NCBI RefSeq assembly: GCF_021295095.1
Contig: NZ_JAJLQX010000003.1
Coordinates: forward strand, 62,001 to 126,000
DNA: 64,000 nucleotides
Reading direction: 5' to 3'
Origin: Phocaeicola oris
Lineage (GTDB): Bacteria > Bacteroidota > Bacteroidia > Bacteroidales > Bacteroidaceae
Positions 1 to 64,000 of the stretch are shown here, piece after piece. Each line of letters opens with the position of its first letter. Positions within the stretch are counted from its first letter, which is position 1. The notes under the pieces are model-generated. The model was given only the letters and a program-made list of their open reading frames with translations. It was not told where the DNA came from and ran no database searches. Position numbers and translations under genes: made by a program.

Positions 1-561
1 CATACAATTGGAGATTACAATGAGTCTGAGCGACACATTGAGTTTTCTGGTATTGGTTACTTTGCCGTGACCAAGGACAACCATCGCCCTTTTCTAATAG
101 ACACTTATGGATTAAAGGTAAAAGTCACCGGAACCAAATTTATGCTAAAGTCATGCAAGAATCGGGAATATGGTGAGTTGCTATTAACGCAGGGAAGCGT
201 AGAATTAGAATCTGCTCTAACGCATCAGAAAGTGAAAGTGAAGCCAGGACAGCGTGCATTATTAGAATACCGTACAGGTCTTTTTCAAGTAATGAGTGAC
301 GCAGACACTGAAAATATAGATTCTTGGCAAAGTGGAATGCTTTCCTTTACTCAAAAAACTTTATCTACCGTTTTAAGCACTACAGAAGATTATTATGGTG
401 TAAAAATTATACTGGAAGACAGTTCATTACTCAGTGATCGTTTCACAGGTACACTCCCTACCAATGACTTGAGCCAATCGCTACGTATCATTAGCGAGGC
501 CTACGGACTACGTTTCGTAATAAACGGTCAAAATGTAACATTACAGAAAAAACATAAGTAA
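1..561 (+). CDS. FecR-family anti-sigma factor, C-terminal part (5' end outside window)
   Basis: The frame is open from base 1, so this is the end of a longer gene; the GTG at 67 is internal. The first residues (ERHIEF...GYFAVTKD) match the FecR core just before the conserved PF-x-ID strand, seen here as RPFLIDT. The last ~70 residues, with the LSQSLRIISEAYGL helix, resemble the DUF4974 secretin/TonB-like domain that follows FecR in Bacteroidetes. In this family the protein is an inner-membrane anti-sigma factor that relays a TonB-dependent receptor signal to an ECF sigma factor. The partner genes would normally lie next to it and are not in this window. Substrate unknown. Confidence 0.85.
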   Translation, partial: HTIGDYNESERHIEFSGIGYFAVTKDNHRPFLIDTYGLKVKVTGTKFMLKSCKNREYGELLLTQGSVELESALTHQKVKVKPGQRALLEYRTGLFQVMSDADTENIDSWQSGMLSFTQKTLSTVLSTTEDYYGVKIILEDSSLLSDRFTGTLPTNDLSQSLRIISEAYGLRFVINGQNVTLQKKHK

Positions 562-802
562 CACTTACGTGTTTTGTTTGAATTCGCTATATCTTGAACA
601 TTTCTGTTAGTCCGAATTCGGTTAAAGTAAAAAACTTGGAAAAGCAGGATCTTTATCAGCAAGATAAGATGGTAAAATAATTTAAGCCTTCATTTATTAT
701 TCTGATAAATTTATCAAAGCTACGAACAACATTAATATAAGAAAGAGCCGGTTAATTTTAACCGACTCTTTCTTATATTGCTTAAAAATCAAATCTCTAT
801 AT
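562..802. other. Intergenic region, FecR / rplT (convergent)
   Basis: No reading frame of note. The only clear structure is the long hairpin at 734-779, listed separately. The rest is AT-rich and shows no RNA gene or repeat that I can recognise. Confidence 0.6.
734..779 (-). terminator. Long hairpin terminator of the rplT operon
   Basis: Two 22-base arms (734-755 and 758-779) are inverted repeats with one difference. Read on the minus strand the odd pair is a U-G wobble, so the whole stem pairs; on the plus strand it is a C-A mismatch. This points to the minus-strand ribosomal operon as the main user, 24 bp past the rplT stop. It may also stop the plus-strand FecR transcript. Confidence 0.8.
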
Positions 803-1153
803 TTAAGCAGCCTTAGCTTTTTCAACGATAGCTTTGAAAGCTTCCGGATGATTAACTGCTAAGTCAGCCAATACCTTACGGTTGATTTCAATACCTGCTT
901 TATGCAAGCAACCCATTAGCTTACTGTAAGAGAAGCCTTCGAGACGAGCAGCTGCATTGATACGTTGAATCCATAAAGCACGGAAATTACGCTTCTTTGT
1001 TTTACGGTCACGGTAAGCATAAGTCAAACCTTTTTCCCATGTATTCTTGGCTACAGTCCATACATTCTTTCTCGCGCCAAAGTAACCTCTGGTAAGACTT
1101 AAAATTTTCTTTCTTCTTGCTCTTGAAGCAACATTGTTTACTGATCTTGGCAT
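803..1153 (-). CDS. rplT: 50S ribosomal protein L20
   Basis: A 116-residue basic protein with the classic L20 start [16 protein letters not shown] and the family's conserved [15 protein letters not shown] and [12 protein letters not shown] segments. L20 binds 23S rRNA early in large-subunit assembly. It is the last gene of ruvX-def-TPR-thrS-infC-rpmI-rplT and is followed by a strong terminator. In some bacteria L20 represses its own operon through the leader mRNA; no such structure was worked out here. Length is normal and the ATG start is unambiguous. Confidence 0.98.
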
Positions 1154-1254
1154 AGTTTTAAAAATCTTTTTTGAATGTTAGCGTCACTATTCGTGAACTT
1201 GAGGCTATACACTCGGTTAATACTCTAATTTTTTAAGTTTACGCTCTCCTTAAA

Positions 1255-1452
1255 TTAACGCAAGCAAAGTAACTCTTTAACCTGCTGATTGTTGGTTCTG
1301 TCAACAATAGCAAAGTGCTGGAGATTTCTTTTTTGCTTTTTAGTCTTCTTCGTCAGAATATGACTATGATAAGCGTGCTTTCTCTTGATTTTACCCGTTC
1401 CGGTAAGAATAAATCTTTTTTTGGCACCGGAGTTAGTTTTGATCTTTGGCAT
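1255..1452 (-). CDS. rpmI: 50S ribosomal protein L35
   Basis: A 65-residue, very basic protein starting [27 protein letters not shown], typical of L35. It lies between infC and rplT in the conserved order. The gap to rplT is 101 bp and to infC 67 bp, and neither gap holds another gene. L35 is a small 23S-binding protein of the large subunit. Confidence 0.97.
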
Positions 1453-1519
1453 CTTTTTAAATTTTAAATTATTAGTATTTAAATGATAACGTACTATACC
1501 TGCACGTCACTCACTCTTT

Positions 1520-2197
1520 TTATATCTCCTCTTCGGTCTGTCCTTGCAACTTTATAGCATCTTCCGGTTTCAGTGCATCAGCTAATGTTGTCCCTTTATG
1601 TTGCATAACAGAAGAGACAACTTCCTTTCCCTTTGATTGTTGTTGTGGTTTTGTTACCACTTTCTTCTTTGTAACTCCAGGTTTAGGAGCCAGCTGAATG
1701 GTCATTCGTTTACCTTCGAGCACAGGCATCTGTTCAACCTTTGCATAGTCTTCCAAATCATTCGCAAAACGAAGCAATAAGACTTCGCCTTGTTCTTTGA
1801 AAAGAATGGACCGACCACGGAAGAACACATAAGCCTTAACCTTATTCCCATCTTCAAGGAATTCAATAGCATGCTTCAACTTAAAGTTATAATCGTTATC
1901 ACCTGTTTGAGGTCCAAAACGAATTTCCTTCACTTCTACTTTCACCTGCTTGGCTTTCTGTTCCTTCTGACGTTTCTTCAACTGATAAAGGAATTTAGAA
2001 TAATCTATTAATCGACAAACCGGCGGAGTGGCATTCGGTGAAATCTCAACCAAATCAACTTCCTTTTCCTGAGCCATCTGAATGGCTTTATAGGTAGGGA
2101 CCACTATTGATTCTATATCATCACCTACTATACGGACTTCACGGACATGTATCTGCTCATTAACACGATATTGCCCCTTAACACTATCATTCTTCAT
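1520..2197 (-). CDS. infC: Translation initiation factor IF-3
   Basis: 225 residues. The N-domain contains [19 protein letters not shown] helical linker rich in Lys and Gln (about residues 70-90) joins it to the C-domain with [20 protein letters not shown]-3 keeps the 30S subunit free and checks the initiator tRNA and start codon. The tail after about residue 175 is extra, low-complexity and Lys/Gln-rich; such extensions are common in Bacteroidetes. The start codon is ATG, unlike the rare AUU that autoregulates E. coli infC. Confidence 0.97.
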
Positions 2198-2300
2198 GAA
2201 TTTTCTTACCTGTTTGTTTCTTATTTTTTTAATTCCTCTATTATTTAATACGTTAGAAGGACCTCCACATAGAGCCCTTATACAAAATTCGGTTGCAAAG

Positions 2301-4247
2301 TTACCACTTATTTATCATTTCTGAAACTTCTTCAGCAATTTTTTTACCAAAATCTTCAACTTTCATGGCTCCCTTATCACCTTCTCCCTGCTTACGAACA
2401 GAAACTTCGCCATTGGCAACTTCCTTTTCTCCGACAATCAACATGAATGGAATGCGTTTCATTTCATTGTCACGAATCTTTCGGCCAATCTTTTCGTTAC
2501 GGTCATCAACCACAGCGCGAACATCATACTTAGCCAAAATATTCTTCACTTCATTGGCATAGTCATTAAACTTCTCACTAATAGGAAGAATAGCACATTG
2601 ATCAGGAGTAAGCCACAAAGGGAACTTACCTTCAGTATGCTCTATCAATACAGCTACAAAACGTTCCATAGAGCCAAAAGGTGCACGGTGAACCATAACC
2701 GGACGATGCTTCTGATTATCAGCACCGGTATATTCCAACTGAAAACGCTCTGGCAAATTATAATCTACCTGAATAGTTCCCAACTGCCAACGTCGGCCAA
2801 TAGCATCTTTTACCATGAAATCTAATTTTGGACCATAAAAAGCAGCCTCACCGTATTCTATTTTAGCTTTCAAACCTTTCTCTTGACAAGCTTCAATAAT
2901 AGCTGCCTCTGCCTTATCCCATATTTCATCACTGCCCATATATTTCTCATGATCGTTAGGGTCGCGTAAAGAAATCTGAGCTTCAAACTCCGTAAAATTC
3001 ATAGCACGAAAAACAATGGAAATAATATCCATCACACGAAGAAACTCATCCTTTACCTGATCGGGACGGCAAAATATATGTGCATCATCTTGAGTAAAAC
3101 TACGCACCCGAGTCAGGCCATGAAGCTCCCCACTCTGCTCGTAACGGCAAACCGTTCCGAACTCAGCAATACGCAAAGGCAAATCCTTATATGAACGCGG
3201 AGTATTCTTATAGATCATGCAATGATGAGGACAGTTCATTGGTTTCAAGAAATACTCCTCGCCTTCTTCCGGAGTATGTATTGGTTGGAATGAGTCCTTT
3301 CCGTAATGCGCATAATGACCTGAAGTAACATACAAAAGTTTGTTACCTATTGGCGGACAAATAACCTCTTTATAGTCGTAACGAGACTGAATACGACGCA
3401 AAAATTCTTGCAGACGCAAACGAAGCCCCGCACCTTTCGGTAACCAGATAGGAAGTCCCTTACCAACTACATCACTAAACATGAAGAGTTCCATTTCCTT
3501 CCCTATCTTCCGATGATCACGCTTCTTAGCCTCTTCAAGCATAACAAGGTAATCATCTAACAATTTCTTCTTCGGGAATGTGATACCGTATATTCGAGTC
3601 ATCTGTTCGCGAGCAGCATCACCACGCCAAAAAGCAGCCGATACACTTGTCAACTTGATAGCTTTAATAATTCCTGTATTTAAAAGATGAGGTCCTCTAC
3701 ACAAATCTGTAAAGTTACCTTGTGTATAGGTAGAAATGGTTCCATCCTCCAAATCTTGATCTATATGTTCACACTTATAGGTTTGTCCGGCTGCATTAAA
3801 TTCCTTCAATGCATCTGTTTTAGAAACATTACGACGAACCAGCGGTTCCTTTTTAGCGGCCAACTCCTGCATTTTCTTTTCAATAACAGGAAGATCTCCT
3901 TCTTTGATTACCTCACCATTGACAGGCATCACATCGTAGAAAAAACCATTTTCAATAGCCGGTCCAAAACCAAATTGAATACCAGGATATAAATCTTGCA
4001 ATGCCTCAGCAAGTAAGTGAGCACTTGTATGCCAGAATGTGTGCTTACCTTCTTCATCGTCCCATTTATACAAAACAAACTTCGCGTCTGTTGTTATAGG
4101 GTAATTAAGATCTACCGTTTCACCATTCACACCACAAGATAAAACTTCTTTGGCTAATTGCGGACTCAGACTTTCTGCAATCTGCAGGCCAGTTACTCCT
4201 TCGTTATACTCACGAATGGAGCCATCAGGAAATGTAATTTTTATCAT
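2301..4247 (-). CDS. thrS: Threonine-tRNA ligase
   Basis: 648 residues with the full class II ThrRS layout. An N-terminal TGS domain is followed by the editing domain with the [11 protein letters not shown] metal-site motif. The catalytic core carries motif 2 ([16 protein letters not shown]) and [11 protein letters not shown] with the zinc-binding Cys, and an anticodon-binding domain ends the protein. It charges tRNA-Thr in the cytoplasm. It lies 103 bp upstream of infC and 101 bp downstream of the TPR gene on the same strand, so co-transcription is likely. The ATG start keeps the TGS domain intact. Confidence 0.98.
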
Positions 4248-4348
4248 AACTATATATACTTTTACGAACTATCATACAACAATAGTTCCTACATAAGCCG
4301 CAAATTTAGATATTTCTTTTAAAATCTTAACTAAATTATCCGGAAAAT

Positions 4349-6367
4349 CTACTCTTTCACATCAGTAAAACGTTTAATGATATTATAAGCAGAATATAAG
4401 CCTAACTCACCAGCTTTACTTAAATCCTCAATTCCCTGCCGATTATTACCTAAATAGATATTTGTCAGTCCACGATTAAAATAGGCATCTGCAAACTTTG
4501 AATCTAATTCCAAACACTGATCATAATCCACCAAAGCAGCATGATAATCTTTCATCATACTTTCCACATTCCCTCTATTATAATAGGCATAAACAAAATC
4601 AGGAGCCAATTCTATAACTTTATCCAAATCTTTCTTTACGCTATCATAATCTATTGCCTTGACTGCAAGCTTCTCCACTCCATCATCTCCACTCATGCGC
4701 TGATATTCCAATTGTTTATAACGAATCAAAGAACGCATAAAATAGGCTGGAAAGAAGTCTGACGATTGTTCTATCACATTATTTAAATCCTTTAATGCAT
4801 TATCAAAATCTTGAACCAGATAGAAATCCATAGCTCGGGCAAATTTCTTATTTACATCATCGGGATGTGCCACAATCTGAGCAGACATCTCATCAATAGA
4901 CGTAAAATGTTTTTTAGCCTCCTCTTCTGTTAAGGCAGCCTCATTATTGGTAATCAGCAACCGGTCTGGGAGAACTTTAGAGTTATTCATCTGCTCGATA
5001 AACTTATAATAATTAACTTGCGACTTTACATCACTCGACTTCTCATAATAAGTAAGAGCATACATCGGTTCCGGCTTGATGGCTACATTCTTATCCTGCA
5101 CTCGTCCACGATAATCATTCTTATATTTTGTTGTCTCCTCATCACTATCTGCCACCACCAACTTATGGTAATTATTCATATTTTTATCCGAACGTTTGCG
5201 GGTTTGTTCCCTATCATCTTCTTCATTCTCATCGGCAGTATCGTTAACCATACTCTTACGAAGGCCATTCTGCCTATCAAGTTGAGCACGAAGTACTTTC
5301 AACTCATCCTGTTCTGCTCCTTTCAAATCACCGATTTTTCTCCGAGCTGCAGCACGCTGCTGATAACCAACTAAAAAGTTCGGATATTTATTAATAACAG
5401 TAGTATAATCCCGAATAGCACCCTTATAATCCCCTGTTTGATCTAAGAGTAAACCACGATTAAAGGTAGCCATCATATCTGCAGGATCAATGTTTAGCAC
5501 AAAATTAAAATCCTCAATTGCTCGATTATCATCTCCAACTTGAGCACGGAGCAATCCTCTATTGTAATGACCAATAAAGTTATTCGGATCAACACGTAAT
5601 CCCAAATCGTAATCATCCATAGCTCCTCGAAGATTCTTCTGGTGAAAACGTGCAAGTGCTCGATTTATATATGGAGTGGCATCTTTAGTAGATAAATGTA
5701 TAGCCTGATCCAAATCACCTTCAGCTTCTTGCCATTTTTCTTGTCGCAAGTGCAACAAAGCTAACGTATTCCATGCATCCGGATCATACTTATCCAAATC
5801 GAGAGAACGTCTAATATCTTTCTCTGCGGTAATTGTGTCTTTCTGCTGTAAATCAATCTCACTGCGAATCAAGTATGCCTTCGTATATTTTGGAGAAATT
5901 GTCAGTAAAGTATCTAAATCTGCCTTTGCCCCTTCATAATCATTCAAACGCAACCGACACAAAGCCATATTATGCCAAAGAACTATATTCTCCGGATCAA
6001 GCTTCAATGCAGTCTGATAATCCATGACAGCACCTTTATAATTATCCTGACGAATACGAGACAGTCCACGCACCTGATAGGCACTTACAACAAACGGATT
6101 CCTATCAATGGCCTCCGAGCAATCCTTCTCAGCCCCTTGATAATCATCCAAGTTAAACTTAGCCAATCCACGGAAAAAGAATGGGTCAGCCAAATATGGT
6201 TTTGCGTTTATTACTTGATTAAAATACTGTATAGACAGTACATAGTCCTCAAAATACAAAGCATTACGAGCGATTGACATCACACGCTCCGTATTTATCT
6301 GAGCTTTTCCGAGACTCGGAATAAATAAAACTATATATATAATAAGGTATAGGAAACGCTTAACCAT
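4349..6367 (-). CDS. Secreted tetratricopeptide-repeat protein
   Basis: 672 residues with an N-terminal signal peptide (MVKRFLYLIIYIVLFIPSLGKAQ). About ten TPR units run from residue 25 to 350. A charged, probably disordered linker follows (about 370-420, rich in D, E, K and R), and four or five more TPRs end the protein. TPR arrays are protein-binding scaffolds, here facing the periplasm. No catalytic motif is visible and the partner is unknown. The gene sits between def and thrS, an arrangement seen in Bacteroides, and probably shares their transcript. The gap to def is only 22 bp. Confidence 0.85.
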   Translation of the reverse strand: MVKRFLYLIIYIVLFIPSLGKAQINTERVMSIARNALYFEDYVLSIQYFNQVINAKPYLADPFFFRGLAKFNLDDYQGAEKDCSEAIDRNPFVVSAYQVRGLSRIRQDNYKGAVMDYQTALKLDPENIVLWHNMALCRLRLNDYEGAKADLDTLLTISPKYTKAYLIRSEIDLQQKDTITAEKDIRRSLDLDKYDPDAWNTLALLHLRQEKWQEAEGDLDQAIHLSTKDATPYINRALARFHQKNLRGAMDDYDLGLRVDPNNFIGHYNRGLLRAQVGDDNRAIEDFNFVLNIDPADMMATFNRGLLLDQTGDYKGAIRDYTTVINKYPNFLVGYQQRAAARRKIGDLKGAEQDELKVLRAQLDRQNGLRKSMVNDTADENEEDDREQTRKRSDKNMNNYHKLVVADSDEETTKYKNDYRGRVQDKNVAIKPEPMYALTYYEKSSDVKSQVNYYKFIEQMNNSKVLPDRLLITNNEAALTEEEAKKHFTSIDEMSAQIVAHPDDVNKKFARAMDFYLVQDFDNALKDLNNVIEQSSDFFPAYFMRSLIRYKQLEYQRMSGDDGVEKLAVKAIDYDSVKKDLDKVIELAPDFVYAYYNRGNVESMMKDYHAALVDYDQCLELDSKFADAYFNRGLTNIYLGNNRQGIEDLSKAGELGLYSAYNIIKRFTDVKE

Positions 6368-6389
6368 AATATATAAGGTATAAACTCCT

Positions 6390-6947
6390 TTATTTTTTCA
6401 CTTGTTTCATCTTATACGAGCTTCTGGCTTTTCCATTAAGCATCACATTCAATTTTCCACGAATAAGCTGCTTCCGGAAAGGAGACAAGTGATCAATGAA
6501 CATTTTTCCATCCAAATGATCAAATTCATGTTGCATTACTCTGGCAACATATCCTTCAGTCCACTCATCATGTTCCTGAAAATTCTCATCCAGATATCTA
6601 ACATGGACTCTTGCGGCTCGTTTCACATTCTCGTGAATACCAGGCAAGCTCAAACATCCCTCCTCCATATCTACCATCTCTCCTCCCGTTTCTATAATAT
6701 GAGGATTTATAAATGTATGGATATATCCTTTCAGTTCAGGCATATCATCACTAATAATATCAAGATTAATAATCACGACCCGAATATTAAGTCCAATCTG
6801 AGGAGCTGCTAACCCTACACCATCTGCTCTTGCCAATGTTTCATACATATTGACAATCAAACTTTTCAACTCAGGATAATCAGGTGTAATATCTTCGGCA
6901 ACTTCACGCAAAACCGGTTGCCCATATACATAAATAGGTAATATCAT
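6390..6947 (-). CDS. def: Peptide deformylase
   Basis: 185 residues with all three deformylase motifs: GVGLAAPQIG, EGCLSLPG (the Cys is a metal ligand) and QHEFDHLDG (two His ligands and the catalytic Glu). It removes the formyl group from the N-terminal Met of new proteins. Its ATG overlaps the ruvX stop by four bases (6944-6947), which indicates translational coupling. It belongs to the translation operon that runs down to rplT. Confidence 0.97.
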   Translation of the reverse strand: MILPIYVYGQPVLREVAEDITPDYPELKSLIVNMYETLARADGVGLAAPQIGLNIRVVIINLDIISDDMPELKGYIHTFINPHIIETGGEMVDMEEGCLSLPGIHENVKRAARVHVRYLDENFQEHDEWTEGYVARVMQHEFDHLDGKMFIDHLSPFRKQLIRGKLNVMLNGKARSSYKMKQVKK

Positions 6948-7375
6948 CTTTTTATATCTTTATTTCGTTTACTTTCCATGTACGACTGTAGAATAATAGT
7001 TGCGCTAATCTCATCTACCAATGCCTTGTTCTGACGATCTTTCTTTTTTAAGCCTCCATCAATCATAGCCTGATGAGCCAATACAGATGTGAATCGCTCA
7101 TCATAAAGTTCAACAGGAATCGATGGCAATACTTTTTTTAATCTGTTCATAAAAGGAATTATTCGCCTCATATTCTCACTATCCTCGTTATTCATCTGTT
7201 TGGGATATCCAAGAACAATCCGTTCAACATCTTCACTTTGCACATATTGTTGTACATAAGTCATCAAATCTGAAGTAGCCACCGTCCCTATTCCATTAGC
7301 GATTAATTGTAATGGATCTGTCACGGCAACACCGGTTCTCTTTTTTCCATAATCTAATGCTAAGATTCTGCTCAT
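6944..7375 (-). CDS. ruvX: Putative pre-16S rRNA nuclease / Holliday junction resolvase-like (YqgF)
   Basis: 143 residues of the RNase H-like YqgF fold. It carries the first catalytic Asp in ILALDYGKKRTGVAVTDP, the conserved Glu in ELYDERFTS, and a C-terminal acidic residue in ALVDEISA. The family trims the 5' end of 16S rRNA in E. coli and was first described as resolvase-like. It is the first gene of the minus-strand operon. A -7 box ends only 8 bp before the ATG, so the transcript may be leaderless. Confidence 0.93.
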   Translation of the reverse strand: MSRILALDYGKKRTGVAVTDPLQLIANGIGTVATSDLMTYVQQYVQSEDVERIVLGYPKQMNNEDSENMRRIIPFMNRLKKVLPSIPVELYDERFTSVLAHQAMIDGGLKKKDRQNKALVDEISATIILQSYMESKRNKDIKR

Positions 7376-7383
7376 ATTTGGAA

Positions 7384-7391
7384 CAAAAATA
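7384..7391 (-). promoter_or_regulatory. -7 promoter box of the ruvX operon
   Basis: Minus-strand TATTTTTG fits the Bacteroides -7 consensus TAnnTTTG. No clear -33 TTTG is seen at the usual spacing. Its closeness to the ATG implies a start of transcription at or within a few bases of the start codon. Confidence 0.55.
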
Positions 7392-7483
7392 CAACATTTA
7401 TCTTTCTTAAGCCTACTTTTTATGAACTAATTGTTGTTTTTCTGCTTTTTTTTAATAAAATCTTCAGTTTTAAATAAAATTTA

Positions 7484-7515
7484 TTTGGATATAAAAAAAA
7501 TAGTATCTACATTTG
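7484..7515 (+). promoter_or_regulatory. Bacteroides-type promoter of the 7590-11193 gene group
   Basis: A -33 box TTTG at 7484-7487 and a -7 box TACATTTG at 7508-7515 are separated by 20 bp, close to the consensus for the primary sigma factor of Bacteroides. Transcription should begin near 7520, leaving a leader of about 70 bases before the ATG at 7590. The remainder of the 7376-7589 gap shows no other feature. Confidence 0.75.
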
Positions 7516-7589
7516 TAACGTAATTTAGCGTGGCGTAATGTCTATGCTAAGTTGCAAAATCGGAAGGTTAAAAACATTGCTTTAGAGGC

Positions 7590-8804
7590 ATGCAGACAAG
7601 ACATTGGGTAGTTATATTAAGTGCTTGGGTATTTTTATTATGTCCTCATGGAGTAAAGGGACAAACTTCCGGTAATGCGATCGTTGACAAACTTGTTATA
7701 ATGGGTTATGAGAATGTTCGGTGGATTGAAACTCCGGCTGAACGTATCTACACAATTGAAAGCACTGAGGAAAAACGCATCGGAAAAGGTATTGCAACTG
7801 CTTTGAAAGCTATTCAAAATGGAGGATTACCTTCTGATAAGTTATGTAGAGTCATTGTAACGGATAATAATATTCCACAAGTCGAACTGACGTATTACTC
7901 TAAAAGCGAGAACGATACTACAAACATTCGACCTGGGGATTGGGACGTTTCCTATGATGTAACAGACAGTTGGAACAAAGTAAAACATGTAAAGAAGAAA
8001 AATAGTTCCCTATTTAAAGTTGATGTAGTTATTTATCCGCAGCTTTCATATATGAACATGATTATTACTCAAATCTATCAATGGCTTTTCGATTTAAGCC
8101 CGGCTGTAGAAGTTTCACTTTGGCCGGGGGGCAAACTGACAGGCATGTTGAAGATTCCGGTATATAATGACGGATATGGAATATTGGAGGATAAAGTTCA
8201 TCCGGGACATTTGACTATTTCCCAACGATTTTGCTTACCATATAATATAAAAGGAAAAGTAACTGTTGGCTATTTCAACAACGATCGTTGGGGAGGAGAT
8301 TTACAGCTTTTCTATCCATTTCCTGATCAACGATTCTCCGCTACGGCAAGAATCAGTTATGTTGGTATAGGATATTGGTATGGTTTTAGGTTACATTACG
8401 ATAATAAAATGACGACGACTTGGTCGATAGGTGGCAACTTTTATTGGCCGAAGTATAATACGCAATTCAGCTTAAGAGCCCAACAATTCTTTCTGAAAGA
8501 GAAAGGCGTAGTATTTGAAATGATTCGCCATTTCCGTTATGCATCGGTTGGCTTTTACGCAGAAAAAGCAGAACATGCAAAAATGAATGGTGGATTCCGC
8601 TTTCAGATTTTGTTACCCGCTTACAAAATGAAAAGACGTGGCTACATTCCGAGAGTGAATATTTCGAATAATATGGGACTTATTTATAATGCAAACAACG
8701 AACGAAAGTATTATAAAGAGTTTAAAGCTGAGGTTAGTGATAATATAATGGAACGCAATCGCTATAACCCCTATTTTATTAAATCAGAGTTAGAAAATTA
8801 TTAA
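7590..8804 (+). CDS. YjbH-like outer-membrane protein, probably exopolysaccharide-related
   Basis: 404 residues with a signal peptide ending near GVKGQ. The middle and end are rich in alternating aromatic strands (for example YVGIGYWYGFRLHYDNKM and VVFEMIRHFRYASVGFYAE), as in an outer-membrane barrel. It resembles the YjbH family, which in enterobacteria takes part in exopolysaccharide production. I recognise the family from overall pattern only, so treat this as tentative. It heads a likely operon with a lipoprotein (23 bp gap) and an OmpA-like protein, preceded by a good promoter. The substrate is unknown. Confidence 0.55.
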   Translation: MQTRHWVVILSAWVFLLCPHGVKGQTSGNAIVDKLVIMGYENVRWIETPAERIYTIESTEEKRIGKGIATALKAIQNGGLPSDKLCRVIVTDNNIPQVELTYYSKSENDTTNIRPGDWDVSYDVTDSWNKVKHVKKKNSSLFKVDVVIYPQLSYMNMIITQIYQWLFDLSPAVEVSLWPGGKLTGMLKIPVYNDGYGILEDKVHPGHLTISQRFCLPYNIKGKVTVGYFNNDRWGGDLQLFYPFPDQRFSATARISYVGIGYWYGFRLHYDNKMTTTWSIGGNFYWPKYNTQFSLRAQQFFLKEKGVVFEMIRHFRYASVGFYAEKAEHAKMNGGFRFQILLPAYKMKRRGYIPRVNISNNMGLIYNANNERKYYKEFKAEVSDNIMERNRYNPYFIKSELENY

Positions 8805-8827
8805 ATTATTAATTATTATTTTACAAA

Positions 8828-9811
8828 ATGATGAAAAACAAGCTTTTTAGCAGTTTAAGTATTAAATTGGTACTTGCTGCAGTAGCGTTAACAACATTAA
8901 CGTTTACATCTTGTTCAAAAGAAGACTTTGACACTAAAGTCATCTACAATCCTGCTCAGGTTATTATAACCCCACAGGTGATGGCCATTGATATGGCTAA
9001 TGGAACGGTATCAGATGTTACAAAAGATGCTACTTTTACATGGGAGGGAATTACTGCATCTGGTAATACTGCTACAATTGCCGGAACAACAGACAATCCG
9101 TCAATTTCTGCTGCAACTGTTACGATTAAAGCCGCATACAAAGAAAAAACCGGTTCTGTAACAATACAAACACCTGCTTTATTAACAGGTATCGTTACTA
9201 TGAACCCGACTATCTTTGTCATCGAAAAAGGACCGGTAAATCCGGAATGTAACTGTTACAACTCATTTGAACTGAGAAAACAATCAGATCCAATGCTCGG
9301 TAACAAAATTTACATGACTCCAACTACTCATGCATATACTCACAATGGCAAACAATACATTGAAAACCCAAGTGAGTACTTCATGACAGTGACAGTTAAG
9401 GCTCCTATCAATAAGAAACGTACTCTCATCGGTACTCCGGTTATCCTTGATTTGGAACATGAGGCAGAATTAAAAGCCATCATCGACAATCTTGCAAAAG
9501 GTATGACTTATGATAACACTGAGATGAAAGAGTACACCTTTAAATCAAGTGCTTATAGCTTATTCACAGCTTATGTTCAACCAACAGTTGTAACATACAC
9601 ATACGCAGTTGTAAGAATATGTAAAGATGGTACTAAGACAGATGTTGCTACATTCGATATGCAAGACCAGTCTTATCATACAGTTGTTCCTGAAGAAATA
9701 GGACATCCTTCACACGCTGGTCACTACCATGCAGGACACGGACATGACGCAGGTCATGGACACGGACACGGAAGCGGTAACGCTGGTGGTGGTATTATCA
9801 ATGCAGACTAA
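8828..9811 (+). CDS. Surface lipoprotein with a histidine-rich tail (DUF3869-like)
   Basis: 327 residues with a lipoprotein signal (hydrophobic stretch, then TFTSCSKED with the lipobox Cys). The start is either of two adjacent ATGs (8828 or 8831). A repeat-like beta region (about 35-125) is followed by a second domain with a CNC motif. The last ~40 residues hold nine histidines alternating with Gly, Ala and Asp (HAGHYHAGHGHDAGHGHG), a likely Zn/Ni/Cu-binding tail. It may belong to the Bacteroides DUF3869 lipoproteins, which I cannot confirm. It lies between the YjbH-like gene and the OmpA gene. Function unknown; metal binding is inferred from composition. Confidence 0.6.
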   Translation: MMKNKLFSSLSIKLVLAAVALTTLTFTSCSKEDFDTKVIYNPAQVIITPQVMAIDMANGTVSDVTKDATFTWEGITASGNTATIAGTTDNPSISAATVTIKAAYKEKTGSVTIQTPALLTGIVTMNPTIFVIEKGPVNPECNCYNSFELRKQSDPMLGNKIYMTPTTHAYTHNGKQYIENPSEYFMTVTVKAPINKKRTLIGTPVILDLEHEAELKAIIDNLAKGMTYDNTEMKEYTFKSSAYSLFTAYVQPTVVTYTYAVVRICKDGTKTDVATFDMQDQSYHTVVPEEIGHPSHAGHYHAGHGHDAGHGHGHGSGNAGGGIINAD

Positions 9812-9862
9812 TCTGTATAGTATTGAATAAGTTAACATTAAAATTGATAAATACGTAAGATT

Positions 9863-10957
9863 ATGAAATTTAAAACAATAGCTCTTTCATTGCTTTTTGC
9901 AAGCGCATGCGTTACTATAAACGCACAGAGCACAAAGGAAAATTACTATACTCCAAAATGGAGCGATAATATTTTCATCAGCGTTGGTGGCGGCGTATAT
10001 TCTATTTACAATAATGGTTTTGTAAAAGGAAACCCTCATTTCAACCTGTCTTTAGGTAAATATATTACTCCTACTTGGGGTGTTCGCGCACAAGTTAATG
10101 GTATTTGGACAAGTCTTTGTCAAGACAATCTCCATGACCATGCTCACAAATACTTTGGCGGTAACATTGATGGTTTATTGAACTTGTCAACATTGTTCGC
10201 AGGTGTTAATACCGATCGTGTATTCGAGGTATTTGCTTTCTTAGGTCCACAGATCAACCTCTCTAAGTCAACTAATGGTACGTTGGTTATCGACAACCAA
10301 AAGAATACTCATTATTTCTTGGCTGAAGGTGGTAAAGAAAAAAGTCATGCACGTATCGGAGCTTCTGCCGGTTTGGGGTTGAAATTCAACTTAAACAAAT
10401 CATTTGCTTTAGATGTTGAAGCTCGTGGCGCAATCGCTCCATCTAACTTCGGAAATAAGAGCGAATATCGTAAGAGCGAAGGTACTGGTGCTGTAACAGT
10501 TGGCTTTACTTACATCTTCGGCGGTAAGAAATTCAATAAGGTTTCCGACCGTGTTGTTGAGAAAGAAGTTATTAAGGAAGTTGTTAGAGAAGTTCCAAAA
10601 GAAGTTATCAAGGAAGTCGTTAAGAATACAAGTGAAGGCGCTATTGCCAGTGCAGTATTCTTCAAGATTAACCGTGCTAATTTGAGTGATCAGGCTAAGG
10701 TTAACATCAAATTGATTGCTGAAGCTATGAAAGAAATGCCGGATGCTTCATTCACTATCAATGGTTATGCTGATAAGGCTACAGGTACTCCTGATATCAA
10801 CCAGCGTTTGTCTGAGAAACGTGCTCAAGCTGTTTACGACGCATTGGTTGCTGAAGGTGTAAATCCTAACCAGTTGACTAAGATTGCTAATGGTGGAACA
10901 GAGAACATGTTCGGTAAGAACTTCTTGAACCGTGTAGTTATCATGAGAAATAAATAA
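9863..10957 (+). CDS. OmpA-family outer-membrane porin
   Basis: 364 residues. A signal peptide (cleavage near TINAQ) precedes an eight-strand-type barrel (about 30-225). A regular Lys/Glu/Val linker with repeated KEVxxEVV follows (about 232-255), and the C-terminal OmpA peptidoglycan-binding domain begins near residue 262. The latter has VFFKINRANLSDQAKVNI, NGYADKATG and LSEKRAQAVYDAL. It should tie the outer membrane to the cell wall. An intrinsic terminator follows at 10976-11009. The codon pattern looks like that of a highly expressed gene. Confidence 0.93.
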   Translation: MKFKTIALSLLFASACVTINAQSTKENYYTPKWSDNIFISVGGGVYSIYNNGFVKGNPHFNLSLGKYITPTWGVRAQVNGIWTSLCQDNLHDHAHKYFGGNIDGLLNLSTLFAGVNTDRVFEVFAFLGPQINLSKSTNGTLVIDNQKNTHYFLAEGGKEKSHARIGASAGLGLKFNLNKSFALDVEARGAIAPSNFGNKSEYRKSEGTGAVTVGFTYIFGGKKFNKVSDRVVEKEVIKEVVREVPKEVIKEVVKNTSEGAIASAVFFKINRANLSDQAKVNIKLIAEAMKEMPDASFTINGYADKATGTPDINQRLSEKRAQAVYDALVAEGVNPNQLTKIANGGTENMFGKNFLNRVVIMRNK

Positions 10958-10975
10958 TAGAAAATAACTTATTAC

Positions 10976-11010
10976 AAAAAGGATGCATCATGTTGGTGCA
11001 TCCTTTTTTA
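10976..11010 (+). terminator. Intrinsic terminator of the OmpA gene
   Basis: Stem arms 10981-10987 and 10997-11003 (GGATGCA / TGCATCC) are extended by an upstream A run pairing with the T run at 11004-11009. This is a textbook Rho-independent terminator, 19 bp past the stop codon. The next small gene begins just beyond it, so that gene relies on read-through or a weak promoter. Confidence 0.88.
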
Positions 11011-11019
11011 TTTAAAACT

Positions 11020-11193
11020 ATGGCAGACAATTTTTTAGAACAAAAAAGAGAAGAGTACGAAAAGCGTAAAGCAGCATGGCTTAAAAGCAAGAAATTTAAG
11101 AAATACACTCACAGTGTAAAAACTGATATCAAAGAAGAAGCTGATGATTTTGAAAACCAAACTTCGAATCAGGAAAATGAAGATGACAGTTAG
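11020..11193 (+). CDS. Small highly charged conserved protein
   Basis: 57 residues: MADNFLEQKREEYEKRKAAW, then a Lys-rich stretch and a Glu/Asp/Gln/Asn-rich tail. The start is placed at the ATG at 11020, because the longer frame from 10990 runs through the terminator stem. The MAD-x-FLE-x-K-x-EEYEKRK-x-AW opening is one I associate with short conserved proteins in Bacteroides, sometimes mislabelled as dehydrogenase. No enzyme motif is present. It probably forms a single charged helix. Function unknown. Confidence 0.55.
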   Translation: MADNFLEQKREEYEKRKAAWLKSKKFKKYTHSVKTDIKEEADDFENQTSNQENEDDS

Positions 11194-11250
11194 AAACTGC
11201 TCAGCTATTAACGTCATAAGGAATTCTAACGAAATCATCAAAAGATTTTG

Positions 11251-11380
11251 TTAACTCATGCGTATCACTTAGACAACTCATCAGCATCAATTAGACAACT
11301 CATCAGCATCAATTGAACAACTCATCAGCATCATTTGAGCATTTGATGCCCAACACTTTATTCAATTATACGCATGAGTT
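11251..11380. repeat. 22-bp register array, six units (ATRC|GNAT type)
   Basis: Six modules have centres just after bases 11261, 11283, 11305, 11327, 11349 and 11371, exactly 22 bp apart. The middle units read ACAACTCATCAGCATCAATT, nearly identical three times. The first (AACTCATGCGTATCACTT) and last (ATACGCATGAGTT) are inverted relative to each other. The array fills the gap between the convergent small gene and the arginase-fold gene. It is the reverse-complement counterpart of the 19582-19735 array. No transposon-like arms are seen here. Confidence 0.85.
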
Positions 11381-12078
11381 CATAAACTGTTAACCAACAA
11401 ATTAATAAGAGAAAAATACACTTGTTCGTTTGATAAATGATATGCCCTATCATCGTCACCACAAAGATCAACACCAAGAAATGGTCGATGAATTTCAAGA
11501 AGATAAGACAAATCAGAATAAAGTTGATCGAACGAAAACGTACCTTGGTCCCAATTGGATATAAAATATTTTTTATCCAGAATATCCAAATCAACAGAAA
11601 TATAAATAGGAAAATCAAGCGGAATGAGAGATAAATCTTTCACAAGAACTATTCTATCCTTATATTCATTTAAAAAACTTAATTTTCCAGACGACGGCCC
11701 CACCATATAAACCTTCTGTAAATAAGGATGAGATCCTAACATGTGCCTAACCCAACTGCCACACGAAAGCATTGATGGAATTCGAGACTTTTGAGTATCC
11801 GGATGATGATCAAAAAGCAACAGACTAAATTTTTCAGAAATACTCCTACACCATAAATCTGTCAAATAATGATAATTACCATTATCCAGAAGATGAACCG
11901 CTCTTCTCGGTAATGATTTAATCCGTTCGATAATATTTTTTTGTGCTCTGCCACTACAATAACCATCTACTTCCATTATATCGGTCAAATTGAGCCATAT
12001 AAAATCCGAAGCATGAAGAAACTCGTAATCCTCATACATGTGACTTATATTCATAACAATAACAGATATTTGACTCAT
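11380..12078 (-). CDS. Arginase/agmatinase-fold (ureohydrolase superfamily) protein
   Basis: 232 residues, shorter than typical arginases (~300). It keeps two metal-site motifs of the superfamily in altered form: FDHHPD at 89-94 (usually D-A-H-x-D) and SVDLDILD at 161-168 (usually S-x-D-x-D-x-x-D-P). The first motif, GGDHS, appears only as LDNGNYHY. Retained Asp and His residues suggest a two-metal site, but the substrate may not be arginine or agmatine. It is a single gene, convergent with the repeat array and divergent from the polysaccharide export gene. Confidence 0.7.
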   Translation of the reverse strand: MSQISVIVMNISHMYEDYEFLHASDFIWLNLTDIMEVDGYCSGRAQKNIIERIKSLPRRAVHLLDNGNYHYLTDLWCRSISEKFSLLLFDHHPDTQKSRIPSMLSCGSWVRHMLGSHPYLQKVYMVGPSSGKLSFLNEYKDRIVLVKDLSLIPLDFPIYISVDLDILDKKYFISNWDQGTFSFDQLYSDLSYLLEIHRPFLGVDLCGDDDRAYHLSNEQVYFSLINLLVNSL

Positions 12079-12145
12079 AGTTCTACATTTTCAATATTTC
12101 CAGCACTTTTTTAATAAACAGGACTGATTAATTCCAAATTATAAT

Positions 12146-12153
12146 TAACTTTG
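12146..12153 (+). promoter_or_regulatory. -7 box of the polysaccharide export operon
   Basis: TAACTTTG matches TAnnTTTG exactly and lies 47 bp before the ATG at 12201. No convincing -33 TTTG is found at 19-21 bp upstream. Confidence 0.5.
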
Positions 12154-12200
12154 CACATGCTATACACTATCACCAAACAAATTTAAATAAAAAATAGTTT

Positions 12201-14588
12201 ATGCGTAAATTCTTAACTCTATTAATCCTATTAGTGACATTATCAGGAACTGCTGCATACGCGCAGCAAATGTCAGATAAAGAAGTAATAGAATATTTAA
12301 AGCAAGCACAAGCTGCAGGTAAAACTCAACGGCAAATGACAACAGAATTGATGCGTCGTGGTGTTACCCGTCAACAAGTTGAACGAATTCGAGATCAATA
12401 TTTAAAGGAACAAGCAGATAAACAAAATCAAACCATATCTGCTCCAAACGATACAATAAGGAGGACTCGTACCGATGTTCAAGAGACAGGAGAAGTTATT
12501 AACGAGCGTACTACACCCATGCCCGTAGCAACTCCGACAATTCCGATTTTCGGACATAATCTGTTTACAAATGCCAATCTCTCATTCGAGCCTAACGCAA
12601 ATTTAGCAACTCCTACAAATTATGTTTTAGGTCCGGGAGATGAAGTAATCATAGATGTGTGGGGAGCTTCAGAAAATACCATTCGCCAGACCATCTCTCC
12701 CGACGGCAATATACAAATCAGTGGCTTGGGTCCTATTTCCTTAAGCGGAATGACCATACAGGCGGCCGATCGTTTTTTACGCAATGAACTTTCAAAAATA
12801 TATTCAGGTCCGGATACACAAGTCAAACTGACCTTAGGAAACATTCGCTCTATACAAATTAATATTATGGGCGAAGTTACTGTTCCGGGAACATATACTT
12901 TATCTGCTTTTTCATCAGTCTTTCACGCATTATATAGAGCCGGAGGTGTAAACGACATCGGTAGTTTGCGTAGTATTAAAGTTGTCCGCAACGGGCGAAC
13001 GATCGCTGATTTAGATGTTTACAGTTTTATAATGAAAGGTAAGATGAATGATGACGTTCGCCTTTTAGAAGGTGATGTAATCATTGTTGAGCCTTATAAA
13101 TCGTTGGTATCTATAGAAGGAAAGGTTAAACGACCAATGTATTATGAGCTGAAATCGGATGAAACTTTTAAAACATTACTTGATTATGCCGGTGGTTTTA
13201 CCGGAGACGCATATAAACAATCGGTAAGATTAATCCGTAAAACAGGACGCGAGCACCAGATATTCAATATTGACGAAGTTGATTACTCCGTATTCCGCAT
13301 GGAAGATGGTGATGAAATTTCTGTAGACTCTGTCCTCAATCGCTACGAAAACCGAATAGAAATTCGAGGAGCCGTTTTCCGCGAAGGCATATATCAACTG
13401 GATGGCCAAACAAATACCGTTAAAGCATTAATAAAAAAAGCAGACGGCTTAAGAGAAAACGCATTCTTAAATCGTGCGATACTTACACGTGAAAAGGATA
13501 ATTTGGATCATGAAATAATTTCAATTGATTTGAATGCTCTCTTAAATGGTTCCGTGCCGGATATCCCTTTAAAAAAGAACGATGTTTTGTACATCCCAAG
13601 TATTCAAGGGCTAAAGGAAATGGAGACAGTAACCATCCACGGAGAGGTTAATATTCCCGGCACATACGCATACGCAGAAAATATGACGGTAGAAGATTTG
13701 ATTATAGTTTCAGGCGGATTGTTAGAGGATGCTTCTACCGTGAAGGTCGATATTACCCGCAGAATAAAAGACCCAAGCAGTACATTATACTCTAAGGAAG
13801 TTGGCAAGACATATACTATTGACATAACAGATAACTTTAAGGTTGGTGATGAAACTTTCCATTTGGAACCATACGATGAAGTATATATCAGAAAGAGTCC
13901 CGCATACAGAGCACAGCAGAATGTAACTATCGGAGGTGAAGTTTTATTCGGAGGCAACTATGCGCTTCAGAGTAAGAATGAACGTATTTCATCTTTAATT
14001 CAAAGATCCGGCGGATTAACTCCGGAAGCATATATCAAAGGTGCCCGATTAATCAGGACAAGAACCGAAGAAGAGAAGATGAGAGAGATGGATATGCTCA
14101 AAATGGCAAGAAGAGCTACCGGTAATGATTCTATTGACGTTAGTATATTAAATGTTTCCAACACATATCCTGTAGGAATAGATTTGGAACAAGCTTTGAG
14201 AAATCCAAATTCAGACTATGACTTAGTACTACGCGATGGTGACGTCGTATATATCCCGGAATATATCAATACGATAAAAATCAGTGGGGCTGTGATGTAT
14301 CCAAATACTGTTTTATATCAAAAAGATGAAAATTTAAAGTATTACATCAATCAAGCAGGAGGTTTTGGAAGCAATGCTCGGAAACATAAAGTTTACGTAG
14401 TTAATTTAAATGGTAAGGCTTCGAAACTGAGATTACATAGCAGAAAACAAATTGAACCCGGAAGTGAAATCATCGTTCCGGAAAAAGATAAGAGTAATAG
14501 AGCAAGTTTACCCGAGATGATAAGTATTGGAACAATGACAGCATCTATGGCAGCAGTTATAGCATCCATTATCCGTCTCTTTAAATAA
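12201..14588 (+). CDS. Outer-membrane polysaccharide export protein (Wza-like, multi-SLBB)
   Basis: 795 residues. A signal peptide (ending AAYAQQ) is followed by a short helical region and the polysaccharide export domain with VLGPGDEVIIDVWG (about 143-156). At least five SLBB-type beta-grasp repeats follow, each marked by I-x-G-x-V-x-x-P-G-x-Y (IMGEVTVPGTY, IEGKVKRPMYY, IRGAVFREGIY, IHGEVNIPGTY, IGGEVLFGGNY). A hydrophobic helix ends the protein. The family forms the outer-membrane channel for capsule or exopolysaccharide. It is twice the length of E. coli Wza, as is common in Bacteroides. Its stop overlaps the next ATG by one base. Confidence 0.92.
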   Translation: MRKFLTLLILLVTLSGTAAYAQQMSDKEVIEYLKQAQAAGKTQRQMTTELMRRGVTRQQVERIRDQYLKEQADKQNQTISAPNDTIRRTRTDVQETGEVINERTTPMPVATPTIPIFGHNLFTNANLSFEPNANLATPTNYVLGPGDEVIIDVWGASENTIRQTISPDGNIQISGLGPISLSGMTIQAADRFLRNELSKIYSGPDTQVKLTLGNIRSIQINIMGEVTVPGTYTLSAFSSVFHALYRAGGVNDIGSLRSIKVVRNGRTIADLDVYSFIMKGKMNDDVRLLEGDVIIVEPYKSLVSIEGKVKRPMYYELKSDETFKTLLDYAGGFTGDAYKQSVRLIRKTGREHQIFNIDEVDYSVFRMEDGDEISVDSVLNRYENRIEIRGAVFREGIYQLDGQTNTVKALIKKADGLRENAFLNRAILTREKDNLDHEIISIDLNALLNGSVPDIPLKKNDVLYIPSIQGLKEMETVTIHGEVNIPGTYAYAENMTVEDLIIVSGGLLEDASTVKVDITRRIKDPSSTLYSKEVGKTYTIDITDNFKVGDETFHLEPYDEVYIRKSPAYRAQQNVTIGGEVLFGGNYALQSKNERISSLIQRSGGLTPEAYIKGARLIRTRTEEEKMREMDMLKMARRATGNDSIDVSILNVSNTYPVGIDLEQALRNPNSDYDLVLRDGDVVYIPEYINTIKISGAVMYPNTVLYQKDENLKYYINQAGGFGSNARKHKVYVVNLNGKASKLRLHSRKQIEPGSEIIVPEKDKSNRASLPEMISIGTMTASMAAVIASIIRLFK

Positions 14589-15715
14589 TGATTATGATTG
14601 ACGAAAAGAAACAAAATACGGAAGAAGTCGATCTGGTTAATGAACAAGAGATTGACTTGATGGAAATAGCAAGAAAAATCTGGAGTAAACGAAAGTTTAT
14701 ATATAAGGTATGTGGCATCGCTTTACTTGCGGGTTTAGTGGTTGCCTTTAGCATTCCAAAGGAATACACTACCGCCGTAAAACTCTCCTCCGAAAGAACA
14801 AACAGTCGATCAGGCGGAAATCTAAGTTCCTTGGCAGCTATGGCAGGAATTAATCTTAGCTCATCCAACTCAGATGCGCTGTCCGACCAAATTTATCCGG
14901 ATGTCATGGCTTCTACTCCTTTCTTAAAAGAACTTTTTAAAGTTCAAGTAAAAAATAAGAAAGGCAACACAACCTTATATAATTATCTCCTAAATGATTA
15001 TAGATTACCTTGGTGGAGTTCAATCTTTAAAGGTGTGTTCTCTATACCATCTAAAATAATCGGCTTATTTAAAAACAAAGAAAAGGATAGCAATGAAATC
15101 GATCCCGAGTATCTGTCTAAAGATGACAGAAGAGTCATTAGTGCGCTATCAGAGAATTTAAATTTATCTGTAGACCAAAAAACCGGTGTAATGGATTTGG
15201 CTGTCACTATGCAAGACCCGAATATCTGCGCACAAGTAACTGATACAGTAATAGCTAATTTACAGAAGTATATTACAACTTATAGAACTAATAAAGCTCG
15301 TAAAGACTTGGCATACTCTCAGAAATTATATGAAGAGGCAAAATCTGCTTACACTAAAGCTCAGAACGAGTACGCAAACTTTACAGACGCAAATCAGAAT
15401 CTGATATTACATAGTTACAGAGCAGAACAGGAACGGTTGCAAAACGAGATGAATTTAGCATATCAAACTTATTCCCAAACATCTCAACAATTACAAGCAG
15501 CTAAGGCAAAAGTACAAGAAAACACTCCGGCATTTGCTGTTATTCAGCCTTCAATAGTGCCAATGCGTGCATCCAAACCAAGAAAAATGATTATCCTTAT
15601 TGGATTTCTATTCTTAGGATTTGTTGGAGCATGTGCATGGGTTTACTTTGAAGACCAAATAAAGGAATGGAAAAAGCAAATTACTGATCAGGAAACAATA
15701 GTTGAACAAAAATAA
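14588..15715 (+). CDS. Wzz-type chain-length determinant / polysaccharide co-polymerase
   Basis: 375 residues with the two-helix layout of this family. A membrane helix (about 39-56) follows the motif EIDLMEIARKIWSKRKFIYK. A long periplasmic section with a coiled-coil (about 230-310) leads to a second helix near the C-terminus, preceded by the Pro/Lys-rich PSIVPMRASKPRKM. It controls polysaccharide chain length at the inner membrane with the export channel encoded just upstream. No tyrosine-kinase domain is fused. The 1-bp overlap with the wza-like gene supports coupled expression. Confidence 0.9.
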   Translation: MIMIDEKKQNTEEVDLVNEQEIDLMEIARKIWSKRKFIYKVCGIALLAGLVVAFSIPKEYTTAVKLSSERTNSRSGGNLSSLAAMAGINLSSSNSDALSDQIYPDVMASTPFLKELFKVQVKNKKGNTTLYNYLLNDYRLPWWSSIFKGVFSIPSKIIGLFKNKEKDSNEIDPEYLSKDDRRVISALSENLNLSVDQKTGVMDLAVTMQDPNICAQVTDTVIANLQKYITTYRTNKARKDLAYSQKLYEEAKSAYTKAQNEYANFTDANQNLILHSYRAEQERLQNEMNLAYQTYSQTSQQLQAAKAKVQENTPAFAVIQPSIVPMRASKPRKMIILIGFLFLGFVGACAWVYFEDQIKEWKKQITDQETIVEQK

Positions 15716-15722
15716 AAGCATA

Positions 15723-16187
15723 ATGGAAAAATGTATTGTAAATAACTACGACGAATTTGCTTCATGGTTAGGCAAAGTAATCGGTGTTTCAGATTATATC
15801 CAGATTACTCAAGACAGAATAAATAAGTTTGCTGACGCAACAAATGATCATCAATGGATACATGTCGATATAGACCGTGCAAAAACAGAATCACCTTATA
15901 AAAGTACAATCGCACATGGTTATCTGACTTTATCCATGCTTCCACACCTATGGAATCAAATTATTGAAGTTCATAACTTAAAGATGATGGTAAACTATGG
16001 TATGGATAAGATGAAATTTGGCCAGCCTGTGCTCTCCGGACAAAGCATTCGTCTTACCGCTTCTCTCCAAGATATTCAGAATCTTCGAGGTATAACTAAA
16101 GCAGAAATAAAATTCACACTTGATATCAAGGAACAAAATAAGAAAGCATTAGAAGGTGTCGCAACTTTCTTATACTATTTTAGTTAA
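15723..16187 (+). CDS. MaoC-like hot-dog-fold hydratase
   Basis: 154 residues from the ATG at 15723; a longer frame starts at an unlikely TTG inside the wzz-like gene. The hydratase motif is present as FADATNDHQWIHVD followed by STIAHGYLTLSMLP, with the Asp/His pair of R-specific enoyl-CoA hydratases. The family hydrates acyl-CoA double bonds. It lies 7 bp after the chain-length gene and is followed by a terminator, so it appears to be the last gene of that operon. Its link to polysaccharide is not obvious; it could supply a hydroxyacyl group or simply be a passenger. Confidence 0.85.
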   Translation: MEKCIVNNYDEFASWLGKVIGVSDYIQITQDRINKFADATNDHQWIHVDIDRAKTESPYKSTIAHGYLTLSMLPHLWNQIIEVHNLKMMVNYGMDKMKFGQPVLSGQSIRLTASLQDIQNLRGITKAEIKFTLDIKEQNKKALEGVATFLYYFS

Positions 16188-16202
16188 ATCTATCATGAAA
16201 GA

Positions 16203-16235
16203 GAAGGTGTGTTGAAAAGCACACCTTCCTTTTTT
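16203..16235 (+). terminator. Intrinsic terminator after the polysaccharide export operon
   Basis: A perfect 9-bp stem, GAAGGTGTG (16203-16211) with CACACCTTC (16220-16228), is followed by a T run. It lies 15 bp past the hydratase stop, between convergent genes. Confidence 0.9.
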
Positions 16236-17592
16236 ATACAATAACCATTCTGTTATTAACAACCTTAATCCTTTTATAAACCCATATAAAGGCAGGAACC
16301 AAAAACGCGACGGCAAACACCCAAGCCGTAGGATCACCGAAACAAACAGCCATATATCCGAAAGAAGGAACAGCAAACAAACTGACTAATACACGAGCTA
16401 TCATCTCAGACACTCCGGACAACATGGATAATCCGGTATAACCCACTCCCTGAATCGTATAGCGTAAGATACATAGTGTACCTAAAACAGGATAGAAAGA
16501 TACTGATATATGTAAGAATAAAGCTGTATCTCTAATGATTTCTGTTTCCGAGGAATCAATAAACATGAGTGCGAAGAATTCTGAACCAATCCAAAGAACA
16601 ATTCCTATTACAATACTATACATAATCATCATCAACCAAGCAGACTTTACACCTTGCCAAACTCTTTTCGGCTTCCCTGCTCCATAATTCTGCCCGGCGA
16701 AAGTGGCCATTGCAATACCTAAGGTTTCAAGCGGGCACATACAAAACATTTTAATGCGCATAGCCGCGGTAAAGGCAGCAACACAAGCAGTGCCTAACGC
16801 GTTATTAGCACTCTGAAGCATTATACTTCCGATAGCAGTTATACTAAACTGCAACCCCATAGGAACTCCTATATATAATAAGGTATTAGCATATCTTTGT
16901 TTATACTTCCTTTCATCAGCCGTACTCCGTAATATATAGAAATGTCTCTGCATATAGAAGAAACAAAGAATGGCAGAAACACCTTGCGCAATCAAGGTAG
17001 CTATTGCAGCTCCCGCTACTCCCCAGCCCATTATCAGTATACAAAATAAATCTAATACAATATTTAATATCGTACTGAATAAAAGGAACCAAAATGGAGT
17101 CTTACTATCTCCCAATGCTCTAATGATACTCGAAAGCAAATTATATAAGAAAGTACAAGGAATGCCGATAAAAGTGATTAACAAATAAATATAAGCACCA
17201 TCGAAAATCATTTCAGGAGTTCGCATCCACTGTAGAATACTCTCGCATAATAAAGCAGTGGCTATCATTAGTGCTATACTCATCCCCATCGATAATTTGA
17301 TTCCTGTCCAAATCATTCTACGCATCGTTGAGTAATCTCTGGCACCGAATTTCTGAGCAACAGGAATGCCAAATCCTCCACAACATCCATTGCAAAATCC
17401 TAAGATAAGAAAAATAACGGAAGAACTTGCTCCAACAGAAGCTAAAGCATTTATACCTAAAAACTTACCAACTATAGCCGCGTCAACCAACGAATAAGTC
17501 TGCTGCAGTAAATTTCCACCCAATAAAGGTAGAGCAAAATGGAAAATCTGAGGAAGAGTAGCTCCCTCTGTCATCTCATTGGTAGTACTCAT
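16234..17592 (-). CDS. MATE-family multidrug/flippase transporter
   Basis: 452 residues with about 12 hydrophobic helices. It begins MTEGATLPQIFHFALPLLGGNLLQQTYSLVDAAIVGKFLG, with the Pro-Leu-x-x-x-x-x-x-Q and D-x-x-x-V/I-G-x-F pattern of the DinF/NorM-like MATE transporters. The family exports cationic drugs or other substrates by Na+ or H+ antiport. It lies 17 bp downstream of the WecA-like gene on the same strand. That context allows a role near lipid-linked sugars, but ordinary efflux is equally possible. Confidence 0.92.
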   Translation of the reverse strand: MSTTNEMTEGATLPQIFHFALPLLGGNLLQQTYSLVDAAIVGKFLGINALASVGASSSVIFLILGFCNGCCGGFGIPVAQKFGARDYSTMRRMIWTGIKLSMGMSIALMIATALLCESILQWMRTPEMIFDGAYIYLLITFIGIPCTFLYNLLSSIIRALGDSKTPFWFLLFSTILNIVLDLFCILIMGWGVAGAAIATLIAQGVSAILCFFYMQRHFYILRSTADERKYKQRYANTLLYIGVPMGLQFSITAIGSIMLQSANNALGTACVAAFTAAMRIKMFCMCPLETLGIAMATFAGQNYGAGKPKRVWQGVKSAWLMMIMYSIVIGIVLWIGSEFFALMFIDSSETEIIRDTALFLHISVSFYPVLGTLCILRYTIQGVGYTGLSMLSGVSEMIARVLVSLFAVPSFGYMAVCFGDPTAWVFAVAFLVPAFIWVYKRIKVVNNRMVIV

Positions 17593-17609
17593 TAAAAAGG
17601 TTTATTGAA

Positions 17610-18761
17610 TTATTCTTCGGACTGTGTTTTCTTTAGAACATTGTACTCATGAATCCTCTTATTCAAATACTTGATAAAAAGCAACCATGCTATCATATTC
17701 AAAATAAGCAATAAAGTCACTTGAATAAAACAAGAAAGGATCATATTAGCAATTATCAAGAAGAAAGAAATACACAAAATAGAAATCATAGCTTTACGCT
17801 GCTTCATCCCCATTGCTAACAGTTTATGATGCAAATGATTCTTGTCCGGTAAAAAAGGACTACATCCACGACGAATGCGATGAAAAAACACTCTGACAAC
17901 ATCAAAACATGGAACAATCAACGGAGCAAAAGCTAATACAAAATAATTATATGACACCAACGTCTCATTTGGCGTATGAAAATTTAATTCAATACTAAGA
18001 TAACTTAAAATCAAGCCCAAAGTTAAAGATCCGGTATCTCCCATGAATATTTTCCTTCCATGCTCGACGCTACCAAACACATTATAATAATAGAACGGAA
18101 TAATTGTTCCCAAAGCCGCAAATGAAATCAACGCATAGATGAACTTTTCATCCAACATAAAAATCACCCCATAATATATAAAAGCAACGCCACTTAATCC
18201 GGAAGCAAGTCCATCAATACCATCCATTAAATTAATAGCATTAGTTATAAAAACTATCACCAATATTGTTAACAAATAGCCTAAATACCAAGGAAGTTGA
18301 TGAATACCAAATAATCCATGCAAATCGTTAATCCAAACATTCCCCAAAATAAGAAGAATGGAACAAAGGATTTGAATATAAAACTTATTCCGATAACGAA
18401 CGCCAACCAAATCATCCATTGTACCAATAAGAAAGATAAGCATCATGGCACAAGTAGCAAATGTCAAAGTCCGAGACTCTGCGACTAAATGAATTATCAA
18501 TTCATCTTTCGAGAATATTAAAGCTATGCCAATAGCAAACGCAACTGTAAACAAAATACATGGAGCAAAGGCAAAACCTCCTAAACGAGGTATATGAGCA
18601 TTATGAATCTTTCTTTTATCAGGTTCATCAAATAATCTTTTTCTAAACGATATCAATAATATCTTTGGTGTTATAAGTCCATTGAAAAACGAACTTAACA
18701 TAACCACAAAAAACATTATACACCACCAAAATAATATATCTGATGAGAATAAATCGAACAT
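17610..18761 (-). CDS. Undecaprenyl-phosphate N-acetylglucosaminyl-1-phosphate transferase (MraY/WecA family)
   Basis: 383 residues from the ATG at 18761; the longer frame begins at a TTG. It has about eleven membrane helices with family signatures HIPRLGG, NAINLMDGIDGLASG (Asp pair for Mg2+), FMGDTGSLTLG and a His-rich DKNHLHHKLL loop. It links a sugar-1-phosphate to undecaprenyl phosphate, the first membrane step in making surface polysaccharide. The D-G-I-D-G and His-loop pattern is closer to WecA/TagO than to MraY. A good promoter lies at 18838-18867. Confidence 0.92.
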   Translation of the reverse strand: MFDLFSSDILFWWCIMFFVVMLSSFFNGLITPKILLISFRKRLFDEPDKRKIHNAHIPRLGGFAFAPCILFTVAFAIGIALIFSKDELIIHLVAESRTLTFATCAMMLIFLIGTMDDLVGVRYRNKFYIQILCSILLILGNVWINDLHGLFGIHQLPWYLGYLLTILVIVFITNAINLMDGIDGLASGLSGVAFIYYGVIFMLDEKFIYALISFAALGTIIPFYYYNVFGSVEHGRKIFMGDTGSLTLGLILSYLSIELNFHTPNETLVSYNYFVLAFAPLIVPCFDVVRVFFHRIRRGCSPFLPDKNHLHHKLLAMGMKQRKAMISILCISFFLIIANMILSCFIQVTLLLILNMIAWLLFIKYLNKRIHEYNVLKKTQSEE

Positions 18762-18837
18762 ACGAAGTTCTTTTAGTAAACAGCTAATTATTATCCTATA
18801 AAATAAATTCAAAAAATGAGTTTACTTTATTAAGTAA

Positions 18838-18867
18838 CAAAGGTATAGTAAAAATTAAAATAACAAA
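18838..18867 (-). promoter_or_regulatory. Promoter of the WecA-like gene
   Basis: On the minus strand the -33 TTTG (18864-18867) and the -7 TACCTTTG (18838-18845) are 18 bp apart, matching the Bacteroides promoter pattern. The leader would be about 70 bases. Confidence 0.65.
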
Positions 18868-18945
18868 ATTTTTAGCAACATTATTTTTCCTAATACATAT
18901 TCTTAATTCTTACTTTATAAGCCATATCTATTCCTAACAATTTTA

Positions 18946-18953
18946 TATCTTTG
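18946..18953 (+). promoter_or_regulatory. -7 box of the UpxY-like gene
   Basis: TATCTTTG fits TAnnTTTG and lies 22 bp before the ATG. No -33 TTTG is evident. This region is divergent from the WecA-like promoter. Confidence 0.5.
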
Positions 18954-18975
18954 CTTTTACGAACAAAAGAATATT

Positions 18976-19497
18976 ATGATTGATGAACATAAACGATATT
19001 GGTATGTAGCATACACACTTTCCAGACATGAGAAGAAAGTGGCAGAGAAGCTGAAACTAATGGGAATAGATTGTTACCTCCCTATTCAGGAGGAAATACA
19101 ACAATATCAGAACCGAAAAAAGAAAATACAACGGGTCGTACTCCCTATGACCATATTTATTCATGGAACGAGCAAAGAACGGCTCGAAGCCTTGCAACTG
19201 CCGTCTATTACACATTACTTGATGGAGATAGGCAAACATAAAGCAGCCACAGTACCCGATGATCAGATGGAAAGATTTCGCTTTATGCTCGATTATTCAG
19301 ATGCTACTGTTGAAATAGAAAATGCTTCTTTACAACCCGGAATGCAGGTTAGGGTCATAAAAGGTCCCCTGACCGGATTAGAAGGTGAGTTAATCAACAT
19401 AAACAAAACTTCGAAAGTAATTGTAAGAATTGATTTATTAGGAGCCATAAGTACGGAGATTCCGATAAGCTTTGTTGAGTCTATTCATAATATATAA
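18976..19497 (+). CDS. UpxY-type NusG paralogue (transcription antiterminator)
   Basis: 173 residues. The NGN domain opens with RYWYVAYTLSRHEKKVAEKL and ends near residue 105. A KOW motif (PGMQVRVIKGPLTGLEGEL) follows. In Bacteroides, UpxY proteins load onto RNA polymerase at the start of capsule operons and prevent early termination. Here the gene is not followed by a capsule operon: the next feature is a terminator-like stem, then a 22-bp array, then convergent prfC. It may act on the scattered polysaccharide genes at 12201-18761, or be an orphan. Confidence 0.88.
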   Translation: MIDEHKRYWYVAYTLSRHEKKVAEKLKLMGIDCYLPIQEEIQQYQNRKKKIQRVVLPMTIFIHGTSKERLEALQLPSITHYLMEIGKHKAATVPDDQMERFRFMLDYSDATVEIENASLQPGMQVRVIKGPLTGLEGELININKTSKVIVRIDLLGAISTEIPISFVESIHNI

Positions 19498-19501
19498 TAT
19501 C

Positions 19502-19536
19502 AAAAAGGTCGTACAGCATATTCAAACAACCTTTTT
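19502..19536 (+). terminator. Possible terminator after the UpxY gene
   Basis: AAAAAGGT (19502-19509) can pair with ACCTTTTT (19529-19536) around a 19-base loop, directly after the stop codon. The stem is AT-rich and the loop large, so strength is uncertain. Confidence 0.45.
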
Positions 19537-19566
19537 ACTTTTTCGTCAAACTTACTAAATTTATCT

Positions 19567-19735
19567 CATAAAGAGATTACAAAAACTGATGCGGATGAGT
19601 TGTTCAATTGATGCGGATGAGTTGAACGATTCATGCGGATGAGTTGTCCAATTGATGCGGATGAGTTGATCGGTTCATGCGGATGAGTTGGACGATTCAT
19701 GCGTATGAGTTTGGCAACTCATACGTATCACTTCA
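19567..19735. repeat. 22-bp register array, seven units (ATGCGGATGAGTTG type)
   Basis: Seven modules have centres just after 19592, 19614, 19636, 19658, 19680, 19702 and 19724, all 22 bp apart. Five read ATGCGGATGAGTTG plus a variable 8-base spacer. The last two are ATGCGTATGAGTT and its inverse AACTCATACGTAT, giving a 13-bp hairpin with a TGGC loop (19699-19728). The left flank TCATAAAGAGATTA (19567-19580) equals the reverse complement of the right arm that borders the arrays at 28193 and 60021. The array lies between the convergent UpxY and prfC genes. Confidence 0.88.
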
Positions 19736-19765
19736 GACATTTGTTTGGACGCGTTCTCTCAATGA

Positions 19766-21337
19766 TCAAAATTCACTACTGAAATGGAACTTTACATGCT
19801 TAAAATCATTTTGAGCCATTTGCAATACATAATTGCTGTCAGCTAAAAAGACATCACGTCCTTCACGGTCTTTAGCCATAAACTGATACTTTCTTTTCTT
19901 AAAACTATCTAATTCCTCTGCATCATCGCTCTCTATCCAACAAGCCTTATATAAGCTTACAGGTTCCCAACGACACTTTGCCCCGTATTCATTTTCTAAT
20001 CTGTATTGAATAACTTCAAACTGCAATTGGCCGACTGTTCCTATTAATTTCCTACCATTAAACTGATTAACAAACAACTGAGCCACACCTTCATCCATCA
20101 ATTGATCAATGCCTTTTCCCAACTGTTTTTGCTTCATCGGATCAGCATTTTCTATATACTTGAACATCAACGGAGAAAAACTCGGCAAGCCTTTGAAATG
20201 CAACTCCTCTCCTTCTGTCAACGTATCTCCGATTTTAAATGTACCGTTATCAGGTAAACCAACGATGTCTCCTGCCCAAGCCTCGTCAACTGTTTGCTTT
20301 CTTTGAGCCATAAACTGCGCCGGAGAAGAGAAACGCATCGTTTTTTTACTTCTTACATGATAATAAGGCGCATTACGCACAAATTTTCCGGAACAGACCT
20401 TACAAAAAGCAATACACGAACGATGATTAGGGTCTATATTCGCGGTAATTTTAAAAATAAAACCGGTAAATTTAAGCTCTTCCGGTTGCACTACCCGTTC
20501 CTCCGCTTTCATGGCACGAGGACTTGGAGCAATCTCAACAAAACAATCAAGTAATTCTTGAACGCCAAAGTTATTCAATGCAGATCCAAAGAATACAGGA
20601 GCCAAATCGCCTTTTAAATATTCGTTGACATCAAATGCCGGATAAACCCCATCTATCAATTCCAAATCAGAACGAAGCTTCTGTGCTAAAGGTTTTCCGA
20701 TATGCTTATCCAAATCATCAGAATGAATATCAACAGCCACCCTCTCTGTTACAACTTGTTTCGATGGTTGAAATAAATTCAAGCTATCTCCATATATATT
20801 ATATACCCCTTTAAACCGTGGTCCGGACTCTATCGGCCACGTTAACGGACGGACAAAAATAAGTAATTGTTCTTCCAATTCATCCAACAAATCAAACGGA
20901 TCCTTTCCTTCACGATCCATTTTATTCACAAAGATAATAACAGGAGTCTTCCTCATTCGGCAGACTTCCATAAGCTTGAGTGTCTGAGTCTCAACACCTT
21001 TCGCTGCGTCAATGACTATAATAACACTATCAACTGCAGTAAGTGTACGATAAGTATCTTCTGCGAAGTCTTGATGCCCCGGAGTATCCAATATATTAAT
21101 TTTATAATCTCTATAATCAAACTCCATTACAGAAGTAGTAACAGAAATGCCACGCTGCTTTTCTATATCCATCCAATCGGAAGTAGCTGTCTTCCGTATT
21201 TTATGACTCTTTACCGCGCCGGCAACCTGAATTTGTCCACCGAACAATAGAAATTTCTCTGTAAGAGATGTTTTACCTGCATCAGGATGCGCCACAATCG
21301 CAAAAGTCCTTCTTCTTTCAATTTCTTGATTTAACAT
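19766..21337 (-). CDS. prfC: Peptide chain release factor 3
   Basis: 523 residues from the ATG at 21337; a frame extending six codons upstream starts with TTG. GTPase motifs are [13 protein letters not shown] (G1), the switch [10 protein letters not shown] and NKMDREG (G4), followed by EF-G-like domains II and III. RF3 is a GTPase that recycles RF1 and RF2 from the ribosome after termination. It follows the DUF4924 gene by 10 bp and lysE further upstream on the same strand. Confidence 0.97.
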
Positions 21338-21347
21338 AGTTGTTTTA

Positions 21348-21893
21348 TTAATCAAAATCCAATTCGCCAGCTTTATCCTTATTATAATAGTCGGACAACA
21401 TAGCTAACATATTACTAATCGCTTCTTGTGCCTTTTTCGTCTCCTCACTGATTTCCTTTTTTTGCAATTTCAGCATCAGTATTCCATATAACGCGTCAAA
21501 ACAAGTTTCTAACTCAGGTTCATCACGATGAGCCCCTTTTGTTCGTAACTCCACGATAAAAGGCAATACCTTATAATAGGCAGCATCATAATAAGGAAAT
21601 TTCGGGGAATGCAAAAGACGTAAATGTAAGTCCGTCAATAGGGTTATCACATTTTTATTAATCTGTAAATGTCCAACTTCAGTCACTCCTTCCCTACGCA
21701 TCATCTCTATCAGCTCTTCATATCGCTTAGCAAGTTCCTTTTTTTTATCTTCATCCGCCGGATAAAGATTGACTATATTTTTTTTAATGTTATCTATATC
21801 ACATTTATTGGCACGTATCAAGTCCTCTACTTGCCACATGTACAACAGATATTCTGCTATATTCTTTTCTTTTAATTGCTGAGAAATAAACAT
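21348..21893 (-). CDS. Conserved hypothetical protein (DUF4924-like)
   Basis: 181 residues, mainly helical and soluble, without signal peptide. It opens [20 protein letters not shown], with [20 protein letters not shown] and an acidic C-terminus. I associate this opening with the Bacteroidetes family DUF4924, from memory. No catalytic motif is seen. It sits between lysE (38 bp upstream) and prfC (10 bp downstream) in a probable operon, which does not by itself tell its job. Confidence 0.6.
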
Positions 21894-21931
21894 ATATAAA
21901 AGTATTGAGAATCAGAAATAAGATAATACCG

Positions 21932-22597
21932 TCAGTAAATGGTTGCTCCAACAAATGTCAATACCATTCCGACAACAGCAATAACAATGACTACTGTACC
22001 AATAATTTGGTTCATTATCCAGATACCTCGCAAATTAAACTGCGAACGGATTTTATTTACTCCGGTCGTCAATCCTAACCACCAAAGCAATGCGCCCGAT
22101 ACAATGGCAAGATAGCCTATCAGCTGTATATACCAAGGTATATCAGGATTAACAAATGAGAATCGGGCAAACAAACCGATAAACAAGAAAATAATTAAAG
22201 GATTTGACAGAGTGACTAAGAAAGCTGTGAAGAAGTTATGAAAATAAGTTCCTTTAGGATGCTTTTTTGTAGGATCGTAACGACGGATATTTTTTACGGG
22301 ATTGCTCCGAAAGGTATAAACACCAAAGACTAAAAGCATCGCACTGCCTAATAGCTGTAATAAGAACTGATTTTTAGTTATGAATTCATCCATGAAACTC
22401 ATGCCATAGCCGGTTAGCAAGGCATAACATATATCACTTAATGCCGCTCCCAAACCTGTAACAAAACCGAACCATCGTCCTTTATTAAGTGTACGCTGAA
22501 GGCACAAAACTCCTACCGGCCCCATCGGAGCAGATGCCACAATACCGATTACAAGTCCTTTAATTAATTCTAATATGACAAGTCCTATCAGATTCAT
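21932..22597 (-). CDS. LysE/RhtB-family amino-acid exporter
   Basis: 221 residues with about six membrane helices. The N-terminal signature GIVASAPMGPVGVLCLQRTLNKGR corresponds to the family's G-x-x-x-x-x-P-G-P motif. Members export amino acids or small metabolites through the inner membrane; the substrate cannot be told from sequence. A -7 box (22613-22620) lies 15 bp before the ATG, so the mRNA leader is very short. The gene is divergent from purL. Confidence 0.88.
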   Translation of the reverse strand: MNLIGLVILELIKGLVIGIVASAPMGPVGVLCLQRTLNKGRWFGFVTGLGAALSDICYALLTGYGMSFMDEFITKNQFLLQLLGSAMLLVFGVYTFRSNPVKNIRRYDPTKKHPKGTYFHNFFTAFLVTLSNPLIIFLFIGLFARFSFVNPDIPWYIQLIGYLAIVSGALLWWLGLTTGVNKIRSQFNLRGIWIMNQIIGTVVIVIAVVGMVLTFVGATIY

Positions 22598-22612
22598 GTT
22601 TGCAAAGATAGC

Positions 22613-22620
22613 TACTTTTT
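22613..22620 (-). promoter_or_regulatory. -7 box of the lysE-DUF4924-prfC operon
   Basis: Minus-strand TATCTTTG fits TAnnTTTG, 15 bp before the ATG at 22597. No -33 box is evident. Confidence 0.5.
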
Positions 22621-22675
22621 TGCTAATGCGCTTATATTTGCTTTCGTTTTTCTTTTAAAGATTAGTGCTTTTATA

Positions 22676-22683
22676 TAACTTTG
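22676..22683 (+). promoter_or_regulatory. -7 box of purL
   Basis: TAACTTTG matches TAnnTTTG, 38 bp before the purL ATG. No clear -33 TTTG at the standard distance. Confidence 0.5.
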
Positions 22684-22721
22684 CGAAGAAATAAGAATAT
22701 AAAAATATAACATATAGCGCT

Positions 22722-25700
22722 ATGATTCAATTTTTCAAAACACCTTCCAAAAGTGTTATAGCAACGGAAATAAATCATATTCCGTCTGCTGAGGAAATTC
22801 AAAAGTTATGCTGGCTTTATGGAGATGCCTCTGTTGAGACAGAAGATGACTTAAAAAGCTACTTCATCGGTCCACGTCGTGAAATGATTACTCCATGGAG
22901 TACGAATGCTGTGGAGATTACTCAGAATATGGGAATGAAAGGAATTTGCCGTATCGAGGAATATTTTCCTGTTAAAGACGAAAACGCTGACTATGACGTA
23001 ATGCTGCAACGTATGTATAAAGGTCTGGATCAACAGATTTTCACTACTGACAGAAAGCCGGAACCTATTATATATATAGACAATTTGGAAGAATATAATG
23101 AAAAAGAAGGATTAGCACTCTCAGATGACGAAATTCAATATCTCCATAAAGTGTCTAACGACTTGGGACGTAAACTGACTGACTCTGAAGTATTCGGTTT
23201 TGCCCAAATCAACTCAGAACACTGCCGCCATAAAATCTTCGGTGGAATATTTATCATTGATGGAGAAGAAAAAGAATCTTCATTATTCCAACTGATTAAG
23301 AAAACCACAAAAGAGAATCCAAACAGCATTATTTCTGCCTACAAAGATAATGTTGCATTTGCTGAAGGACCGGTTGTTGAACAATTCGCTCCGGCCGACC
23401 AAAGCACTTCCGATTATTTTATTATCAGAAATATAAAGACAGTCATTTCTTTAAAAGCCGAAACACACAACTTCCCTACCACAGTAGAGCCGTTCAACGG
23501 TGCATCTACCGGCACCGGAGGTGAAATTCGTGACCGTATGGGCGGTGGTAAAGGCTCATGGCCTATTGCAGGTACGGCTGTTTATATGACTTCTTATCCG
23601 CGCACAGATGAAGGTCGCGAATGGGAAAAGATTCTTCCAGTCCGCAAATGGTTATACCAAACTCCGGAACAAATTCTTATCAAAGCATCCAATGGTGCTT
23701 CCGATTTTGGAAATAAGTTCGGCCAGCCATTGATCTGCGGTTCGCTACTTACCTTCGAACATGAAGAAAATGGAGAGAAATATGGTTACGATAAAGTAAT
23801 CATGGAAGCGGGAGGCGTTGGATATGGTACTGAACGAGACTGTATAAAAGGTTCTCCTGAAAAAGGAAATAAAATTATTGTAATGGGCGGTGATAATTAC
23901 CGCATTGGTTTAGGCGGTGGATCTGTTTCGTCTGTTGATACCGGCCGTTACACATCCGGCGTAGAACTTAACGCAGTACAACGTGCCAACGCAGAAATGC
24001 AGAAACGCGTATATAATGTCGTTCGTGCATTGGTTGAGGAAGAAAATAACCCGATCATCTCTATTCATGACCATGGCGCTGCCGGACATGTCAACTGCCT
24101 TTCAGAATTGGTTGAAGACTGCGGTGGTTATGTTAAAATGGATCAGTTACCTATTGGAGATAAAACACTTTCGGACAAAGAAATCATTGCAAACGAATCC
24201 CAAGAACGTATGGGGTTACTTATTAATGAGGGACAGATTGATCACGTTAAGAAAATAGCCGACCGTGAACGTGCGCCAATGTACGAAGTTGGTGAAGCAA
24301 CCGGCGATGCCAGATTCGCGTTTGTCAAACCGGATGGTACTCGTCCGTTCGATCTATCTGTCAGTCAAATGTTCGGATCTTCCCCTAAAACATATATGAT
24401 TGACAAAACCAAAGAACGTCATTATGAGAATGTAAAATACGATACCGCAAAACTTGATGAATATATCAATAAAGTATTGCAATTAGAAGCTGTAGCATGT
24501 AAGGATTGGTTGACAAATAAGGTGGATCGTTCTGTAACCGGAAAAGTAGCCCGTCAACAATGCGTAGGCGAACTTCAGTTACCTTTAAGCGACTGCGGTG
24601 TTGTCGCGCTCGACTATCGTGGCGTTAAGGGTATAGCTACATCTCTTGGCCACGCGCCACAGGCAGGATTAGCTAATCCTTCCGCAGGATCTGTTCTTTC
24701 TGTTGCCGAGGCTTTGACGAATATTGTTTGGGCTCCAATGTCCAACGGATTAAAAACAATTTCTTTATCTGCCAATTGGATGTGGCCGTGCCGTGCTCAA
24801 GAAGGCGAGGACGCTCGTCTTTATCAGGCTGTTCAAGCTTTATCCGATTTCTGTTGTGCTTTACATATCAATGTTCCTACCGGTAAGGATTCGCTTTCTA
24901 TGACGGAGAAATATCCTGATGGCGAAAAGATTCTAAGCCCGGGTACAGTCATCGTTACTGCAGGAGGTGAAGTTTCCGATGTTAAAAAAGTCATTTCCCC
25001 TGTCATGGTCAACAATCCGCATACCACATTCTATCATATCGACTTCAGTTTTGATAAGTTACGTTTAGGAGGTTCCGCTTTTGCTCAATCGTTAAATAGA
25101 ATTGGTGATGATGTTCCTACTGTCACTGATCCTGAATACTTTGCTAATACATTCAATGCTGTTCAAAATTTGGTTGACAAGGAGTTGATTCTTGCCGGAC
25201 ATGATATTTCTGCCGGTGGCTTAATCACCACTCTCCTTGAAATGTGTTTTGCAAATGTCAATGGTGGAATGGAAATCAATCTGGATAAATTTAAGGAAGA
25301 TGACATGATTAAGCTGTTATTTGCTGAGAATCCAGGTATTGTAATTCAGATTGATGATAAACATAAAGCTCAGGTTAAGAAAATATTAGAGGATGCCGGA
25401 GTAGGTTACGTTAAGATTGGCGTTCCAACTGAAGAGCGTCATATTCTTGTTACTAAAAACGATATTACTCATCAGTTCGGAATTGATTATTTACGCGACG
25501 TATGGTACTCTTCTTCTTATTTGCTTGACAACAAACAAAGCATGAGCGGATGTGCTAAACTCCGCTTCGAGAATTATAAAAAGCAACCAATAGAATACAC
25601 CATCAATCCGACATTCTCAGGTAAACTTGCGCAGTTCGGACTTAATCCTGATCGCCGTACCAAGAGTGGCATCCATGCTGCCATTATTCGTGAGAAAGGA

Positions 25701-26420
25701 ACGAATGGTGAGCGTGAAATGGCGTACATGCTCTGGCTGGCAGGATTTGACGTGAAAGATGTAACGATGACCGACTTGATTTCGGGTCGTGAAACATTAG
25801 ACGACATCAACTTCATTGTTTATTGCGGTGGATTCTCCAACTCCGATGTCCTTGGTTCTGCCAAGGGTTGGGCCGGAGCTTTCCTCTACAATCCTAAAGC
25901 AAAAGCCGCATTGGATAAGTTCTATGCACGAAAGGATACGCTTTCTTTAGGCGTCTGCAACGGTTGTCAGCTGATGATTGAACTTAATCTTATCAATCCG
26001 GAATTAAAAAAGCGTGCTAAAATGCTCCATAACACATCTCATAAATTTGAGTCAGGTTTCCTCGGAGTTACCATCCCAACCAATCGCAGTGTACTGTTTG
26101 GGTCATTAAGCGGAAACAGATTAGGCATCTGGGTAGCTCATGGTGAAGGCAAGTTCTCCTTACCTTATCCGGAAGACAAATATAATGTAGTTCTAAAATA
26201 TTCATACGATACTTATCCGGCTAATCCAAACGATTCAGACTACAGTGTAGCCGGAATAGCCAGTGCCGACGGACGTCATTTAGCCATGATGCCTCACTTG
26301 GAGCGTGCTTACTTCCCATGGCAGTGTGCTTATTATCCGACCGACCGTTTAAAAGATGAAATCACTCCGTGGATGGAAGCATTTGTTAATGCTCGAAAAT
26401 GGGTAGAAAAGAATAAATAA
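22722..26420 (+). CDS. purL: Phosphoribosylformylglycinamidine synthase (large, single-chain type)
   Basis: 1232 residues. This is the long form in which the synthetase and glutaminase parts are fused. The synthase section has INSEHCRHKIFGG and KAETHNFPTTVEPFNGASTGTGGEIRD. The C-terminal class I glutamine amidotransferase has the catalytic Cys in GVCNGCQ, the His in HGEGKF and a Glu in LERAYFPWQ. It converts FGAR, glutamine and ATP to FGAM in purine synthesis. The chromate transporter genes follow closely (17 bp) and may share its transcript. Confidence 0.97.
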   Translation: MIQFFKTPSKSVIATEINHIPSAEEIQKLCWLYGDASVETEDDLKSYFIGPRREMITPWSTNAVEITQNMGMKGICRIEEYFPVKDENADYDVMLQRMYKGLDQQIFTTDRKPEPIIYIDNLEEYNEKEGLALSDDEIQYLHKVSNDLGRKLTDSEVFGFAQINSEHCRHKIFGGIFIIDGEEKESSLFQLIKKTTKENPNSIISAYKDNVAFAEGPVVEQFAPADQSTSDYFIIRNIKTVISLKAETHNFPTTVEPFNGASTGTGGEIRDRMGGGKGSWPIAGTAVYMTSYPRTDEGREWEKILPVRKWLYQTPEQILIKASNGASDFGNKFGQPLICGSLLTFEHEENGEKYGYDKVIMEAGGVGYGTERDCIKGSPEKGNKIIVMGGDNYRIGLGGGSVSSVDTGRYTSGVELNAVQRANAEMQKRVYNVVRALVEEENNPIISIHDHGAAGHVNCLSELVEDCGGYVKMDQLPIGDKTLSDKEIIANESQERMGLLINEGQIDHVKKIADRERAPMYEVGEATGDARFAFVKPDGTRPFDLSVSQMFGSSPKTYMIDKTKERHYENVKYDTAKLDEYINKVLQLEAVACKDWLTNKVDRSVTGKVARQQCVGELQLPLSDCGVVALDYRGVKGIATSLGHAPQAGLANPSAGSVLSVAEALTNIVWAPMSNGLKTISLSANWMWPCRAQEGEDARLYQAVQALSDFCCALHINVPTGKDSLSMTEKYPDGEKILSPGTVIVTAGGEVSDVKKVISPVMVNNPHTTFYHIDFSFDKLRLGGSAFAQSLNRIGDDVPTVTDPEYFANTFNAVQNLVDKELILAGHDISAGGLITTLLEMCFANVNGGMEINLDKFKEDDMIKLLFAENPGIVIQIDDKHKAQVKKILEDAGVGYVKIGVPTEERHILVTKNDITHQFGIDYLRDVWYSSSYLLDNKQSMSGCAKLRFENYKKQPIEYTINPTFSGKLAQFGLNPDRRTKSGIHAAIIREKGTNGEREMAYMLWLAGFDVKDVTMTDLISGRETLDDINFIVYCGGFSNSDVLGSAKGWAGAFLYNPKAKAALDKFYARKDTLSLGVCNGCQLMIELNLINPELKKRAKMLHNTSHKFESGFLGVTIPTNRSVLFGSLSGNRLGIWVAHGEGKFSLPYPEDKYNVVLKYSYDTYPANPNDSDYSVAGIASADGRHLAMMPHLERAYFPWQCAYYPTDRLKDEITPWMEAFVNARKWVEKNK

Positions 26421-26437
26421 TAATTGGGATACATTGT

Positions 26438-26986
26438 ATGTCATTTTATCTTCAAGCATTCATAACCTTCTTCAAGATTGGTTTGTTCACCATAGGAGGA
26501 GGTTATGCTATGATTCCGCTCATCCAATCGGAAATTGTTGAGAAGAAAAAGTGGATATCTCAGAATGATTTCATTGATCTCATGGCTATTTCACAATCCA
26601 TTCCGGGAATATTTGCCGTCAACATAGCTATATTTATCGGATATAAGCTGCGTAAGTTAAAGGGAGCTCTTGCCATGGCTACCGGCACTATCTTACCATC
26701 GTTTATCATCATTCTGACTATTGCTTTATTCTTTCAGCAATTTAAAGATTATGAAGTGGTACAACGAATATTTAAAGGCATCCGCCCGGGAGTTGTTGCT
26801 TTAATTGCAGTTCCTACATTCAATATGGCTAAAAGCGCAAAAATTAATAAATACAATGTTTGGATACCGGTCGTATCTGCTCTATTGATTTGGCTGTTAG
26901 GTTTCTCTCCGGTATATGTCATTATCATTGCCGGTATGGGAGGTTTCCTCTATGGTAAATATAAACATAAAAATAGCGCGTCATGA
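26438..26986 (+). CDS. Chromate transporter, first half-size subunit
   Basis: 182 residues, a single CHR domain with about six helices. It carries FFKIGLFTIGGGYAMIPLIQSEIVEKKKW and QSIPGIFAVN, the family's G-G-G-Y-A-M and P-G signatures. Short-chain CHR proteins work as pairs of inversely oriented halves; the mate is encoded next, overlapping by four bases (26983-26986). The family exports chromate or takes up sulfate-like anions. The natural substrate here is unknown. Confidence 0.9.
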   Translation: MSFYLQAFITFFKIGLFTIGGGYAMIPLIQSEIVEKKKWISQNDFIDLMAISQSIPGIFAVNIAIFIGYKLRKLKGALAMATGTILPSFIIILTIALFFQQFKDYEVVQRIFKGIRPGVVALIAVPTFNMAKSAKINKYNVWIPVVSALLIWLLGFSPVYVIIIAGMGGFLYGKYKHKNSAS

Positions 26987-27588
26987 TATATCTTCTGTTA
27001 TTCTATACTTTCTTTAAGATAGGGCTGTTCGGATTTGGAGGAGGATACGCGATGCTTTCTTTAATTCAAGGTGAAGTAGTGACAAAATATCACTGGCTGA
27101 GTCCGAGTGAGTTCACGGATATTGTAGCCATCAGCCAGATGACTCCCGGACCAATAGGTATCAACTCTGCTACCTATGTAGGATACACATCATTAATTAA
27201 CGCAGGATACGGACATATACTTGGCATACTTGGCTCTATTACCTCAACCATAGCAGTAGTGCTACCTTCGTTTATTCTGATGTTGATAATTAGTAAGTTT
27301 TTCATAAAATATCAAAAGCATCCATATATTGAAGCTGTATTCAGTGGACTCCGTCCTGCCGTAGTAGGACTGATTGCCGCGGCTGCCTTGGTATTAATGG
27401 ACGCAGAGAACTTCGGACATTTTACGAATGCTTTCCCTAACGGTCTCGCCAACTTCTATCAAACAAATTATCAATTTATTTGGAGTGTCCTCATTTTCAT
27501 TGCTGCTTTTATAGGTACGCGTTGGTTGAAAGTCAATCCAATTCTGATGATGGTACTATGTGGTGTCGCGGGATTCATCCTCTATTAG
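26983..27588 (+). CDS. Chromate transporter, second half-size subunit
   Basis: 201 residues, again one CHR domain: FFKIGLFGFGGGYAMLSLIQGEVV and QMTPGPIGINSATYVGY. It is clearly a paralogue of the preceding gene, and the ATGA overlap means coupled translation. Together the two halves correspond to one long-chain ChrA. The second half is slightly longer and keeps the P-G-P motif that the first half has as P-G-I. Confidence 0.9.
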   Translation: MIYLLLFYTFFKIGLFGFGGGYAMLSLIQGEVVTKYHWLSPSEFTDIVAISQMTPGPIGINSATYVGYTSLINAGYGHILGILGSITSTIAVVLPSFILMLIISKFFIKYQKHPYIEAVFSGLRPAVVGLIAAAALVLMDAENFGHFTNAFPNGLANFYQTNYQFIWSVLIFIAAFIGTRWLKVNPILMMVLCGVAGFILY

Positions 27589-27636
27589 TTTAAAGTAGAT
27601 GGAATAGTATAAGAATAACCCTCTTGTCTTTTTATT

Positions 27637-28035
27637 ATGACTAAAATTATAGATAATACATTACTGGATAAAGTATCGGCAGAGGCAAAAGAAAGTCCCC
27701 GCTTACGAATGAATTACAATTTTCATACCTCACTCGACGCGAAAGCACAATGCTTGCTAAACGCTGTGGAGCCGGGGACAAAAGTTGTCATTCATCGACA
27801 CATGCATACCGATGAAACATTTGTGATACTGCGTGGCCGACTGAACGCATTTATCTACAATAACGATAAATCGATTCAAATTAAAAAAGAAATCAATCCT
27901 CTAAAAGGAGTGTATGGTTATAATATCCCGAAAGGTGTATGGCATACCATTGAAGTTTTAGAACCCAACACCGTTCTGATGGAAGTGAAAGACGGACCAT
28001 ACACACCTATCACACCCGATGACATATTAATGTGA
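27637..28035 (+). CDS. WbuC-family cupin metalloprotein
   Basis: 132 residues. A cupin barrel has likely metal ligands in HRHMHTDETFVILRGRL (His residues and Glu) and a later His in IPKGVWHTIEVL. WbuC-type cupins are found near O-antigen genes and in other settings; the reaction is unsettled. The stop codon TGA (28033-28035) lies in the left terminal inverted repeat of the mobile-like element that starts here, so the end of this gene may have been set by the insertion. Confidence 0.8.
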   Translation: MTKIIDNTLLDKVSAEAKESPRLRMNYNFHTSLDAKAQCLLNAVEPGTKVVIHRHMHTDETFVILRGRLNAFIYNNDKSIQIKKEINPLKGVYGYNIPKGVWHTIEVLEPNTVLMEVKDGPYTPITPDDILM

Positions 28036-28453
28036 GTTCAACGAATCTAAAATAATACGAACTGCGCCTGATTCTTTTTAAACAGACACACCAATCTTTT
28101 TAAAAATCAATAGTATACAACTACTACTCCGATACGTAGGAACAAAAAAATTGAACCATATAAGTTGCCGTATTCATCAGAAGATTTTTTTCGTTTCACT
28201 TATGTGATACTTTCGTTTCACTGCAGTGAGACAATTGTTTCACCTATGTGAGTCACTTGTTTCACCTATGTGAAACAAGTAGATTATACGTATGAGTTGA
28301 TTGATTCATACAGTTCTTTTTGCTAATCTCTTTATGACAATTTTAAAGAACCTGACAAAAAGAGAAAAACATCGTTTTAAACATACTATAAGGTCGTATT
28401 CCATCTTTGTAGGTTTCTACATGGGCATCCTGTTATTTCATCGAATTATATTA
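28029..28453 (+). mobile_element. MITE-like element copy A with a 22-bp array
   Basis: About 425 bp. The left end GTGAGTTCAACGAA (from 28032) and right end TTCATCGAATTATATTA (28437-28453) form imperfect terminal inverted repeats. Inside are a left arm (28045-28192), then four GTTTCAC modules starting at 28193, 28215, 28237 and 28259. Two ATAC|NNNN modules follow on the same 22-bp register (centres after 28289 and 28311), then a right arm. The right arm 28321-28447 differs from copy D (60172-60298) at about five of 127 positions, without gaps. No reading frame is present, so movement would need a transposase supplied elsewhere. Confidence 0.82.
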
Positions 28454-28510
28454 GAAGAAATATAGATTGAATTTTATTCATATACGATAAAAGGTATTTT
28501 TATCCTTGTG

Positions 28511-28549
28511 TAAAAAACAGAAGGCCTAAAGTGCAATCACTCTAAGCCT
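28511..28549 (-). terminator. Terminator of the aminotransferase gene
   Basis: AGGCCTAAAGTG (28522-28533) and CACTCTAAGCCT (28538-28549) form a 12-bp stem with two non-Watson-Crick positions and a 4-base loop. On the minus strand it is followed by a T run (28513-28518), about 40 bp past the stop. Confidence 0.8.
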
Positions 28550-28590
28550 CCATCATTTATTAGTTTTTCAACTTAAACGCTCAACTATTT

Positions 28591-29793
28591 CTAATCATTT
28601 ACCCTGCAGGGATAAGCTTCAAGCGCTTTCTTCAAAATAAAGAGCGCACGTTCCAAATCTTCTTTTTTCAAAACATAAGCCAAACGAACTTCATTATATC
28701 CTATCCCCTGAGTGGTATAAAATCCTGAAGCCGGAGCCATCATCACCGTCTCCCCCTCATAATTAAACTCTTCCAAACACCAACGACAAAACTTCTCGCT
28801 ATCATCAACAGGCAATTTTGCCACGGTATAGAATGCCCCCATCGGGATAGGAGAATAAACGCCCGGAATAAGGTTCAAGCCGTCAATCAAACATTTACGA
28901 CGTTCCACATACTCATCGTATACATTTCGATAGTACTCCTCCGGAGCATCCAAAGACGCTTCGGCAATAATCTGCCCAATCAACGGAGGAGACAAACGAG
29001 CCTGACAGAACTTCATCACGGCTTTGCGAACTTCTTCATTCTTTGTAATCAACGCGCCAACCCGGATGCCACACTCACTATAACGTTTTGAAACGGAATC
29101 AATTAGAATTACGTTCTGCTGGATACCTTCTAAATGGCAGGCGCTGATATAAGGAGAACCGGTGTAAATATATTCACGGTAAACCTCATCGGAGAAGAGA
29201 TACAAATCATACTTCTTAACCAAGTCCCGAATTTGATTCATCTCCCTACGGGTATATAAATAGCCCGTTGGATTATTCGGATTACAAATCATAATCGCTC
29301 TGGTACGGTCGTTAATCAGCTCTTCAAACTTTTCTACTTTAGGTAAACAAAATCCTTCGTCAATAGTCGTAGTGATGGTACGAATCTGCGCTCCGGCAGA
29401 AATAGCAAACGCCATATAATTAGCATAAGCCGGTTCCGGAACAATAATCTCATCCCCCGGATTCAAACAAGAAAGGAAAGCAAAAAGCACTGCTTCACTA
29501 CCTCCTGAGGTAATGATAATATCGTCCGCGTCAACGTTAATATTATACTTTTTATAATAACCGACAAGTTTCTCACGATAATTGCGATAACCTTGTGAAG
29601 GAGAATATTCAAGGATAGTACGATCGACATGCTTCAAAGCATCCAACCCCACCTGAGGAGTAGGCAAATCGGGCTGACCAATATTGAGGTGATAGACTTT
29701 AATACCTCGTTCCGTTGCAGCGGACGCTAAAGGCGCGAGCTTCCGAATTGGAGACTCCGGCATTTCAATTCCGCGTTCTGATATTTTAGGCAT
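28591..29793 (-). CDS. Class I PLP-dependent aminotransferase (aspartate aminotransferase-like)
   Basis: 400 residues of fold type I. Key features are NPNNPTGYLYTR, the Asp in FSDEVYREYIY, the PLP Lys in SVSKRYSECGIRVG, and a conserved Arg near the C-terminus (VRLAYV). The start MPKISERGIEMPESPIRKLAPLA matches Bacteroidetes members usually annotated as aspartate or broad-range aminotransferases. Substrate is not decided by sequence. It is a monocistronic gene with its own promoter and terminator. Confidence 0.9.
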   Translation of the reverse strand: MPKISERGIEMPESPIRKLAPLASAATERGIKVYHLNIGQPDLPTPQVGLDALKHVDRTILEYSPSQGYRNYREKLVGYYKKYNINVDADDIIITSGGSEAVLFAFLSCLNPGDEIIVPEPAYANYMAFAISAGAQIRTITTTIDEGFCLPKVEKFEELINDRTRAIMICNPNNPTGYLYTRREMNQIRDLVKKYDLYLFSDEVYREYIYTGSPYISACHLEGIQQNVILIDSVSKRYSECGIRVGALITKNEEVRKAVMKFCQARLSPPLIGQIIAEASLDAPEEYYRNVYDEYVERRKCLIDGLNLIPGVYSPIPMGAFYTVAKLPVDDSEKFCRWCLEEFNYEGETVMMAPASGFYTTQGIGYNEVRLAYVLKKEDLERALFILKKALEAYPCRVND

Positions 29794-29815
29794 TTGTTCT
29801 AAAGTAAATTGCTTG

Positions 29816-29844
29816 CAAATTTACATTTAATATTTAATATCAAA
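29816..29844 (-). promoter_or_regulatory. Promoter of the aminotransferase gene
   Basis: Minus-strand -7 box TAAATTTG (29816-29823) with a TTTG (29841-29844) 17 bp upstream. The spacing is a little short for the -33 element. Confidence 0.5.
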
Positions 29845-30064
29845 GAACAAATGCAAAGAATTTTAATAATTAAATAGAATTTGTATTACAAAATACCATA
29901 TTTGAAATTCTTTTGTAAAAAACAAAAATACCGTACCCATCATCAAGCAAAGTGGTATGTATCACTTTCTCCATTGATATAGATCAAATATACTGTTCAA
30001 CTTATCATTCACAGTCTTTATCTTTTTAACTTTCATCTGTCATCCATATATGTACACATCCGTA

Positions 30065-30105
30065 TATAAAAAAACACCTGTGGAAGTTGATTTCCACAGG
30101 TGTTT
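30065..30105 (-). terminator. Terminator of the DUF5606 gene
   Basis: A perfect 14-bp stem, 30072-30085 with 30092-30105 (AAACACCTGTGGAA and its inverse), has a 6-base loop. On the minus strand it is followed by a T run. It lies 20 bp past the DUF5606 stop codon. Confidence 0.92.
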
Positions 30106-30124
30106 ACAATATATAAAATCATTA

Positions 30125-30730
30125 TTATTTTGCTTTTCTCTGAACAGCCGTATTACGAGTCGCTTTCGCCGGTTTTGCAGCTTCTTTCGCAACCTTCTTA
30201 GCCGAATTCTTCACTGCATTCTTCTCCAGAGCTTTCTGTGTAGTAGATTTCTTAGCAGACACTTCTTTTTCTACTTTCTTATCTTCCTCCACTTTTTCCT
30301 CAACAACTGCTTCTTCTGCTTTTTCCTCCTCCGATTCTTCTTTAAACTCGGTGATACCATTGTTGATCAAAATGTTATACCAAGTGATCAATTTTTTAAT
30401 ATCATTTGCGTGAACACGATCCTGATCATAATTAGGAAGTATCTGCGCAAAGTAATCAAACAATTCATTAGTAGAAGCTTTCTTTAGGTCAATCGGACAA
30501 ACAGCTCCTTTTTCCTTAGTCTTCATAGACTCAAAAATATCAGGTAATGGAACATCTTCTGAATCGGTAAACATAGCAATATCTGCCAAAGAAGTGATAC
30601 GGTCGTGTGCATAAGCCGGCATTCTTTTCTTCGCTGCATCAACCGACTCAACTATCAACATATTCTTGCCAGAAGAAATCAGTTTATATAATCCGGATTT
30701 CCCTGAGATGGATAAAATAGTCTTTAACAT
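30125..30730 (-). CDS. DUF5606-type protein with a Lys/Ala/Glu-rich tail
   Basis: 201 residues from the ATG at 30730; the longer frame starts with TTG upstream of the likely mRNA start. The first ~125 residues form a compact domain (MLKTILSISGKSGLYKLISS, RITSLADIAMFTDSEDVPLP). I recognise it as the Bacteroidetes DUF5606 family. The tail is low-complexity: Glu-rich, then Lys/Ala-rich like a histone H1 tail, which suggests nucleic-acid binding. That role is inference only. It has a strong promoter and terminator and stands alone. Confidence 0.75.
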   Translation of the reverse strand: MLKTILSISGKSGLYKLISSGKNMLIVESVDAAKKRMPAYAHDRITSLADIAMFTDSEDVPLPDIFESMKTKEKGAVCPIDLKKASTNELFDYFAQILPNYDQDRVHANDIKKLITWYNILINNGITEFKEESEEEKAEEAVVEEKVEEDKKVEKEVSAKKSTTQKALEKNAVKNSAKKVAKEAAKPAKATRNTAVQRKAK

Positions 30731-30763
30731 GATAATTTCATATTTAATTATAAATTCAAGAGA

Positions 30764-30795
30764 CAAATGTACAACTCATGAACGAAACGCACAAA
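30764..30795 (-). promoter_or_regulatory. Promoter of the DUF5606 gene
   Basis: On the minus strand the -33 TTTG (30792-30795) and the -7 TACATTTG (30764-30771) are separated by 20 bp, a full match to the Bacteroides promoter pattern. The ATG is 33 bp downstream. Confidence 0.75.
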
Positions 30796-30797
30796 TT

Positions 30798-31403
30798 TTA
30801 CACTTGCTTTTTAAGACGAATTAAATGGTCAACTAATTGTTCCAGTTGCTCCATCAATGGAGAAGACTCGTCGTTCATAATAACATAATCTGATTTGCCT
30901 AACTTTTCTTCATCACTCATCTGCTGACTCATTCGCGCCTCAACTTGTTCTTTAGTTACATGATCGCGTTCCATAGCTCGTTTCAGCCGAAGTTCTTTCG
31001 GAGCGTAAACCATCACAACAACATCGACTGTATCTTCAAATTTCGCTTCAAATAAAATAGCCGACTCAAGACCGACAATCACCTTTCCTGCTTCCAATTG
31101 TTCTTTAGCCCAATACATAAAGTCTTCACGCACTCGTGGATGAACTATTTCATTTATCTGCTTTACATGCTCAGGCGAAGAGAACAAATAGTTTGCCAAA
31201 AAAGGTTTATTTAACGAGCCATCAGTATTATAAACATCCATACCAATGAGTTCTGTCAAATCTTGATGAATTCTTTCACAAGAAATCATCAATCGTTTGG
31301 CTTCATCATCAGCATTATAAACAGGAATCCCTAATGTTATCAGCTTATTACAGACATACGACTTCCCACTGCCAATGCCACCGGTAATAGCTACTTTTAT
31401 CAT
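30798..31403 (-). CDS. coaE: Dephospho-CoA kinase
   Basis: 201 residues with a P-loop at the start (GGIGSGKSYVCNKL), the acceptor region YNADDEAKRL, and the lid motif RAMERDHVTKEQVEARMSQQ. It phosphorylates the 3'-hydroxyl of dephospho-CoA, the last step of CoA synthesis. It is the last gene of nusB-yajC-cdaR-coaE; the gap to cdaR is 12 bp. Confidence 0.96.
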   Translation of the reverse strand: MIKVAITGGIGSGKSYVCNKLITLGIPVYNADDEAKRLMISCERIHQDLTELIGMDVYNTDGSLNKPFLANYLFSSPEHVKQINEIVHPRVREDFMYWAKEQLEAGKVIVGLESAILFEAKFEDTVDVVVMVYAPKELRLKRAMERDHVTKEQVEARMSQQMSDEEKLGKSDYVIMNDESSPLMEQLEQLVDHLIRLKKQV

Positions 31404-31415
31404 AAGACAAATTGA

Positions 31416-32432
31416 TTAATCCTCATCCGCAGTAGTTTGTTGCTCAATAATATAGTCAACTTCCAAAGGAGAAATTCTCGGATGGTTCACTATACTTGGA
31501 CTTGCTTTCAAATGTGGCATGCATTTTGAGTTCTTACTATTCAAAAGTTCCTCATAAGAGACCGCGATAAAGAAATCATCCGAAGTAACAGTCTTGAAAT
31601 GACTTAAACCCACTTGGAAAGTAACCTTCACTTTTGATGGGAAAGTGCGGAGCACCTTATCAGGTGGAAAATTCATACCATGAACCGGCACTTCTAACGT
31701 CTTTTCCGAGTAGACATCAACCATAATTGTCACATCATTATAATCCGGAACGAACTTCGCGCCCCTTACCTCCTGTAACGGAATACGTTGAGCAGTAGTG
31801 TCTTTCAGTTCATCAAACTTTGTCAACTGTGAATAAGCAGCAGTAATAGTATCAAGAATTTCTATCGGCGCATATACCATAACGGAATCCGGTTCACAGT
31901 TTAAGCCGGAAATATAATATTTCGGATCCACCTGAATACTCCCTTGAAACTTCACAGGAACTTTTTTACCTTCTCCACGCGTATATATGAAAAAGATAGA
32001 ATCGGGGTGCAAAGAAATCATCTGAGTAGATTGACTCAGCTGGTTTCTTATTTTCTGTACGACCGTCGATTTGGGAACCGTCACTTCAGTCCCCAATTCT
32101 ACATAGTCGTTAAAATCGAGTGTTATGGGAATGGAAGCATGCCTCATCCAGTATTTTGCCAACACAGTGCCCCGGTCTTTCAATCGAATTCTCATATCGG
32201 TCGGCAGTTCTGCTGTCATAACCACATTATCCGGCACATTCCTCATATTCAGTTTAATATTAAAATCACTTTCATAATCATCATTCAGAACAGTCATCAG
32301 CCAAAAGCAGAAAGAGATAAAAACAAAAAACAAAAAAATCAGGAACTCCTTTGTTGAAGCACTCAACAGGAAGCTTCTGATCTTTTTGATCACCTTCTTA
32401 TATTGTTCGCTAACACTCACTTTGTCGAACAT
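31416..32432 (-). CDS. YbbR/CdaR-like membrane-anchored protein
   Basis: 338 residues. A single membrane helix (about 29-48, FLIFLFFVFISFCFWLMTVL) is followed by extracytoplasmic beta domains of YbbR type, with phrases such as PVKFQGSIQVDPKYYISGL and VEVPVHG-like strands. In Firmicutes CdaR binds and regulates the diadenylate cyclase CdaA. A cdaA gene is also in this window (54517), about 22 kb away, so a similar pairing is possible but not shown by linkage. It lies 11 bp after yajC. Confidence 0.8.
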   Translation of the reverse strand: MFDKVSVSEQYKKVIKKIRSFLLSASTKEFLIFLFFVFISFCFWLMTVLNDDYESDFNIKLNMRNVPDNVVMTAELPTDMRIRLKDRGTVLAKYWMRHASIPITLDFNDYVELGTEVTVPKSTVVQKIRNQLSQSTQMISLHPDSIFFIYTRGEGKKVPVKFQGSIQVDPKYYISGLNCEPDSVMVYAPIEILDTITAAYSQLTKFDELKDTTAQRIPLQEVRGAKFVPDYNDVTIMVDVYSEKTLEVPVHGMNFPPDKVLRTFPSKVKVTFQVGLSHFKTVTSDDFFIAVSYEELLNSKNSKCMPHLKASPSIVNHPRISPLEVDYIIEQQTTADED

Positions 32433-32443
32433 ATAAAAACCGG

Positions 32444-32767
32444 TTATTTCGTTAGCTGCTGCTCATTTGAGGAAGCCGCATTAGCATAAATAGAATTACG
32501 ATCTATTTTGATACGAACAGCAGATGCTATCTCAAGGATAACATAGTTATCATTCAATTCTTTTATCTTTCCATAGATACCACCGGAAGTAATCACTTCC
32601 TGTCCTACTTCTAAATTCTTGCGAAAATTAGCAATTTCCTTTTGCTTCTTATTCTGCGGACGAATCATGAAGAAATACATGATGGCAAAGATAGCCAGCA
32701 TCATGATAAGGAACGACATATCCATTCCACCGCCGGCAGCTTGTAATGTTACATATAACAAATTCAT
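32444..32767 (-). CDS. yajC: Sec translocase accessory subunit YajC
   Basis: 107 residues with one membrane helix, followed by the family signature YFFMIRPQNKKQKE. The cytoplasmic part has GQEVITSGGIYGKIKELND. YajC associates with SecDF at the protein export channel. It lies between nusB (25 bp upstream) and the YbbR-like gene. The length is typical. Confidence 0.95.
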   Translation of the reverse strand: MNLLYVTLQAAGGGMDMSFLIMMLAIFAIMYFFMIRPQNKKQKEIANFRKNLEVGQEVITSGGIYGKIKELNDNYVILEIASAVRIKIDRNSIYANAASSNEQQLTK

Positions 32768-32792
32768 ACATTATTAAATTAAGAGGTTATTA

Positions 32793-33719
32793 TTAATTCT
32801 TTAGCAACTTTTTTTGCGATCGAAGCATCTTAACAATACCGTCGAGTGTACCATTAATGAATCCGCCACTCTTTGGTGTGCTATAAGCCTTTGCCAGATC
32901 AACATATTCATTCAATGAAACGTTCACCGGAATATTCGGGAATGTCAGAATCTCAGCCAAAGCAATCTGCATGATGAGCGTGTCAATCAATGCTACACGT
33001 TTCAGTTCCCAATTACGTGTACCTTCACTAATCAGATGACGATAATAGTCACCATTCAAAATAGAACGACGAAATAGCAAACTTGCATATTCTTTATCCT
33101 CATCATCTTTAAACTCCGGAAGAAGTTCCTGCTTAGCACCATTCTTCTCGTCAAAAAACTTGATAGTCTTCAAAACGAATGTATCAACAATCTCTTTATC
33201 ACCATTCCAATAAAGACTCTGATCCTCAAGCACATTATCCAGATCTAAATCGGTCATAATAATCGTTTTGTAAATCTTACGCCAAAATTCACGATCGTCA
33301 GCATAAGTAGAAGTCTCCTGCTCCATATAAGCCTTATATATATCAGAACTCACAATCTTCTGAAACAATCCTTTAATATACTCCGGCTCGTTATCCCAAG
33401 TTTTTTTCTGATTCCCCTTAAAATAAAGAAGTTGTTCATTTACCTCAAGCTGGGCAATAAATCTATTATCAACAAACTTCGTATTCGGATTCTCATCTTC
33501 CGGAGACGGTGCCAATTTGCGTTTTGACTTGGTTAACTTGTTAGCCGCGTAATTTGTCACTTCAACCATCAACATTAATAGATAGTTATATAAGTCATAC
33601 GCCTTGGAGATACTAAAAAACAACTCTTTCTCTGCTGTCTCCAGATTTTTGCCGCCGTTCTGATAAAACGCATAAATTATCTGAACAATTTTAATACGGA
33701 TAAGAACTCTATTAATCAT
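32793..33719 (-). CDS. nusB: Transcription antitermination factor NusB, long form
   Basis: 308 residues, twice the usual length of NusB (~140). It opens MINRVLIRIKIVQIIYAFYQ, the C-terminal helical NusB core begins near residue 190, and it ends with the signature NEYVDLAKAYSTPKSGGFINGTLDGI. NusB and NusE bind boxA RNA and help transcribe rRNA operons. The middle insertion (about 60-190) is charged and helical; long NusBs are usual in Bacteroidetes. First gene of nusB-yajC-cdaR-coaE. Confidence 0.93.
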   Translation of the reverse strand: MINRVLIRIKIVQIIYAFYQNGGKNLETAEKELFFSISKAYDLYNYLLMLMVEVTNYAANKLTKSKRKLAPSPEDENPNTKFVDNRFIAQLEVNEQLLYFKGNQKKTWDNEPEYIKGLFQKIVSSDIYKAYMEQETSTYADDREFWRKIYKTIIMTDLDLDNVLEDQSLYWNGDKEIVDTFVLKTIKFFDEKNGAKQELLPEFKDDEDKEYASLLFRRSILNGDYYRHLISEGTRNWELKRVALIDTLIMQIALAEILTFPNIPVNVSLNEYVDLAKAYSTPKSGGFINGTLDGIVKMLRSQKKLLKN

Positions 33720-33749
33720 AAAATCACATTAATCATTGTTGTGGAGGTG

Positions 33750-33757
33750 CAAAATTA
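33750..33757 (-). promoter_or_regulatory. -7 box of the nusB operon
   Basis: Minus-strand TAATTTTG fits TAnnTTTG, 30 bp before the nusB ATG. No clear -33 box. Confidence 0.5.
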
Positions 33758-33867
33758 AGTATTTTTCTTGATATACGCCAAAAGAAATATTATTTTTTAT
33801 CTAAATTTGAAAGTATCTGATAAAGTTATTTTTTCCTCCTCTATCCTTTTCATAGTTAAGTTTTATT

Positions 33868-33875
33868 TATCTTTG
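33868..33875 (+). promoter_or_regulatory. -7 box of cmk-ispH
   Basis: TATCTTTG fits TAnnTTTG, 26 bp before the cmk ATG at 33902. No clear -33 box. Confidence 0.5.
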
Positions 33876-33901
33876 TCTTCTATTATATACTCATTATTTA
33901 T

Positions 33902-34591
33902 ATGAAAAAAATAATTATTGCTATCGATGGCTACTCTTCATGTGGTAAAAGCACTATGGCAAAAGAATTAGCTCGTCAAATCGGATATATCTACATTGAC
34001 AGTGGAGCTATGTACCGTTCCGTTACTCTCTTTTGTTTGGAAAATAATTTATGCAATGGAAAAGAGATTAACACTACAGCATTACAGCAAGCACTTCCTT
34101 CTTTGGAAATTTCATTCAAACTTGATCCAGAAACACAGAAGCCTGTTACCTATTTAAATGGTACAAATGTAGAAAACAAAATTCGCTCACTTGAAGTTTC
34201 AAATCATGTGAGTCCTGTGGCAGCTTTACCTTTTGTTCGCGAAGCTTTGGTTAAACAGCAACAAGCTATGGGAAAAAGCAAGGGAATAGTTATGGATGGA
34301 CGGGATATTCAGACTGTTGTATTTCCAAATGCAGAATTAAAAATATTTGTTACAGCTTCCGCTGAAGTTCGTGCCGAACGCCGTTTTAAAGAACTTCAAG
34401 AAAAAGGACAGCCTGCTACTTACGAAACGGTATTGAAGAATGTAAAAGACCGCGATTATATTGATGAGCACCGCAAGGTGAGTCCGCTACGTAAAGCTGA
34501 TGACGCTATTATATTAGATAACAGCAATCTGACCATAGATGAGCAAAACGCATGGCTGCTGGAACAATATCATAAAATTGTTGACGAATGA
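33902..34591 (+). CDS. cmk: Cytidylate kinase
   Basis: 229 residues with P-loop [16 protein letters not shown], the substrate loop [14 protein letters not shown], and [19 protein letters not shown]. It phosphorylates CMP and dCMP. The stop overlaps the ispH ATG by four bases, so the two are translated together. This cmk-ispH pairing is known in Bacteroidetes. Confidence 0.97.
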
Positions 34592-35457
34592 TTCATGTGG
34601 AAATTGATGAATGCTCAGGCTTCTGCTTTGGAGTAACAAGGGCTATCAAGTTGGCCGAAGAAGAATTGGCCAAAGGTACTACGCTTTATTGTTTGGGCGA
34701 CATCGTTCATAACGGATTGGAATGTGAACGTTTGGAAAAGCTCGGACTCATCACTATCAATCATGAAGAACTGGCTAAGTTGCATAATGCCAAAGTATTA
34801 TTCCGTGCTCATGGGGAGCCTCCCGAAACCTATCAAATAGCAAAACAAAACGGCATTCAATTGATTGATGCCACTTGTCCTGTTGTTTTACAACTCCAGA
34901 AAAGAATTAAATCAGAATACGACAAATCTGTTCCCACAGACAAACAGATAGTTATCTATGGGAAAAACGGACATGCCGAAGTATTAGGGCTGGTTGGGCA
35001 AACTCAAGGAAAAGCCATCGTGTTGGAACATCCCGAAGAAGTTACACAACTCAACTTTAATAAAGATATTCGACTCTATTCCCAAACGACTAAGTCGTTG
35101 GAAGATTATTGGGAAATCATCCGATATATAGAAAAACATATTTCCCCCAACGCCACCTTTGAATACCATGACACTATTTGTCGTCAGGTAGCAAACCGGA
35201 TGCCGCATCTGCAAAAATTCGCAAAAGAGCATGAACTGATTATCTTTGTCAGTGGTAAAAAAAGCTCAAACGGACGTATCCTTTTCGAAGAGTGTCATAA
35301 GGTAAACCCGAATACCTACCTTATCTCCGAACCGGAAGAAATCTATTCTGAATTGCTCGACGGGGTTCAAACTGTAGGGATATGTGGTGCCACTTCCACC
35401 CCCACATGGTTAATGGAGAACTGTAAGCGTCGTATTCTTGAACTCTATCATCAATAA
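34588..35457 (+). CDS. ispH: 4-hydroxy-3-methylbut-2-enyl diphosphate reductase
   Basis: 289 residues. Three Cys ligands of the iron-sulfur cluster are visible: [15 protein letters not shown] near residue 12, DATCPVV near residue 95, and [15 protein letters not shown] near residue 270. RAHGEPPET and SGKKSSNG are further active-site signatures. It makes IPP and DMAPP as the last step of the MEP isoprenoid pathway. It overlaps cmk by four bases. Confidence 0.97.
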
Positions 35458-35461
35458 CAGA

Positions 35462-35505
35462 TTATGTCATGCGAATGATCAAGATAAATCATCAGTATGA
35501 CATAA
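35462..35505. repeat. Two-unit 22-bp module hairpin between ispH and meaB
   Basis: TTATGTCAT (35462-35470) pairs with ATGACATAA (35497-35505), and an inner ATGAT/ATCAT stem nests within it. Module centres ATGC|GAAT (after 35472) and ATCA|GTAT (after 35494) are 22 bp apart. It is thus a minimal version of the larger arrays. It sits just past the ispH stop in a convergent gap and could work as a terminator for either gene, although no T run follows. Confidence 0.65.
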
Positions 35506-35544
35506 CAAACTAATCGGTATAAAGACATTCTCCTACAAGATAGG

Positions 35545-36642
35545 TTAGACTTTCATACTATTAAAGTACTCATCAAGCAACTTCTGCGCGGCTACAAAAG
35601 AAGTAACTTTTCCACTCTGAACACCCTTTTCCGCATTTTCCAACATACTTATTATATGTTCATCCTGATAGAAACTATTCTTGAGATGTTCATTAATGGT
35701 TTCATACATCCAATACTTTGCCTGCTCGTTTCGACGGTACTCAAAATACCCATTCTCCTTAACAAAAGCAATATACTGGTCAATCATATCCCATATTTCT
35801 TTGATTCCCAAGCCATAAAAACCGGAATAGGTCAAGACCTTTGGAGCCCAACCTGAATCGGGGAGCGGAAAGAAATGCAAAGCATTACGGAAATTAGTAG
35901 CTGCCATTTTAGCCTTATCTACATTGCTGCCATCGCATTTATTAATAACAATACCATCGGCCATCTCCATGATGCCTCGTTTGATTCCCTGCAGTTCATC
36001 ACCGGTACCGGCCAATTGAATCAGCAGGAAGAAATCGACCATACTATGGCATGCCGTTTCGCTTTGCCCGACGCCTACTGTCTCAACAAAAATTTTGTTG
36101 AAACCGGCTGCCTCACAAAGTATAATTGTCTCACGAGTTTTCCGCGCAACACCTCCCAAAGAGCCTGCTGATGGGCTGGGACGAATAAAAGCCTTCGGAT
36201 GTTGAGCAAGATGCTCCATACGAGTTTTATCTCCCAAGATACTACCATGCGAACGTTCACTGCTTGGATCTATAGCCAGAACAGCCAACTTTCCTCCTTT
36301 ATTTAATTCATGAATTCCAAACACATCGATTGAAGTACTTTTCCCGGCTCCCGGCACACCGCTAATCCCCACACGAACTGAATTGCCCGAATAAGGAAGG
36401 CATTTCTCTATCACCTCTTGAGCGATAACCTGATGTTCCGGACGTAAGCTCTCAACCAATGTAACAGCCTGACTCAGAATAGTTACATTACCCTTCAAAA
36501 TTCCATCTACATAATCACCGGGCGTCAACTTACGACGAGCTCTGCGGAAGTTTTTCAAATAGGGACTTACAATATCCGGCTGTTTGACACCATCGTTTAC
36601 TTTTAATCCTTTGAATTGTGCATCGTTTTCAGGGTGTTTCAT
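35545..36642 (-). CDS. meaB: Methylmalonyl-CoA mutase-associated GTPase MeaB
   Basis: 365 residues of the SIMIBI GTPase class. The P-loop is GVPGAGKSTSIDVFG, with AIDPSSERSHGSILGDKTRM, ETVGVGQSE (switch II) and NKCDGSN (base specificity). MeaB loads and protects the B12 cofactor of methylmalonyl-CoA mutase, used in Bacteroides to make propionate from succinate. The mutase genes are not in this window. It follows the DUF1573 gene by 3 bp. Confidence 0.95.
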   Translation of the reverse strand: MKHPENDAQFKGLKVNDGVKQPDIVSPYLKNFRRARRKLTPGDYVDGILKGNVTILSQAVTLVESLRPEHQVIAQEVIEKCLPYSGNSVRVGISGVPGAGKSTSIDVFGIHELNKGGKLAVLAIDPSSERSHGSILGDKTRMEHLAQHPKAFIRPSPSAGSLGGVARKTRETIILCEAAGFNKIFVETVGVGQSETACHSMVDFFLLIQLAGTGDELQGIKRGIMEMADGIVINKCDGSNVDKAKMAATNFRNALHFFPLPDSGWAPKVLTYSGFYGLGIKEIWDMIDQYIAFVKENGYFEYRRNEQAKYWMYETINEHLKNSFYQDEHIISMLENAEKGVQSGKVTSFVAAQKLLDEYFNSMKV

Positions 36643-36645
36643 TTC

Positions 36646-37728
36646 TTATTTATTTAATGAGACTTTTACTTTTATAACTATCTTCGGTTGTTTCGGATCA
36701 TTGGTAATCATCAGCACACGGGGAACATTTTTAATTCTACGCAAATGATTACCATACACCGTGATTTTCAGTTTCTGACGCTTTCCCGGCGCAATAACAC
36801 GCTTCTTCAACTGTACACCAAGAGCAGAATTAAATACCTGCAGATACTGTATTTCAAGTTTTGACTTACCCGTATTGGTAATAATCACTTCTCCTTTTTT
36901 CGTTTCATCAACATGGATAGTTCCGAAGTCAAGTTCCTTTTTCGAAAGAGAAATAACAGGTGGATTCTGCTGCTCTTCCATACTGATATGAGAAAAGTCC
37001 GGCAAATTAACTACCGAAACAGGAATCTCATTTTCCTCACTGACCACATCACCAGGGAAACGGGATAGGTAAACATTGGCTGTCGTTAAGCCCAACTTAG
37101 GCAACTCATCAGAATTCAGCGTGACCAGAATTTCCCCTACATGATTCTTATCTATTCTCTCCGGAACAACAACAGCTGAAAGATACGGAGGAAGATGCAT
37201 TAACACCGGTGTATAAGTATCATCAGAACCATTCATCACTTTGATTTTTACAGTTGGTTTATCCCCCTTATTCACATCATCAAATTCAATGGAAGTATGA
37301 TCAAGACGAAGAAATCCAATCTGGTTCTCAAAATTCGAAGTATCTTCTATCAACTCTGTCGAGACTTGCCCTCGAAAAGACAGATAAAGAGGATCTTCAT
37401 CGGCATTAGTATAAAGCGCAACCGATTTATCAAAATGCCCGAGCATCTTCGCGTCATAAGTCACTCGTATATCCGTAAACTTTTTCGGATCTATAGGATT
37501 CTTTGACCATTCTGCCACCGTACACGCGCAAGATGCTTTTACCTTATTAATAACCAACGGTTTATTACCTGTATTTGTAATCCTATAAGAGACAACCGTA
37601 GGAGTTTTCCAAAGGATTACTCCCAAAACCTGATCCGGAGAGTCTACCTTAACTGCCGGTTGCGCAAAAGTTGGAATAGTCAAAACGGCTGATAATATCA
37701 ATAAATATATAATATGCTTCTCTCTCAT
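36646..37728 (-). CDS. Periplasmic DUF1573 protein with Ig-like domains
   Basis: 360 residues with signal peptide (cleavage near TIPTFAQ). Two DUF1573-type ASPM-SPD-2-Hydin-like beta domains are seen. The first has YRITNTGNKPLVINKVKASCACT; the second has LDFGTIHVDETKKGEVIITN. Such domains are common in exported Bacteroidetes proteins and are thought to bind other proteins. It lies 3 bp ahead of meaB, and a -7 box is found 38 bp upstream. The function is unknown. Confidence 0.82.
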   Translation of the reverse strand: MREKHIIYLLILSAVLTIPTFAQPAVKVDSPDQVLGVILWKTPTVVSYRITNTGNKPLVINKVKASCACTVAEWSKNPIDPKKFTDIRVTYDAKMLGHFDKSVALYTNADEDPLYLSFRGQVSTELIEDTSNFENQIGFLRLDHTSIEFDDVNKGDKPTVKIKVMNGSDDTYTPVLMHLPPYLSAVVVPERIDKNHVGEILVTLNSDELPKLGLTTANVYLSRFPGDVVSEENEIPVSVVNLPDFSHISMEEQQNPPVISLSKKELDFGTIHVDETKKGEVIITNTGKSKLEIQYLQVFNSALGVQLKKRVIAPGKRQKLKITVYGNHLRRIKNVPRVLMITNDPKQPKIVIKVKVSLNK

Positions 37729-37766
37729 GGCGAATACTGTTCATCTGGCAGAATTAATTTGTTATG

Positions 37767-37774
37767 CAAAGATA
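37767..37774 (-). promoter_or_regulatory. -7 box of the DUF1573-meaB operon
   Basis: Minus-strand TATCTTTG fits TAnnTTTG, 38 bp before the ATG. The -33 region overlaps the last bases before mobile-like copy B (starting near 37845) but is not inside it. Confidence 0.5.
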
Positions 37775-37844
37775 AGTAAAAAACAACCCAATCCTTATTA
37801 TTTTCCGACTTATTTATTTTTCGTTTTGATTCTATAGAAGATAT

Positions 37845-38234
37845 TATAATGTGAATTCGAGGAAATAACAAAGAGGCTACGCAGAAACCAACGAAAGCAA
37901 AATATGGTCTAATAGCATATTGGTGAGGTGTTTTTTCCTTTTTATTTGGTTTTTTAATATTATCATAAAGAGATTAGTAAAAGAGAACCGTATGAATCAC
38001 TCAACTCATGCATATAATCTACTTGTTTCACATAGGTGAAACGAATGTATCACATCTGTGAAACGAAAAATTCTTTTAATGAATACGACAACTTATATGG
38101 CTCAAATTCTTTGTTCCTACGTATTGGGATAGTAGCCGCGTACCATTGATTTCTTCAAAGATTTGCGTGCCTGTTTAAGAAGAAGCAAAGATACACGGCT
38201 TACATTATTTTGAATTCGTCGAACTCGCGTTATT
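37845..38234 (-). mobile_element. MITE-like element copy B (inverted)
   Basis: About 390 bp, in reverse orientation to copies A and D. Ends are TATAATGTGAATTCGAGGAA (37845-37864) and, read from the other side, AACGCGAGTTCGACGAA (to about 38234), an imperfect inverted pair. It carries only two GTTTCAC-type modules (37 bp apart from the flank; centres after 38033 and 38055) and two ATAC-type modules (after 37989 and 38011), all 22 bp apart. The long left arm (minus sense, 38234-38070) is very close to that of copy D. It lies in the divergent gap between the DUF1573 and alpha-2-macroglobulin genes. Confidence 0.8.
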
Positions 38235-38350
38235 ATGATAAAAAAGTCCTCACGATAGTCCTTCTCATTTCATGCACTTTCTACAATTTTAACTAATTGC
38301 CGCGCAGTTTTCCCAAAATATTTCGTTTCTTTATAAAAAATATATCAGAA

Positions 38351-41300
38351 ATGAGAAAACAGACAGCATCTATTATCATTATACTTATGAGTTTATTGAG
38401 TTTAAGTATGCATGCGCAAACTTACGATACAATGTGGAAAAGAGTGGAAGCTCTGCAAAAGAAAGATTTACCGGAATCGGTTATCAGAGAAACACAAAAA
38501 ATCTACAACAAAGCAGAGAAAGAACAGAATGTTCCCCAAATGATGAAAGCATTCCTTACTGCTGCACAAAGCCGTGCTGAAATATCGGAAGACAGTCTGA
38601 AAGTAGATAAGAAAAAACTATTAAACTGGGCAGAAAAAAACACCAATATAGCCGACCGATCAGTTCTTTATATTATCTGGAGCGAACTATCTATGAATGA
38701 AAACATAAAAGATTCATTCGATAAGCTGATGTTTCCGTTAAAGCACAAAGACGAACTAAAGCAAATAAATGCAGCAACATATAAACCGTTAGAAGAAGAT
38801 GGCAAGACAAGTGCTTATTTTTTCGGGAATAATTTATATGATTTATTGGCCCGTCAAGCAATCGGTCTTTTAAAAGATGCTCAATGGCAATCTGTCAATG
38901 GAGGAAATCAAACAGAACAATTACCCAAGAATATCCATTCTGTCAAAGACTTCATGTCAACAGATATACCAATGCAAAGCGATGGTGATGTAAAAGCCGG
39001 AATACTTCATATATATCAGTCATTGCTCAACTTATATAATAATGAGAACGACCGGTCGGCTTGGTTACTCACTGCTTTGGAAACGCAAGAGTATCTATGC
39101 AGTGAATATTCCTCCTTTATGACTAAAGAGCAGATTTACGCGCAGTATAAAGATTGGATTAAAGAGTATAGCTCCATTGCAACGGTTCCCGAAGTTTATA
39201 TTGCCTATTGCTCTAATAGACAATTTCGAGAAGAATCGCCGGTAGCATGTCTGGCTTTAGCCAGAGAAGGCATACAAAAGTATCCGGATTATATGAATAT
39301 CAATCAATTGAAGAACGTAGAAAAAGATATTCTAAACCCGAATCTTTCAATTCATGTAGACGTACCTTATCCCGAAGAGATTCAGAAATTAAATATCGAA
39401 TATAAGAATCTGACCGGCGCGACCATGCTAACTTACCGGATTAATCTAATGCCGGACTCTCCTATTCTATGGAAACAAGAGAAAGAGATACTGCGTTTTG
39501 CCAAGTTGGAAAAGAAAGAGCATATCACTTTAGAGTCCACCAATGACTATAAGCCACATACTGCAACCTTCGACTATCAGATGCCGAAGTGTGGCATTTA
39601 CTACCTGAAAGTTATTCCGGATGGAAATAAAAAGATGGAAATAGATGGTACATTGATCTACGTCAGCAGCCTTCGAATTATTTTCCGTCCATTGCCTGAC
39701 AAGGAGGAAGAACTGGTTGTGGTTGATGCCAAGTCGGGCCATCCGGTTAAAGATGCCATCATTTCAACTTACAAGCATCAATACGAAGAAGGATTCATTC
39801 ATATAAAAGATTATCAAACAGATATAAACGGATCAGCTCGTATCTCCGGATTTGACAACCGGCTTCTTTTCTATGCACATCGAAAGAATGACGAATGGAT
39901 GAAAATCAATTCCGAGTGGATCGGCCGATTTAATCTGCCGGAAACCAATGCTCGCAGAAACGCTCTGCAACTTTTCATTGATCGTTCTCTTTATCGTCCG
40001 GGACAAACAGTCTACGTGTCGGGAGTGTTTTATACGCAGTTGAAAGATGAGACTTCAGTCTTGCCCGACGAGACTATCACCTTGACATTACGCGACGCAA
40101 ATTACAAAGAGATTGGAAAGAAGGAAGTCAAGACAAATGAATTTGGCAGCTTCAATCATCAGTTTGTATTGCCCGAAGGCGGACTCAATGGACATTTCTC
40201 TATTCAGGCAACAACGGATAATGCTAAGGGATCCGTTTCGTTCAATGTAGAAGAGTACAAACGTCCGACATTTGAAGTGACTTTTGAAAAAATTCAATCA
40301 CAGTTTCAAGCAAATGATTCCATTCTGATAAACGGCTTAGCGAAAACATATACCGGAGTACCTGTGACTCACGCAAAAGTTCATTATAAAATAGAACGCA
40401 GGAAACCATATTTCCGATTCTGGAACTCTTACGGAGAAACAGCTTCCTGGGAAGGAAATACCGACACCGACGACAATGGCCAATTTTCCATCCCCGTAAA
40501 ACTTCAAGTCAGTGATAGCAAAACAAATTATTTTTATGATGACTTCCATATCATCGCTGATGTAACCTCGAACGGAGGAGAAACTCAGCAGGGGAATACG
40601 CATATCCCTGTCGGGAGTACTTCAATGGTAATTGACATCGACGGTATAAAAGAAGAAATGTACAAAGAAAAGCTTCCGAAGAACATGGCTTTCTCAGCAA
40701 AAAATCTGATGGATGAACAAGTGGACGCGAACATTCATTATAAATTGATTCAATTAGAGAAGCAAGAAAATAAGAAAGAGCCTTACAAAGAAGTAAAAGT
40801 GATTCTTCAGGGAGAATATGCTGCCAACAAACCTTTCGACTTAGAAAATTTGCCATCAATCTCCAGTGGTATGTACCGCGTCAGCATTTTTGCCAAGGAT
40901 GATAAAAACAGAGATTGTAAAGCGGAAAAAGACTTCCTGATATTGTCTTTGAAGGATAAAAAGTTACCGATAGAACGGACTGATTGGTTCTATATAGATG
41001 GCAAAGAGTTTGGCACACCGAATCCTACGGTATATATAGGAACTACCGAAAAGGATGTCTACTTGCTATATGATGTCTTTTCCAGAAACAAACATTTAGA
41101 GTCCAAACGAATAAATATTTCTGATGAGATCATTCAATTCACCTACCCATATAGTGAAGAGTATGGTGATGGCATATTGGTTTCTTGGGCTTTTGTCAAG
41201 AATGACAGATTATACAACCATCAGTCAGCCATTGTCCGTCCGAGACCGGATAAGGAGCTTCATTTGAAGTGGACTTCTTTTCGCGATAAACTTACTCCGG

Positions 41301-44020
41301 GACAAAAAGAAGAGTGGCGTTTAACAATTGTCAGACCAAATGGTAAAGCCGCTAATGCAGAGCTGTTAGCTATGATGTATGACGCGTCATTAGATCAGAT
41401 GAAATCATATAATCTTAGCTTCTATCCGGGATTCAACAGACCGATTCCACAGACTTCCTGGCAACTGAAGAATACGGAAGGAGGCTCTATGTATGTTTCA
41501 TTCCCATATACTACATTAAACTATCCGGGACTGGATTACTCGCGCCTGAATATATTTATGCACATGTACTTCGAGCCATACAATTTAATCGACAGACTGA
41601 ACAAACCTATGACCCATAGGGCGGATGTCGTTTTTCTTACCGGAGCATCCATGAAGACAGCGGCTTCAAGAGCTGTTGAAGAATCGGAAGAAGCCGTACA
41701 GACTAATGATGAAGCTGCAGGAGAACAGAATTCACCGGTTCAAGTCCGTGAGAACTTCCAAGAGACAGCATTCTTTTATCCGCAACTCAGAACCAATGAA
41801 AAAGGAGAGGTAAGCATTGTCTTCATATTACCTGAAAGCCTAACGAAATGGAATTTTGTGGGATTTGCCCATACAAAGGAGGTGGATTACGGATTCCTTC
41901 GCTCATCGGTTACAGCAAATAAGGACTTTATGATTCAGGCAAATATGCCTCGGTTCGTCAGAAGTGGAGATGAAGTGCATGTAGTGTCTCAATTGATCAA
42001 TCTGACTAACGAGGTCGTGAAAGGTGATGTAAAAATGGAACTCTTCAATCCGCAAACAGATAAAGTATTCTATTCCGATCATCAATCGTTTAGTGTGGAC
42101 GGTAACAAAAACGCTCCGATAGACTTCTCTTTTAAAGTCACAGACGAATATCCTATAATGGCTATCCGTTTTATTGCCGATGGTGGAAAGTTCAGTGATG
42201 GTGAACAACATTACCTTCCGGTTCTTACCGATAAAGAATGGGTAACAGAAACCGTTCCTTTATATATCAATGGCGCAGGAAAAAAGACTTTCTCACTCGA
42301 TACCCTGTTCAATCGGCACAGCAACACGGCTACGGGAAAGAAGTTAACGGTGGAACTGACAGCCAATCCTGCTTGGTATGCCGTTCAAGCATTGCCGGCA
42401 TTAAGTAATCCGGAGAACGAGAGCGTTATTTCTTGGGCTGTGACTTACTATTCAAATGCTATCGCAAAATATATTTCCGATACACATCCTCGCATTCGAC
42501 AAGTGATAGAAAGTTGGAAAGCACAAGGTGGAAACAAGGAGAGCTTTATGAGCCAATTACAAAAGAATCAAGAACTGAAAAATATGATGCTTGAAGAGAC
42601 TCCTTGGATAATGGAAGCGGAAAGTGAAGCCGAACAACGAAACCGAATCGCTACTTTGTTTGACATAAATACCATGAGCAACCGACTCTTAACAGGTGAA
42701 CAAAAACTACAACAATTGCAAAAGCCGGATGGAGGATGGAGCTGGTTTGAAGGAATGGCGGGTAACAGGTACATTACAACGGAAGTAATGAAAATACTCA
42801 TGCGGTTACAAGATATGACCCATACTACCTATACCGGTTCGATGAAGCTGGTTACTGATAAGGCAATGAAGTATTTGAAAGAGCAAGCAACAAAAGAATA
42901 CCAAGAGATGTTAACATGGGATAAAAAGCATCCGAAGTCGGACAACATGCCTTCCGAATCGGTCATCAGCTATTTATATATCCAGCGTTTATATGATAAA
43001 ACAGCTCACGCTACTTCGGATAAAATGACAAAGTATTTCTTAGACAAGATAGCATCCCATCCGACTATGTTCACTATTTACGGTAAAGCAATCGGATCGG
43101 TAGTACTGTACGACTACGGGCGGACAGATAAGGCAAAGGAATTTCTACAATCGTTGATGGAATATTCCGTCTCTACCGACGAGATGGGACGATACTATGA
43201 TGCCCGAAAAGCCGATTATTCTTGGTACAGTTATCGCATCCCTACCGAGGTGGCAGCGATTGAGGCTGTCAATCGGATAACTAAAGACCAACACGTAATA
43301 GACGATATGCAGCGTTGGTTACTCAAACAGAAACAAACCCAATATTGGGCAACACCTCTTGCATCGGCCGATGCCATCTATGCCTTATTGAATATCGGTG
43401 AACATGATTTATTGGCTCATCCGGAAGGTGTAAAGATAAAAATAGGGGAATCCATCATTCAAGCACCCAAAGAAAATGTACTGGGTTATGTTAAGGAAAG
43501 GATTCCGGAAAAAGATAAGGGCGCAACGTCTGTTACGATAGAAAAAGAATCGGATGGAACTTCTTGGGGAGCGGTTTACGCACAGTATTTTGAAGATATG
43601 GATAAGGTGCAATCGCAAGGGAATGCACTGACTATTCGACGAGAACTGCTGAAAGGTAAGGATATCATCCATTCAAATGAGCTACTTCATGTAAGAGATA
43701 AAGTAACTATCCGCCTGACGGTATCAGCTGATAGGGACATGGATTTTGTACAGATAAAAGACCAGCGCGCAGCTTGCATGGAGCCTTTGGATGTTATATC
43801 GGGGTATCGTTGGAATAATGGCTTAGGAGTTTATCAAAGTACAAAAGATTCATCGACCATGTTCTATGCCGATAAGATGAGAAAAGGAACCTATCAATTG
43901 GAATATCAAGTCTATATTACTCGTACGGGTAAATATCTGTCAGGCATTGCTACCGTTCAGTCGGCTTATGCTCCGGAATTTGCCGGTCACGGAACGGGTA
44001 TGACGTTAATAATAAAATAA
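38351..44020 (+). CDS. Large alpha-2-macroglobulin-family protein without thioester
   Basis: About 1889 residues from the ATG at 38351; the frame from 38297 begins with TTG. A signal peptide ends at MHAQ without a lipobox Cys. MG-like beta domains are marked by RSLYRPGQTVYVSG and LPEGGLNGHFSIQATTDNAKGSVSFNVEEYKRP. The bait-region-like part near 41680-41760 is acidic. The alpha-alpha toroid ends with QKLQQLQKPDGGWSWFEG. The thioester C-x-E-Q motif is missing: its place reads LSNPENESVISW (near 42400-42440). In bacteria these proteins guard the periplasm or act in surface processes; this one cannot trap proteases covalently. It pairs with the Nudix gene 8 bp downstream. Confidence 0.9.
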   Translation: MRKQTASIIIILMSLLSLSMHAQTYDTMWKRVEALQKKDLPESVIRETQKIYNKAEKEQNVPQMMKAFLTAAQSRAEISEDSLKVDKKKLLNWAEKNTNIADRSVLYIIWSELSMNENIKDSFDKLMFPLKHKDELKQINAATYKPLEEDGKTSAYFFGNNLYDLLARQAIGLLKDAQWQSVNGGNQTEQLPKNIHSVKDFMSTDIPMQSDGDVKAGILHIYQSLLNLYNNENDRSAWLLTALETQEYLCSEYSSFMTKEQIYAQYKDWIKEYSSIATVPEVYIAYCSNRQFREESPVACLALAREGIQKYPDYMNINQLKNVEKDILNPNLSIHVDVPYPEEIQKLNIEYKNLTGATMLTYRINLMPDSPILWKQEKEILRFAKLEKKEHITLESTNDYKPHTATFDYQMPKCGIYYLKVIPDGNKKMEIDGTLIYVSSLRIIFRPLPDKEEELVVVDAKSGHPVKDAIISTYKHQYEEGFIHIKDYQTDINGSARISGFDNRLLFYAHRKNDEWMKINSEWIGRFNLPETNARRNALQLFIDRSLYRPGQTVYVSGVFYTQLKDETSVLPDETITLTLRDANYKEIGKKEVKTNEFGSFNHQFVLPEGGLNGHFSIQATTDNAKGSVSFNVEEYKRPTFEVTFEKIQSQFQANDSILINGLAKTYTGVPVTHAKVHYKIERRKPYFRFWNSYGETASWEGNTDTDDNGQFSIPVKLQVSDSKTNYFYDDFHIIADVTSNGGETQQGNTHIPVGSTSMVIDIDGIKEEMYKEKLPKNMAFSAKNLMDEQVDANIHYKLIQLEKQENKKEPYKEVKVILQGEYAANKPFDLENLPSISSGMYRVSIFAKDDKNRDCKAEKDFLILSLKDKKLPIERTDWFYIDGKEFGTPNPTVYIGTTEKDVYLLYDVFSRNKHLESKRINISDEIIQFTYPYSEEYGDGILVSWAFVKNDRLYNHQSAIVRPRPDKELHLKWTSFRDKLTPGQKEEWRLTIVRPNGKAANAELLAMMYDASLDQMKSYNLSFYPGFNRPIPQTSWQLKNTEGGSMYVSFPYTTLNYPGLDYSRLNIFMHMYFEPYNLIDRLNKPMTHRADVVFLTGASMKTAASRAVEESEEAVQTNDEAAGEQNSPVQVRENFQETAFFYPQLRTNEKGEVSIVFILPESLTKWNFVGFAHTKEVDYGFLRSSVTANKDFMIQANMPRFVRSGDEVHVVSQLINLTNEVVKGDVKMELFNPQTDKVFYSDHQSFSVDGNKNAPIDFSFKVTDEYPIMAIRFIADGGKFSDGEQHYLPVLTDKEWVTETVPLYINGAGKKTFSLDTLFNRHSNTATGKKLTVELTANPAWYAVQALPALSNPENESVISWAVTYYSNAIAKYISDTHPRIRQVIESWKAQGGNKESFMSQLQKNQELKNMMLEETPWIMEAESEAEQRNRIATLFDINTMSNRLLTGEQKLQQLQKPDGGWSWFEGMAGNRYITTEVMKILMRLQDMTHTTYTGSMKLVTDKAMKYLKEQATKEYQEMLTWDKKHPKSDNMPSESVISYLYIQRLYDKTAHATSDKMTKYFLDKIASHPTMFTIYGKAIGSVVLYDYGRTDKAKEFLQSLMEYSVSTDEMGRYYDARKADYSWYSYRIPTEVAAIEAVNRITKDQHVIDDMQRWLLKQKQTQYWATPLASADAIYALLNIGEHDLLAHPEGVKIKIGESIIQAPKENVLGYVKERIPEKDKGATSVTIEKESDGTSWGAVYAQYFEDMDKVQSQGNALTIRRELLKGKDIIHSNELLHVRDKVTIRLTVSADRDMDFVQIKDQRAACMEPLDVISGYRWNNGLGVYQSTKDSSTMFYADKMRKGTYQLEYQVYITRTGKYLSGIATVQSAYAPEFAGHGTGMTLIIK

Positions 44021-44028
44021 ACGAAAAG

Positions 44029-44589
44029 ATGAGCAAACGGGACATGAAATGGGAAACGCTGGAAAGCAAATACCTGATTAAACGGCCTTGGCTGACGGCA
44101 CGCAGAGACAAGGTGAAGTTGCCGACAGGAGCTGTCAACAATGAATATTATGTATTAGAATATCCCGATTGGGTCAATGTGATTGCCATAACCAAAGAAG
44201 GGAAGTTCGTCTTTGTCCGCCAATACCGATACGCGCTTGACTGTACCTCGTATGAGATATGTGCCGGTGTAATGGAAAAAGATGAGCAACCACTTGAAGC
44301 TATTCAACGAGAGTTACAAGAAGAAACCGGATATGCAGGAGGCGAATGGAAAGAATGGATGAATATTTCTGCCAATGCCAGTGCAAATACTAACTTGACG
44401 CACTGCTTCTTAGCTATCGGCGTGGAGAAAATATCCGGTCAGCATCTGGATGCGACAGAAGATATAGAGGTCTGTCTGTTTTCTAAGGAAGAAGTACTAC
44501 AGATGTTAAAGAACGATGAAATAAAACAAGCTCTGATGGCTGCTCCGCTATGGAGATATTTTGCTGAGAATAAGCATTTCCATCAATAG
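44029..44589 (+). CDS. Nudix hydrolase (ADP-ribose pyrophosphatase-like)
   Basis: 186 residues with a full Nudix box: G-V-M-E-K-D-E-Q-P-L-E-A-I-Q-R-E-L-Q-E-E-T-G (about 84-105). VVREL-like N-terminal strands and the WVNVIAITKEGKFVFVRQYRY opening resemble the ADP-ribose and nucleotide-sugar group. It would hydrolyse a nucleoside diphosphate linked to another moiety. It lies 8 bp after the alpha-2-macroglobulin gene, and its 3' end overlaps the convergent ccsA gene by 7 bp. Confidence 0.9.
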   Translation: MSKRDMKWETLESKYLIKRPWLTARRDKVKLPTGAVNNEYYVLEYPDWVNVIAITKEGKFVFVRQYRYALDCTSYEICAGVMEKDEQPLEAIQRELQEETGYAGGEWKEWMNISANASANTNLTHCFLAIGVEKISGQHLDATEDIEVCLFSKEEVLQMLKNDEIKQALMAAPLWRYFAENKHFHQ

Positions 44590-45359
44590 GTATGAATACT
44601 GGAACCTTGTGCAGAAGGAAGATAATTGATTCCGTACCAGCACATTTGCAATAAGATAAAAGAAAACAGAATCAACGCGAAAGCATAATCGTTATGTACC
44701 CGAGGACGCAGATGGAGATACAACAAGTAACTGAACCATGTAGCCGCAGCCCATGTCTCCTTTGGATCCCACGACCAGTAATCCCCCCAAGCTTGCTTAG
44801 CCCAAAGTGCCCCCATCACTATACCCAGTGTAAGGAATGCCCATCCGATACGGACAAGATTATCGCAAATGCTCATTTCTTTTGTCGTAACAACCTGCCT
44901 TGACGGACGTAACCACAGATAAAGCGCAAAAACGGCAACAGCACCTAACAGTGCGTACGCCATCATATAGACAATAACATGCGGAACAAACCAGGCACTT
45001 TGCAAGGCAGGTATTAAACTCTGATCGTGTATCTCGGGCTTAAATATATTAATACACATAAAAACGACAGCCAGAACCGTGCTAAATGTCAACATCCATG
45101 GATACTTCCAACGGGCATAGACCAATATTCCTGCCATAGAGAGGAACAACGAGTACCATAAACGAGTTTCACCTAACGTTCTCATCGGCGGACGTTGTAA
45201 AGAAATCCACATGCCGATGATATATATAAGGAATACAGCCGATCCCATACACGAGATGATCAAAGCTGCCGTCCGCCTCTGTTTGAAAGCGAATATTGAT
45301 CCGATTGTCCAACTAATGGCAGCAATCAACGCATAGTATATTAAGTGTTCCCAATTCAT
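44583..45359 (-). CDS. Cytochrome c assembly protein CcsA/CcmC-like
   Basis: 258 residues from the ATG at 45359, which overlaps the resB stop (ATGA). About eight membrane helices are seen. The heme-handling tryptophan-rich signature is WGDYWSWDPKETWAAATW. With ResB it forms the system II machine that brings heme across the membrane and attaches it to CxxCH motifs. It is the last gene of the six-gene operon whose third product upstream is a tetraheme cytochrome, its likely client. Confidence 0.92.
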   Translation of the reverse strand: MNWEHLIYYALIAAISWTIGSIFAFKQRRTAALIISCMGSAVFLIYIIGMWISLQRPPMRTLGETRLWYSLFLSMAGILVYARWKYPWMLTFSTVLAVVFMCINIFKPEIHDQSLIPALQSAWFVPHVIVYMMAYALLGAVAVFALYLWLRPSRQVVTTKEMSICDNLVRIGWAFLTLGIVMGALWAKQAWGDYWSWDPKETWAAATWFSYLLYLHLRPRVHNDYAFALILFSFILLQMCWYGINYLPSAQGSSIHTY

Positions 45360-46555
45360 AACTTCCCCTTCTTTCCGCCTCCTGCAGTAATAAACATTAA
45401 AACTCCGGTCAATAGCAACATCCATAAAGCAATGTGTACCACTCCGTACCAACTGTCATGCACACATTCCAAGGTACTGCTTGTACTCCATCTGCCTCGT
45501 TCAGTATCATATCCCACTTGATATATCATCCATGCTCCTATCTTTGCGGGATGATTAACTTCTATTTTATAATGATGCTTCTGAGCATTTGAATGGAATA
45601 AAGTTACATCCGATTCATAATGCTTTGCAATAAGTGGAGGCATAAACAAAGCATATTGTTTATTGAGCATGATGTATTCCGATCGGAAAATGAAACTTCC
45701 ACATGTAATCCATCCGGAAACTTGTTCTTTATTCAGTATATTAGTCGCCCGAATAAATAAAGCAGGAGCTGCGCCCACATGTTCCAATTTCCGAAATCCT
45801 ATACTATCGGGAATAGCCATATCATAATATTCTTCCACTTTGATACTCCATTCTCCCAACTGCTTTATCTCTCCTTTTTTATTAAAGGTCACGTACTCTA
45901 CCGATGAAACTCCGCTAATGGTATCTACCATATATATTCTTGGATCATATTCTTCCATTGAGAAGTTATTAAGAGTCAGTGTAAAAGGGAGTTGATATGG
46001 TTTTCCATCAGATATACCCATATTGGTCGGTTCATTTCGTTCCAAGGGAATGTGAACTCTGATTTTATCTCCGCTACCGAATATTCCGGCAACGAGAACA
46101 ATGAAAATAAAGAGATGAGAAAGTACGGAAACCATATTCCTTTTACGAATATGGTAAATATCGTCTATAGTTGTAAGGCCTACGGTTGAAGTGAAATAGA
46201 TCAGTAACAGATTAAATTCCCAAGAAGAAGTCATTCGGGTAAATCCCAAAGTGCTGAGCAGACCTGTCGACTGATCATCCTGACGAGTTAGTCCGAATAT
46301 AATAGTTATAATCACCATCGATGTCAGTGAGGCAATGCAAGCATGATGATCATAAAGACGATACAGACAAGGATGTTTGTCTGTTAAATAATTAGTTAAA
46401 AATAATAGGTAGATATAGATGGCAGCTATAATTATTCCCCAAGGGAAGTGGAGAAACGAATTGTCCAAGTCGCCGAAGATGAGTTGAAAAATTGTGCCTA
46501 CCAGAAATAGGCAGGCACAATTTATAAATGATTTTTTATATCCCTGTTGGGTCAT
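45356..46555 (-). CDS. Cytochrome c assembly protein ResB-like
   Basis: 399 residues from the ATG at 46555; a frame extending to 46582 uses GTG and overlaps the isomerase gene. Four membrane helices are in the first ~160 residues, then a large periplasmic domain and a last helix (HIALWMLLLTGVLMFI). This matches the ResB layout of cytochrome c biogenesis system II. The final codons overlap the ccsA start by four bases. It lies 11 bp after the TIM-barrel gene. Confidence 0.85.
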   Translation of the reverse strand: MTQQGYKKSFINCACLFLVGTIFQLIFGDLDNSFLHFPWGIIIAAIYIYLLFLTNYLTDKHPCLYRLYDHHACIASLTSMVIITIIFGLTRQDDQSTGLLSTLGFTRMTSSWEFNLLLIYFTSTVGLTTIDDIYHIRKRNMVSVLSHLFIFIVLVAGIFGSGDKIRVHIPLERNEPTNMGISDGKPYQLPFTLTLNNFSMEEYDPRIYMVDTISGVSSVEYVTFNKKGEIKQLGEWSIKVEEYYDMAIPDSIGFRKLEHVGAAPALFIRATNILNKEQVSGWITCGSFIFRSEYIMLNKQYALFMPPLIAKHYESDVTLFHSNAQKHHYKIEVNHPAKIGAWMIYQVGYDTERGRWSTSSTLECVHDSWYGVVHIALWMLLLTGVLMFITAGGGKKGKL

Positions 46556-46566
46556 AAAAAATTTGC

Positions 46567-47493
46567 TTAAGCTTTTTCCCACTGAGCTCTTAACAGCTCA
46601 ACAGCTGCAGGAACAGTCACATTCTTATCACCGGTAGAGCCACACTCAAAGCTGACATACTTTGAATATCCCATCTCTTTCAATGCACGGAATCCGTCGA
46701 TATAGTTATCTTTATCTCCGTCTTCGCCCGGCATTTTACGAGTTCCACGGCTTGCCATGTGGACATGCTGTAAGTATTTTGTCCCGGCTGACCAGAATGC
46801 TCCATAGTCGGATGTCTCTTCTTGCATGTGCCAGAAATCGCCCATACATTTTACACCTTCGCTTTGTGAATCACGAGCGATAGCTGCAGCGTCTCCAACT
46901 AAGCGCATGTAAAATGCTTCTTTACGGTTTAATGGCTCAAGGATAACGGTTGTTCCACATTTAACAGCATATTCTCCTAATTCATGGAGTTGTTCGCATA
47001 GGTAATCACGTGTTTCCAGTGTATGAGGTTTACATGGTTTCTGACTATTGAAAGCAGGAACCATAATAACGCCTGTAGAACCAAGTTCTCCGGCAGCGGC
47101 AACAATCTCTCGCATAGTAGAATCAAACTGAGCTTTTACTTTCGGATCTTCTGCAAGAATGAAGCCTTCAAAGCCGGCACAGATAGCTGAGACTTTTATG
47201 TTACGGTTCTTCAATGCATCTTGAATTTCCTTAACTCTTCCGGCTAAGCCACGTCCCCCCGGTTCGAAACCTACGATACCCAACTTCTCCATATAGTCGA
47301 GTTTCTGGTTCAATTCCTCAAATGGAGTGATGCCTTCCTGAAAAGAAAGGTTCAGTTCAACAGACGTTTTCTTCTCTTCCGGCTGCTCTTCCTTTTTTTC
47401 TGCAGGTTTGGCACAAGATGGCAAACCTGTAGAAGCAGCAGCGATAGTTGCGATACCGGCCAATGAACTTTGTAAAAATTGTTTTCTATTCAT
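46567..47493 (-). CDS. Exported TIM-barrel sugar isomerase/epimerase-like protein
   Basis: 308 residues. The N-terminus has a lipoprotein signal with a Tat-like RK pair (MNRKQFLQSS... LPSC). The xylose-isomerase-like AP-endonuclease-2 barrel has metal ligands likely in ILEPLN (Glu), MGDFWHMQEE (Asp, His), HVHMASR (His) and SFECG (Glu). Members isomerise or epimerise keto sugars. Its position between two Gfo/Idh oxidoreductases, cytochrome and ResB/CcsA genes suggests action on an oxidised sugar in the periplasm. Confidence 0.85.
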   Translation of the reverse strand: MNRKQFLQSSLAGIATIAAASTGLPSCAKPAEKKEEQPEEKKTSVELNLSFQEGITPFEELNQKLDYMEKLGIVGFEPGGRGLAGRVKEIQDALKNRNIKVSAICAGFEGFILAEDPKVKAQFDSTMREIVAAAGELGSTGVIMVPAFNSQKPCKPHTLETRDYLCEQLHELGEYAVKCGTTVILEPLNRKEAFYMRLVGDAAAIARDSQSEGVKCMGDFWHMQEETSDYGAFWSAGTKYLQHVHMASRGTRKMPGEDGDKDNYIDGFRALKEMGYSKYVSFECGSTGDKNVTVPAAVELLRAQWEKA

Positions 47494-47514
47494 AATAGTG
47501 TATTTTATGATACA

Positions 47515-48888
47515 TTACTTTTTATCTGCTTCAGCAACACCCGGAACAGGAACAGTATACTTAGACATATCCATAGGTCCAAGTTCGAGTTTCTCTGGCA
47601 TGTAATCCAGCTCAGATGCAGTAATATCATCCCAAGTAACTGTCTTGCCGGTATAAGCTGCTTCACGCCCCATAACACCTGCTAAGCTTGAAATACCTGT
47701 CTCTTCTGATTCATCATGAGCTTCCCCTTTACGAATGTGGTTAACCCAATCGACATGCTCCAATACATAAGGATTCTGCTGTTTGAATTGAGCCTTAGAT
47801 GCTTCTTCATCAAATTTCCAGATGGTATTTCCTGCCAAGTCTTTGATTTCATGCGTAGCACTGTTCCAAGAGCCCTTTGTTCCTTGAATGAACTCGCTGA
47901 CATTTGTGTCACAACCATCAATCTGACGGCACATACTGTGCAAATGAATTCCATTCTCGAATTCAAAGTCAACACTGAAGTTATCATACTGATCTCCGGT
48001 TACACGACGCTGGCGACTACCAACAGCAGTAGCTTTTACCGGATGCATACCTGTCATCCAAAGGAATATATCAATGTTATGAACGTGTTGTTCTACGATA
48101 TGATCGCCGGACAGCCATTTCCAGTTAACCCAATCACGAATCATCCATTCCATATCGCTCCATCCCGGCTGACGAGTACGATACCAAAGCATACCTTGAT
48201 TCCAGTAAACATTTCCACCGGTAATTTGACCGATAATACCTTCCTGAATCTTCTGGAATGCTTCAACGTATGGACGTTGATGATGACGTTGTGTACCGGT
48301 TACAACACACAAACCTTTAGCAACGGCCTGCTTTGAGGCTGCCATAATTGTACGATATCCCTTCGGATCAGCTGCGATAGGCTTCTCCAAGAATGCATGA
48401 ACACCTTTCTCAACAGCATATTGGAAGTGAACCGGACGGAATACAGGAGGAGTCGTCAAGATTACCATATCAACACCTGAATCAATCACCTTCTGATAAG
48501 CATCGAATCCAACGAAGCAAGCTTCATCAGGAACGTTCTGGCTATGCTTCTCTGATAACATCTTCTTAACATTTTCTACACGATCAGAGAAAACATCGCC
48601 TAAAGCTGTAACTTTAATACCGTCAGCAGCTTCTAACACATTTTCTACTGCGCCGGAACCACGGCCACCACAACCAACTAAACCAACTTTCAGTTCTTTG
48701 CCATCAATAGCTTTGTCCGGCAATTCAGGAATGTAATATTCACCCGGCTGTTTCAACGGTGTGTTTTCAGAACCTTTCTCCTTGCCTGCGCAAGATGAGA
48801 GAATTGATGATGAGCCAATCATACCAGATGCTCCCAGCATTGCTGAATATGAAAAAAAAGCTCTACGACTAATTTTGTTCTTTCCCAT
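47515..48888 (-). CDS. Tat-exported Gfo/Idh/MocA oxidoreductase
   Basis: 457 residues. The Tat signal SRRAFFSYSAMLGASG is followed by a lipobox-like LSSC. The Rossmann domain has VGLVGCGGRGSGAVENVL. The Gfo/Idh motif is FLEKPIAADPKGYR with the catalytic Lys, and WLSGDHIVEQHVHNIDIFLW has the His pair of the C-terminal domain. Members oxidise sugars or glycosides with NAD(P) that can stay bound after Tat export. This one is likely periplasmic. It lies 21 bp upstream of the isomerase and 32 bp after the tetraheme gene. Confidence 0.92.
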   Translation of the reverse strand: MGKNKISRRAFFSYSAMLGASGMIGSSSILSSCAGKEKGSENTPLKQPGEYYIPELPDKAIDGKELKVGLVGCGGRGSGAVENVLEAADGIKVTALGDVFSDRVENVKKMLSEKHSQNVPDEACFVGFDAYQKVIDSGVDMVILTTPPVFRPVHFQYAVEKGVHAFLEKPIAADPKGYRTIMAASKQAVAKGLCVVTGTQRHHQRPYVEAFQKIQEGIIGQITGGNVYWNQGMLWYRTRQPGWSDMEWMIRDWVNWKWLSGDHIVEQHVHNIDIFLWMTGMHPVKATAVGSRQRRVTGDQYDNFSVDFEFENGIHLHSMCRQIDGCDTNVSEFIQGTKGSWNSATHEIKDLAGNTIWKFDEEASKAQFKQQNPYVLEHVDWVNHIRKGEAHDESEETGISSLAGVMGREAAYTGKTVTWDDITASELDYMPEKLELGPMDMSKYTVPVPGVAEADKK

Positions 48889-48920
48889 GATATTTTAATT
48901 TGAGGGTTTATATTTAAAAA

Positions 48921-50453
48921 TTATTTAGCATTCACTCCTTCAGGTACATCACAAACCACACGGAATCCGATGCCTTTAATATCAGAATACCACCAAATAC
49001 TCTTTGGATTCTGTGGATCGGTCTTTAACCATGCGTCATTCTCTGTATGCCCGCGTGTAGCACAACGCAAATCTGATGCATCATCCTTGTAACTTCCACC
49101 ACGAACAACGTATTCATCTCCCTTTGTACAAACAGGATCTTTTTGTCCATCTTTCCAATTTTTATACGCCTCAGGATCGTACTTATCAGCACAATATTCC
49201 ATGACATTACCCAACATATTCTTCAATCCATATTGGTTTGGACGAACCTTAGAAGGCTCCTGTGTCCTTTCCGTACTGTTGTTAGCATAGATAATATAAC
49301 CATTGATATTCGTTGTGTCAACTCCGAAAATCTTATTCCAGAACCCTCCATTCGTAAACTTCTTGGGATTACCTTCAAAGAAGTATGGAGTCTCTGTGCC
49401 ACCACGCACTGCATATTCCCATTCTGCTTCGGTCGGTAAGCGATATTTCTTACCCGTCTTTAACGACAACCACTGGCAAAATGTCTCTGCGGCATAATGA
49501 GTCATCGTAATAGCCGGGCGATCTCCCATACCCCAACCTTGATCCGGGAATCCGAATGGAGGAGTAGGCCCCGAAACGGCATCCACGTCTTCGCGTGAAT
49601 TATTAGCATAAACTTGCTCCGGTGTAGTACGACCTTCTGACATCGTTTCATTATAAAATGCCCAATACTGATCCCACGTAACTTCTACTTCAGCCATAAA
49701 GAATGGAGAAATGGAAATCTTATGCTGCGGAGCTTCGTCCTCTTTATGGAATGGTTCTTTATCGGAACTACCCATTGTAAATGTTCCACCCGGAATAGCC
49801 TTCATTTCTATCGATGCCGATGTACCCGGAACAGTTTCTTTAAAACTCTTGAATTCGGTTACCACCGCAGCTTCTTCATATTTTATGCCACTATTTGTAA
49901 CAGCTTTACCTTCCATCTTGCCATGCTTGTAATTTGGCATGTAATGTCCGGCATCCAAGTGGCAACTGATACACTGTAAATCTAACTTCTTCTCATTCTC
50001 CTCATAATACAGATGTGCTTTAATACCATCATCCGAAATACCCTTAGGAAAAAGATTGGTATGGCATTTTACGCATGATTCGTTATAAACGATTTTCTGA
50101 GCATAGTCCAATTCACCTTTTCTATCCCAATTGATATCCTCCTTGTTCTTTGTCATATACGACCAGATATCTTTCATCCCCATTTTTGCTTTAGCAGTAA
50201 AATGTTTGAAAGTTCCACGGGGTGGAAGATGACAAGCCGCGCAATCTGTTACGATACCTAACTTACTATTATTATTATGAATGGACTTTTTCCATGCTTG
50301 GTCTGCCTCATCATGGAAGTGACATATCATACACGATTCATTCGTAGAAGTCGCCTCCCACATCCAATCAAAAGCAATCATTGCAGCTATACCCACAACA
50401 AGTCCGCCAAGACCTATAAGTAAAAACTTCTTTTTACTACCTGATTTAGACAT
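48921..50453 (-). CDS. Tetraheme cytochrome (NrfH/NapC-like) fused to an FGE-fold domain
   Basis: 510 residues. One N-terminal membrane helix (about 10-28) is followed by four CxxCH heme sites: CMICH at 41, CAACH at 71, CVKCH at 127 and CISCH at 161. This is the layout of NrfH/NapC quinol-oxidising cytochromes. From about residue 215 a formylglycine-generating-enzyme-type domain follows (MKAIPGGTFTMGSSD, KYRLPTEAEWEYAVRGG, NQYGLKNMLGNVMEYC, GIGFRVVCD). The Cys pair needed for formylglycine formation is missing: the region reads SYKDDASDLRC. So the domain is probably not an FGE enzyme and may bind a partner. Operon partners include ResB/CcsA. Confidence 0.9.
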   Translation of the reverse strand: MSKSGSKKKFLLIGLGGLVVGIAAMIAFDWMWEATSTNESCMICHFHDEADQAWKKSIHNNNSKLGIVTDCAACHLPPRGTFKHFTAKAKMGMKDIWSYMTKNKEDINWDRKGELDYAQKIVYNESCVKCHTNLFPKGISDDGIKAHLYYEENEKKLDLQCISCHLDAGHYMPNYKHGKMEGKAVTNSGIKYEEAAVVTEFKSFKETVPGTSASIEMKAIPGGTFTMGSSDKEPFHKEDEAPQHKISISPFFMAEVEVTWDQYWAFYNETMSEGRTTPEQVYANNSREDVDAVSGPTPPFGFPDQGWGMGDRPAITMTHYAAETFCQWLSLKTGKKYRLPTEAEWEYAVRGGTETPYFFEGNPKKFTNGGFWNKIFGVDTTNINGYIIYANNSTERTQEPSKVRPNQYGLKNMLGNVMEYCADKYDPEAYKNWKDGQKDPVCTKGDEYVVRGGSYKDDASDLRCATRGHTENDAWLKTDPQNPKSIWWYSDIKGIGFRVVCDVPEGVNAK

Positions 50454-50549
50454 AATCTATAAAATGTTACCACTATGTAGCACTTGTTTTTCAAAATGAC
50501 AAATTTAGTATTTTTTTATCTTTCAACAAATAGAATGAATTATTTTTTG

Positions 50550-51722
50550 CTATTTCTCCACCCACTTTTGCCACTTTTCGTCATTATTGTAACCTGCACG
50601 TACCATTGTCTCTATAAATTGCATACCTCGGACACCATCTTCCACAGTTGGAAAATCAAGCATCTCCTCTGTAGGAGTTTCTCCATTAGCCTTAGCACGC
50701 AGAGTCAACGCAAAGTTTTGATATATATTAGCAAATGCTTCAATGAACCCTTCCGGATGTCCTCCCGGAGTACGAGTATTCCATTTGGTAAAGTCAGACA
50801 AATAAGCGTATCCGTTTCCAACACGAACTTCCTCTGTCGGACGATCCAACCATTTCATATATAATATATTAGGTTCCATTTGTCTCCATTCCATACCGGC
50901 CGTTTCACCATATACGCGAAGACGGATATTATTTGCTTCACCGGTAGCAACCTGTGTAACTTGCAACAAACCGGGGAACCCTTGATCAAAATGCATAAAC
51001 GCAACGGCATCATCATCCAAAGGACGACCATCCGCAATATGTCTTAGCTCTGCACAAACTTCCGTAACTTTTGCTCCGGTCACATATTCTGCCAGGTGCC
51101 AAGCATGGGTACCAATATCACCTACACAACCGCCTTTGCCGGCAGCCTTTGGATCATTACGCCAGACTGCATTGTTACCTCCTTTTAGCTCAATACGTTT
51201 AGTCAGCCAACCTTGTGAATATTCCACAAACAAACGTCGTACTTTTCCTATAGCACCGTTCGCTATGCGCTTCTTCATCTCTTTTACGGCAGGATAGCCA
51301 CTGTATACATGAGTCAAAGCTAAAGTTAAACCGGTTTCTTTAACCTTTTCACGGAGTAGTAAAGCCTCCTCTAAAGAATAAGTCATAGGCTTATCAATAA
51401 CTACATTAAAGCCTGCGTCAAGTGCTGCCAAAGCCGGTTCACAATGGAACTTATTGGGAGTGACAATTGTTACAAAATCTATTCTTTGATCCTTGGGCAA
51501 TTTAGATTCTTTCTCAATCATTTCTTGCCAAGTTAGATAAATACGACTATTGGGGATAAAATAGGAACGACCGGAACTTAAAGAGATGTCCGGATTAATA
51601 CTAAAGCAACCACATACAAGCTCAATTTGATTTTCCATCAAGGCAGCACGACGGTGAATAGCTCCAATAAAAGCATCACTCCCCCCTCCTATCATACCCA
51701 TTCTTATTTTTCTGTTTTCCAT
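50550..51722 (-). CDS. Cytoplasmic Gfo/Idh/MocA oxidoreductase
   Basis: 390 residues without a signal peptide. The Rossmann motif is MGMIGGGSDAFIGAIH, the Gfo/Idh motif VIDKPMTYSLEEA, and the C-terminal signature GDIGTHAWHLAEYVTG. It is the first gene of the operon. Having one cytoplasmic and one exported oxidoreductase suggests a pathway that starts outside and ends inside the cell membrane, but the sugar is unknown. A weak -7-like box (TACCTTTA, 51757-51764) lies upstream. Confidence 0.9.
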   Translation of the reverse strand: MENRKIRMGMIGGGSDAFIGAIHRRAALMENQIELVCGCFSINPDISLSSGRSYFIPNSRIYLTWQEMIEKESKLPKDQRIDFVTIVTPNKFHCEPALAALDAGFNVVIDKPMTYSLEEALLLREKVKETGLTLALTHVYSGYPAVKEMKKRIANGAIGKVRRLFVEYSQGWLTKRIELKGGNNAVWRNDPKAAGKGGCVGDIGTHAWHLAEYVTGAKVTEVCAELRHIADGRPLDDDAVAFMHFDQGFPGLLQVTQVATGEANNIRLRVYGETAGMEWRQMEPNILYMKWLDRPTEEVRVGNGYAYLSDFTKWNTRTPGGHPEGFIEAFANIYQNFALTLRAKANGETPTEEMLDFPTVEDGVRGMQFIETMVRAGYNNDEKWQKWVEK

Positions 51723-51880
51723 TTCATTTAAAGATTAACGAAATTAATATTTGGGCTAAAGGTATGAATATTTTTTTTAAATCTCCTATTTTTAGCCGTG
51801 TTATTTCAAAAATTTCAAAATCGAATGGAACATTAAAAAGGAAAACAGAATAGAATATTGTCAGAAAAATGAGTTATGTA

Positions 51881-52080
51881 TCAGTTCTTCTTTTTAGATG
51901 GACACACAACTTTTTGAAATGAACCATATAAGTTACCATATTCATCAGAAGAATTTTATCGTTTCACATTAGTGAAACAAGTGAATCACATCAGTGAAAC
52001 AAGTGAATCACTCATGTGAAACAAACAAATTATATGTATGAATTGAGCAATTCATACGCGTCACTTTTTCTAATCATCTT
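51881..52080 (+). mobile_element. Decayed MITE-like element copy C with a 22-bp array
   Basis: The left arm is short and degraded compared with copy A (an internal stretch of about 60 bp is missing) and the right arm has drifted. The array is intact: GTTTCAC or GAATCAC modules with centres after 51969, 51991 and 52013, then ATAT|GTAT (52035) and ATAC|GCGT (52057), all 22 bp apart. TIR sequences are not clear. It lies between Gfo/Idh and murF genes, both on the minus strand. Confidence 0.72.
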
Positions 52081-52246
52081 GAAGACAAATTAAATACACA
52101 AGATAGGTTCACAAGTTCATGAGTTTACTTAGACTTGTTTTTCAAAACGGACTTATGCCACCAGCAAAACTACACTATCTGAAACGATATAAAAGTTCTC
52201 ACATAAGTGTGTAAAAAATGGTTCTTCCCTGTTTTCTGATATCTTA
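52081..52246. other. AT-rich gap downstream of murF
   Basis: Beyond the recognisable part of copy C the sequence shows no gene. It includes GTTCACAAGTTCATGAGTTTACTT (about 52107-52130), which faintly resembles the module family but is off register. No terminator hairpin for murF is clear. Confidence 0.4.
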
Positions 52247-53545
52247 CTATAAAAGGTTTTTCAATTGAGCTAAATTCATACTGTTCGATCCTTTAATCAA
52301 AATATACTTGCCCTGCAGAATATCTTTAGTAAGAACGGTCTTGAATTCCTCCACATCTTTATAATGTTCAAAATTATTCTCACTTTTTCCAAACTCATTG
52401 CCAATCAAAATAACCTTCTTAAACTTACAAGTTTTCAAATAGTCAACAATCTTCTGATGCTCCGCCATACTCTTCTCCCCCAGCTCTTTCATGTCACCTA
52501 AAATAACCATTTTCTCAGGAACATCCATAGCAGAAAAATTATCCAAAGCAGCCATCATACTCGTCGGATTAGCGTTATAGGCATCCACAATAAGGTGATT
52601 GTTAGCCGTCTCTACCAATTGGGAACGATTGTTCTGTGGAACATATTCTTCCAAAGCCTCGCAAATAGCCGTCTCACTAATGCTAAAGAAACGGCCGATG
52701 GTAATAGCTGCCAAAGCATTCTTCATATTATACGCCCCAACCAAATGAGTATGAACAGTATGTACATGTCCGTTATGCGACCAGTCGAATGAAAGGAAGG
52801 GATTACATGGTCCCAATTTTCCCCAAATATATAACTCTTCAGCACTACCCGTACCATAAGTAACACGAGTCAGCCCATGAGAGATAGCATCTAAATCCTT
52901 ATTATCTTTATCAATGAAAACAATATGTTTTCCTCCATAACGAAGATAATCGTACAGCTCACCTTTAGCATGAAGCACACCTTCGAATGAGCCGAAACCC
53001 TGCAAGTGAGCGATACCGACATTGGTGATAAGTCCGTAATCGGGCTCAGCAATACGAACCAATTCCTGAATATCCCCCGGATGATTGGCTCCCATCTCCA
53101 CTACACCAAGTTCGTGTTCTTCTGTCAACTGAAGCAGTGTCAAAGGTACACCGATAGCATTATTTAAATTTCCTTCCGTAGCTAACACCTCATAACGCTT
53201 ACGAAGCACGGCGGAAACCAATTCCTTTGTTGTTGTTTTTCCATTGGTTCCTGTAATTGCAACAATTCGAGTACCCATCTTTTTACGATGATAGTTGGCT
53301 AATTCTTGCAATGCCTTCAAACTGTCTTCTACTAAAATTATACGAGGATTACCACCTTCCGCGTATTTAACCTCATCAACCACTGCATATTGGCAGCCCT
53401 TCTCCAGAGCCAGATCCGCGAATTCATTGCCATTAAAGGTACTTCCTTTTAAAGCGAAGAACATAGATCCATACGGACAGTTGCGTGTATCAGTCGTAAC
53501 TCGTCTGCATTCTTCAAAGCACTTGTATAACGCTGAAATATCCAT
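52247..53545 (-). CDS. murF: UDP-N-acetylmuramoyl-tripeptide-D-alanyl-D-alanine ligase
   Basis: 432 residues with the Mur ligase layout. The ATP loop is AITGTNGKTTTKELVSAVL. VEMGANHPGDI and ITNVGIAHLQGFGS follow, and the C-terminal domain contains DAYNANPTSMMAAL. It adds D-Ala-D-Ala to the UDP-MurNAc-tripeptide in the cytoplasm. Monocistronic; divergent from folP. Confidence 0.96.
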   Translation of the reverse strand: MDISALYKCFEECRRVTTDTRNCPYGSMFFALKGSTFNGNEFADLALEKGCQYAVVDEVKYAEGGNPRIILVEDSLKALQELANYHRKKMGTRIVAITGTNGKTTTKELVSAVLRKRYEVLATEGNLNNAIGVPLTLLQLTEEHELGVVEMGANHPGDIQELVRIAEPDYGLITNVGIAHLQGFGSFEGVLHAKGELYDYLRYGGKHIVFIDKDNKDLDAISHGLTRVTYGTGSAEELYIWGKLGPCNPFLSFDWSHNGHVHTVHTHLVGAYNMKNALAAITIGRFFSISETAICEALEEYVPQNNRSQLVETANNHLIVDAYNANPTSMMAALDNFSAMDVPEKMVILGDMKELGEKSMAEHQKIVDYLKTCKFKKVILIGNEFGKSENNFEHYKDVEEFKTVLTKDILQGKYILIKGSNSMNLAQLKNLL

Positions 53546-53584
53546 AATTAACTTTTATATTCTTTTAAAAAGAGAATTCTATGA

Positions 53585-53592
53585 CAAATATA
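53585..53592 (-). promoter_or_regulatory. -7 box of murF
   Basis: Minus-strand TATATTTG fits TAnnTTTG, 39 bp before the ATG. Confidence 0.5.
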
Positions 53593-53645
53593 CTCCAAAC
53601 TATTAAAATTGAGTCGAGAAATAAAAGAAAAAACAATTATTATCG

Positions 53646-53653
53646 TAATTTTG
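53646..53653 (+). promoter_or_regulatory. -7 box of folP-cdaA
   Basis: TAATTTTG fits TAnnTTTG, 18 bp before the folP ATG at 53672. This rules out the upstream TTG start at 53609, which would lie ahead of the transcript. Confidence 0.55.
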
Positions 53654-53671
53654 CGCTATAATAAAAAGATT

Positions 53672-54511
53672 ATGGAAAAATACATCAATGTAAACGGCAA
53701 ACTAATGGACATGAATACCCCACAGGTAATGGGTATTCTGAATGTGACACCTGACTCTTTCTACGCGGAAAGCCGTAAACAAACTGAAGAAGGAATTATA
53801 AATCGGGTAAATCAAATTATATCTGAAGGTGCTTCTATTATTGACATTGGGGCTTATTCATCCCGTCCGTTTGCCGATGATGTATCACCGGAAGAAGAGA
53901 TGTCCCGTCTGCGAAAAGGGCTGAATATTATCCGTAAAGAAGTGCCGGAAGCAATCGTTTCGGTCGATACCTTCCGTAGTGATATTGCAAAAATGTGTGT
54001 TGAAGAATATGGAGTAGCGATCATCAATGATATCTCGGCCGGCGAACTGGATAAAGGAATGTTTCCTACGGTTGCCAAACTTGGCGTTCCTTATATACTA
54101 ATGCACATGAAAGGGACTCCACAGGATATGCAAACAAATCCTCTGTATGACAATCTTTTAAAAGAAGTTTTCTATTATTTTTCAGAAAAGTTGGCTGCAT
54201 TGCGCGACTTAGGGACAAAGGATATTATACTTGATCCCGGGTTTGGATTTGGAAAAACAATAGAAGATAATTATAAGTTGCTGAATAATTTACAGGAATT
54301 TAGTATCTTTGACTTGCCCATTTTAGTTGGGGTATCACGCAAGTCGATGATTTATAAGTTGCTCGGCACTACTCCACAAGAGGCTTTAAACGGAACAACA
54401 GTAATCGACACCATCTCACTTATGAAAGGGGCGAATATCTTACGAGTCCACGATGTACGTGAGGCTGTAGAGTCCGTAAATATATTCCGCGAAATGAAAG
54501 AACAAAATTAA
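53672..54511 (+). CDS. folP: Dihydropteroate synthase
   Basis: 279 residues from the ATG at 53672. The family signatures are MGILNVTPDSFY, GASIIDIGAYSSRPF, DTFRSDIA, NDISAG, LMHMKGTPQDMQ and VGVSRKSMI. It joins pABA to dihydropterin pyrophosphate in folate synthesis and is the sulfonamide target. cdaA begins 5 bp later and is probably co-transcribed, a pairing found in other Bacteroidetes. Confidence 0.96.
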   Translation: MEKYINVNGKLMDMNTPQVMGILNVTPDSFYAESRKQTEEGIINRVNQIISEGASIIDIGAYSSRPFADDVSPEEEMSRLRKGLNIIRKEVPEAIVSVDTFRSDIAKMCVEEYGVAIINDISAGELDKGMFPTVAKLGVPYILMHMKGTPQDMQTNPLYDNLLKEVFYYFSEKLAALRDLGTKDIILDPGFGFGKTIEDNYKLLNNLQEFSIFDLPILVGVSRKSMIYKLLGTTPQEALNGTTVIDTISLMKGANILRVHDVREAVESVNIFREMKEQN

Positions 54512-54516
54512 AAAAG

Positions 54517-55278
54517 ATGTTTGAATTTGGCATAAAAGACCTCATTGATATTTTGCTGGTAGCCTATATTCTGTACCAGACCTACCGATTAATGAAAGAT
54601 TCCGGTTCTATCAATATCTTTACCGGTATTATGATATTGCTTGGAGTGTGGGTCATTGTGTCGCAAGTTCTGAACATGCGTCTGGTGGGTGCTATTTTAG
54701 ACAAAGTAATCAGCGTCGGTGCTTTGGCACTTATTGTTCTCTTTCAGGAAGATATACGTCGGTTTCTTGTTCATTTGGGTTCTCATAAACGTATGGGCAG
54801 TCTGTTCCGCTATTTTTCCGGTAACAAAGGAGACAAAACCGACCGCTCAGCCATCATGCCTATTGTCATGGCCTGTCTGAGTATGAGCAAAGGTAAAGTA
54901 GGTGCCCTGATAGTTATAGAAAAAACGATGCCTTTGAATGACATTATCCGTACCGGCGATATTATCAATGCCAATATTAACCAACGTCTGATAGAGAACA
55001 TCTTTTTTAAGAACAGTCCGTTGCATGATGGAGCCATGATTATCCGAAATAAACGAATAGAAGCTGCCGGCTGTATTCTACCGGTATCACACGATATGGA
55101 CATTCCAAAAGAGTTAGGCTTGCGTCATCGTGCTGCAATGGGAATTTCTCAAGAGACAGACGCATTGGCTGTCATCGTTTCGGAAGAAACAGGTGGTATA
55201 TCAGTAGCATACAAAGGACAATTCCATTTACGCCTCACCGCAGAGGAATTAGAACGTATGCTGACTAAAGAGAATTAA
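54517..55278 (+). CDS. cdaA: Diadenylate cyclase CdaA (DisA-N domain)
   Basis: 253 residues with three N-terminal membrane helices (about 8-75), then the DAC domain. The catalytic motifs are SPLHDGAMII (DGA) and LRHRAAMGISQETDAL (RHR), followed by VSEETGGIS. It makes cyclic di-AMP from two ATP. No cdaR or glmM lies next to it, unlike Firmicutes; a CdaR-like gene is at 31416. Its 3' end overlaps the convergent GNAT gene by four bases. Confidence 0.95.
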   Translation: MFEFGIKDLIDILLVAYILYQTYRLMKDSGSINIFTGIMILLGVWVIVSQVLNMRLVGAILDKVISVGALALIVLFQEDIRRFLVHLGSHKRMGSLFRYFSGNKGDKTDRSAIMPIVMACLSMSKGKVGALIVIEKTMPLNDIIRTGDIINANINQRLIENIFFKNSPLHDGAMIIRNKRIEAAGCILPVSHDMDIPKELGLRHRAAMGISQETDALAVIVSEETGGISVAYKGQFHLRLTAEELERMLTKEN

Positions 55279-56303
55279 TCCATCATCAAACTCATATAAG
55301 GCATATTCTTTCGGAACAGATATGCTGTCGCTTTTTCTATGGTAAACGGGAAACCAATCGGTTTATCCTGATGGCTATGCTTTACTTCCCCCGCACTTAT
55401 TATATATATACCTTCATTCACAGGAATATCTTTATCCTCCGTAATATAAAACGAAAAGTTTTCTTTCGGATTGGCTTTCGCGTAAATTGCATAGGCTTTC
55501 TCTACATCAAGCAGCCGAGCCATTCCATACACTCCATCCGCATTTGCACTTGGTCTAATCCATAAGGCATTGAATATACGGAAGTGCATTGCAACACCTG
55601 CCAATAATGTGATCTTCACTTCTTCATTATCAAAAAGTAATTCTTTTATTAGTAAATCATTACCTTTATACACAGTCATAACCAATCCAACCGTTTCACT
55701 CTGTTGTTTTACTGTCAGAAGTAAACCTTTATCTAAAAATAAATCGGATATAATATCTTGAAAATCATTATATGAGTGTTGGATACAGCAAGGCCTACTC
55801 CGAAGAGCCCTATTCAAATAATTAAAAACATCCGGATTACATTTCGAACAAATCAAATGATATTTTTTGTTCCATTGATTCCGTTCATAATCAAACAGAA
55901 AAGAATCTAAACTCAATTTTTCTGTAGCAAACTTGAACACAGAAGCATACCCCGAAACCTGATAATAATGAAAAAGCCAGTCTTCTGCAGGAATCAATGT
56001 GGAGAAAAGCGCGTCATTCGCTCTTATCTTCCGGTGAGCCTCTGTAAGCAACCGACGCATGAACCCTTGCTTTCGATAATCCGGATGAGTACAAGCTCCG
56101 GAGACATAAGCTACTTTTATGGTCGCATTAAAAAAAGTCATATCATAAGGTATCATCTGCAAAGCGGAAACTACTCTCCCGTCCTTACGTATATCCACAT
56201 TGATATCATCGGAATAACGACGACTGAAATACAAATCAATGAATTCCTCAGGATCGTTAAAGCACGTCTTCCAGAGCTCCCTTATTTCACTTTTTGTGGT
56301 CAT
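55275..56303 (-). CDS. GNAT acetyltransferase, Eis-like two-domain type
   Basis: 342 residues from the ATG at 56303; the longer frame starts with TTG. The acetyl-CoA motif is YRKQGFMRRLLTEAH in a V-x-G-A-C-T-H-P-D-x-R context typical of Eis-like proteins. The end of the protein looks like the SCP2-like domain of that group. It could acetylate an amine on a protein or small molecule; substrate unknown. Its start overlaps the DUF2156 gene end by 17 bp, so the two are coupled. Confidence 0.82.
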   Translation of the reverse strand: MTTKSEIRELWKTCFNDPEEFIDLYFSRRYSDDINVDIRKDGRVVSALQMIPYDMTFFNATIKVAYVSGACTHPDYRKQGFMRRLLTEAHRKIRANDALFSTLIPAEDWLFHYYQVSGYASVFKFATEKLSLDSFLFDYERNQWNKKYHLICSKCNPDVFNYLNRALRSRPCCIQHSYNDFQDIISDLFLDKGLLLTVKQQSETVGLVMTVYKGNDLLIKELLFDNEEVKITLLAGVAMHFRIFNALWIRPSANADGVYGMARLLDVEKAYAIYAKANPKENFSFYITEDKDIPVNEGIYIISAGEVKHSHQDKPIGFPFTIEKATAYLFRKNMPYMSLMMD

Positions 56304-57189
56304 TATACTCAGCAATAAATTTCTCTAAAAGAATAGTTGGTTGATACGATAGTTTAGCTTTTCGCAAACCATCTATTCCTAAATCCTCTTCCCTATTAAT
56401 ATAGGTATACTGTTCGGCTATATGATTAGCATATTCATAATTAATCATCGCATAAGAACCTTCTATATCGGTATCCGCCTTTTCAACACATGTATCCCAT
56501 GTATTATAATTAATAGCTGCCCCATAAGTGAAAGCGCAAATTTTGCCACCCACATGAAGTACTCCGCCCGTAATATCCAACTCTTTAATATGCTTCAAGG
56601 CATAAGTCATGGAACATCGTTCTTCTAATAACGCGTCCCGTTCTTTTCCAGAGCTTTCAGTATACCACTCCGATTCTAAACGGAGACATTCAGGAACCAG
56701 TTCCGGAGTCAGTTCTATATACTCATAATCCGGATACGTCCGTTTAAACTTATTCACATGATTACGTTTAGGCTGATATTTCTTCCCTTTCAGAGTCGCC
56801 AGATCTTCTCGTAAATATATATAATCAAAGAAATCTCTATCTTCTGTGAAAGTAAACTTATCCGGCATAGCTTCTTCCAAATCAGTTCTCATATTCTCAC
56901 AAACACCATGTAAACGTAATGGAGCACCCAACGACTCGGAATCAGCAACCATTGCCTCTAATACAGGACGCAGATTACCATTACCTACCGGAAGCATATA
57001 AACAAGACGCTTTCCCGAATAGAAACGAAACAGGAGATAATCATTCATCACAGCATACTGAGTCTTATAAACAAAAATCCAACTGCAAAGATTCGCGAAC
57101 AGAAGATCGCAGTTCCTACGTGTACTGTTTAAAGTAAAATGTTGGATTATATCTTTATCCGCAAGCGTTACAGCTTTAAAGTTTAACAT
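56287..57189 (-). CDS. DUF2156 (phosphatidylglycerol lysyltransferase C-domain-like) protein
   Basis: 300 residues from the ATG at 57189; the frame from 57252 lies upstream of the likely mRNA start. It has a tandem GNAT-like fold, with KGKKYQPKRNHVNKFKRTYPDYEY and the conserved VHVGGK-like LHVGGKICAFTYGAAIN, as in DUF2156. Members of the wider group transfer aminoacyl groups to lipids, but this short form lacks the membrane part of MprF. It is paired with the GNAT gene, suggesting a common modification pathway (inference). Confidence 0.8.
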   Translation of the reverse strand: MLNFKAVTLADKDIIQHFTLNSTRRNCDLLFANLCSWIFVYKTQYAVMNDYLLFRFYSGKRLVYMLPVGNGNLRPVLEAMVADSESLGAPLRLHGVCENMRTDLEEAMPDKFTFTEDRDFFDYIYLREDLATLKGKKYQPKRNHVNKFKRTYPDYEYIELTPELVPECLRLESEWYTESSGKERDALLEERCSMTYALKHIKELDITGGVLHVGGKICAFTYGAAINYNTWDTCVEKADTDIEGSYAMINYEYANHIAEQYTYINREEDLGIDGLRKAKLSYQPTILLEKFIAEYNDHKK

Positions 57190-57213
57190 GATACAAAGAG
57201 TTAAATATGGGCA

Positions 57214-57221
57214 CAAAATTA
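57214..57221 (-). promoter_or_regulatory. -7 box of the DUF2156-GNAT operon
   Basis: Minus-strand TAATTTTG fits TAnnTTTG, 24 bp before the ATG at 57189. Confidence 0.5.
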
Positions 57222-57302
57222 ATAAAAGTTTTTCGCTGTATCGAATACTCACATAAATAAAAAATAATATTCATTTTGCAAGGTCTATATGACAATTTTG
57301 AC

Positions 57303-57310
57303 TATTTTTG
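57303..57310 (+). promoter_or_regulatory. -7 box of pta-ackA
   Basis: TATTTTTG fits TAnnTTTG, 41 bp before the pta ATG. A TTTG at 57275-57278 is 24 bp upstream, a little far for a -33 box. Confidence 0.5.
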
Positions 57311-57351
57311 TAGTCAATAAAAACGATTACATCAGTAAATATAATATTATC

Positions 57352-58365
57352 ATGGATTTATTTACAAGACTTATTGATCGCGCAAAAGCAAACAAACAGC
57401 GCATTGTTCTTCCGGAAGGTACTGAAGAACGTACTTTGAAAGCAGCCGACCGTGCATTGGCTGATGGTATAGCAGACCTGATCATTATTGGTAATGAAGC
57501 TGAGATTAAAGGTTTGGCAAATGAATGGGGATTAAAAAACATTGATAAAGCAATCGTCCTTGATCCCGCTACCAATCCTAAGAAAGAAGAATACGCTCAA
57601 CTGTTAGCCGAACTTCGTAAGAAAAAAGGTATGACCATGGAAGAAGCTCGCGAGAAGATGCTTGACCCGCTCTACTTAGGATGTATGATTATTAAAACCG
57701 GTGGTGCCGATGGACAATTGGCAGGTGCACGTAACACAACCGGTAATGTGCTTCGTCCTGCATTACAAATTATTAAGACTGCTCCCTGCATCACATGCGT
57801 TTCCGGAGGCATGATTTTGGTTACAGAAGCTACAGAATACGGTGATAATGGCGTCGTTGTTATAGGTGACGTAGCTGTTACCCCTGTTCCTGAAACAAAC
57901 CAATTGGCTCAAATCGCTATATGTACAGCTCAAACGGCAAAGAATATCGCCGGTATTGAACCACGCGTAGCTATGTTGAGCTTCTCAACAAAAGGTTCTG
58001 CCAAACATGAAGTTGTAGATAAAGTGGTTGAAGCTTTAAGTATGGCCAAACAAATGGACCCTAATTTACTTATTGACGGTGAATTACAGGCCGACGCAGC
58101 TTTAGTTCCAAAAGTAGGCGCGACAAAAGCTCCGAATTCTCCTGTAGCCGGTAAAGCAAATGTTTTAATTGCGCCATGTCTGGAAGTTGGAAACATAGCT
58201 TATAAGCTGGTTGAACGTTTAGGTCATGCAACTGCCGTTGGTCCTATCCTTCAGGGTATTGCGCGTCCGGTAAACGACCTGTCTCGTGGTTGCTCTGTAG
58301 ACGATATATATAAAATGATTGCCATTACAGCCAATCAAGCAATTGCTGCTAAAGAAAACAAATAA
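57352..58365 (+). CDS. pta: Phosphate acetyltransferase
   Basis: 337 residues from the ATG at 57352. This is the short form made only of the PTA/PTB domain, with RIVLPEGTEERTLKAADRAL at the start and GGADGQLAGARNTTGNVLRPALQ and SFSTKGSAKHE as signatures. It exchanges phosphate and CoA on acetyl groups. ackA follows 62 bp later; together they give ATP and acetate from acetyl-CoA. The start is chosen because upstream codons lie across the promoter. Confidence 0.96.
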   Translation: MDLFTRLIDRAKANKQRIVLPEGTEERTLKAADRALADGIADLIIIGNEAEIKGLANEWGLKNIDKAIVLDPATNPKKEEYAQLLAELRKKKGMTMEEAREKMLDPLYLGCMIIKTGGADGQLAGARNTTGNVLRPALQIIKTAPCITCVSGGMILVTEATEYGDNGVVVIGDVAVTPVPETNQLAQIAICTAQTAKNIAGIEPRVAMLSFSTKGSAKHEVVDKVVEALSMAKQMDPNLLIDGELQADAALVPKVGATKAPNSPVAGKANVLIAPCLEVGNIAYKLVERLGHATAVGPILQGIARPVNDLSRGCSVDDIYKMIAITANQAIAAKENK

Positions 58366-58427
58366 TAACCATATAGATGAAAGAGCCGGATGTATCCGAT
58401 TCCTATCATCTTTTTATAAAAAAGCGT

Positions 58428-59639
58428 ATGAAAATTTTAGTTCTAAACTGCGGAAGCTCTTCTATCAAATATAAATTGTTTGATATGCCCGCAGGAAATG
58501 TAATTGCAAGTGGTGGCGTAGAAAAGCTTGGACTTCCGGGATCTTTCTTACAATTCAAGCTATCCAATGGAGAGAAGAAAACATTAGAGAAAGAGATGGC
58601 TGAACATACCGCCGGTATTGAATTCATTCTTGAAACTTTGGTCAATCCGGAATATGGCGCAATCAAATCATTAAATGAGATTGACGCTGTCGGTCATCGC
58701 ATTGTCCATGGTGGCGAACATTTCAATCAATCTGTTTTGCTGACAGATGAGATATTGAAAGTCATTGAGTCGTGTAACGACTTAGCCCCGCTCCATAATC
58801 CGGCTAATCTGAAAGGTGTTGCCGCTGTAACGAAAGCATTACCAAAAGTTCCACAAGTAGGAGTCTTCGATACTGCATTCCATCAAACCATGCCTGATTA
58901 TGCCTATCTCTATGCCATTCCTTATGATTTATATAAAAAGTATAGTATTCGCCGTTATGGATTCCATGGAACATCGCATCGTTACGTTTCACAACGTGCC
59001 TGTGAGTTCCTCGGTATCAAACCGGAAGGCACACGCATAATTACATGTCATATCGGTAATGGCGCTTCTATCGCTGCTATTAAGGATGGTAAATGTATAG
59101 ATACTTCTATGGGACTTACCCCTTTGGAAGGTTGCGTGATGGGTACTCGTAGTGGAGACATCGACCCGGGAGCCGTTATTTATATGATGGAGAAACTTGG
59201 ATTGGACGCAAAAGGCATCTCAAACTTACTGAACAAAGAATCCGGAATGTTGGGCATCACCGGCATCTCTTCTGATATGCGTGAAATTGAAGACGCTATT
59301 GCACAAGGCAATCAACGAGCTGTCTTAGCAGAACAAATCTATTTCTACCGTATACGTAAATACATTGGCGCGTATGCTGCTGCGTTAGGTGGTGTAGATG
59401 TCCTTGCTTTTGCCGGTGGTGTTGGTGAAAACCAGTGGGATTCTCGTGAATACAGTTGCGAAGGCATGGAATTCTTAGGCATTAAACTTGACAAAGAATT
59501 CAACCGGACCATTCATCGGGGAACTTTGAAAGAATGTATTGTTTCAACTCCCGATTCAAAAACCAAGATTGTTGTTATCCCTACCGACGAGGAACTGATG
59601 ATTGCAACAGACACAAAGAATATCTTAGAGAACAAATAA
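58428..59639 (+). CDS. ackA: Acetate kinase
   Basis: 403 residues from the ATG at 58428, giving the family start MKILVLNCGSSSIKYKLFD; an in-frame ATG at 58377 would add 17 atypical residues. DTAFHQTMP, the YGFHGTSHRYVS loop and GARSGDIDPG-like GTRSGDIDPG are conserved. It makes ATP and acetate from acetyl phosphate. A hairpin terminator follows at 59652-59699. Confidence 0.96.
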   Translation: MKILVLNCGSSSIKYKLFDMPAGNVIASGGVEKLGLPGSFLQFKLSNGEKKTLEKEMAEHTAGIEFILETLVNPEYGAIKSLNEIDAVGHRIVHGGEHFNQSVLLTDEILKVIESCNDLAPLHNPANLKGVAAVTKALPKVPQVGVFDTAFHQTMPDYAYLYAIPYDLYKKYSIRRYGFHGTSHRYVSQRACEFLGIKPEGTRIITCHIGNGASIAAIKDGKCIDTSMGLTPLEGCVMGTRSGDIDPGAVIYMMEKLGLDAKGISNLLNKESGMLGITGISSDMREIEDAIAQGNQRAVLAEQIYFYRIRKYIGAYAAALGGVDVLAFAGGVGENQWDSREYSCEGMEFLGIKLDKEFNRTIHRGTLKECIVSTPDSKTKIVVIPTDEELMIATDTKNILENK

Positions 59640-59651
59640 TTGTTCCTTAAC

Positions 59652-59699
59652 AAAATAAGATGAGGGTGTATCTATGATGATATGCTCTCATTTTATTTT
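59652..59699 (+). terminator. Terminator of pta-ackA
   Basis: AAAATAAGATGAG (59652-59664) pairs perfectly with CTCATTTTATTTT (59687-59699) around a 22-base loop, 12 bp past the stop. The downstream arm doubles as a T-rich tract. Confidence 0.75.
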
Positions 59700-59855
59700 C
59701 GTCAAAAGATACGTCGCGACATATTTGAACGGTGCTTTATTATTTCCAGACAAGTTCTCAGGTCCATGAGTGTCTTTTTAGAATCCACTGCTTTCAGGAC
59801 AGTATAATAATCAGTCTTTTTGTTGTTGACTATCTATCCTTTTCTATCTATTTTA
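59700..59855. other. Gap between the ackA terminator and mobile-like copy D
   Basis: No gene, module or hairpin that I can recognise. AT-rich sequence ending at the left inverted repeat of copy D. Confidence 0.4.
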
Positions 59856-60303
59856 ACGTGAGTTCGACGAATTCAAAATAATGTAAGCCGCATATCTCCG
59901 CAGCTTCTTAAACAGACACGCAAATCTTTGAAGAAATCAATGGTACGCGGCTACTACCCCGATACGTAGGAACAAAGAAAGTGGCCATATATGTTGCCGT
60001 ATTCATCAAAAGAATTTTTCGTTTCACAGATGTGATACATTCGTTTCACAGATGTGATACATTCGTTTCACAGATGTGATACACTTGTTTCACTGATGTG
60101 AGTCACTTGTTTCACCTATGTGAAACAAGTAGATTATACGTATGAGTTGAGTGATTCATACGGTTCTCTTTTACTAATCTCTTTATGACAATTTTAAAGA
60201 ACCTGATAAAAAGAGAAAAACATCGTTTTAAACATACTATAAGGTCGTATTCCATCTTTGTAGATTTCTACATAGGCTTCCTGTTATTTCATCGAATTCA
60301 CGT
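59856..60303 (+). mobile_element. MITE-like element copy D, the most complete
   Basis: 448 bp. The left end ACGTGAGTTCGACGAA (59856-59871) and the reverse complement of the right end, ACGTGAATTCGATGAA (60288-60303), match at 14 of 16 positions. Inside are a left arm of about 150 bp and five GTTTCAC modules starting at 60021, 60043, 60065, 60087 and 60109. Two ATAC|NNNN modules (centres after 60139 and 60161) keep the same 22-bp step, and a 127-bp right arm almost identical to copy A follows. No coding capacity. Confidence 0.86.
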
Positions 60304-60686
60304 AATTTTAAAATGCCACAACGCAATTTGCTCCTTTTACTCCCTATCATAGCTTGGGATTTATCATATTGCTACAATAATTTACTGTTGACATGATTCT
60401 AAATACAGAAATCTGTCGGGTAATATAATATTATGAAATAATGTACATAGTACCATGAGTCAATATTTTATATCAGACACATCGAAAAGACCGCTTTGGA
60501 AAGAAGCCATAGTGAACCTCTCACATTTATTTAATTTACCATCAAGAGATAAAAAAAGTGACGCGCACGAATCGATTGACTCATACGCATCACCGGATAA
60601 ATACTTCTGATATATTTTCATAAATTCATGGGCATCATCCTGTCATTTAGTTTTGACACCTTCTATTTTGTGTTTAAATAACGAAC
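60304..60686. other. Gap between copy D and the flavodoxin gene
   Basis: 383 bp without a gene. Apart from the two-unit module pair at 60553-60598 I see no conserved RNA or terminator; no clear hairpin follows the flavodoxin stop. Confidence 0.5.
60553..60598. repeat. Two-unit 22-bp module pair
   Basis: ACGC|GCAC (centre after 60564) and ATAC|GCAT (after 60586) are 22 bp apart, with GTGACGCG and CGCATCAC as inverted outer halves. The stretch AAAAAAGTGACGCG matches, in reverse complement, the edge of the array in copy C (near 52054-52072). It looks like a remnant or a minimal array in the opposite orientation. Confidence 0.6.
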
Positions 60687-61193
60687 TTATGATAATTGAG
60701 ACTTAATTGTATTTAACCAAGCGTCTATTCGAGCACCTGTTTTATCCGGCTCATTCACTTCATCCAGTGCCAAACCGACAAACATATCATCAACTACAGC
60801 TTCAGAATCATCGTATGTATATCCGGCAGTCGGGACTTGACCAATAACTTTTGCTCCACTCTCCTTTATTATATTATAAAGCTCACCCATTCCGCCACAG
60901 AAAGTGTCAGAATAATCACTTGAATCCCCACAACCAAAAAGAGCTACGGTTTTATCTTTCAAATCAGCAGACGCTAATATTTTAACTCCATCATACCAAT
61001 CATCCTGTAGTTCCCCAACACCCCATGTGGAAGTACCGAGAAGTAAATTCTGATAACCATTTAGTTGTTCAGCGTTAAGTTTGGCTACATCAATTATATC
61101 AGAAGAATCCAAACCCAACTCTTTACCAATCCGAGCAGCAAGTTCCTGACAAGTACCCGTTGAAGAACCATAAATAATACATGTTTTATTCAT
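60687..61193 (-). CDS. Flavodoxin
   Basis: 168 residues from the ATG at 61193; upstream codons in frame include the promoter. The FMN phosphate loop is IYGSSTGTCQELA, with LGTSTWGVGELQDDW (the 60s loop) and ALFGCGDSSDYSDTFCGGM (the 90s loop), the pattern of long-chain flavodoxins. It carries single electrons in the cytoplasm. Monocistronic, with a -7 box upstream. Confidence 0.96.
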   Translation of the reverse strand: MNKTCIIYGSSTGTCQELAARIGKELGLDSSDIIDVAKLNAEQLNGYQNLLLGTSTWGVGELQDDWYDGVKILASADLKDKTVALFGCGDSSDYSDTFCGGMGELYNIIKESGAKVIGQVPTAGYTYDDSEAVVDDMFVGLALDEVNEPDKTGARIDAWLNTIKSQLS

Positions 61194-61231
61194 ACTTTCT
61201 ATTCCTTTAATATTAGTCTGTTTATTGATTA

Positions 61232-61239
61232 CAAAATTA
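61232..61239 (-). promoter_or_regulatory. -7 box of the flavodoxin gene
   Basis: Minus-strand TAATTTTG fits TAnnTTTG, 38 bp before the ATG. The leader includes an AGGAATAG purine stretch just ahead of the start codon. Confidence 0.5.
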
Positions 61240-61358
61240 GATGAAAACCGAAAGCCACTCAATACCTAAAAATAATGATTTAAATAAAACGTATTGCTCT
61301 CTAATGAAAACAAGGAACTACGCCGGTTACATTAGCAATATTTTTACATAACCAATTA

Positions 61359-64000
61359 TTAATAGGCAGCATCTGATGAATAATCCTTAACTACAAATCG
61401 GTAGGTGCCTGAACCAACAGTCAATCGTAGTTTTGAATCGAATTGATCTACATTTATATCTTTCTTTTGAGAAACAGGCTCACCAAAATCAGTAACATTT
61501 GTTATATCTTTCGTTGGAAGAACAATCTTTGCGTTAGAATTTGCAGGGATTGTTACATCCAAAATATAATCAGCCCCTTTCAACTCCCATTTACACAAAA
61601 TTGTTCCATAGGATGATTCGTATGATGTTGTAACAGTTGTGACATCTCCTACTACTGACGGATTAATTAACACTTCGCTAAATGCCACCGACTCATCCGA
61701 CTGTTTGATACCACCTAATCCGCTAAACAGCCATTCCATTAAATGCCCTAACATAAAGTGGTTATTGGATACAAATCCATAAGCCTGCCACGATTCTGTC
61801 AATGCCGTAGCTCCATGTGCCAACTGCCAACCATATCCCGGAACATCGTATTTGCAGTTCATATCATAGATAACATCCGATCGACCATATTTTTGCAATA
61901 TTTGAAGAACATAGCGATAACCTACATCCCCTGCGGTCAGTGCGTTGTTTCTTCCTTGAATATCCTCAACCAGATTATGAAGTATATTACCGGCATATTC
62001 TTTATCCACAAGTCCGACAAATAAAGGCATCGCATTAGCGGTCTGACTATTTCGATCTATTTTCTTTGTTTGTTGATCAAAATAATGATTATTGAACGAC
62101 TGCTTAATTTTTACAGCCAAAGCAGCATACTCAGAAGCATCGCTTGCATTACCCAGTACTGTTGCTATCTTCTGCATGATAGTTACATCATAATAATATA
62201 CTGCCGTAGCTGTAACACCATTCGATGTCAACTGAGAATATCCCGGGTCTTTCGGTCCAATATCAAACCAATCACCTAATCCATAAGCAATGATATGATC
62301 ATTTGCTTTTGAGGAAAGATAATCTATATAACGCTTCATTGAAGGATAAAAATTCTCAAAATTACTTTTATCCCCGTAGAACTTATAGGCATACCATGCA
62401 GAAATAATAAACGCGCTGCCCCATTCCGGAGTATCCTCGAATCCATTGGCAAAACGAACATACTCGGGAGCAATGGTAGGAATACAACCATCTGCACGCT
62501 GTGATGTATTCATATCGTTCTCCAACTTCTCATATAAACGAGACATATTATACCTATATAATAAGGAATACATCATTAAATGATCTTGCTCCAGCCAACC
62601 CAATTTCTCTCTATGAGGGCAATCAGTCAGAACACTTGACATGTTACTTCGCATCGCCCAATCAATTAAAGTATAAATCCGGTTGAACAAAGGCTTGGAA
62701 CAATAGAATGAACCCGCTTCCGGAGCAGAATTACAAGTATGCAAACTTGCTAAAGCTATTATCTCCGGCTGGTTACATGTATTTTCTTTTCCTACGGGAA
62801 CAGCACCCTCCACCTGAACATACCTAAATCCATAATACGTAAACTGAGGTTGCCAAGTCTCTTCTTTTCCACCCTTCGTCTTATAAAGGAAATAGTACGG
62901 CTGTCCTGTTGCGCTCTGATTAACGGTACTATCCGGATTCAGAAGTTCGGCCGGACGAAGCAATATGTTTTTTGAATCAGCCGACTTTACTGTCAATCTC
63001 ACAATTCCTGACAGGTTCTGACCAAAATCATAAACCCAGCCTTTTGTATTCTTGAATACTCTCACCGGTTGAAGAACAGAATGAATAGTAATAGGATTAT
63101 CTTTTTCTGATTGCATCTTCGGATTATAATCTGTAATAACAACCGACTGCCACTTACTATCATCATAATTCACATCTTTCCAACCGGCTAACTCTTTCGT
63201 CGCGTCATAATCTTCACCTCCATAAATACTGGAGAAAGTAATCGGACTGTCGGTAGCTTTCCAAGACTTATCTGTTACAATATATGCAGTCGTACCATCG
63301 GAATATTCCAAGCGAAGCATCATCTTTAACTTAGGAGCTCCATAAGAAGTAATCAACTTATAATAACGATCGTTGGGTATGTTATAAAATCCATTACCCA
63401 ACATCACTCCTAAAACATTCTCTCCATCCTTTAAGTTCTCAGTTACATTAAAAGGAACATATAAGACTTCCTTGTCAAACTTTGTCCATCCCGGATCCAA
63501 GAAATGATTTCCTACTTTCTTGCCATTGATAAAGAAATCAAACTGGCCTACTCCCGATACATAAGCAATGGCCTTAGCTAAAGACTTCTTCAAAGAGAAC
63601 GTCCTCCGGAACTGAGGCAACTTATAATTCCCAAACTGTTGGCCGCCAAAACGCTTTTGGGCTTCACCGTTATCGTTTACCGGCGGAAGGAACTCGAAAG
63701 CCTTATTATCTTTCTGCAATGCAATCCATTTTGCATTTTGCCAGTCCGACTCTGAAAGGACACCCATTGAGAAAGAATAGATCTCACTCCAATTTGAAAC
63801 CTTTCCGTTCTTATCCCATGTCCTAACCCTCCAATAATAAGTAATCATAGCATTCAACTTGTTTCCGGAATAAGGAACCAAAACAGACTGACGGCTAATC
63901 ACCTTTCCACTATCCCACATATTAGCCATATCTATTTTCGAAGCATCATCAGCAACTTCTATCTGATAGGCTGACTGTACAAAGTTCCGCTCTTCAGAGA
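61359..64000 (-). CDS. Alpha-L-rhamnosidase, GH78 (N-terminus outside window)
   Basis: At least 880 residues; the frame is open to the window edge, so the Met at 63929 is internal. The visible start SAYQIEVADDAS...WDSGKV is the family's N-terminal Ig-like domain. The rhamnosidase N-domain has YVSGVGQFDFFINGKKVG. The catalytic barrel has DCPHREKLGWLEQDHLMMYS, EDTPEWGSAFI, GLGDWFDIGP and PGYGWQLAHGATALTESW, and a C-terminal beta domain follows. It releases terminal L-rhamnose from plant glycans or glycosides. The signal peptide cannot be seen. Confidence 0.93.
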   Translation of the reverse strand, partial: SEERNFVQSAYQIEVADDASKIDMANMWDSGKVISRQSVLVPYSGNKLNAMITYYWRVRTWDKNGKVSNWSEIYSFSMGVLSESDWQNAKWIALQKDNKAFEFLPPVNDNGEAQKRFGGQQFGNYKLPQFRRTFSLKKSLAKAIAYVSGVGQFDFFINGKKVGNHFLDPGWTKFDKEVLYVPFNVTENLKDGENVLGVMLGNGFYNIPNDRYYKLITSYGAPKLKMMLRLEYSDGTTAYIVTDKSWKATDSPITFSSIYGGEDYDATKELAGWKDVNYDDSKWQSVVITDYNPKMQSEKDNPITIHSVLQPVRVFKNTKGWVYDFGQNLSGIVRLTVKSADSKNILLRPAELLNPDSTVNQSATGQPYYFLYKTKGGKEETWQPQFTYYGFRYVQVEGAVPVGKENTCNQPEIIALASLHTCNSAPEAGSFYCSKPLFNRIYTLIDWAMRSNMSSVLTDCPHREKLGWLEQDHLMMYSLLYRYNMSRLYEKLENDMNTSQRADGCIPTIAPEYVRFANGFEDTPEWGSAFIISAWYAYKFYGDKSNFENFYPSMKRYIDYLSSKANDHIIAYGLGDWFDIGPKDPGYSQLTSNGVTATAVYYYDVTIMQKIATVLGNASDASEYAALAVKIKQSFNNHYFDQQTKKIDRNSQTANAMPLFVGLVDKEYAGNILHNLVEDIQGRNNALTAGDVGYRYVLQILQKYGRSDVIYDMNCKYDVPGYGWQLAHGATALTESWQAYGFVSNNHFMLGHLMEWLFSGLGGIKQSDESVAFSEVLINPSVVGDVTTVTTSYESSYGTILCKWELKGADYILDVTIPANSNAKIVLPTKDITNVTDFGEPVSQKKDINVDQFDSKLRLTVGSGTYRFVVKDYSSDAAY

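What the first reader, a model, noticed from the sequence alone, without database searches (positions are those of the whole stretch)
11251..60598. A family of intergenic arrays built on an exact 22-bp register, with interchangeable palindromic modules
At eight intergenic loci short modules repeat with centres exactly 22 bp apart: four sit in longer elements (28193, 37986, 51961, 60021), two are larger stand-alone arrays (11261, 19592) and two are two-unit pairs (35472, 60564). Two module types, GTTTCAC-N4-GTGAAAC and AT(A/G)C|GNAT-GAGTTG, look unrelated in sequence, yet they follow each other in the same arrays without any shift of register. Twenty-two bp is about two helical turns, so one DNA face would carry every site. 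This suggests a protein that binds the modules side by side, or selection on RNA hairpins. I know of no named family like this. The nearest thing I recall is the tandem-repeat-bearing MITEs of Porphyromonas gingivalis, and that comparison is from memory.
Basis: partly seen in the sequence, partly recalled or inferred. Interest (0 to 1): 0.87.

Follow-up and report, generated by a model that had tools for sequence, protein, structure and literature searches.

The report
Phased 22-bp dyad arrays in Bacteroidaceae
Scattered between the genes of this bacterium, and of several of its relatives, are short rows of mirror-image DNA sites spaced exactly 22 base pairs (about two helical turns) apart; the spacing is kept while the letters change, which suggests that something reads these rows as a structure.

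Summary
In 0.95 Mb of this 2.98 Mb genome (nearest named relative by MeaB: Phocaeicola abscessus) I found 70 arrays; modules 18-30 bp apart are at 22 bp in 215 of 215 cases. The two module types are forms of one dyad, TCAY-N4-RTGA, and use one element frame: the array between the flanks is an exact multiple of 22 in 22 of 27 elements, the rest off by 1. The long elements are MITEs whose ends match an IS982-like sequence; many arrays lack these flanks. The register looks selected: about 27 linker indels expected from the flanks, none seen. 22-bp tandem arrays with other sequences recur in Bacteroidaceae (28 segments in 96 kb of intergenic DNA; other families of the class 1 in 47 kb). In one relative, eight of eight sampled arrays have four units, unrelated flanks, and units no more alike within than between arrays, so not plain minisatellites. 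This genome has no Y1 transposase, so not RAYT-linked REPs. Best reading: phased sites for an unknown DNA-binding protein, partly spread by MITEs. RNA hairpins are not excluded.

The parts
11253..11391 (.). Array of B modules (AACTCAT-N4-ATSANTT, 22-bp register), between convergent genes
19584..19733 (.). Array of 7 B modules downstream of a NusG-domain gene, between convergent genes; preceded by TCATAAAGAGATTA, a sequence also found inside the MITE
28030..28447 (+). MITE copy: left terminal repeat 28030-28045 (2 mismatches to the pattern), right end truncated at CATCGAATT
28193..28298 (+). Array inside that MITE: four A modules followed in register by a B module
35467..35500 (.). Two-unit pair TCATGCGAATGA / TCATCAGTATGA, exactly 22 bp apart, between convergent LytB-like and MeaB-like genes
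37849..38230 (-). MITE copy in reverse orientation, both terminal repeats present (2 and 1 mismatches); flanks TATTATA / TATTATG (6 of 7 of a target duplication)
38003..38064 (-). Array inside it: B, A, A modules
51917..52110 (+). Partial element: array (A A A B B, plus a weaker leading module) with short stretches of both inner MITE flanks; no terminal repeat found with up to 3 mismatches
59856..60303 (+). Full MITE copy with both terminal repeats (0 mismatches)
60021..60148 (+). Array inside it: five A modules then a B module (132 bp = 6 units between the flanks)
60556..60595 (.). Two-unit pair (AAGTGAC-N4-ACGAATC, N4, GACTCAT-N4-ATCACCG), 22 bp apart, made of cap-like half-sites outside

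Best explanation
The arrays are rows of dyad sites for a sequence-specific DNA-binding protein. Shown: each 22-bp unit is two 7-bp half-sites in opposite orientation with two 4-bp gaps, so a half-site recurs every 11 bp, and the register is held exactly while the letters change. Inferred: at about one helical turn per half-site all sites face one side of the helix, dimers bind side by side and form a cooperative patch of typically four to seven dimers, and selection on that patch removes indels. Shown: in this genome many arrays sit inside an IS982-type MITE, and A arrays and some B arrays use that frame in the same phase. Inferred: MITE movement spread part of them. Shown: other arrays here, and all eight sampled in one relative, have no detectable shared flanks. 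Shown: arrays are over-represented between convergent genes and under-represented between divergent ones. Inferred: a role at gene ends (insulation, bidirectional transcript end, or nucleoid organisation) rather than at promoters. The binding protein is not identified.
For: Spacing 215 of 215 at 22 bp. At the indel/substitution ratio of the MITE flanks (88 gap openings per 1008 substitutions, 51 alignments of at least 60 bp) about 26.9 linker indels were expected, 0 seen. The insert between the two inner flanks is an exact multiple of 22 in 22 of 27 elements, the other five off by 1, range 2-10 units. In 19 A elements phased by their flanks alone (100 units) TCAY and RTGA carry 1.3-2.0 bits and the central N4 0.11-0.84, the pattern of a dimer operator with an unread centre. 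22 bp dominates the tandem-period spectrum in the Bacteroidaceae sample: 28 segments at lag 22 among 80 named loci, next 11 at lag 44, 7 at 14 and 7 at 21, with unlike unit sequences. In G212 eight of eight sampled arrays have 4 units; unit identity within arrays 0.748, between arrays 0.742. Position: 22 convergent, 36 tandem, 11 divergent, 1 unclear of 70 arrays; regions of at least 100 bp were 54, 141, 75; Fisher p 0.008 (convergent) and 0.012 (divergent).
Against: No binding protein was found or tested for. Only 7 of 33 lag-22 arrays in the 80 relatives have a strongly even-palindromic consensus (at least 8 of 11 pairs; 40 of 4000 random 22-mers); 7 others score at least 8 of 10 for an odd-centred dyad, for which I made no null; so dyads are not universal. 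A second family sample of 20 genomes is poorer in 22-bp arrays (3 in 28 kb, z 3.7). B arrays are one-sided: one half-site ATGAGTT is near invariant and its partner varies mostly as RRYTCAT, the set that pairs with GUU if G.U is allowed, which an RNA stem explains better than a symmetric protein. In G212 and G216 spacings were 22 in 46 cases, but 10 twice, 18 once and 44 once, at partial or degraded modules.
Confidence: 0.5

Rival explanations
1. RNA hairpin arrays. On one strand each ATGAGUU pairs with the following RRYUCAU around a 4-nt loop, and caps AAGTGAT / ATCACTT, where present, can close a multibranched structure at transcript ends, acting in termination or in protecting 3' ends.
For: Polarity of G.U over A.C in B arrays; interior left half-sites GATTCAT 59, GGTTCAT 36, AGTTCAT 27, AACTCAT 22, AATTCAT 15 opposite ATGAGTT 186. 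In tandem gene contexts the G.U strand is the gene strand in 20 of 27 B arrays (polarity at least 3, p 0.019), 18 of 24 at 4 (p 0.023), 22 of 32 at 2 (p 0.050), 22 of 34 at 1 (p 0.12), 10 of 13 at 6 (p 0.09). Predicted RNA energy is lower on that strand in 51 of 52 arrays (the strand was chosen by G.U count, so this is expected). Avoidance of divergent regions.
Against: Interior left half-sites AAGTCAT 18, AACTGAT 11 and AATTGAT 9 do not pair fully. A arrays show no gene-strand bias (5 of 14). In G212 arms show 21 G.U and 14 A.C cells, mixed within arrays. RNA loops and joints would tolerate length changes, yet linker spacing does not vary. Units share ancestry, so polarity cells are not independent, and strand composition was not controlled for.
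Confidence: 0.25
2. Neutral minisatellite inside a MITE: unit number changes by slippage, copies spread by an IS982-type transposase, no function.
For: MITE flanks detectable on 27 of 33 A arrays and 24 of 74 B arrays; terminal repeats equal those beside an IS982-like frame; in this genome adjacent interior units are more alike (0.843) than non-adjacent ones (0.805); known parallel BrickBuilt (PMC4596501).
Against: No linker indels where 26.9 were expected from the flanks of the same family; G212 arrays have unrelated flanks, eight of eight with 4 units, and no within-array excess of similarity; 50 of 74 B arrays without detectable flanks; recurrence of 22 bp with other sequences in the family.
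Confidence: 0.15
3. REP/BIME-type repeats moved by a RAYT (Y1 transposase).
For: Dispersed, extragenic, palindromic, genome-specific sequences. Y1 genes exist in 3 of 11 array-bearing relatives, one of them about 1.1 kb from an array.
Against: No Y1_Tnp match in this genome and none in 8 of 11 array-bearing relatives (a twelfth, L170, was not held). GTAG and CGTC tags were not searched for.
Confidence: 0.04

Closest known systems
BrickBuilt MITE of Porphyromonas gingivalis (PMC4596501; abstract, section 5, section 7 part 1 of 2, and passages read)
   Same: Intergenic MITE with internal direct repeats of about 20 bp, leader and tail segments, varying unit number, many partial copies
   Different: Unit 23 nt; TIR GAGACCTTTGCA type against ACGTGARTTCGAYGAA here; reported only from P. 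gingivalis and P. gulae; the words palindrom- and hairpin do not occur in its text, and in the parts I read no fixed register or second module type is described
MITE239 / MITE700 of P. gingivalis (same paper, Table 2)
   Same: Terminal repeats ACGTGAGTTCGA... (MITE239) and TCGAACTCACGT (MITE700) nearly equal to those here
   Different: The paper says these types do not hold mini- or microsatellites
REP / BIME elements with RAYT (PMC3733652, passages read)
   Same: Short dispersed extragenic palindromes, sometimes tandem
   Different: No Y1 transposase found here; fixed 22-bp period and 7-4-7-4 layout here
TAACTGA heptamer repeats (PMC4679880, abstract and outline read)
   Same: Abundant intergenic short repeats, also in five Bacteroidetes
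   Different: Direct heptamers rather than alternating half-sites; in the main species mostly just upstream of start codons
Plasmid iterons, parS and Noc sites (recalled, no call)
   Same: Operator arrays with spacing near 22 bp; the A half-site GTTTCAC equals the recalled parS half-site
   Different: Iterons sit at one origin; parS half-sites abut, here they are 4 bp apart; many loci here

Membership tests
MITE (IS982-type) | Short, with terminal inverted repeats shared with an autonomous element | tested here: met
   TIR ACGTGARTTCGAYGAA on long copies; the same end precedes a 71-aa frame that matches at 51% (70 of 71 residues) a place annotated as IS982 family transposase; the three better hits (73-85%) had no annotation. 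Pfam found nothing for that short piece. The whole transposase was not seen.
MITE (IS982-type) | Target-site duplication | tested here: met
   Read by eye in 6 aligned copies with both ends: exact 7 bp in 3 (TATCTTA twice, TAAATTA), one mismatch in 2, none in 1 (L006)
MITE (IS982-type) | All arrays carry the MITE frame | tested here: not met
   A 27 of 33, B 24 of 74 with detectable flanks; none of 8 sampled G212 arrays share flanks with each other
BrickBuilt | 23-nt repeat, GAGACCTTTGCA-type TIR | tested here: not met
   22-bp repeat, other TIR
REP/RAYT | Cognate Y1 transposase in the genome | tested here: not met
   0 matches in own genome; present in 3 of 11 array-bearing relatives
Operator array for a DNA-binding protein | Sites in fixed helical phase, conserved half-sites, unread centre | tested here: met
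   By sequence only:
Operator array for a DNA-binding protein | A cognate protein binds | not testable with these tools
   no binding data
Structured RNA family | Match to a known family | tested here: not met
   Rfam 15 search of the window at gathering scores: 0

The most novel reading that the evidence does not exclude
Bacteroidaceae possess a lineage-wide, chromosome-scale system of phased operator arrays: many genomes carry their own site sequence, read by a co-evolving DNA-binding protein, with about a dozen to a few hundred arrays in the genomes searched, each a fixed-size nucleoprotein patch (often four dimers) mostly away from promoters, and with the period, not the letters, as the conserved feature.
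Probability: 0.3. Interest if true: 0.9.

Novelty: new variant of a known kind. Interest (0 to 1): 0.72.

Why it matters
If the spacing is what selection sees, the arrays are a structural code that ordinary motif searches miss because the letters differ between species. It would point to an unknown DNA-binding system in a dominant family of gut bacteria, with roles at transcript ends or in chromosome organisation, and it gives a clear assay: binding as a function of spacing. It also shows a MITE carrying such arrays to many places, a way to spread binding sites.

Tried and rejected
RAYT-driven REPs: no Y1_Tnp match in this genome, present in 3 of 11 array-bearing relatives. Known RNA: Rfam 0. 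TAACTGA heptamers: different layout. The 21-bp signal in other families of the class (6 segments) comes with lags 14, 28, 35 and 42, so it looks like 7-bp repeats and was not counted as the same thing. Pairing of loops between units in G212: looked at by eye, not tested. Inverted repeats around single arrays of relatives: none at L173 and L163; at L194 only the array itself and a nearby hairpin. Pfam and NCBIfam on the 71-aa transposase piece: nothing useful. Exact B-pair scan of the collection of 84,980 species genomes: 0 (the own genome or very near ones may be left out). A-pair scan: 0 of 147 other genomes of the phylum. B-pair scan: 2 of 60 other family genomes with hits (G028 variant arrays, G049 one weak hit); 0 in the two same-genus genomes G013 and G041, whose sampled intergenic DNA had lag-22 z of only 2.8 and 0.5. 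The G212/G216 pattern gave 0 in two other relatives searched with it. Literature searches: (listings; papers opened are named). Viral contigs was not scanned. No structure prediction was run.

Weak points: G212 and G216 loci for one search were picked by me from the listed places, most with two or more hits, 8 from each genome, so unit number may be biased; with looser matching L368 and L369 counted 5 modules because of a partial module at the edge, with the stricter core 4. The 107 arrays were deduplicated by exact array sequence only and include loci that came from pattern searches; the 70 come from continuous stretches. Genes were called as open frames, not annotated. The Fisher tests count arrays as regions. 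One search's flank hits were taken at E up to 1; of its 27 elements five are labelled B, three of them exact and two at +1, and two of the five are A/B mixtures. The logo used only A elements with an exact multiple of 22 (19). In one search modules with internal indels fall under the threshold, so the indel test rests on linkers only. Shuffles (three; twenty) are first-order Markov resamples. Several of the 20-kb control stretches were short contigs.

Full report
What was checked. The eight loci were read directly and by repeat finders. Exact cores TCAY-N4-RTGA number 25 in the window; all 19 core pairs within 60 bp are at 22 (12) or 44 (7), and 20 Markov shuffles gave no pair at 22. The window is part of a 2.98 Mb genome in 50 contigs.

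Genome-wide. Two-unit patterns with up to 3 mismatches gave 314 + 335 hits (B) and 106 + 110 hits (A), control 0. Intergenic autocorrelation in 448 kb has z about 26 at lag 22 and 18 at lag 44. By arm matching, 70 arrays lie in 948 kb (57 B, 13 A). Two of the 70 lie mostly inside an open frame of 100 aa or more. Of 107 arrays collected, 98 have 4 to 7 units.

Anatomy. A unit is left half-site (7), gap (4), right half-site in opposite orientation (7), gap (4). B: AACTCAT-NCGN-ATGAGTT; A: GTTTCAC-N4-GTGAAAC. Half-sites alternate every 11 bp. B arrays are often capped by AAGTGAT at one end (17 of 61; others AAGTCAT 9, AACTGAT 8, AACTCAT 7) and ATCACTT at the other (19 of 61; ATGAGTT 18).

MITE frame. 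Long copies start and end with ACGTGARTTCGAYGAA. Of six aligned copies with both ends, three have an exact 7-bp duplication, two have one mismatch and one has none (read by eye). The same terminal repeat lies within about 125 bp of the end of several contigs, in one form next to a frame beginning MITE(N/S)KV(T/I)EIFCM (read by eye). A 71-aa piece of it matches a place annotated as IS982 family transposase at 51%; better hits had no annotation; profile libraries gave nothing for this short piece. Of 107 arrays, 27 of 33 A and 24 of 74 B keep detectable MITE flanks. The insert between inner flanks is an exact multiple of 22 bp in 22 of 27 elements, with 3 at +1 and 2 at -1, range 2 to 10 units; five of the 27 are labelled B, three exact and two at +1.

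Register under constraint. Flank alignments of this family show 88 gap openings per 1008 substitutions (51 alignments). Linkers of neighbouring modules differ by 204 substitutions in 142 comparisons; at the flank ratio about 26.9 linker indels were expected over 215 junctions and none was found. The few 43-bp spacings (3) and one 54 may hide indels inside a degraded module.

Relatives. Among 80 named Bacteroidaceae-type loci, 95.7 kb of intergenic DNA gave 28 segments at lag 22, 11 at 44, 7 each at 14 and 21, 4 or fewer elsewhere, with 0 in three shuffles. Twenty further genomes of the family gave 3 in 28 kb, other families of the class 1 in 47 kb, other classes of the phylum 0 in 24 kb. The unit sequences differ; 7 of 33 have an even dyad score of at least 8 of 11 against 1% of random 22-mers, and 7 others an odd-centred dyad of at least 8 of 10 (no null made), so many are not clear dyads. 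Three relatives show dispersed families: Bacteroides sp. 224 (GTGGCAC-N4-GTGCCAT, 66 hits, control 0), an uncultured Bacteroides, G212 (85 hits), and B. reticulotermitis, G216 (32 hits), for GTTTCAT-N4-RTGARAN (control 0; the same pattern gave 0 in two other relatives). G028, another genus of the family, has AACTCAT- and TTTCTAC-type arrays. The two same-genus genomes tested had no B-pattern hit. In G212, eight of eight sampled arrays have four units, their flanks share nothing at E 1e-3, and units are as unlike within as between arrays (0.748, 0.742). In G216 five of eight sampled loci share flanks and three do not. Spacing over both sets: 22 in 46 cases, 10 twice, 18 once, 44 once.

Place. 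Arrays in this genome: 22 convergent, 36 tandem, 11 divergent, 1 unclear, against 54, 141 and 75 intergenic regions of at least 100 bp; p 0.008 and 0.012. In the 80 relatives: 21 tandem, 7 convergent, 2 divergent, 3 unclear, against 238, 73 and 100 regions of at least 60 bp.

DNA or RNA. For DNA: linker spacing does not vary, half-sites at one turn, unread centre. For RNA: in B arrays one half-site is near invariant and its partner takes mostly G.U-compatible forms (AAGTCAT 18, AACTGAT 11 and AATTGAT 9 do not fit), and the G.U strand is the gene strand in 20 of 27 tandem B arrays (p 0.019), but 22 of 34 with the loosest threshold (p 0.12) and 5 of 14 for A. G212 shows no clear strand preference (21 G.U, 14 A.C). 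I lean to DNA at about two to one.

Known or not. BrickBuilt (PMC4596501; abstract, section 5, section 7 part 1 and passages read) is the nearest: a MITE with 23-nt repeats in P. gingivalis. REPs have a RAYT, not found here. Seven literature searches listed no description of 22-bp dyad arrays in Bacteroidaceae; only open-licence papers are held and I read listings except for the three papers named. The likeness of GTTTCAC to a parS half-site is from memory.

Noticed in passing
L324, L325, L327, L329, L330, L332, L334 (Bacteroides sp. 224): At 7 of 10 distinct array loci the same sequence end (TGTATGTTAACGTTTTTAGTTGACTA...) begins within about 50 bp of the array, often at a contig end. A repeated element may insert next to arrays or carry them. 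In plasmids only one 73% match was found.
   Followed up: partly
C1:1195-1842 of the own genome (L007, L212, L213): What looks like a hybrid element: MITE right half joined to the transposase-side end of the IS982-like sequence, both with the shared terminal repeat.
   Followed up: partly
L220:1604-2560: An IS982-like 5' fragment runs into a different sequence, perhaps part of another mobile gene in the opposite direction (unchecked).
   Followed up: no
class sample L241-L260: Lags 14, 21, 28, 35, 42 are raised in intergenic DNA of other families of the class, which suggests 7-bp repeats there.
   Followed up: no
L201:3861-3933: Array whose neighbouring units look complementary through the 4-nt loops too (gggc / gccc), a longer hairpin (by eye).
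   Followed up: no
window 734-779: Inverted repeat with 22-nt arms, 95% complementary, 2 nt apart, a terminator-like hairpin.
   Followed up: no
L025, 5' side of the array: The cap unit AAGTGAYGCGGATGAAGATGAA is itself repeated at 22 bp before the array proper.
   Followed up: no
L334:2582-3028, minus strand: A Y1-transposase-like gene (Pfam match at the same place) about 1.1 kb from a 22-bp array in Bacteroides sp. 224.
   Followed up: partly
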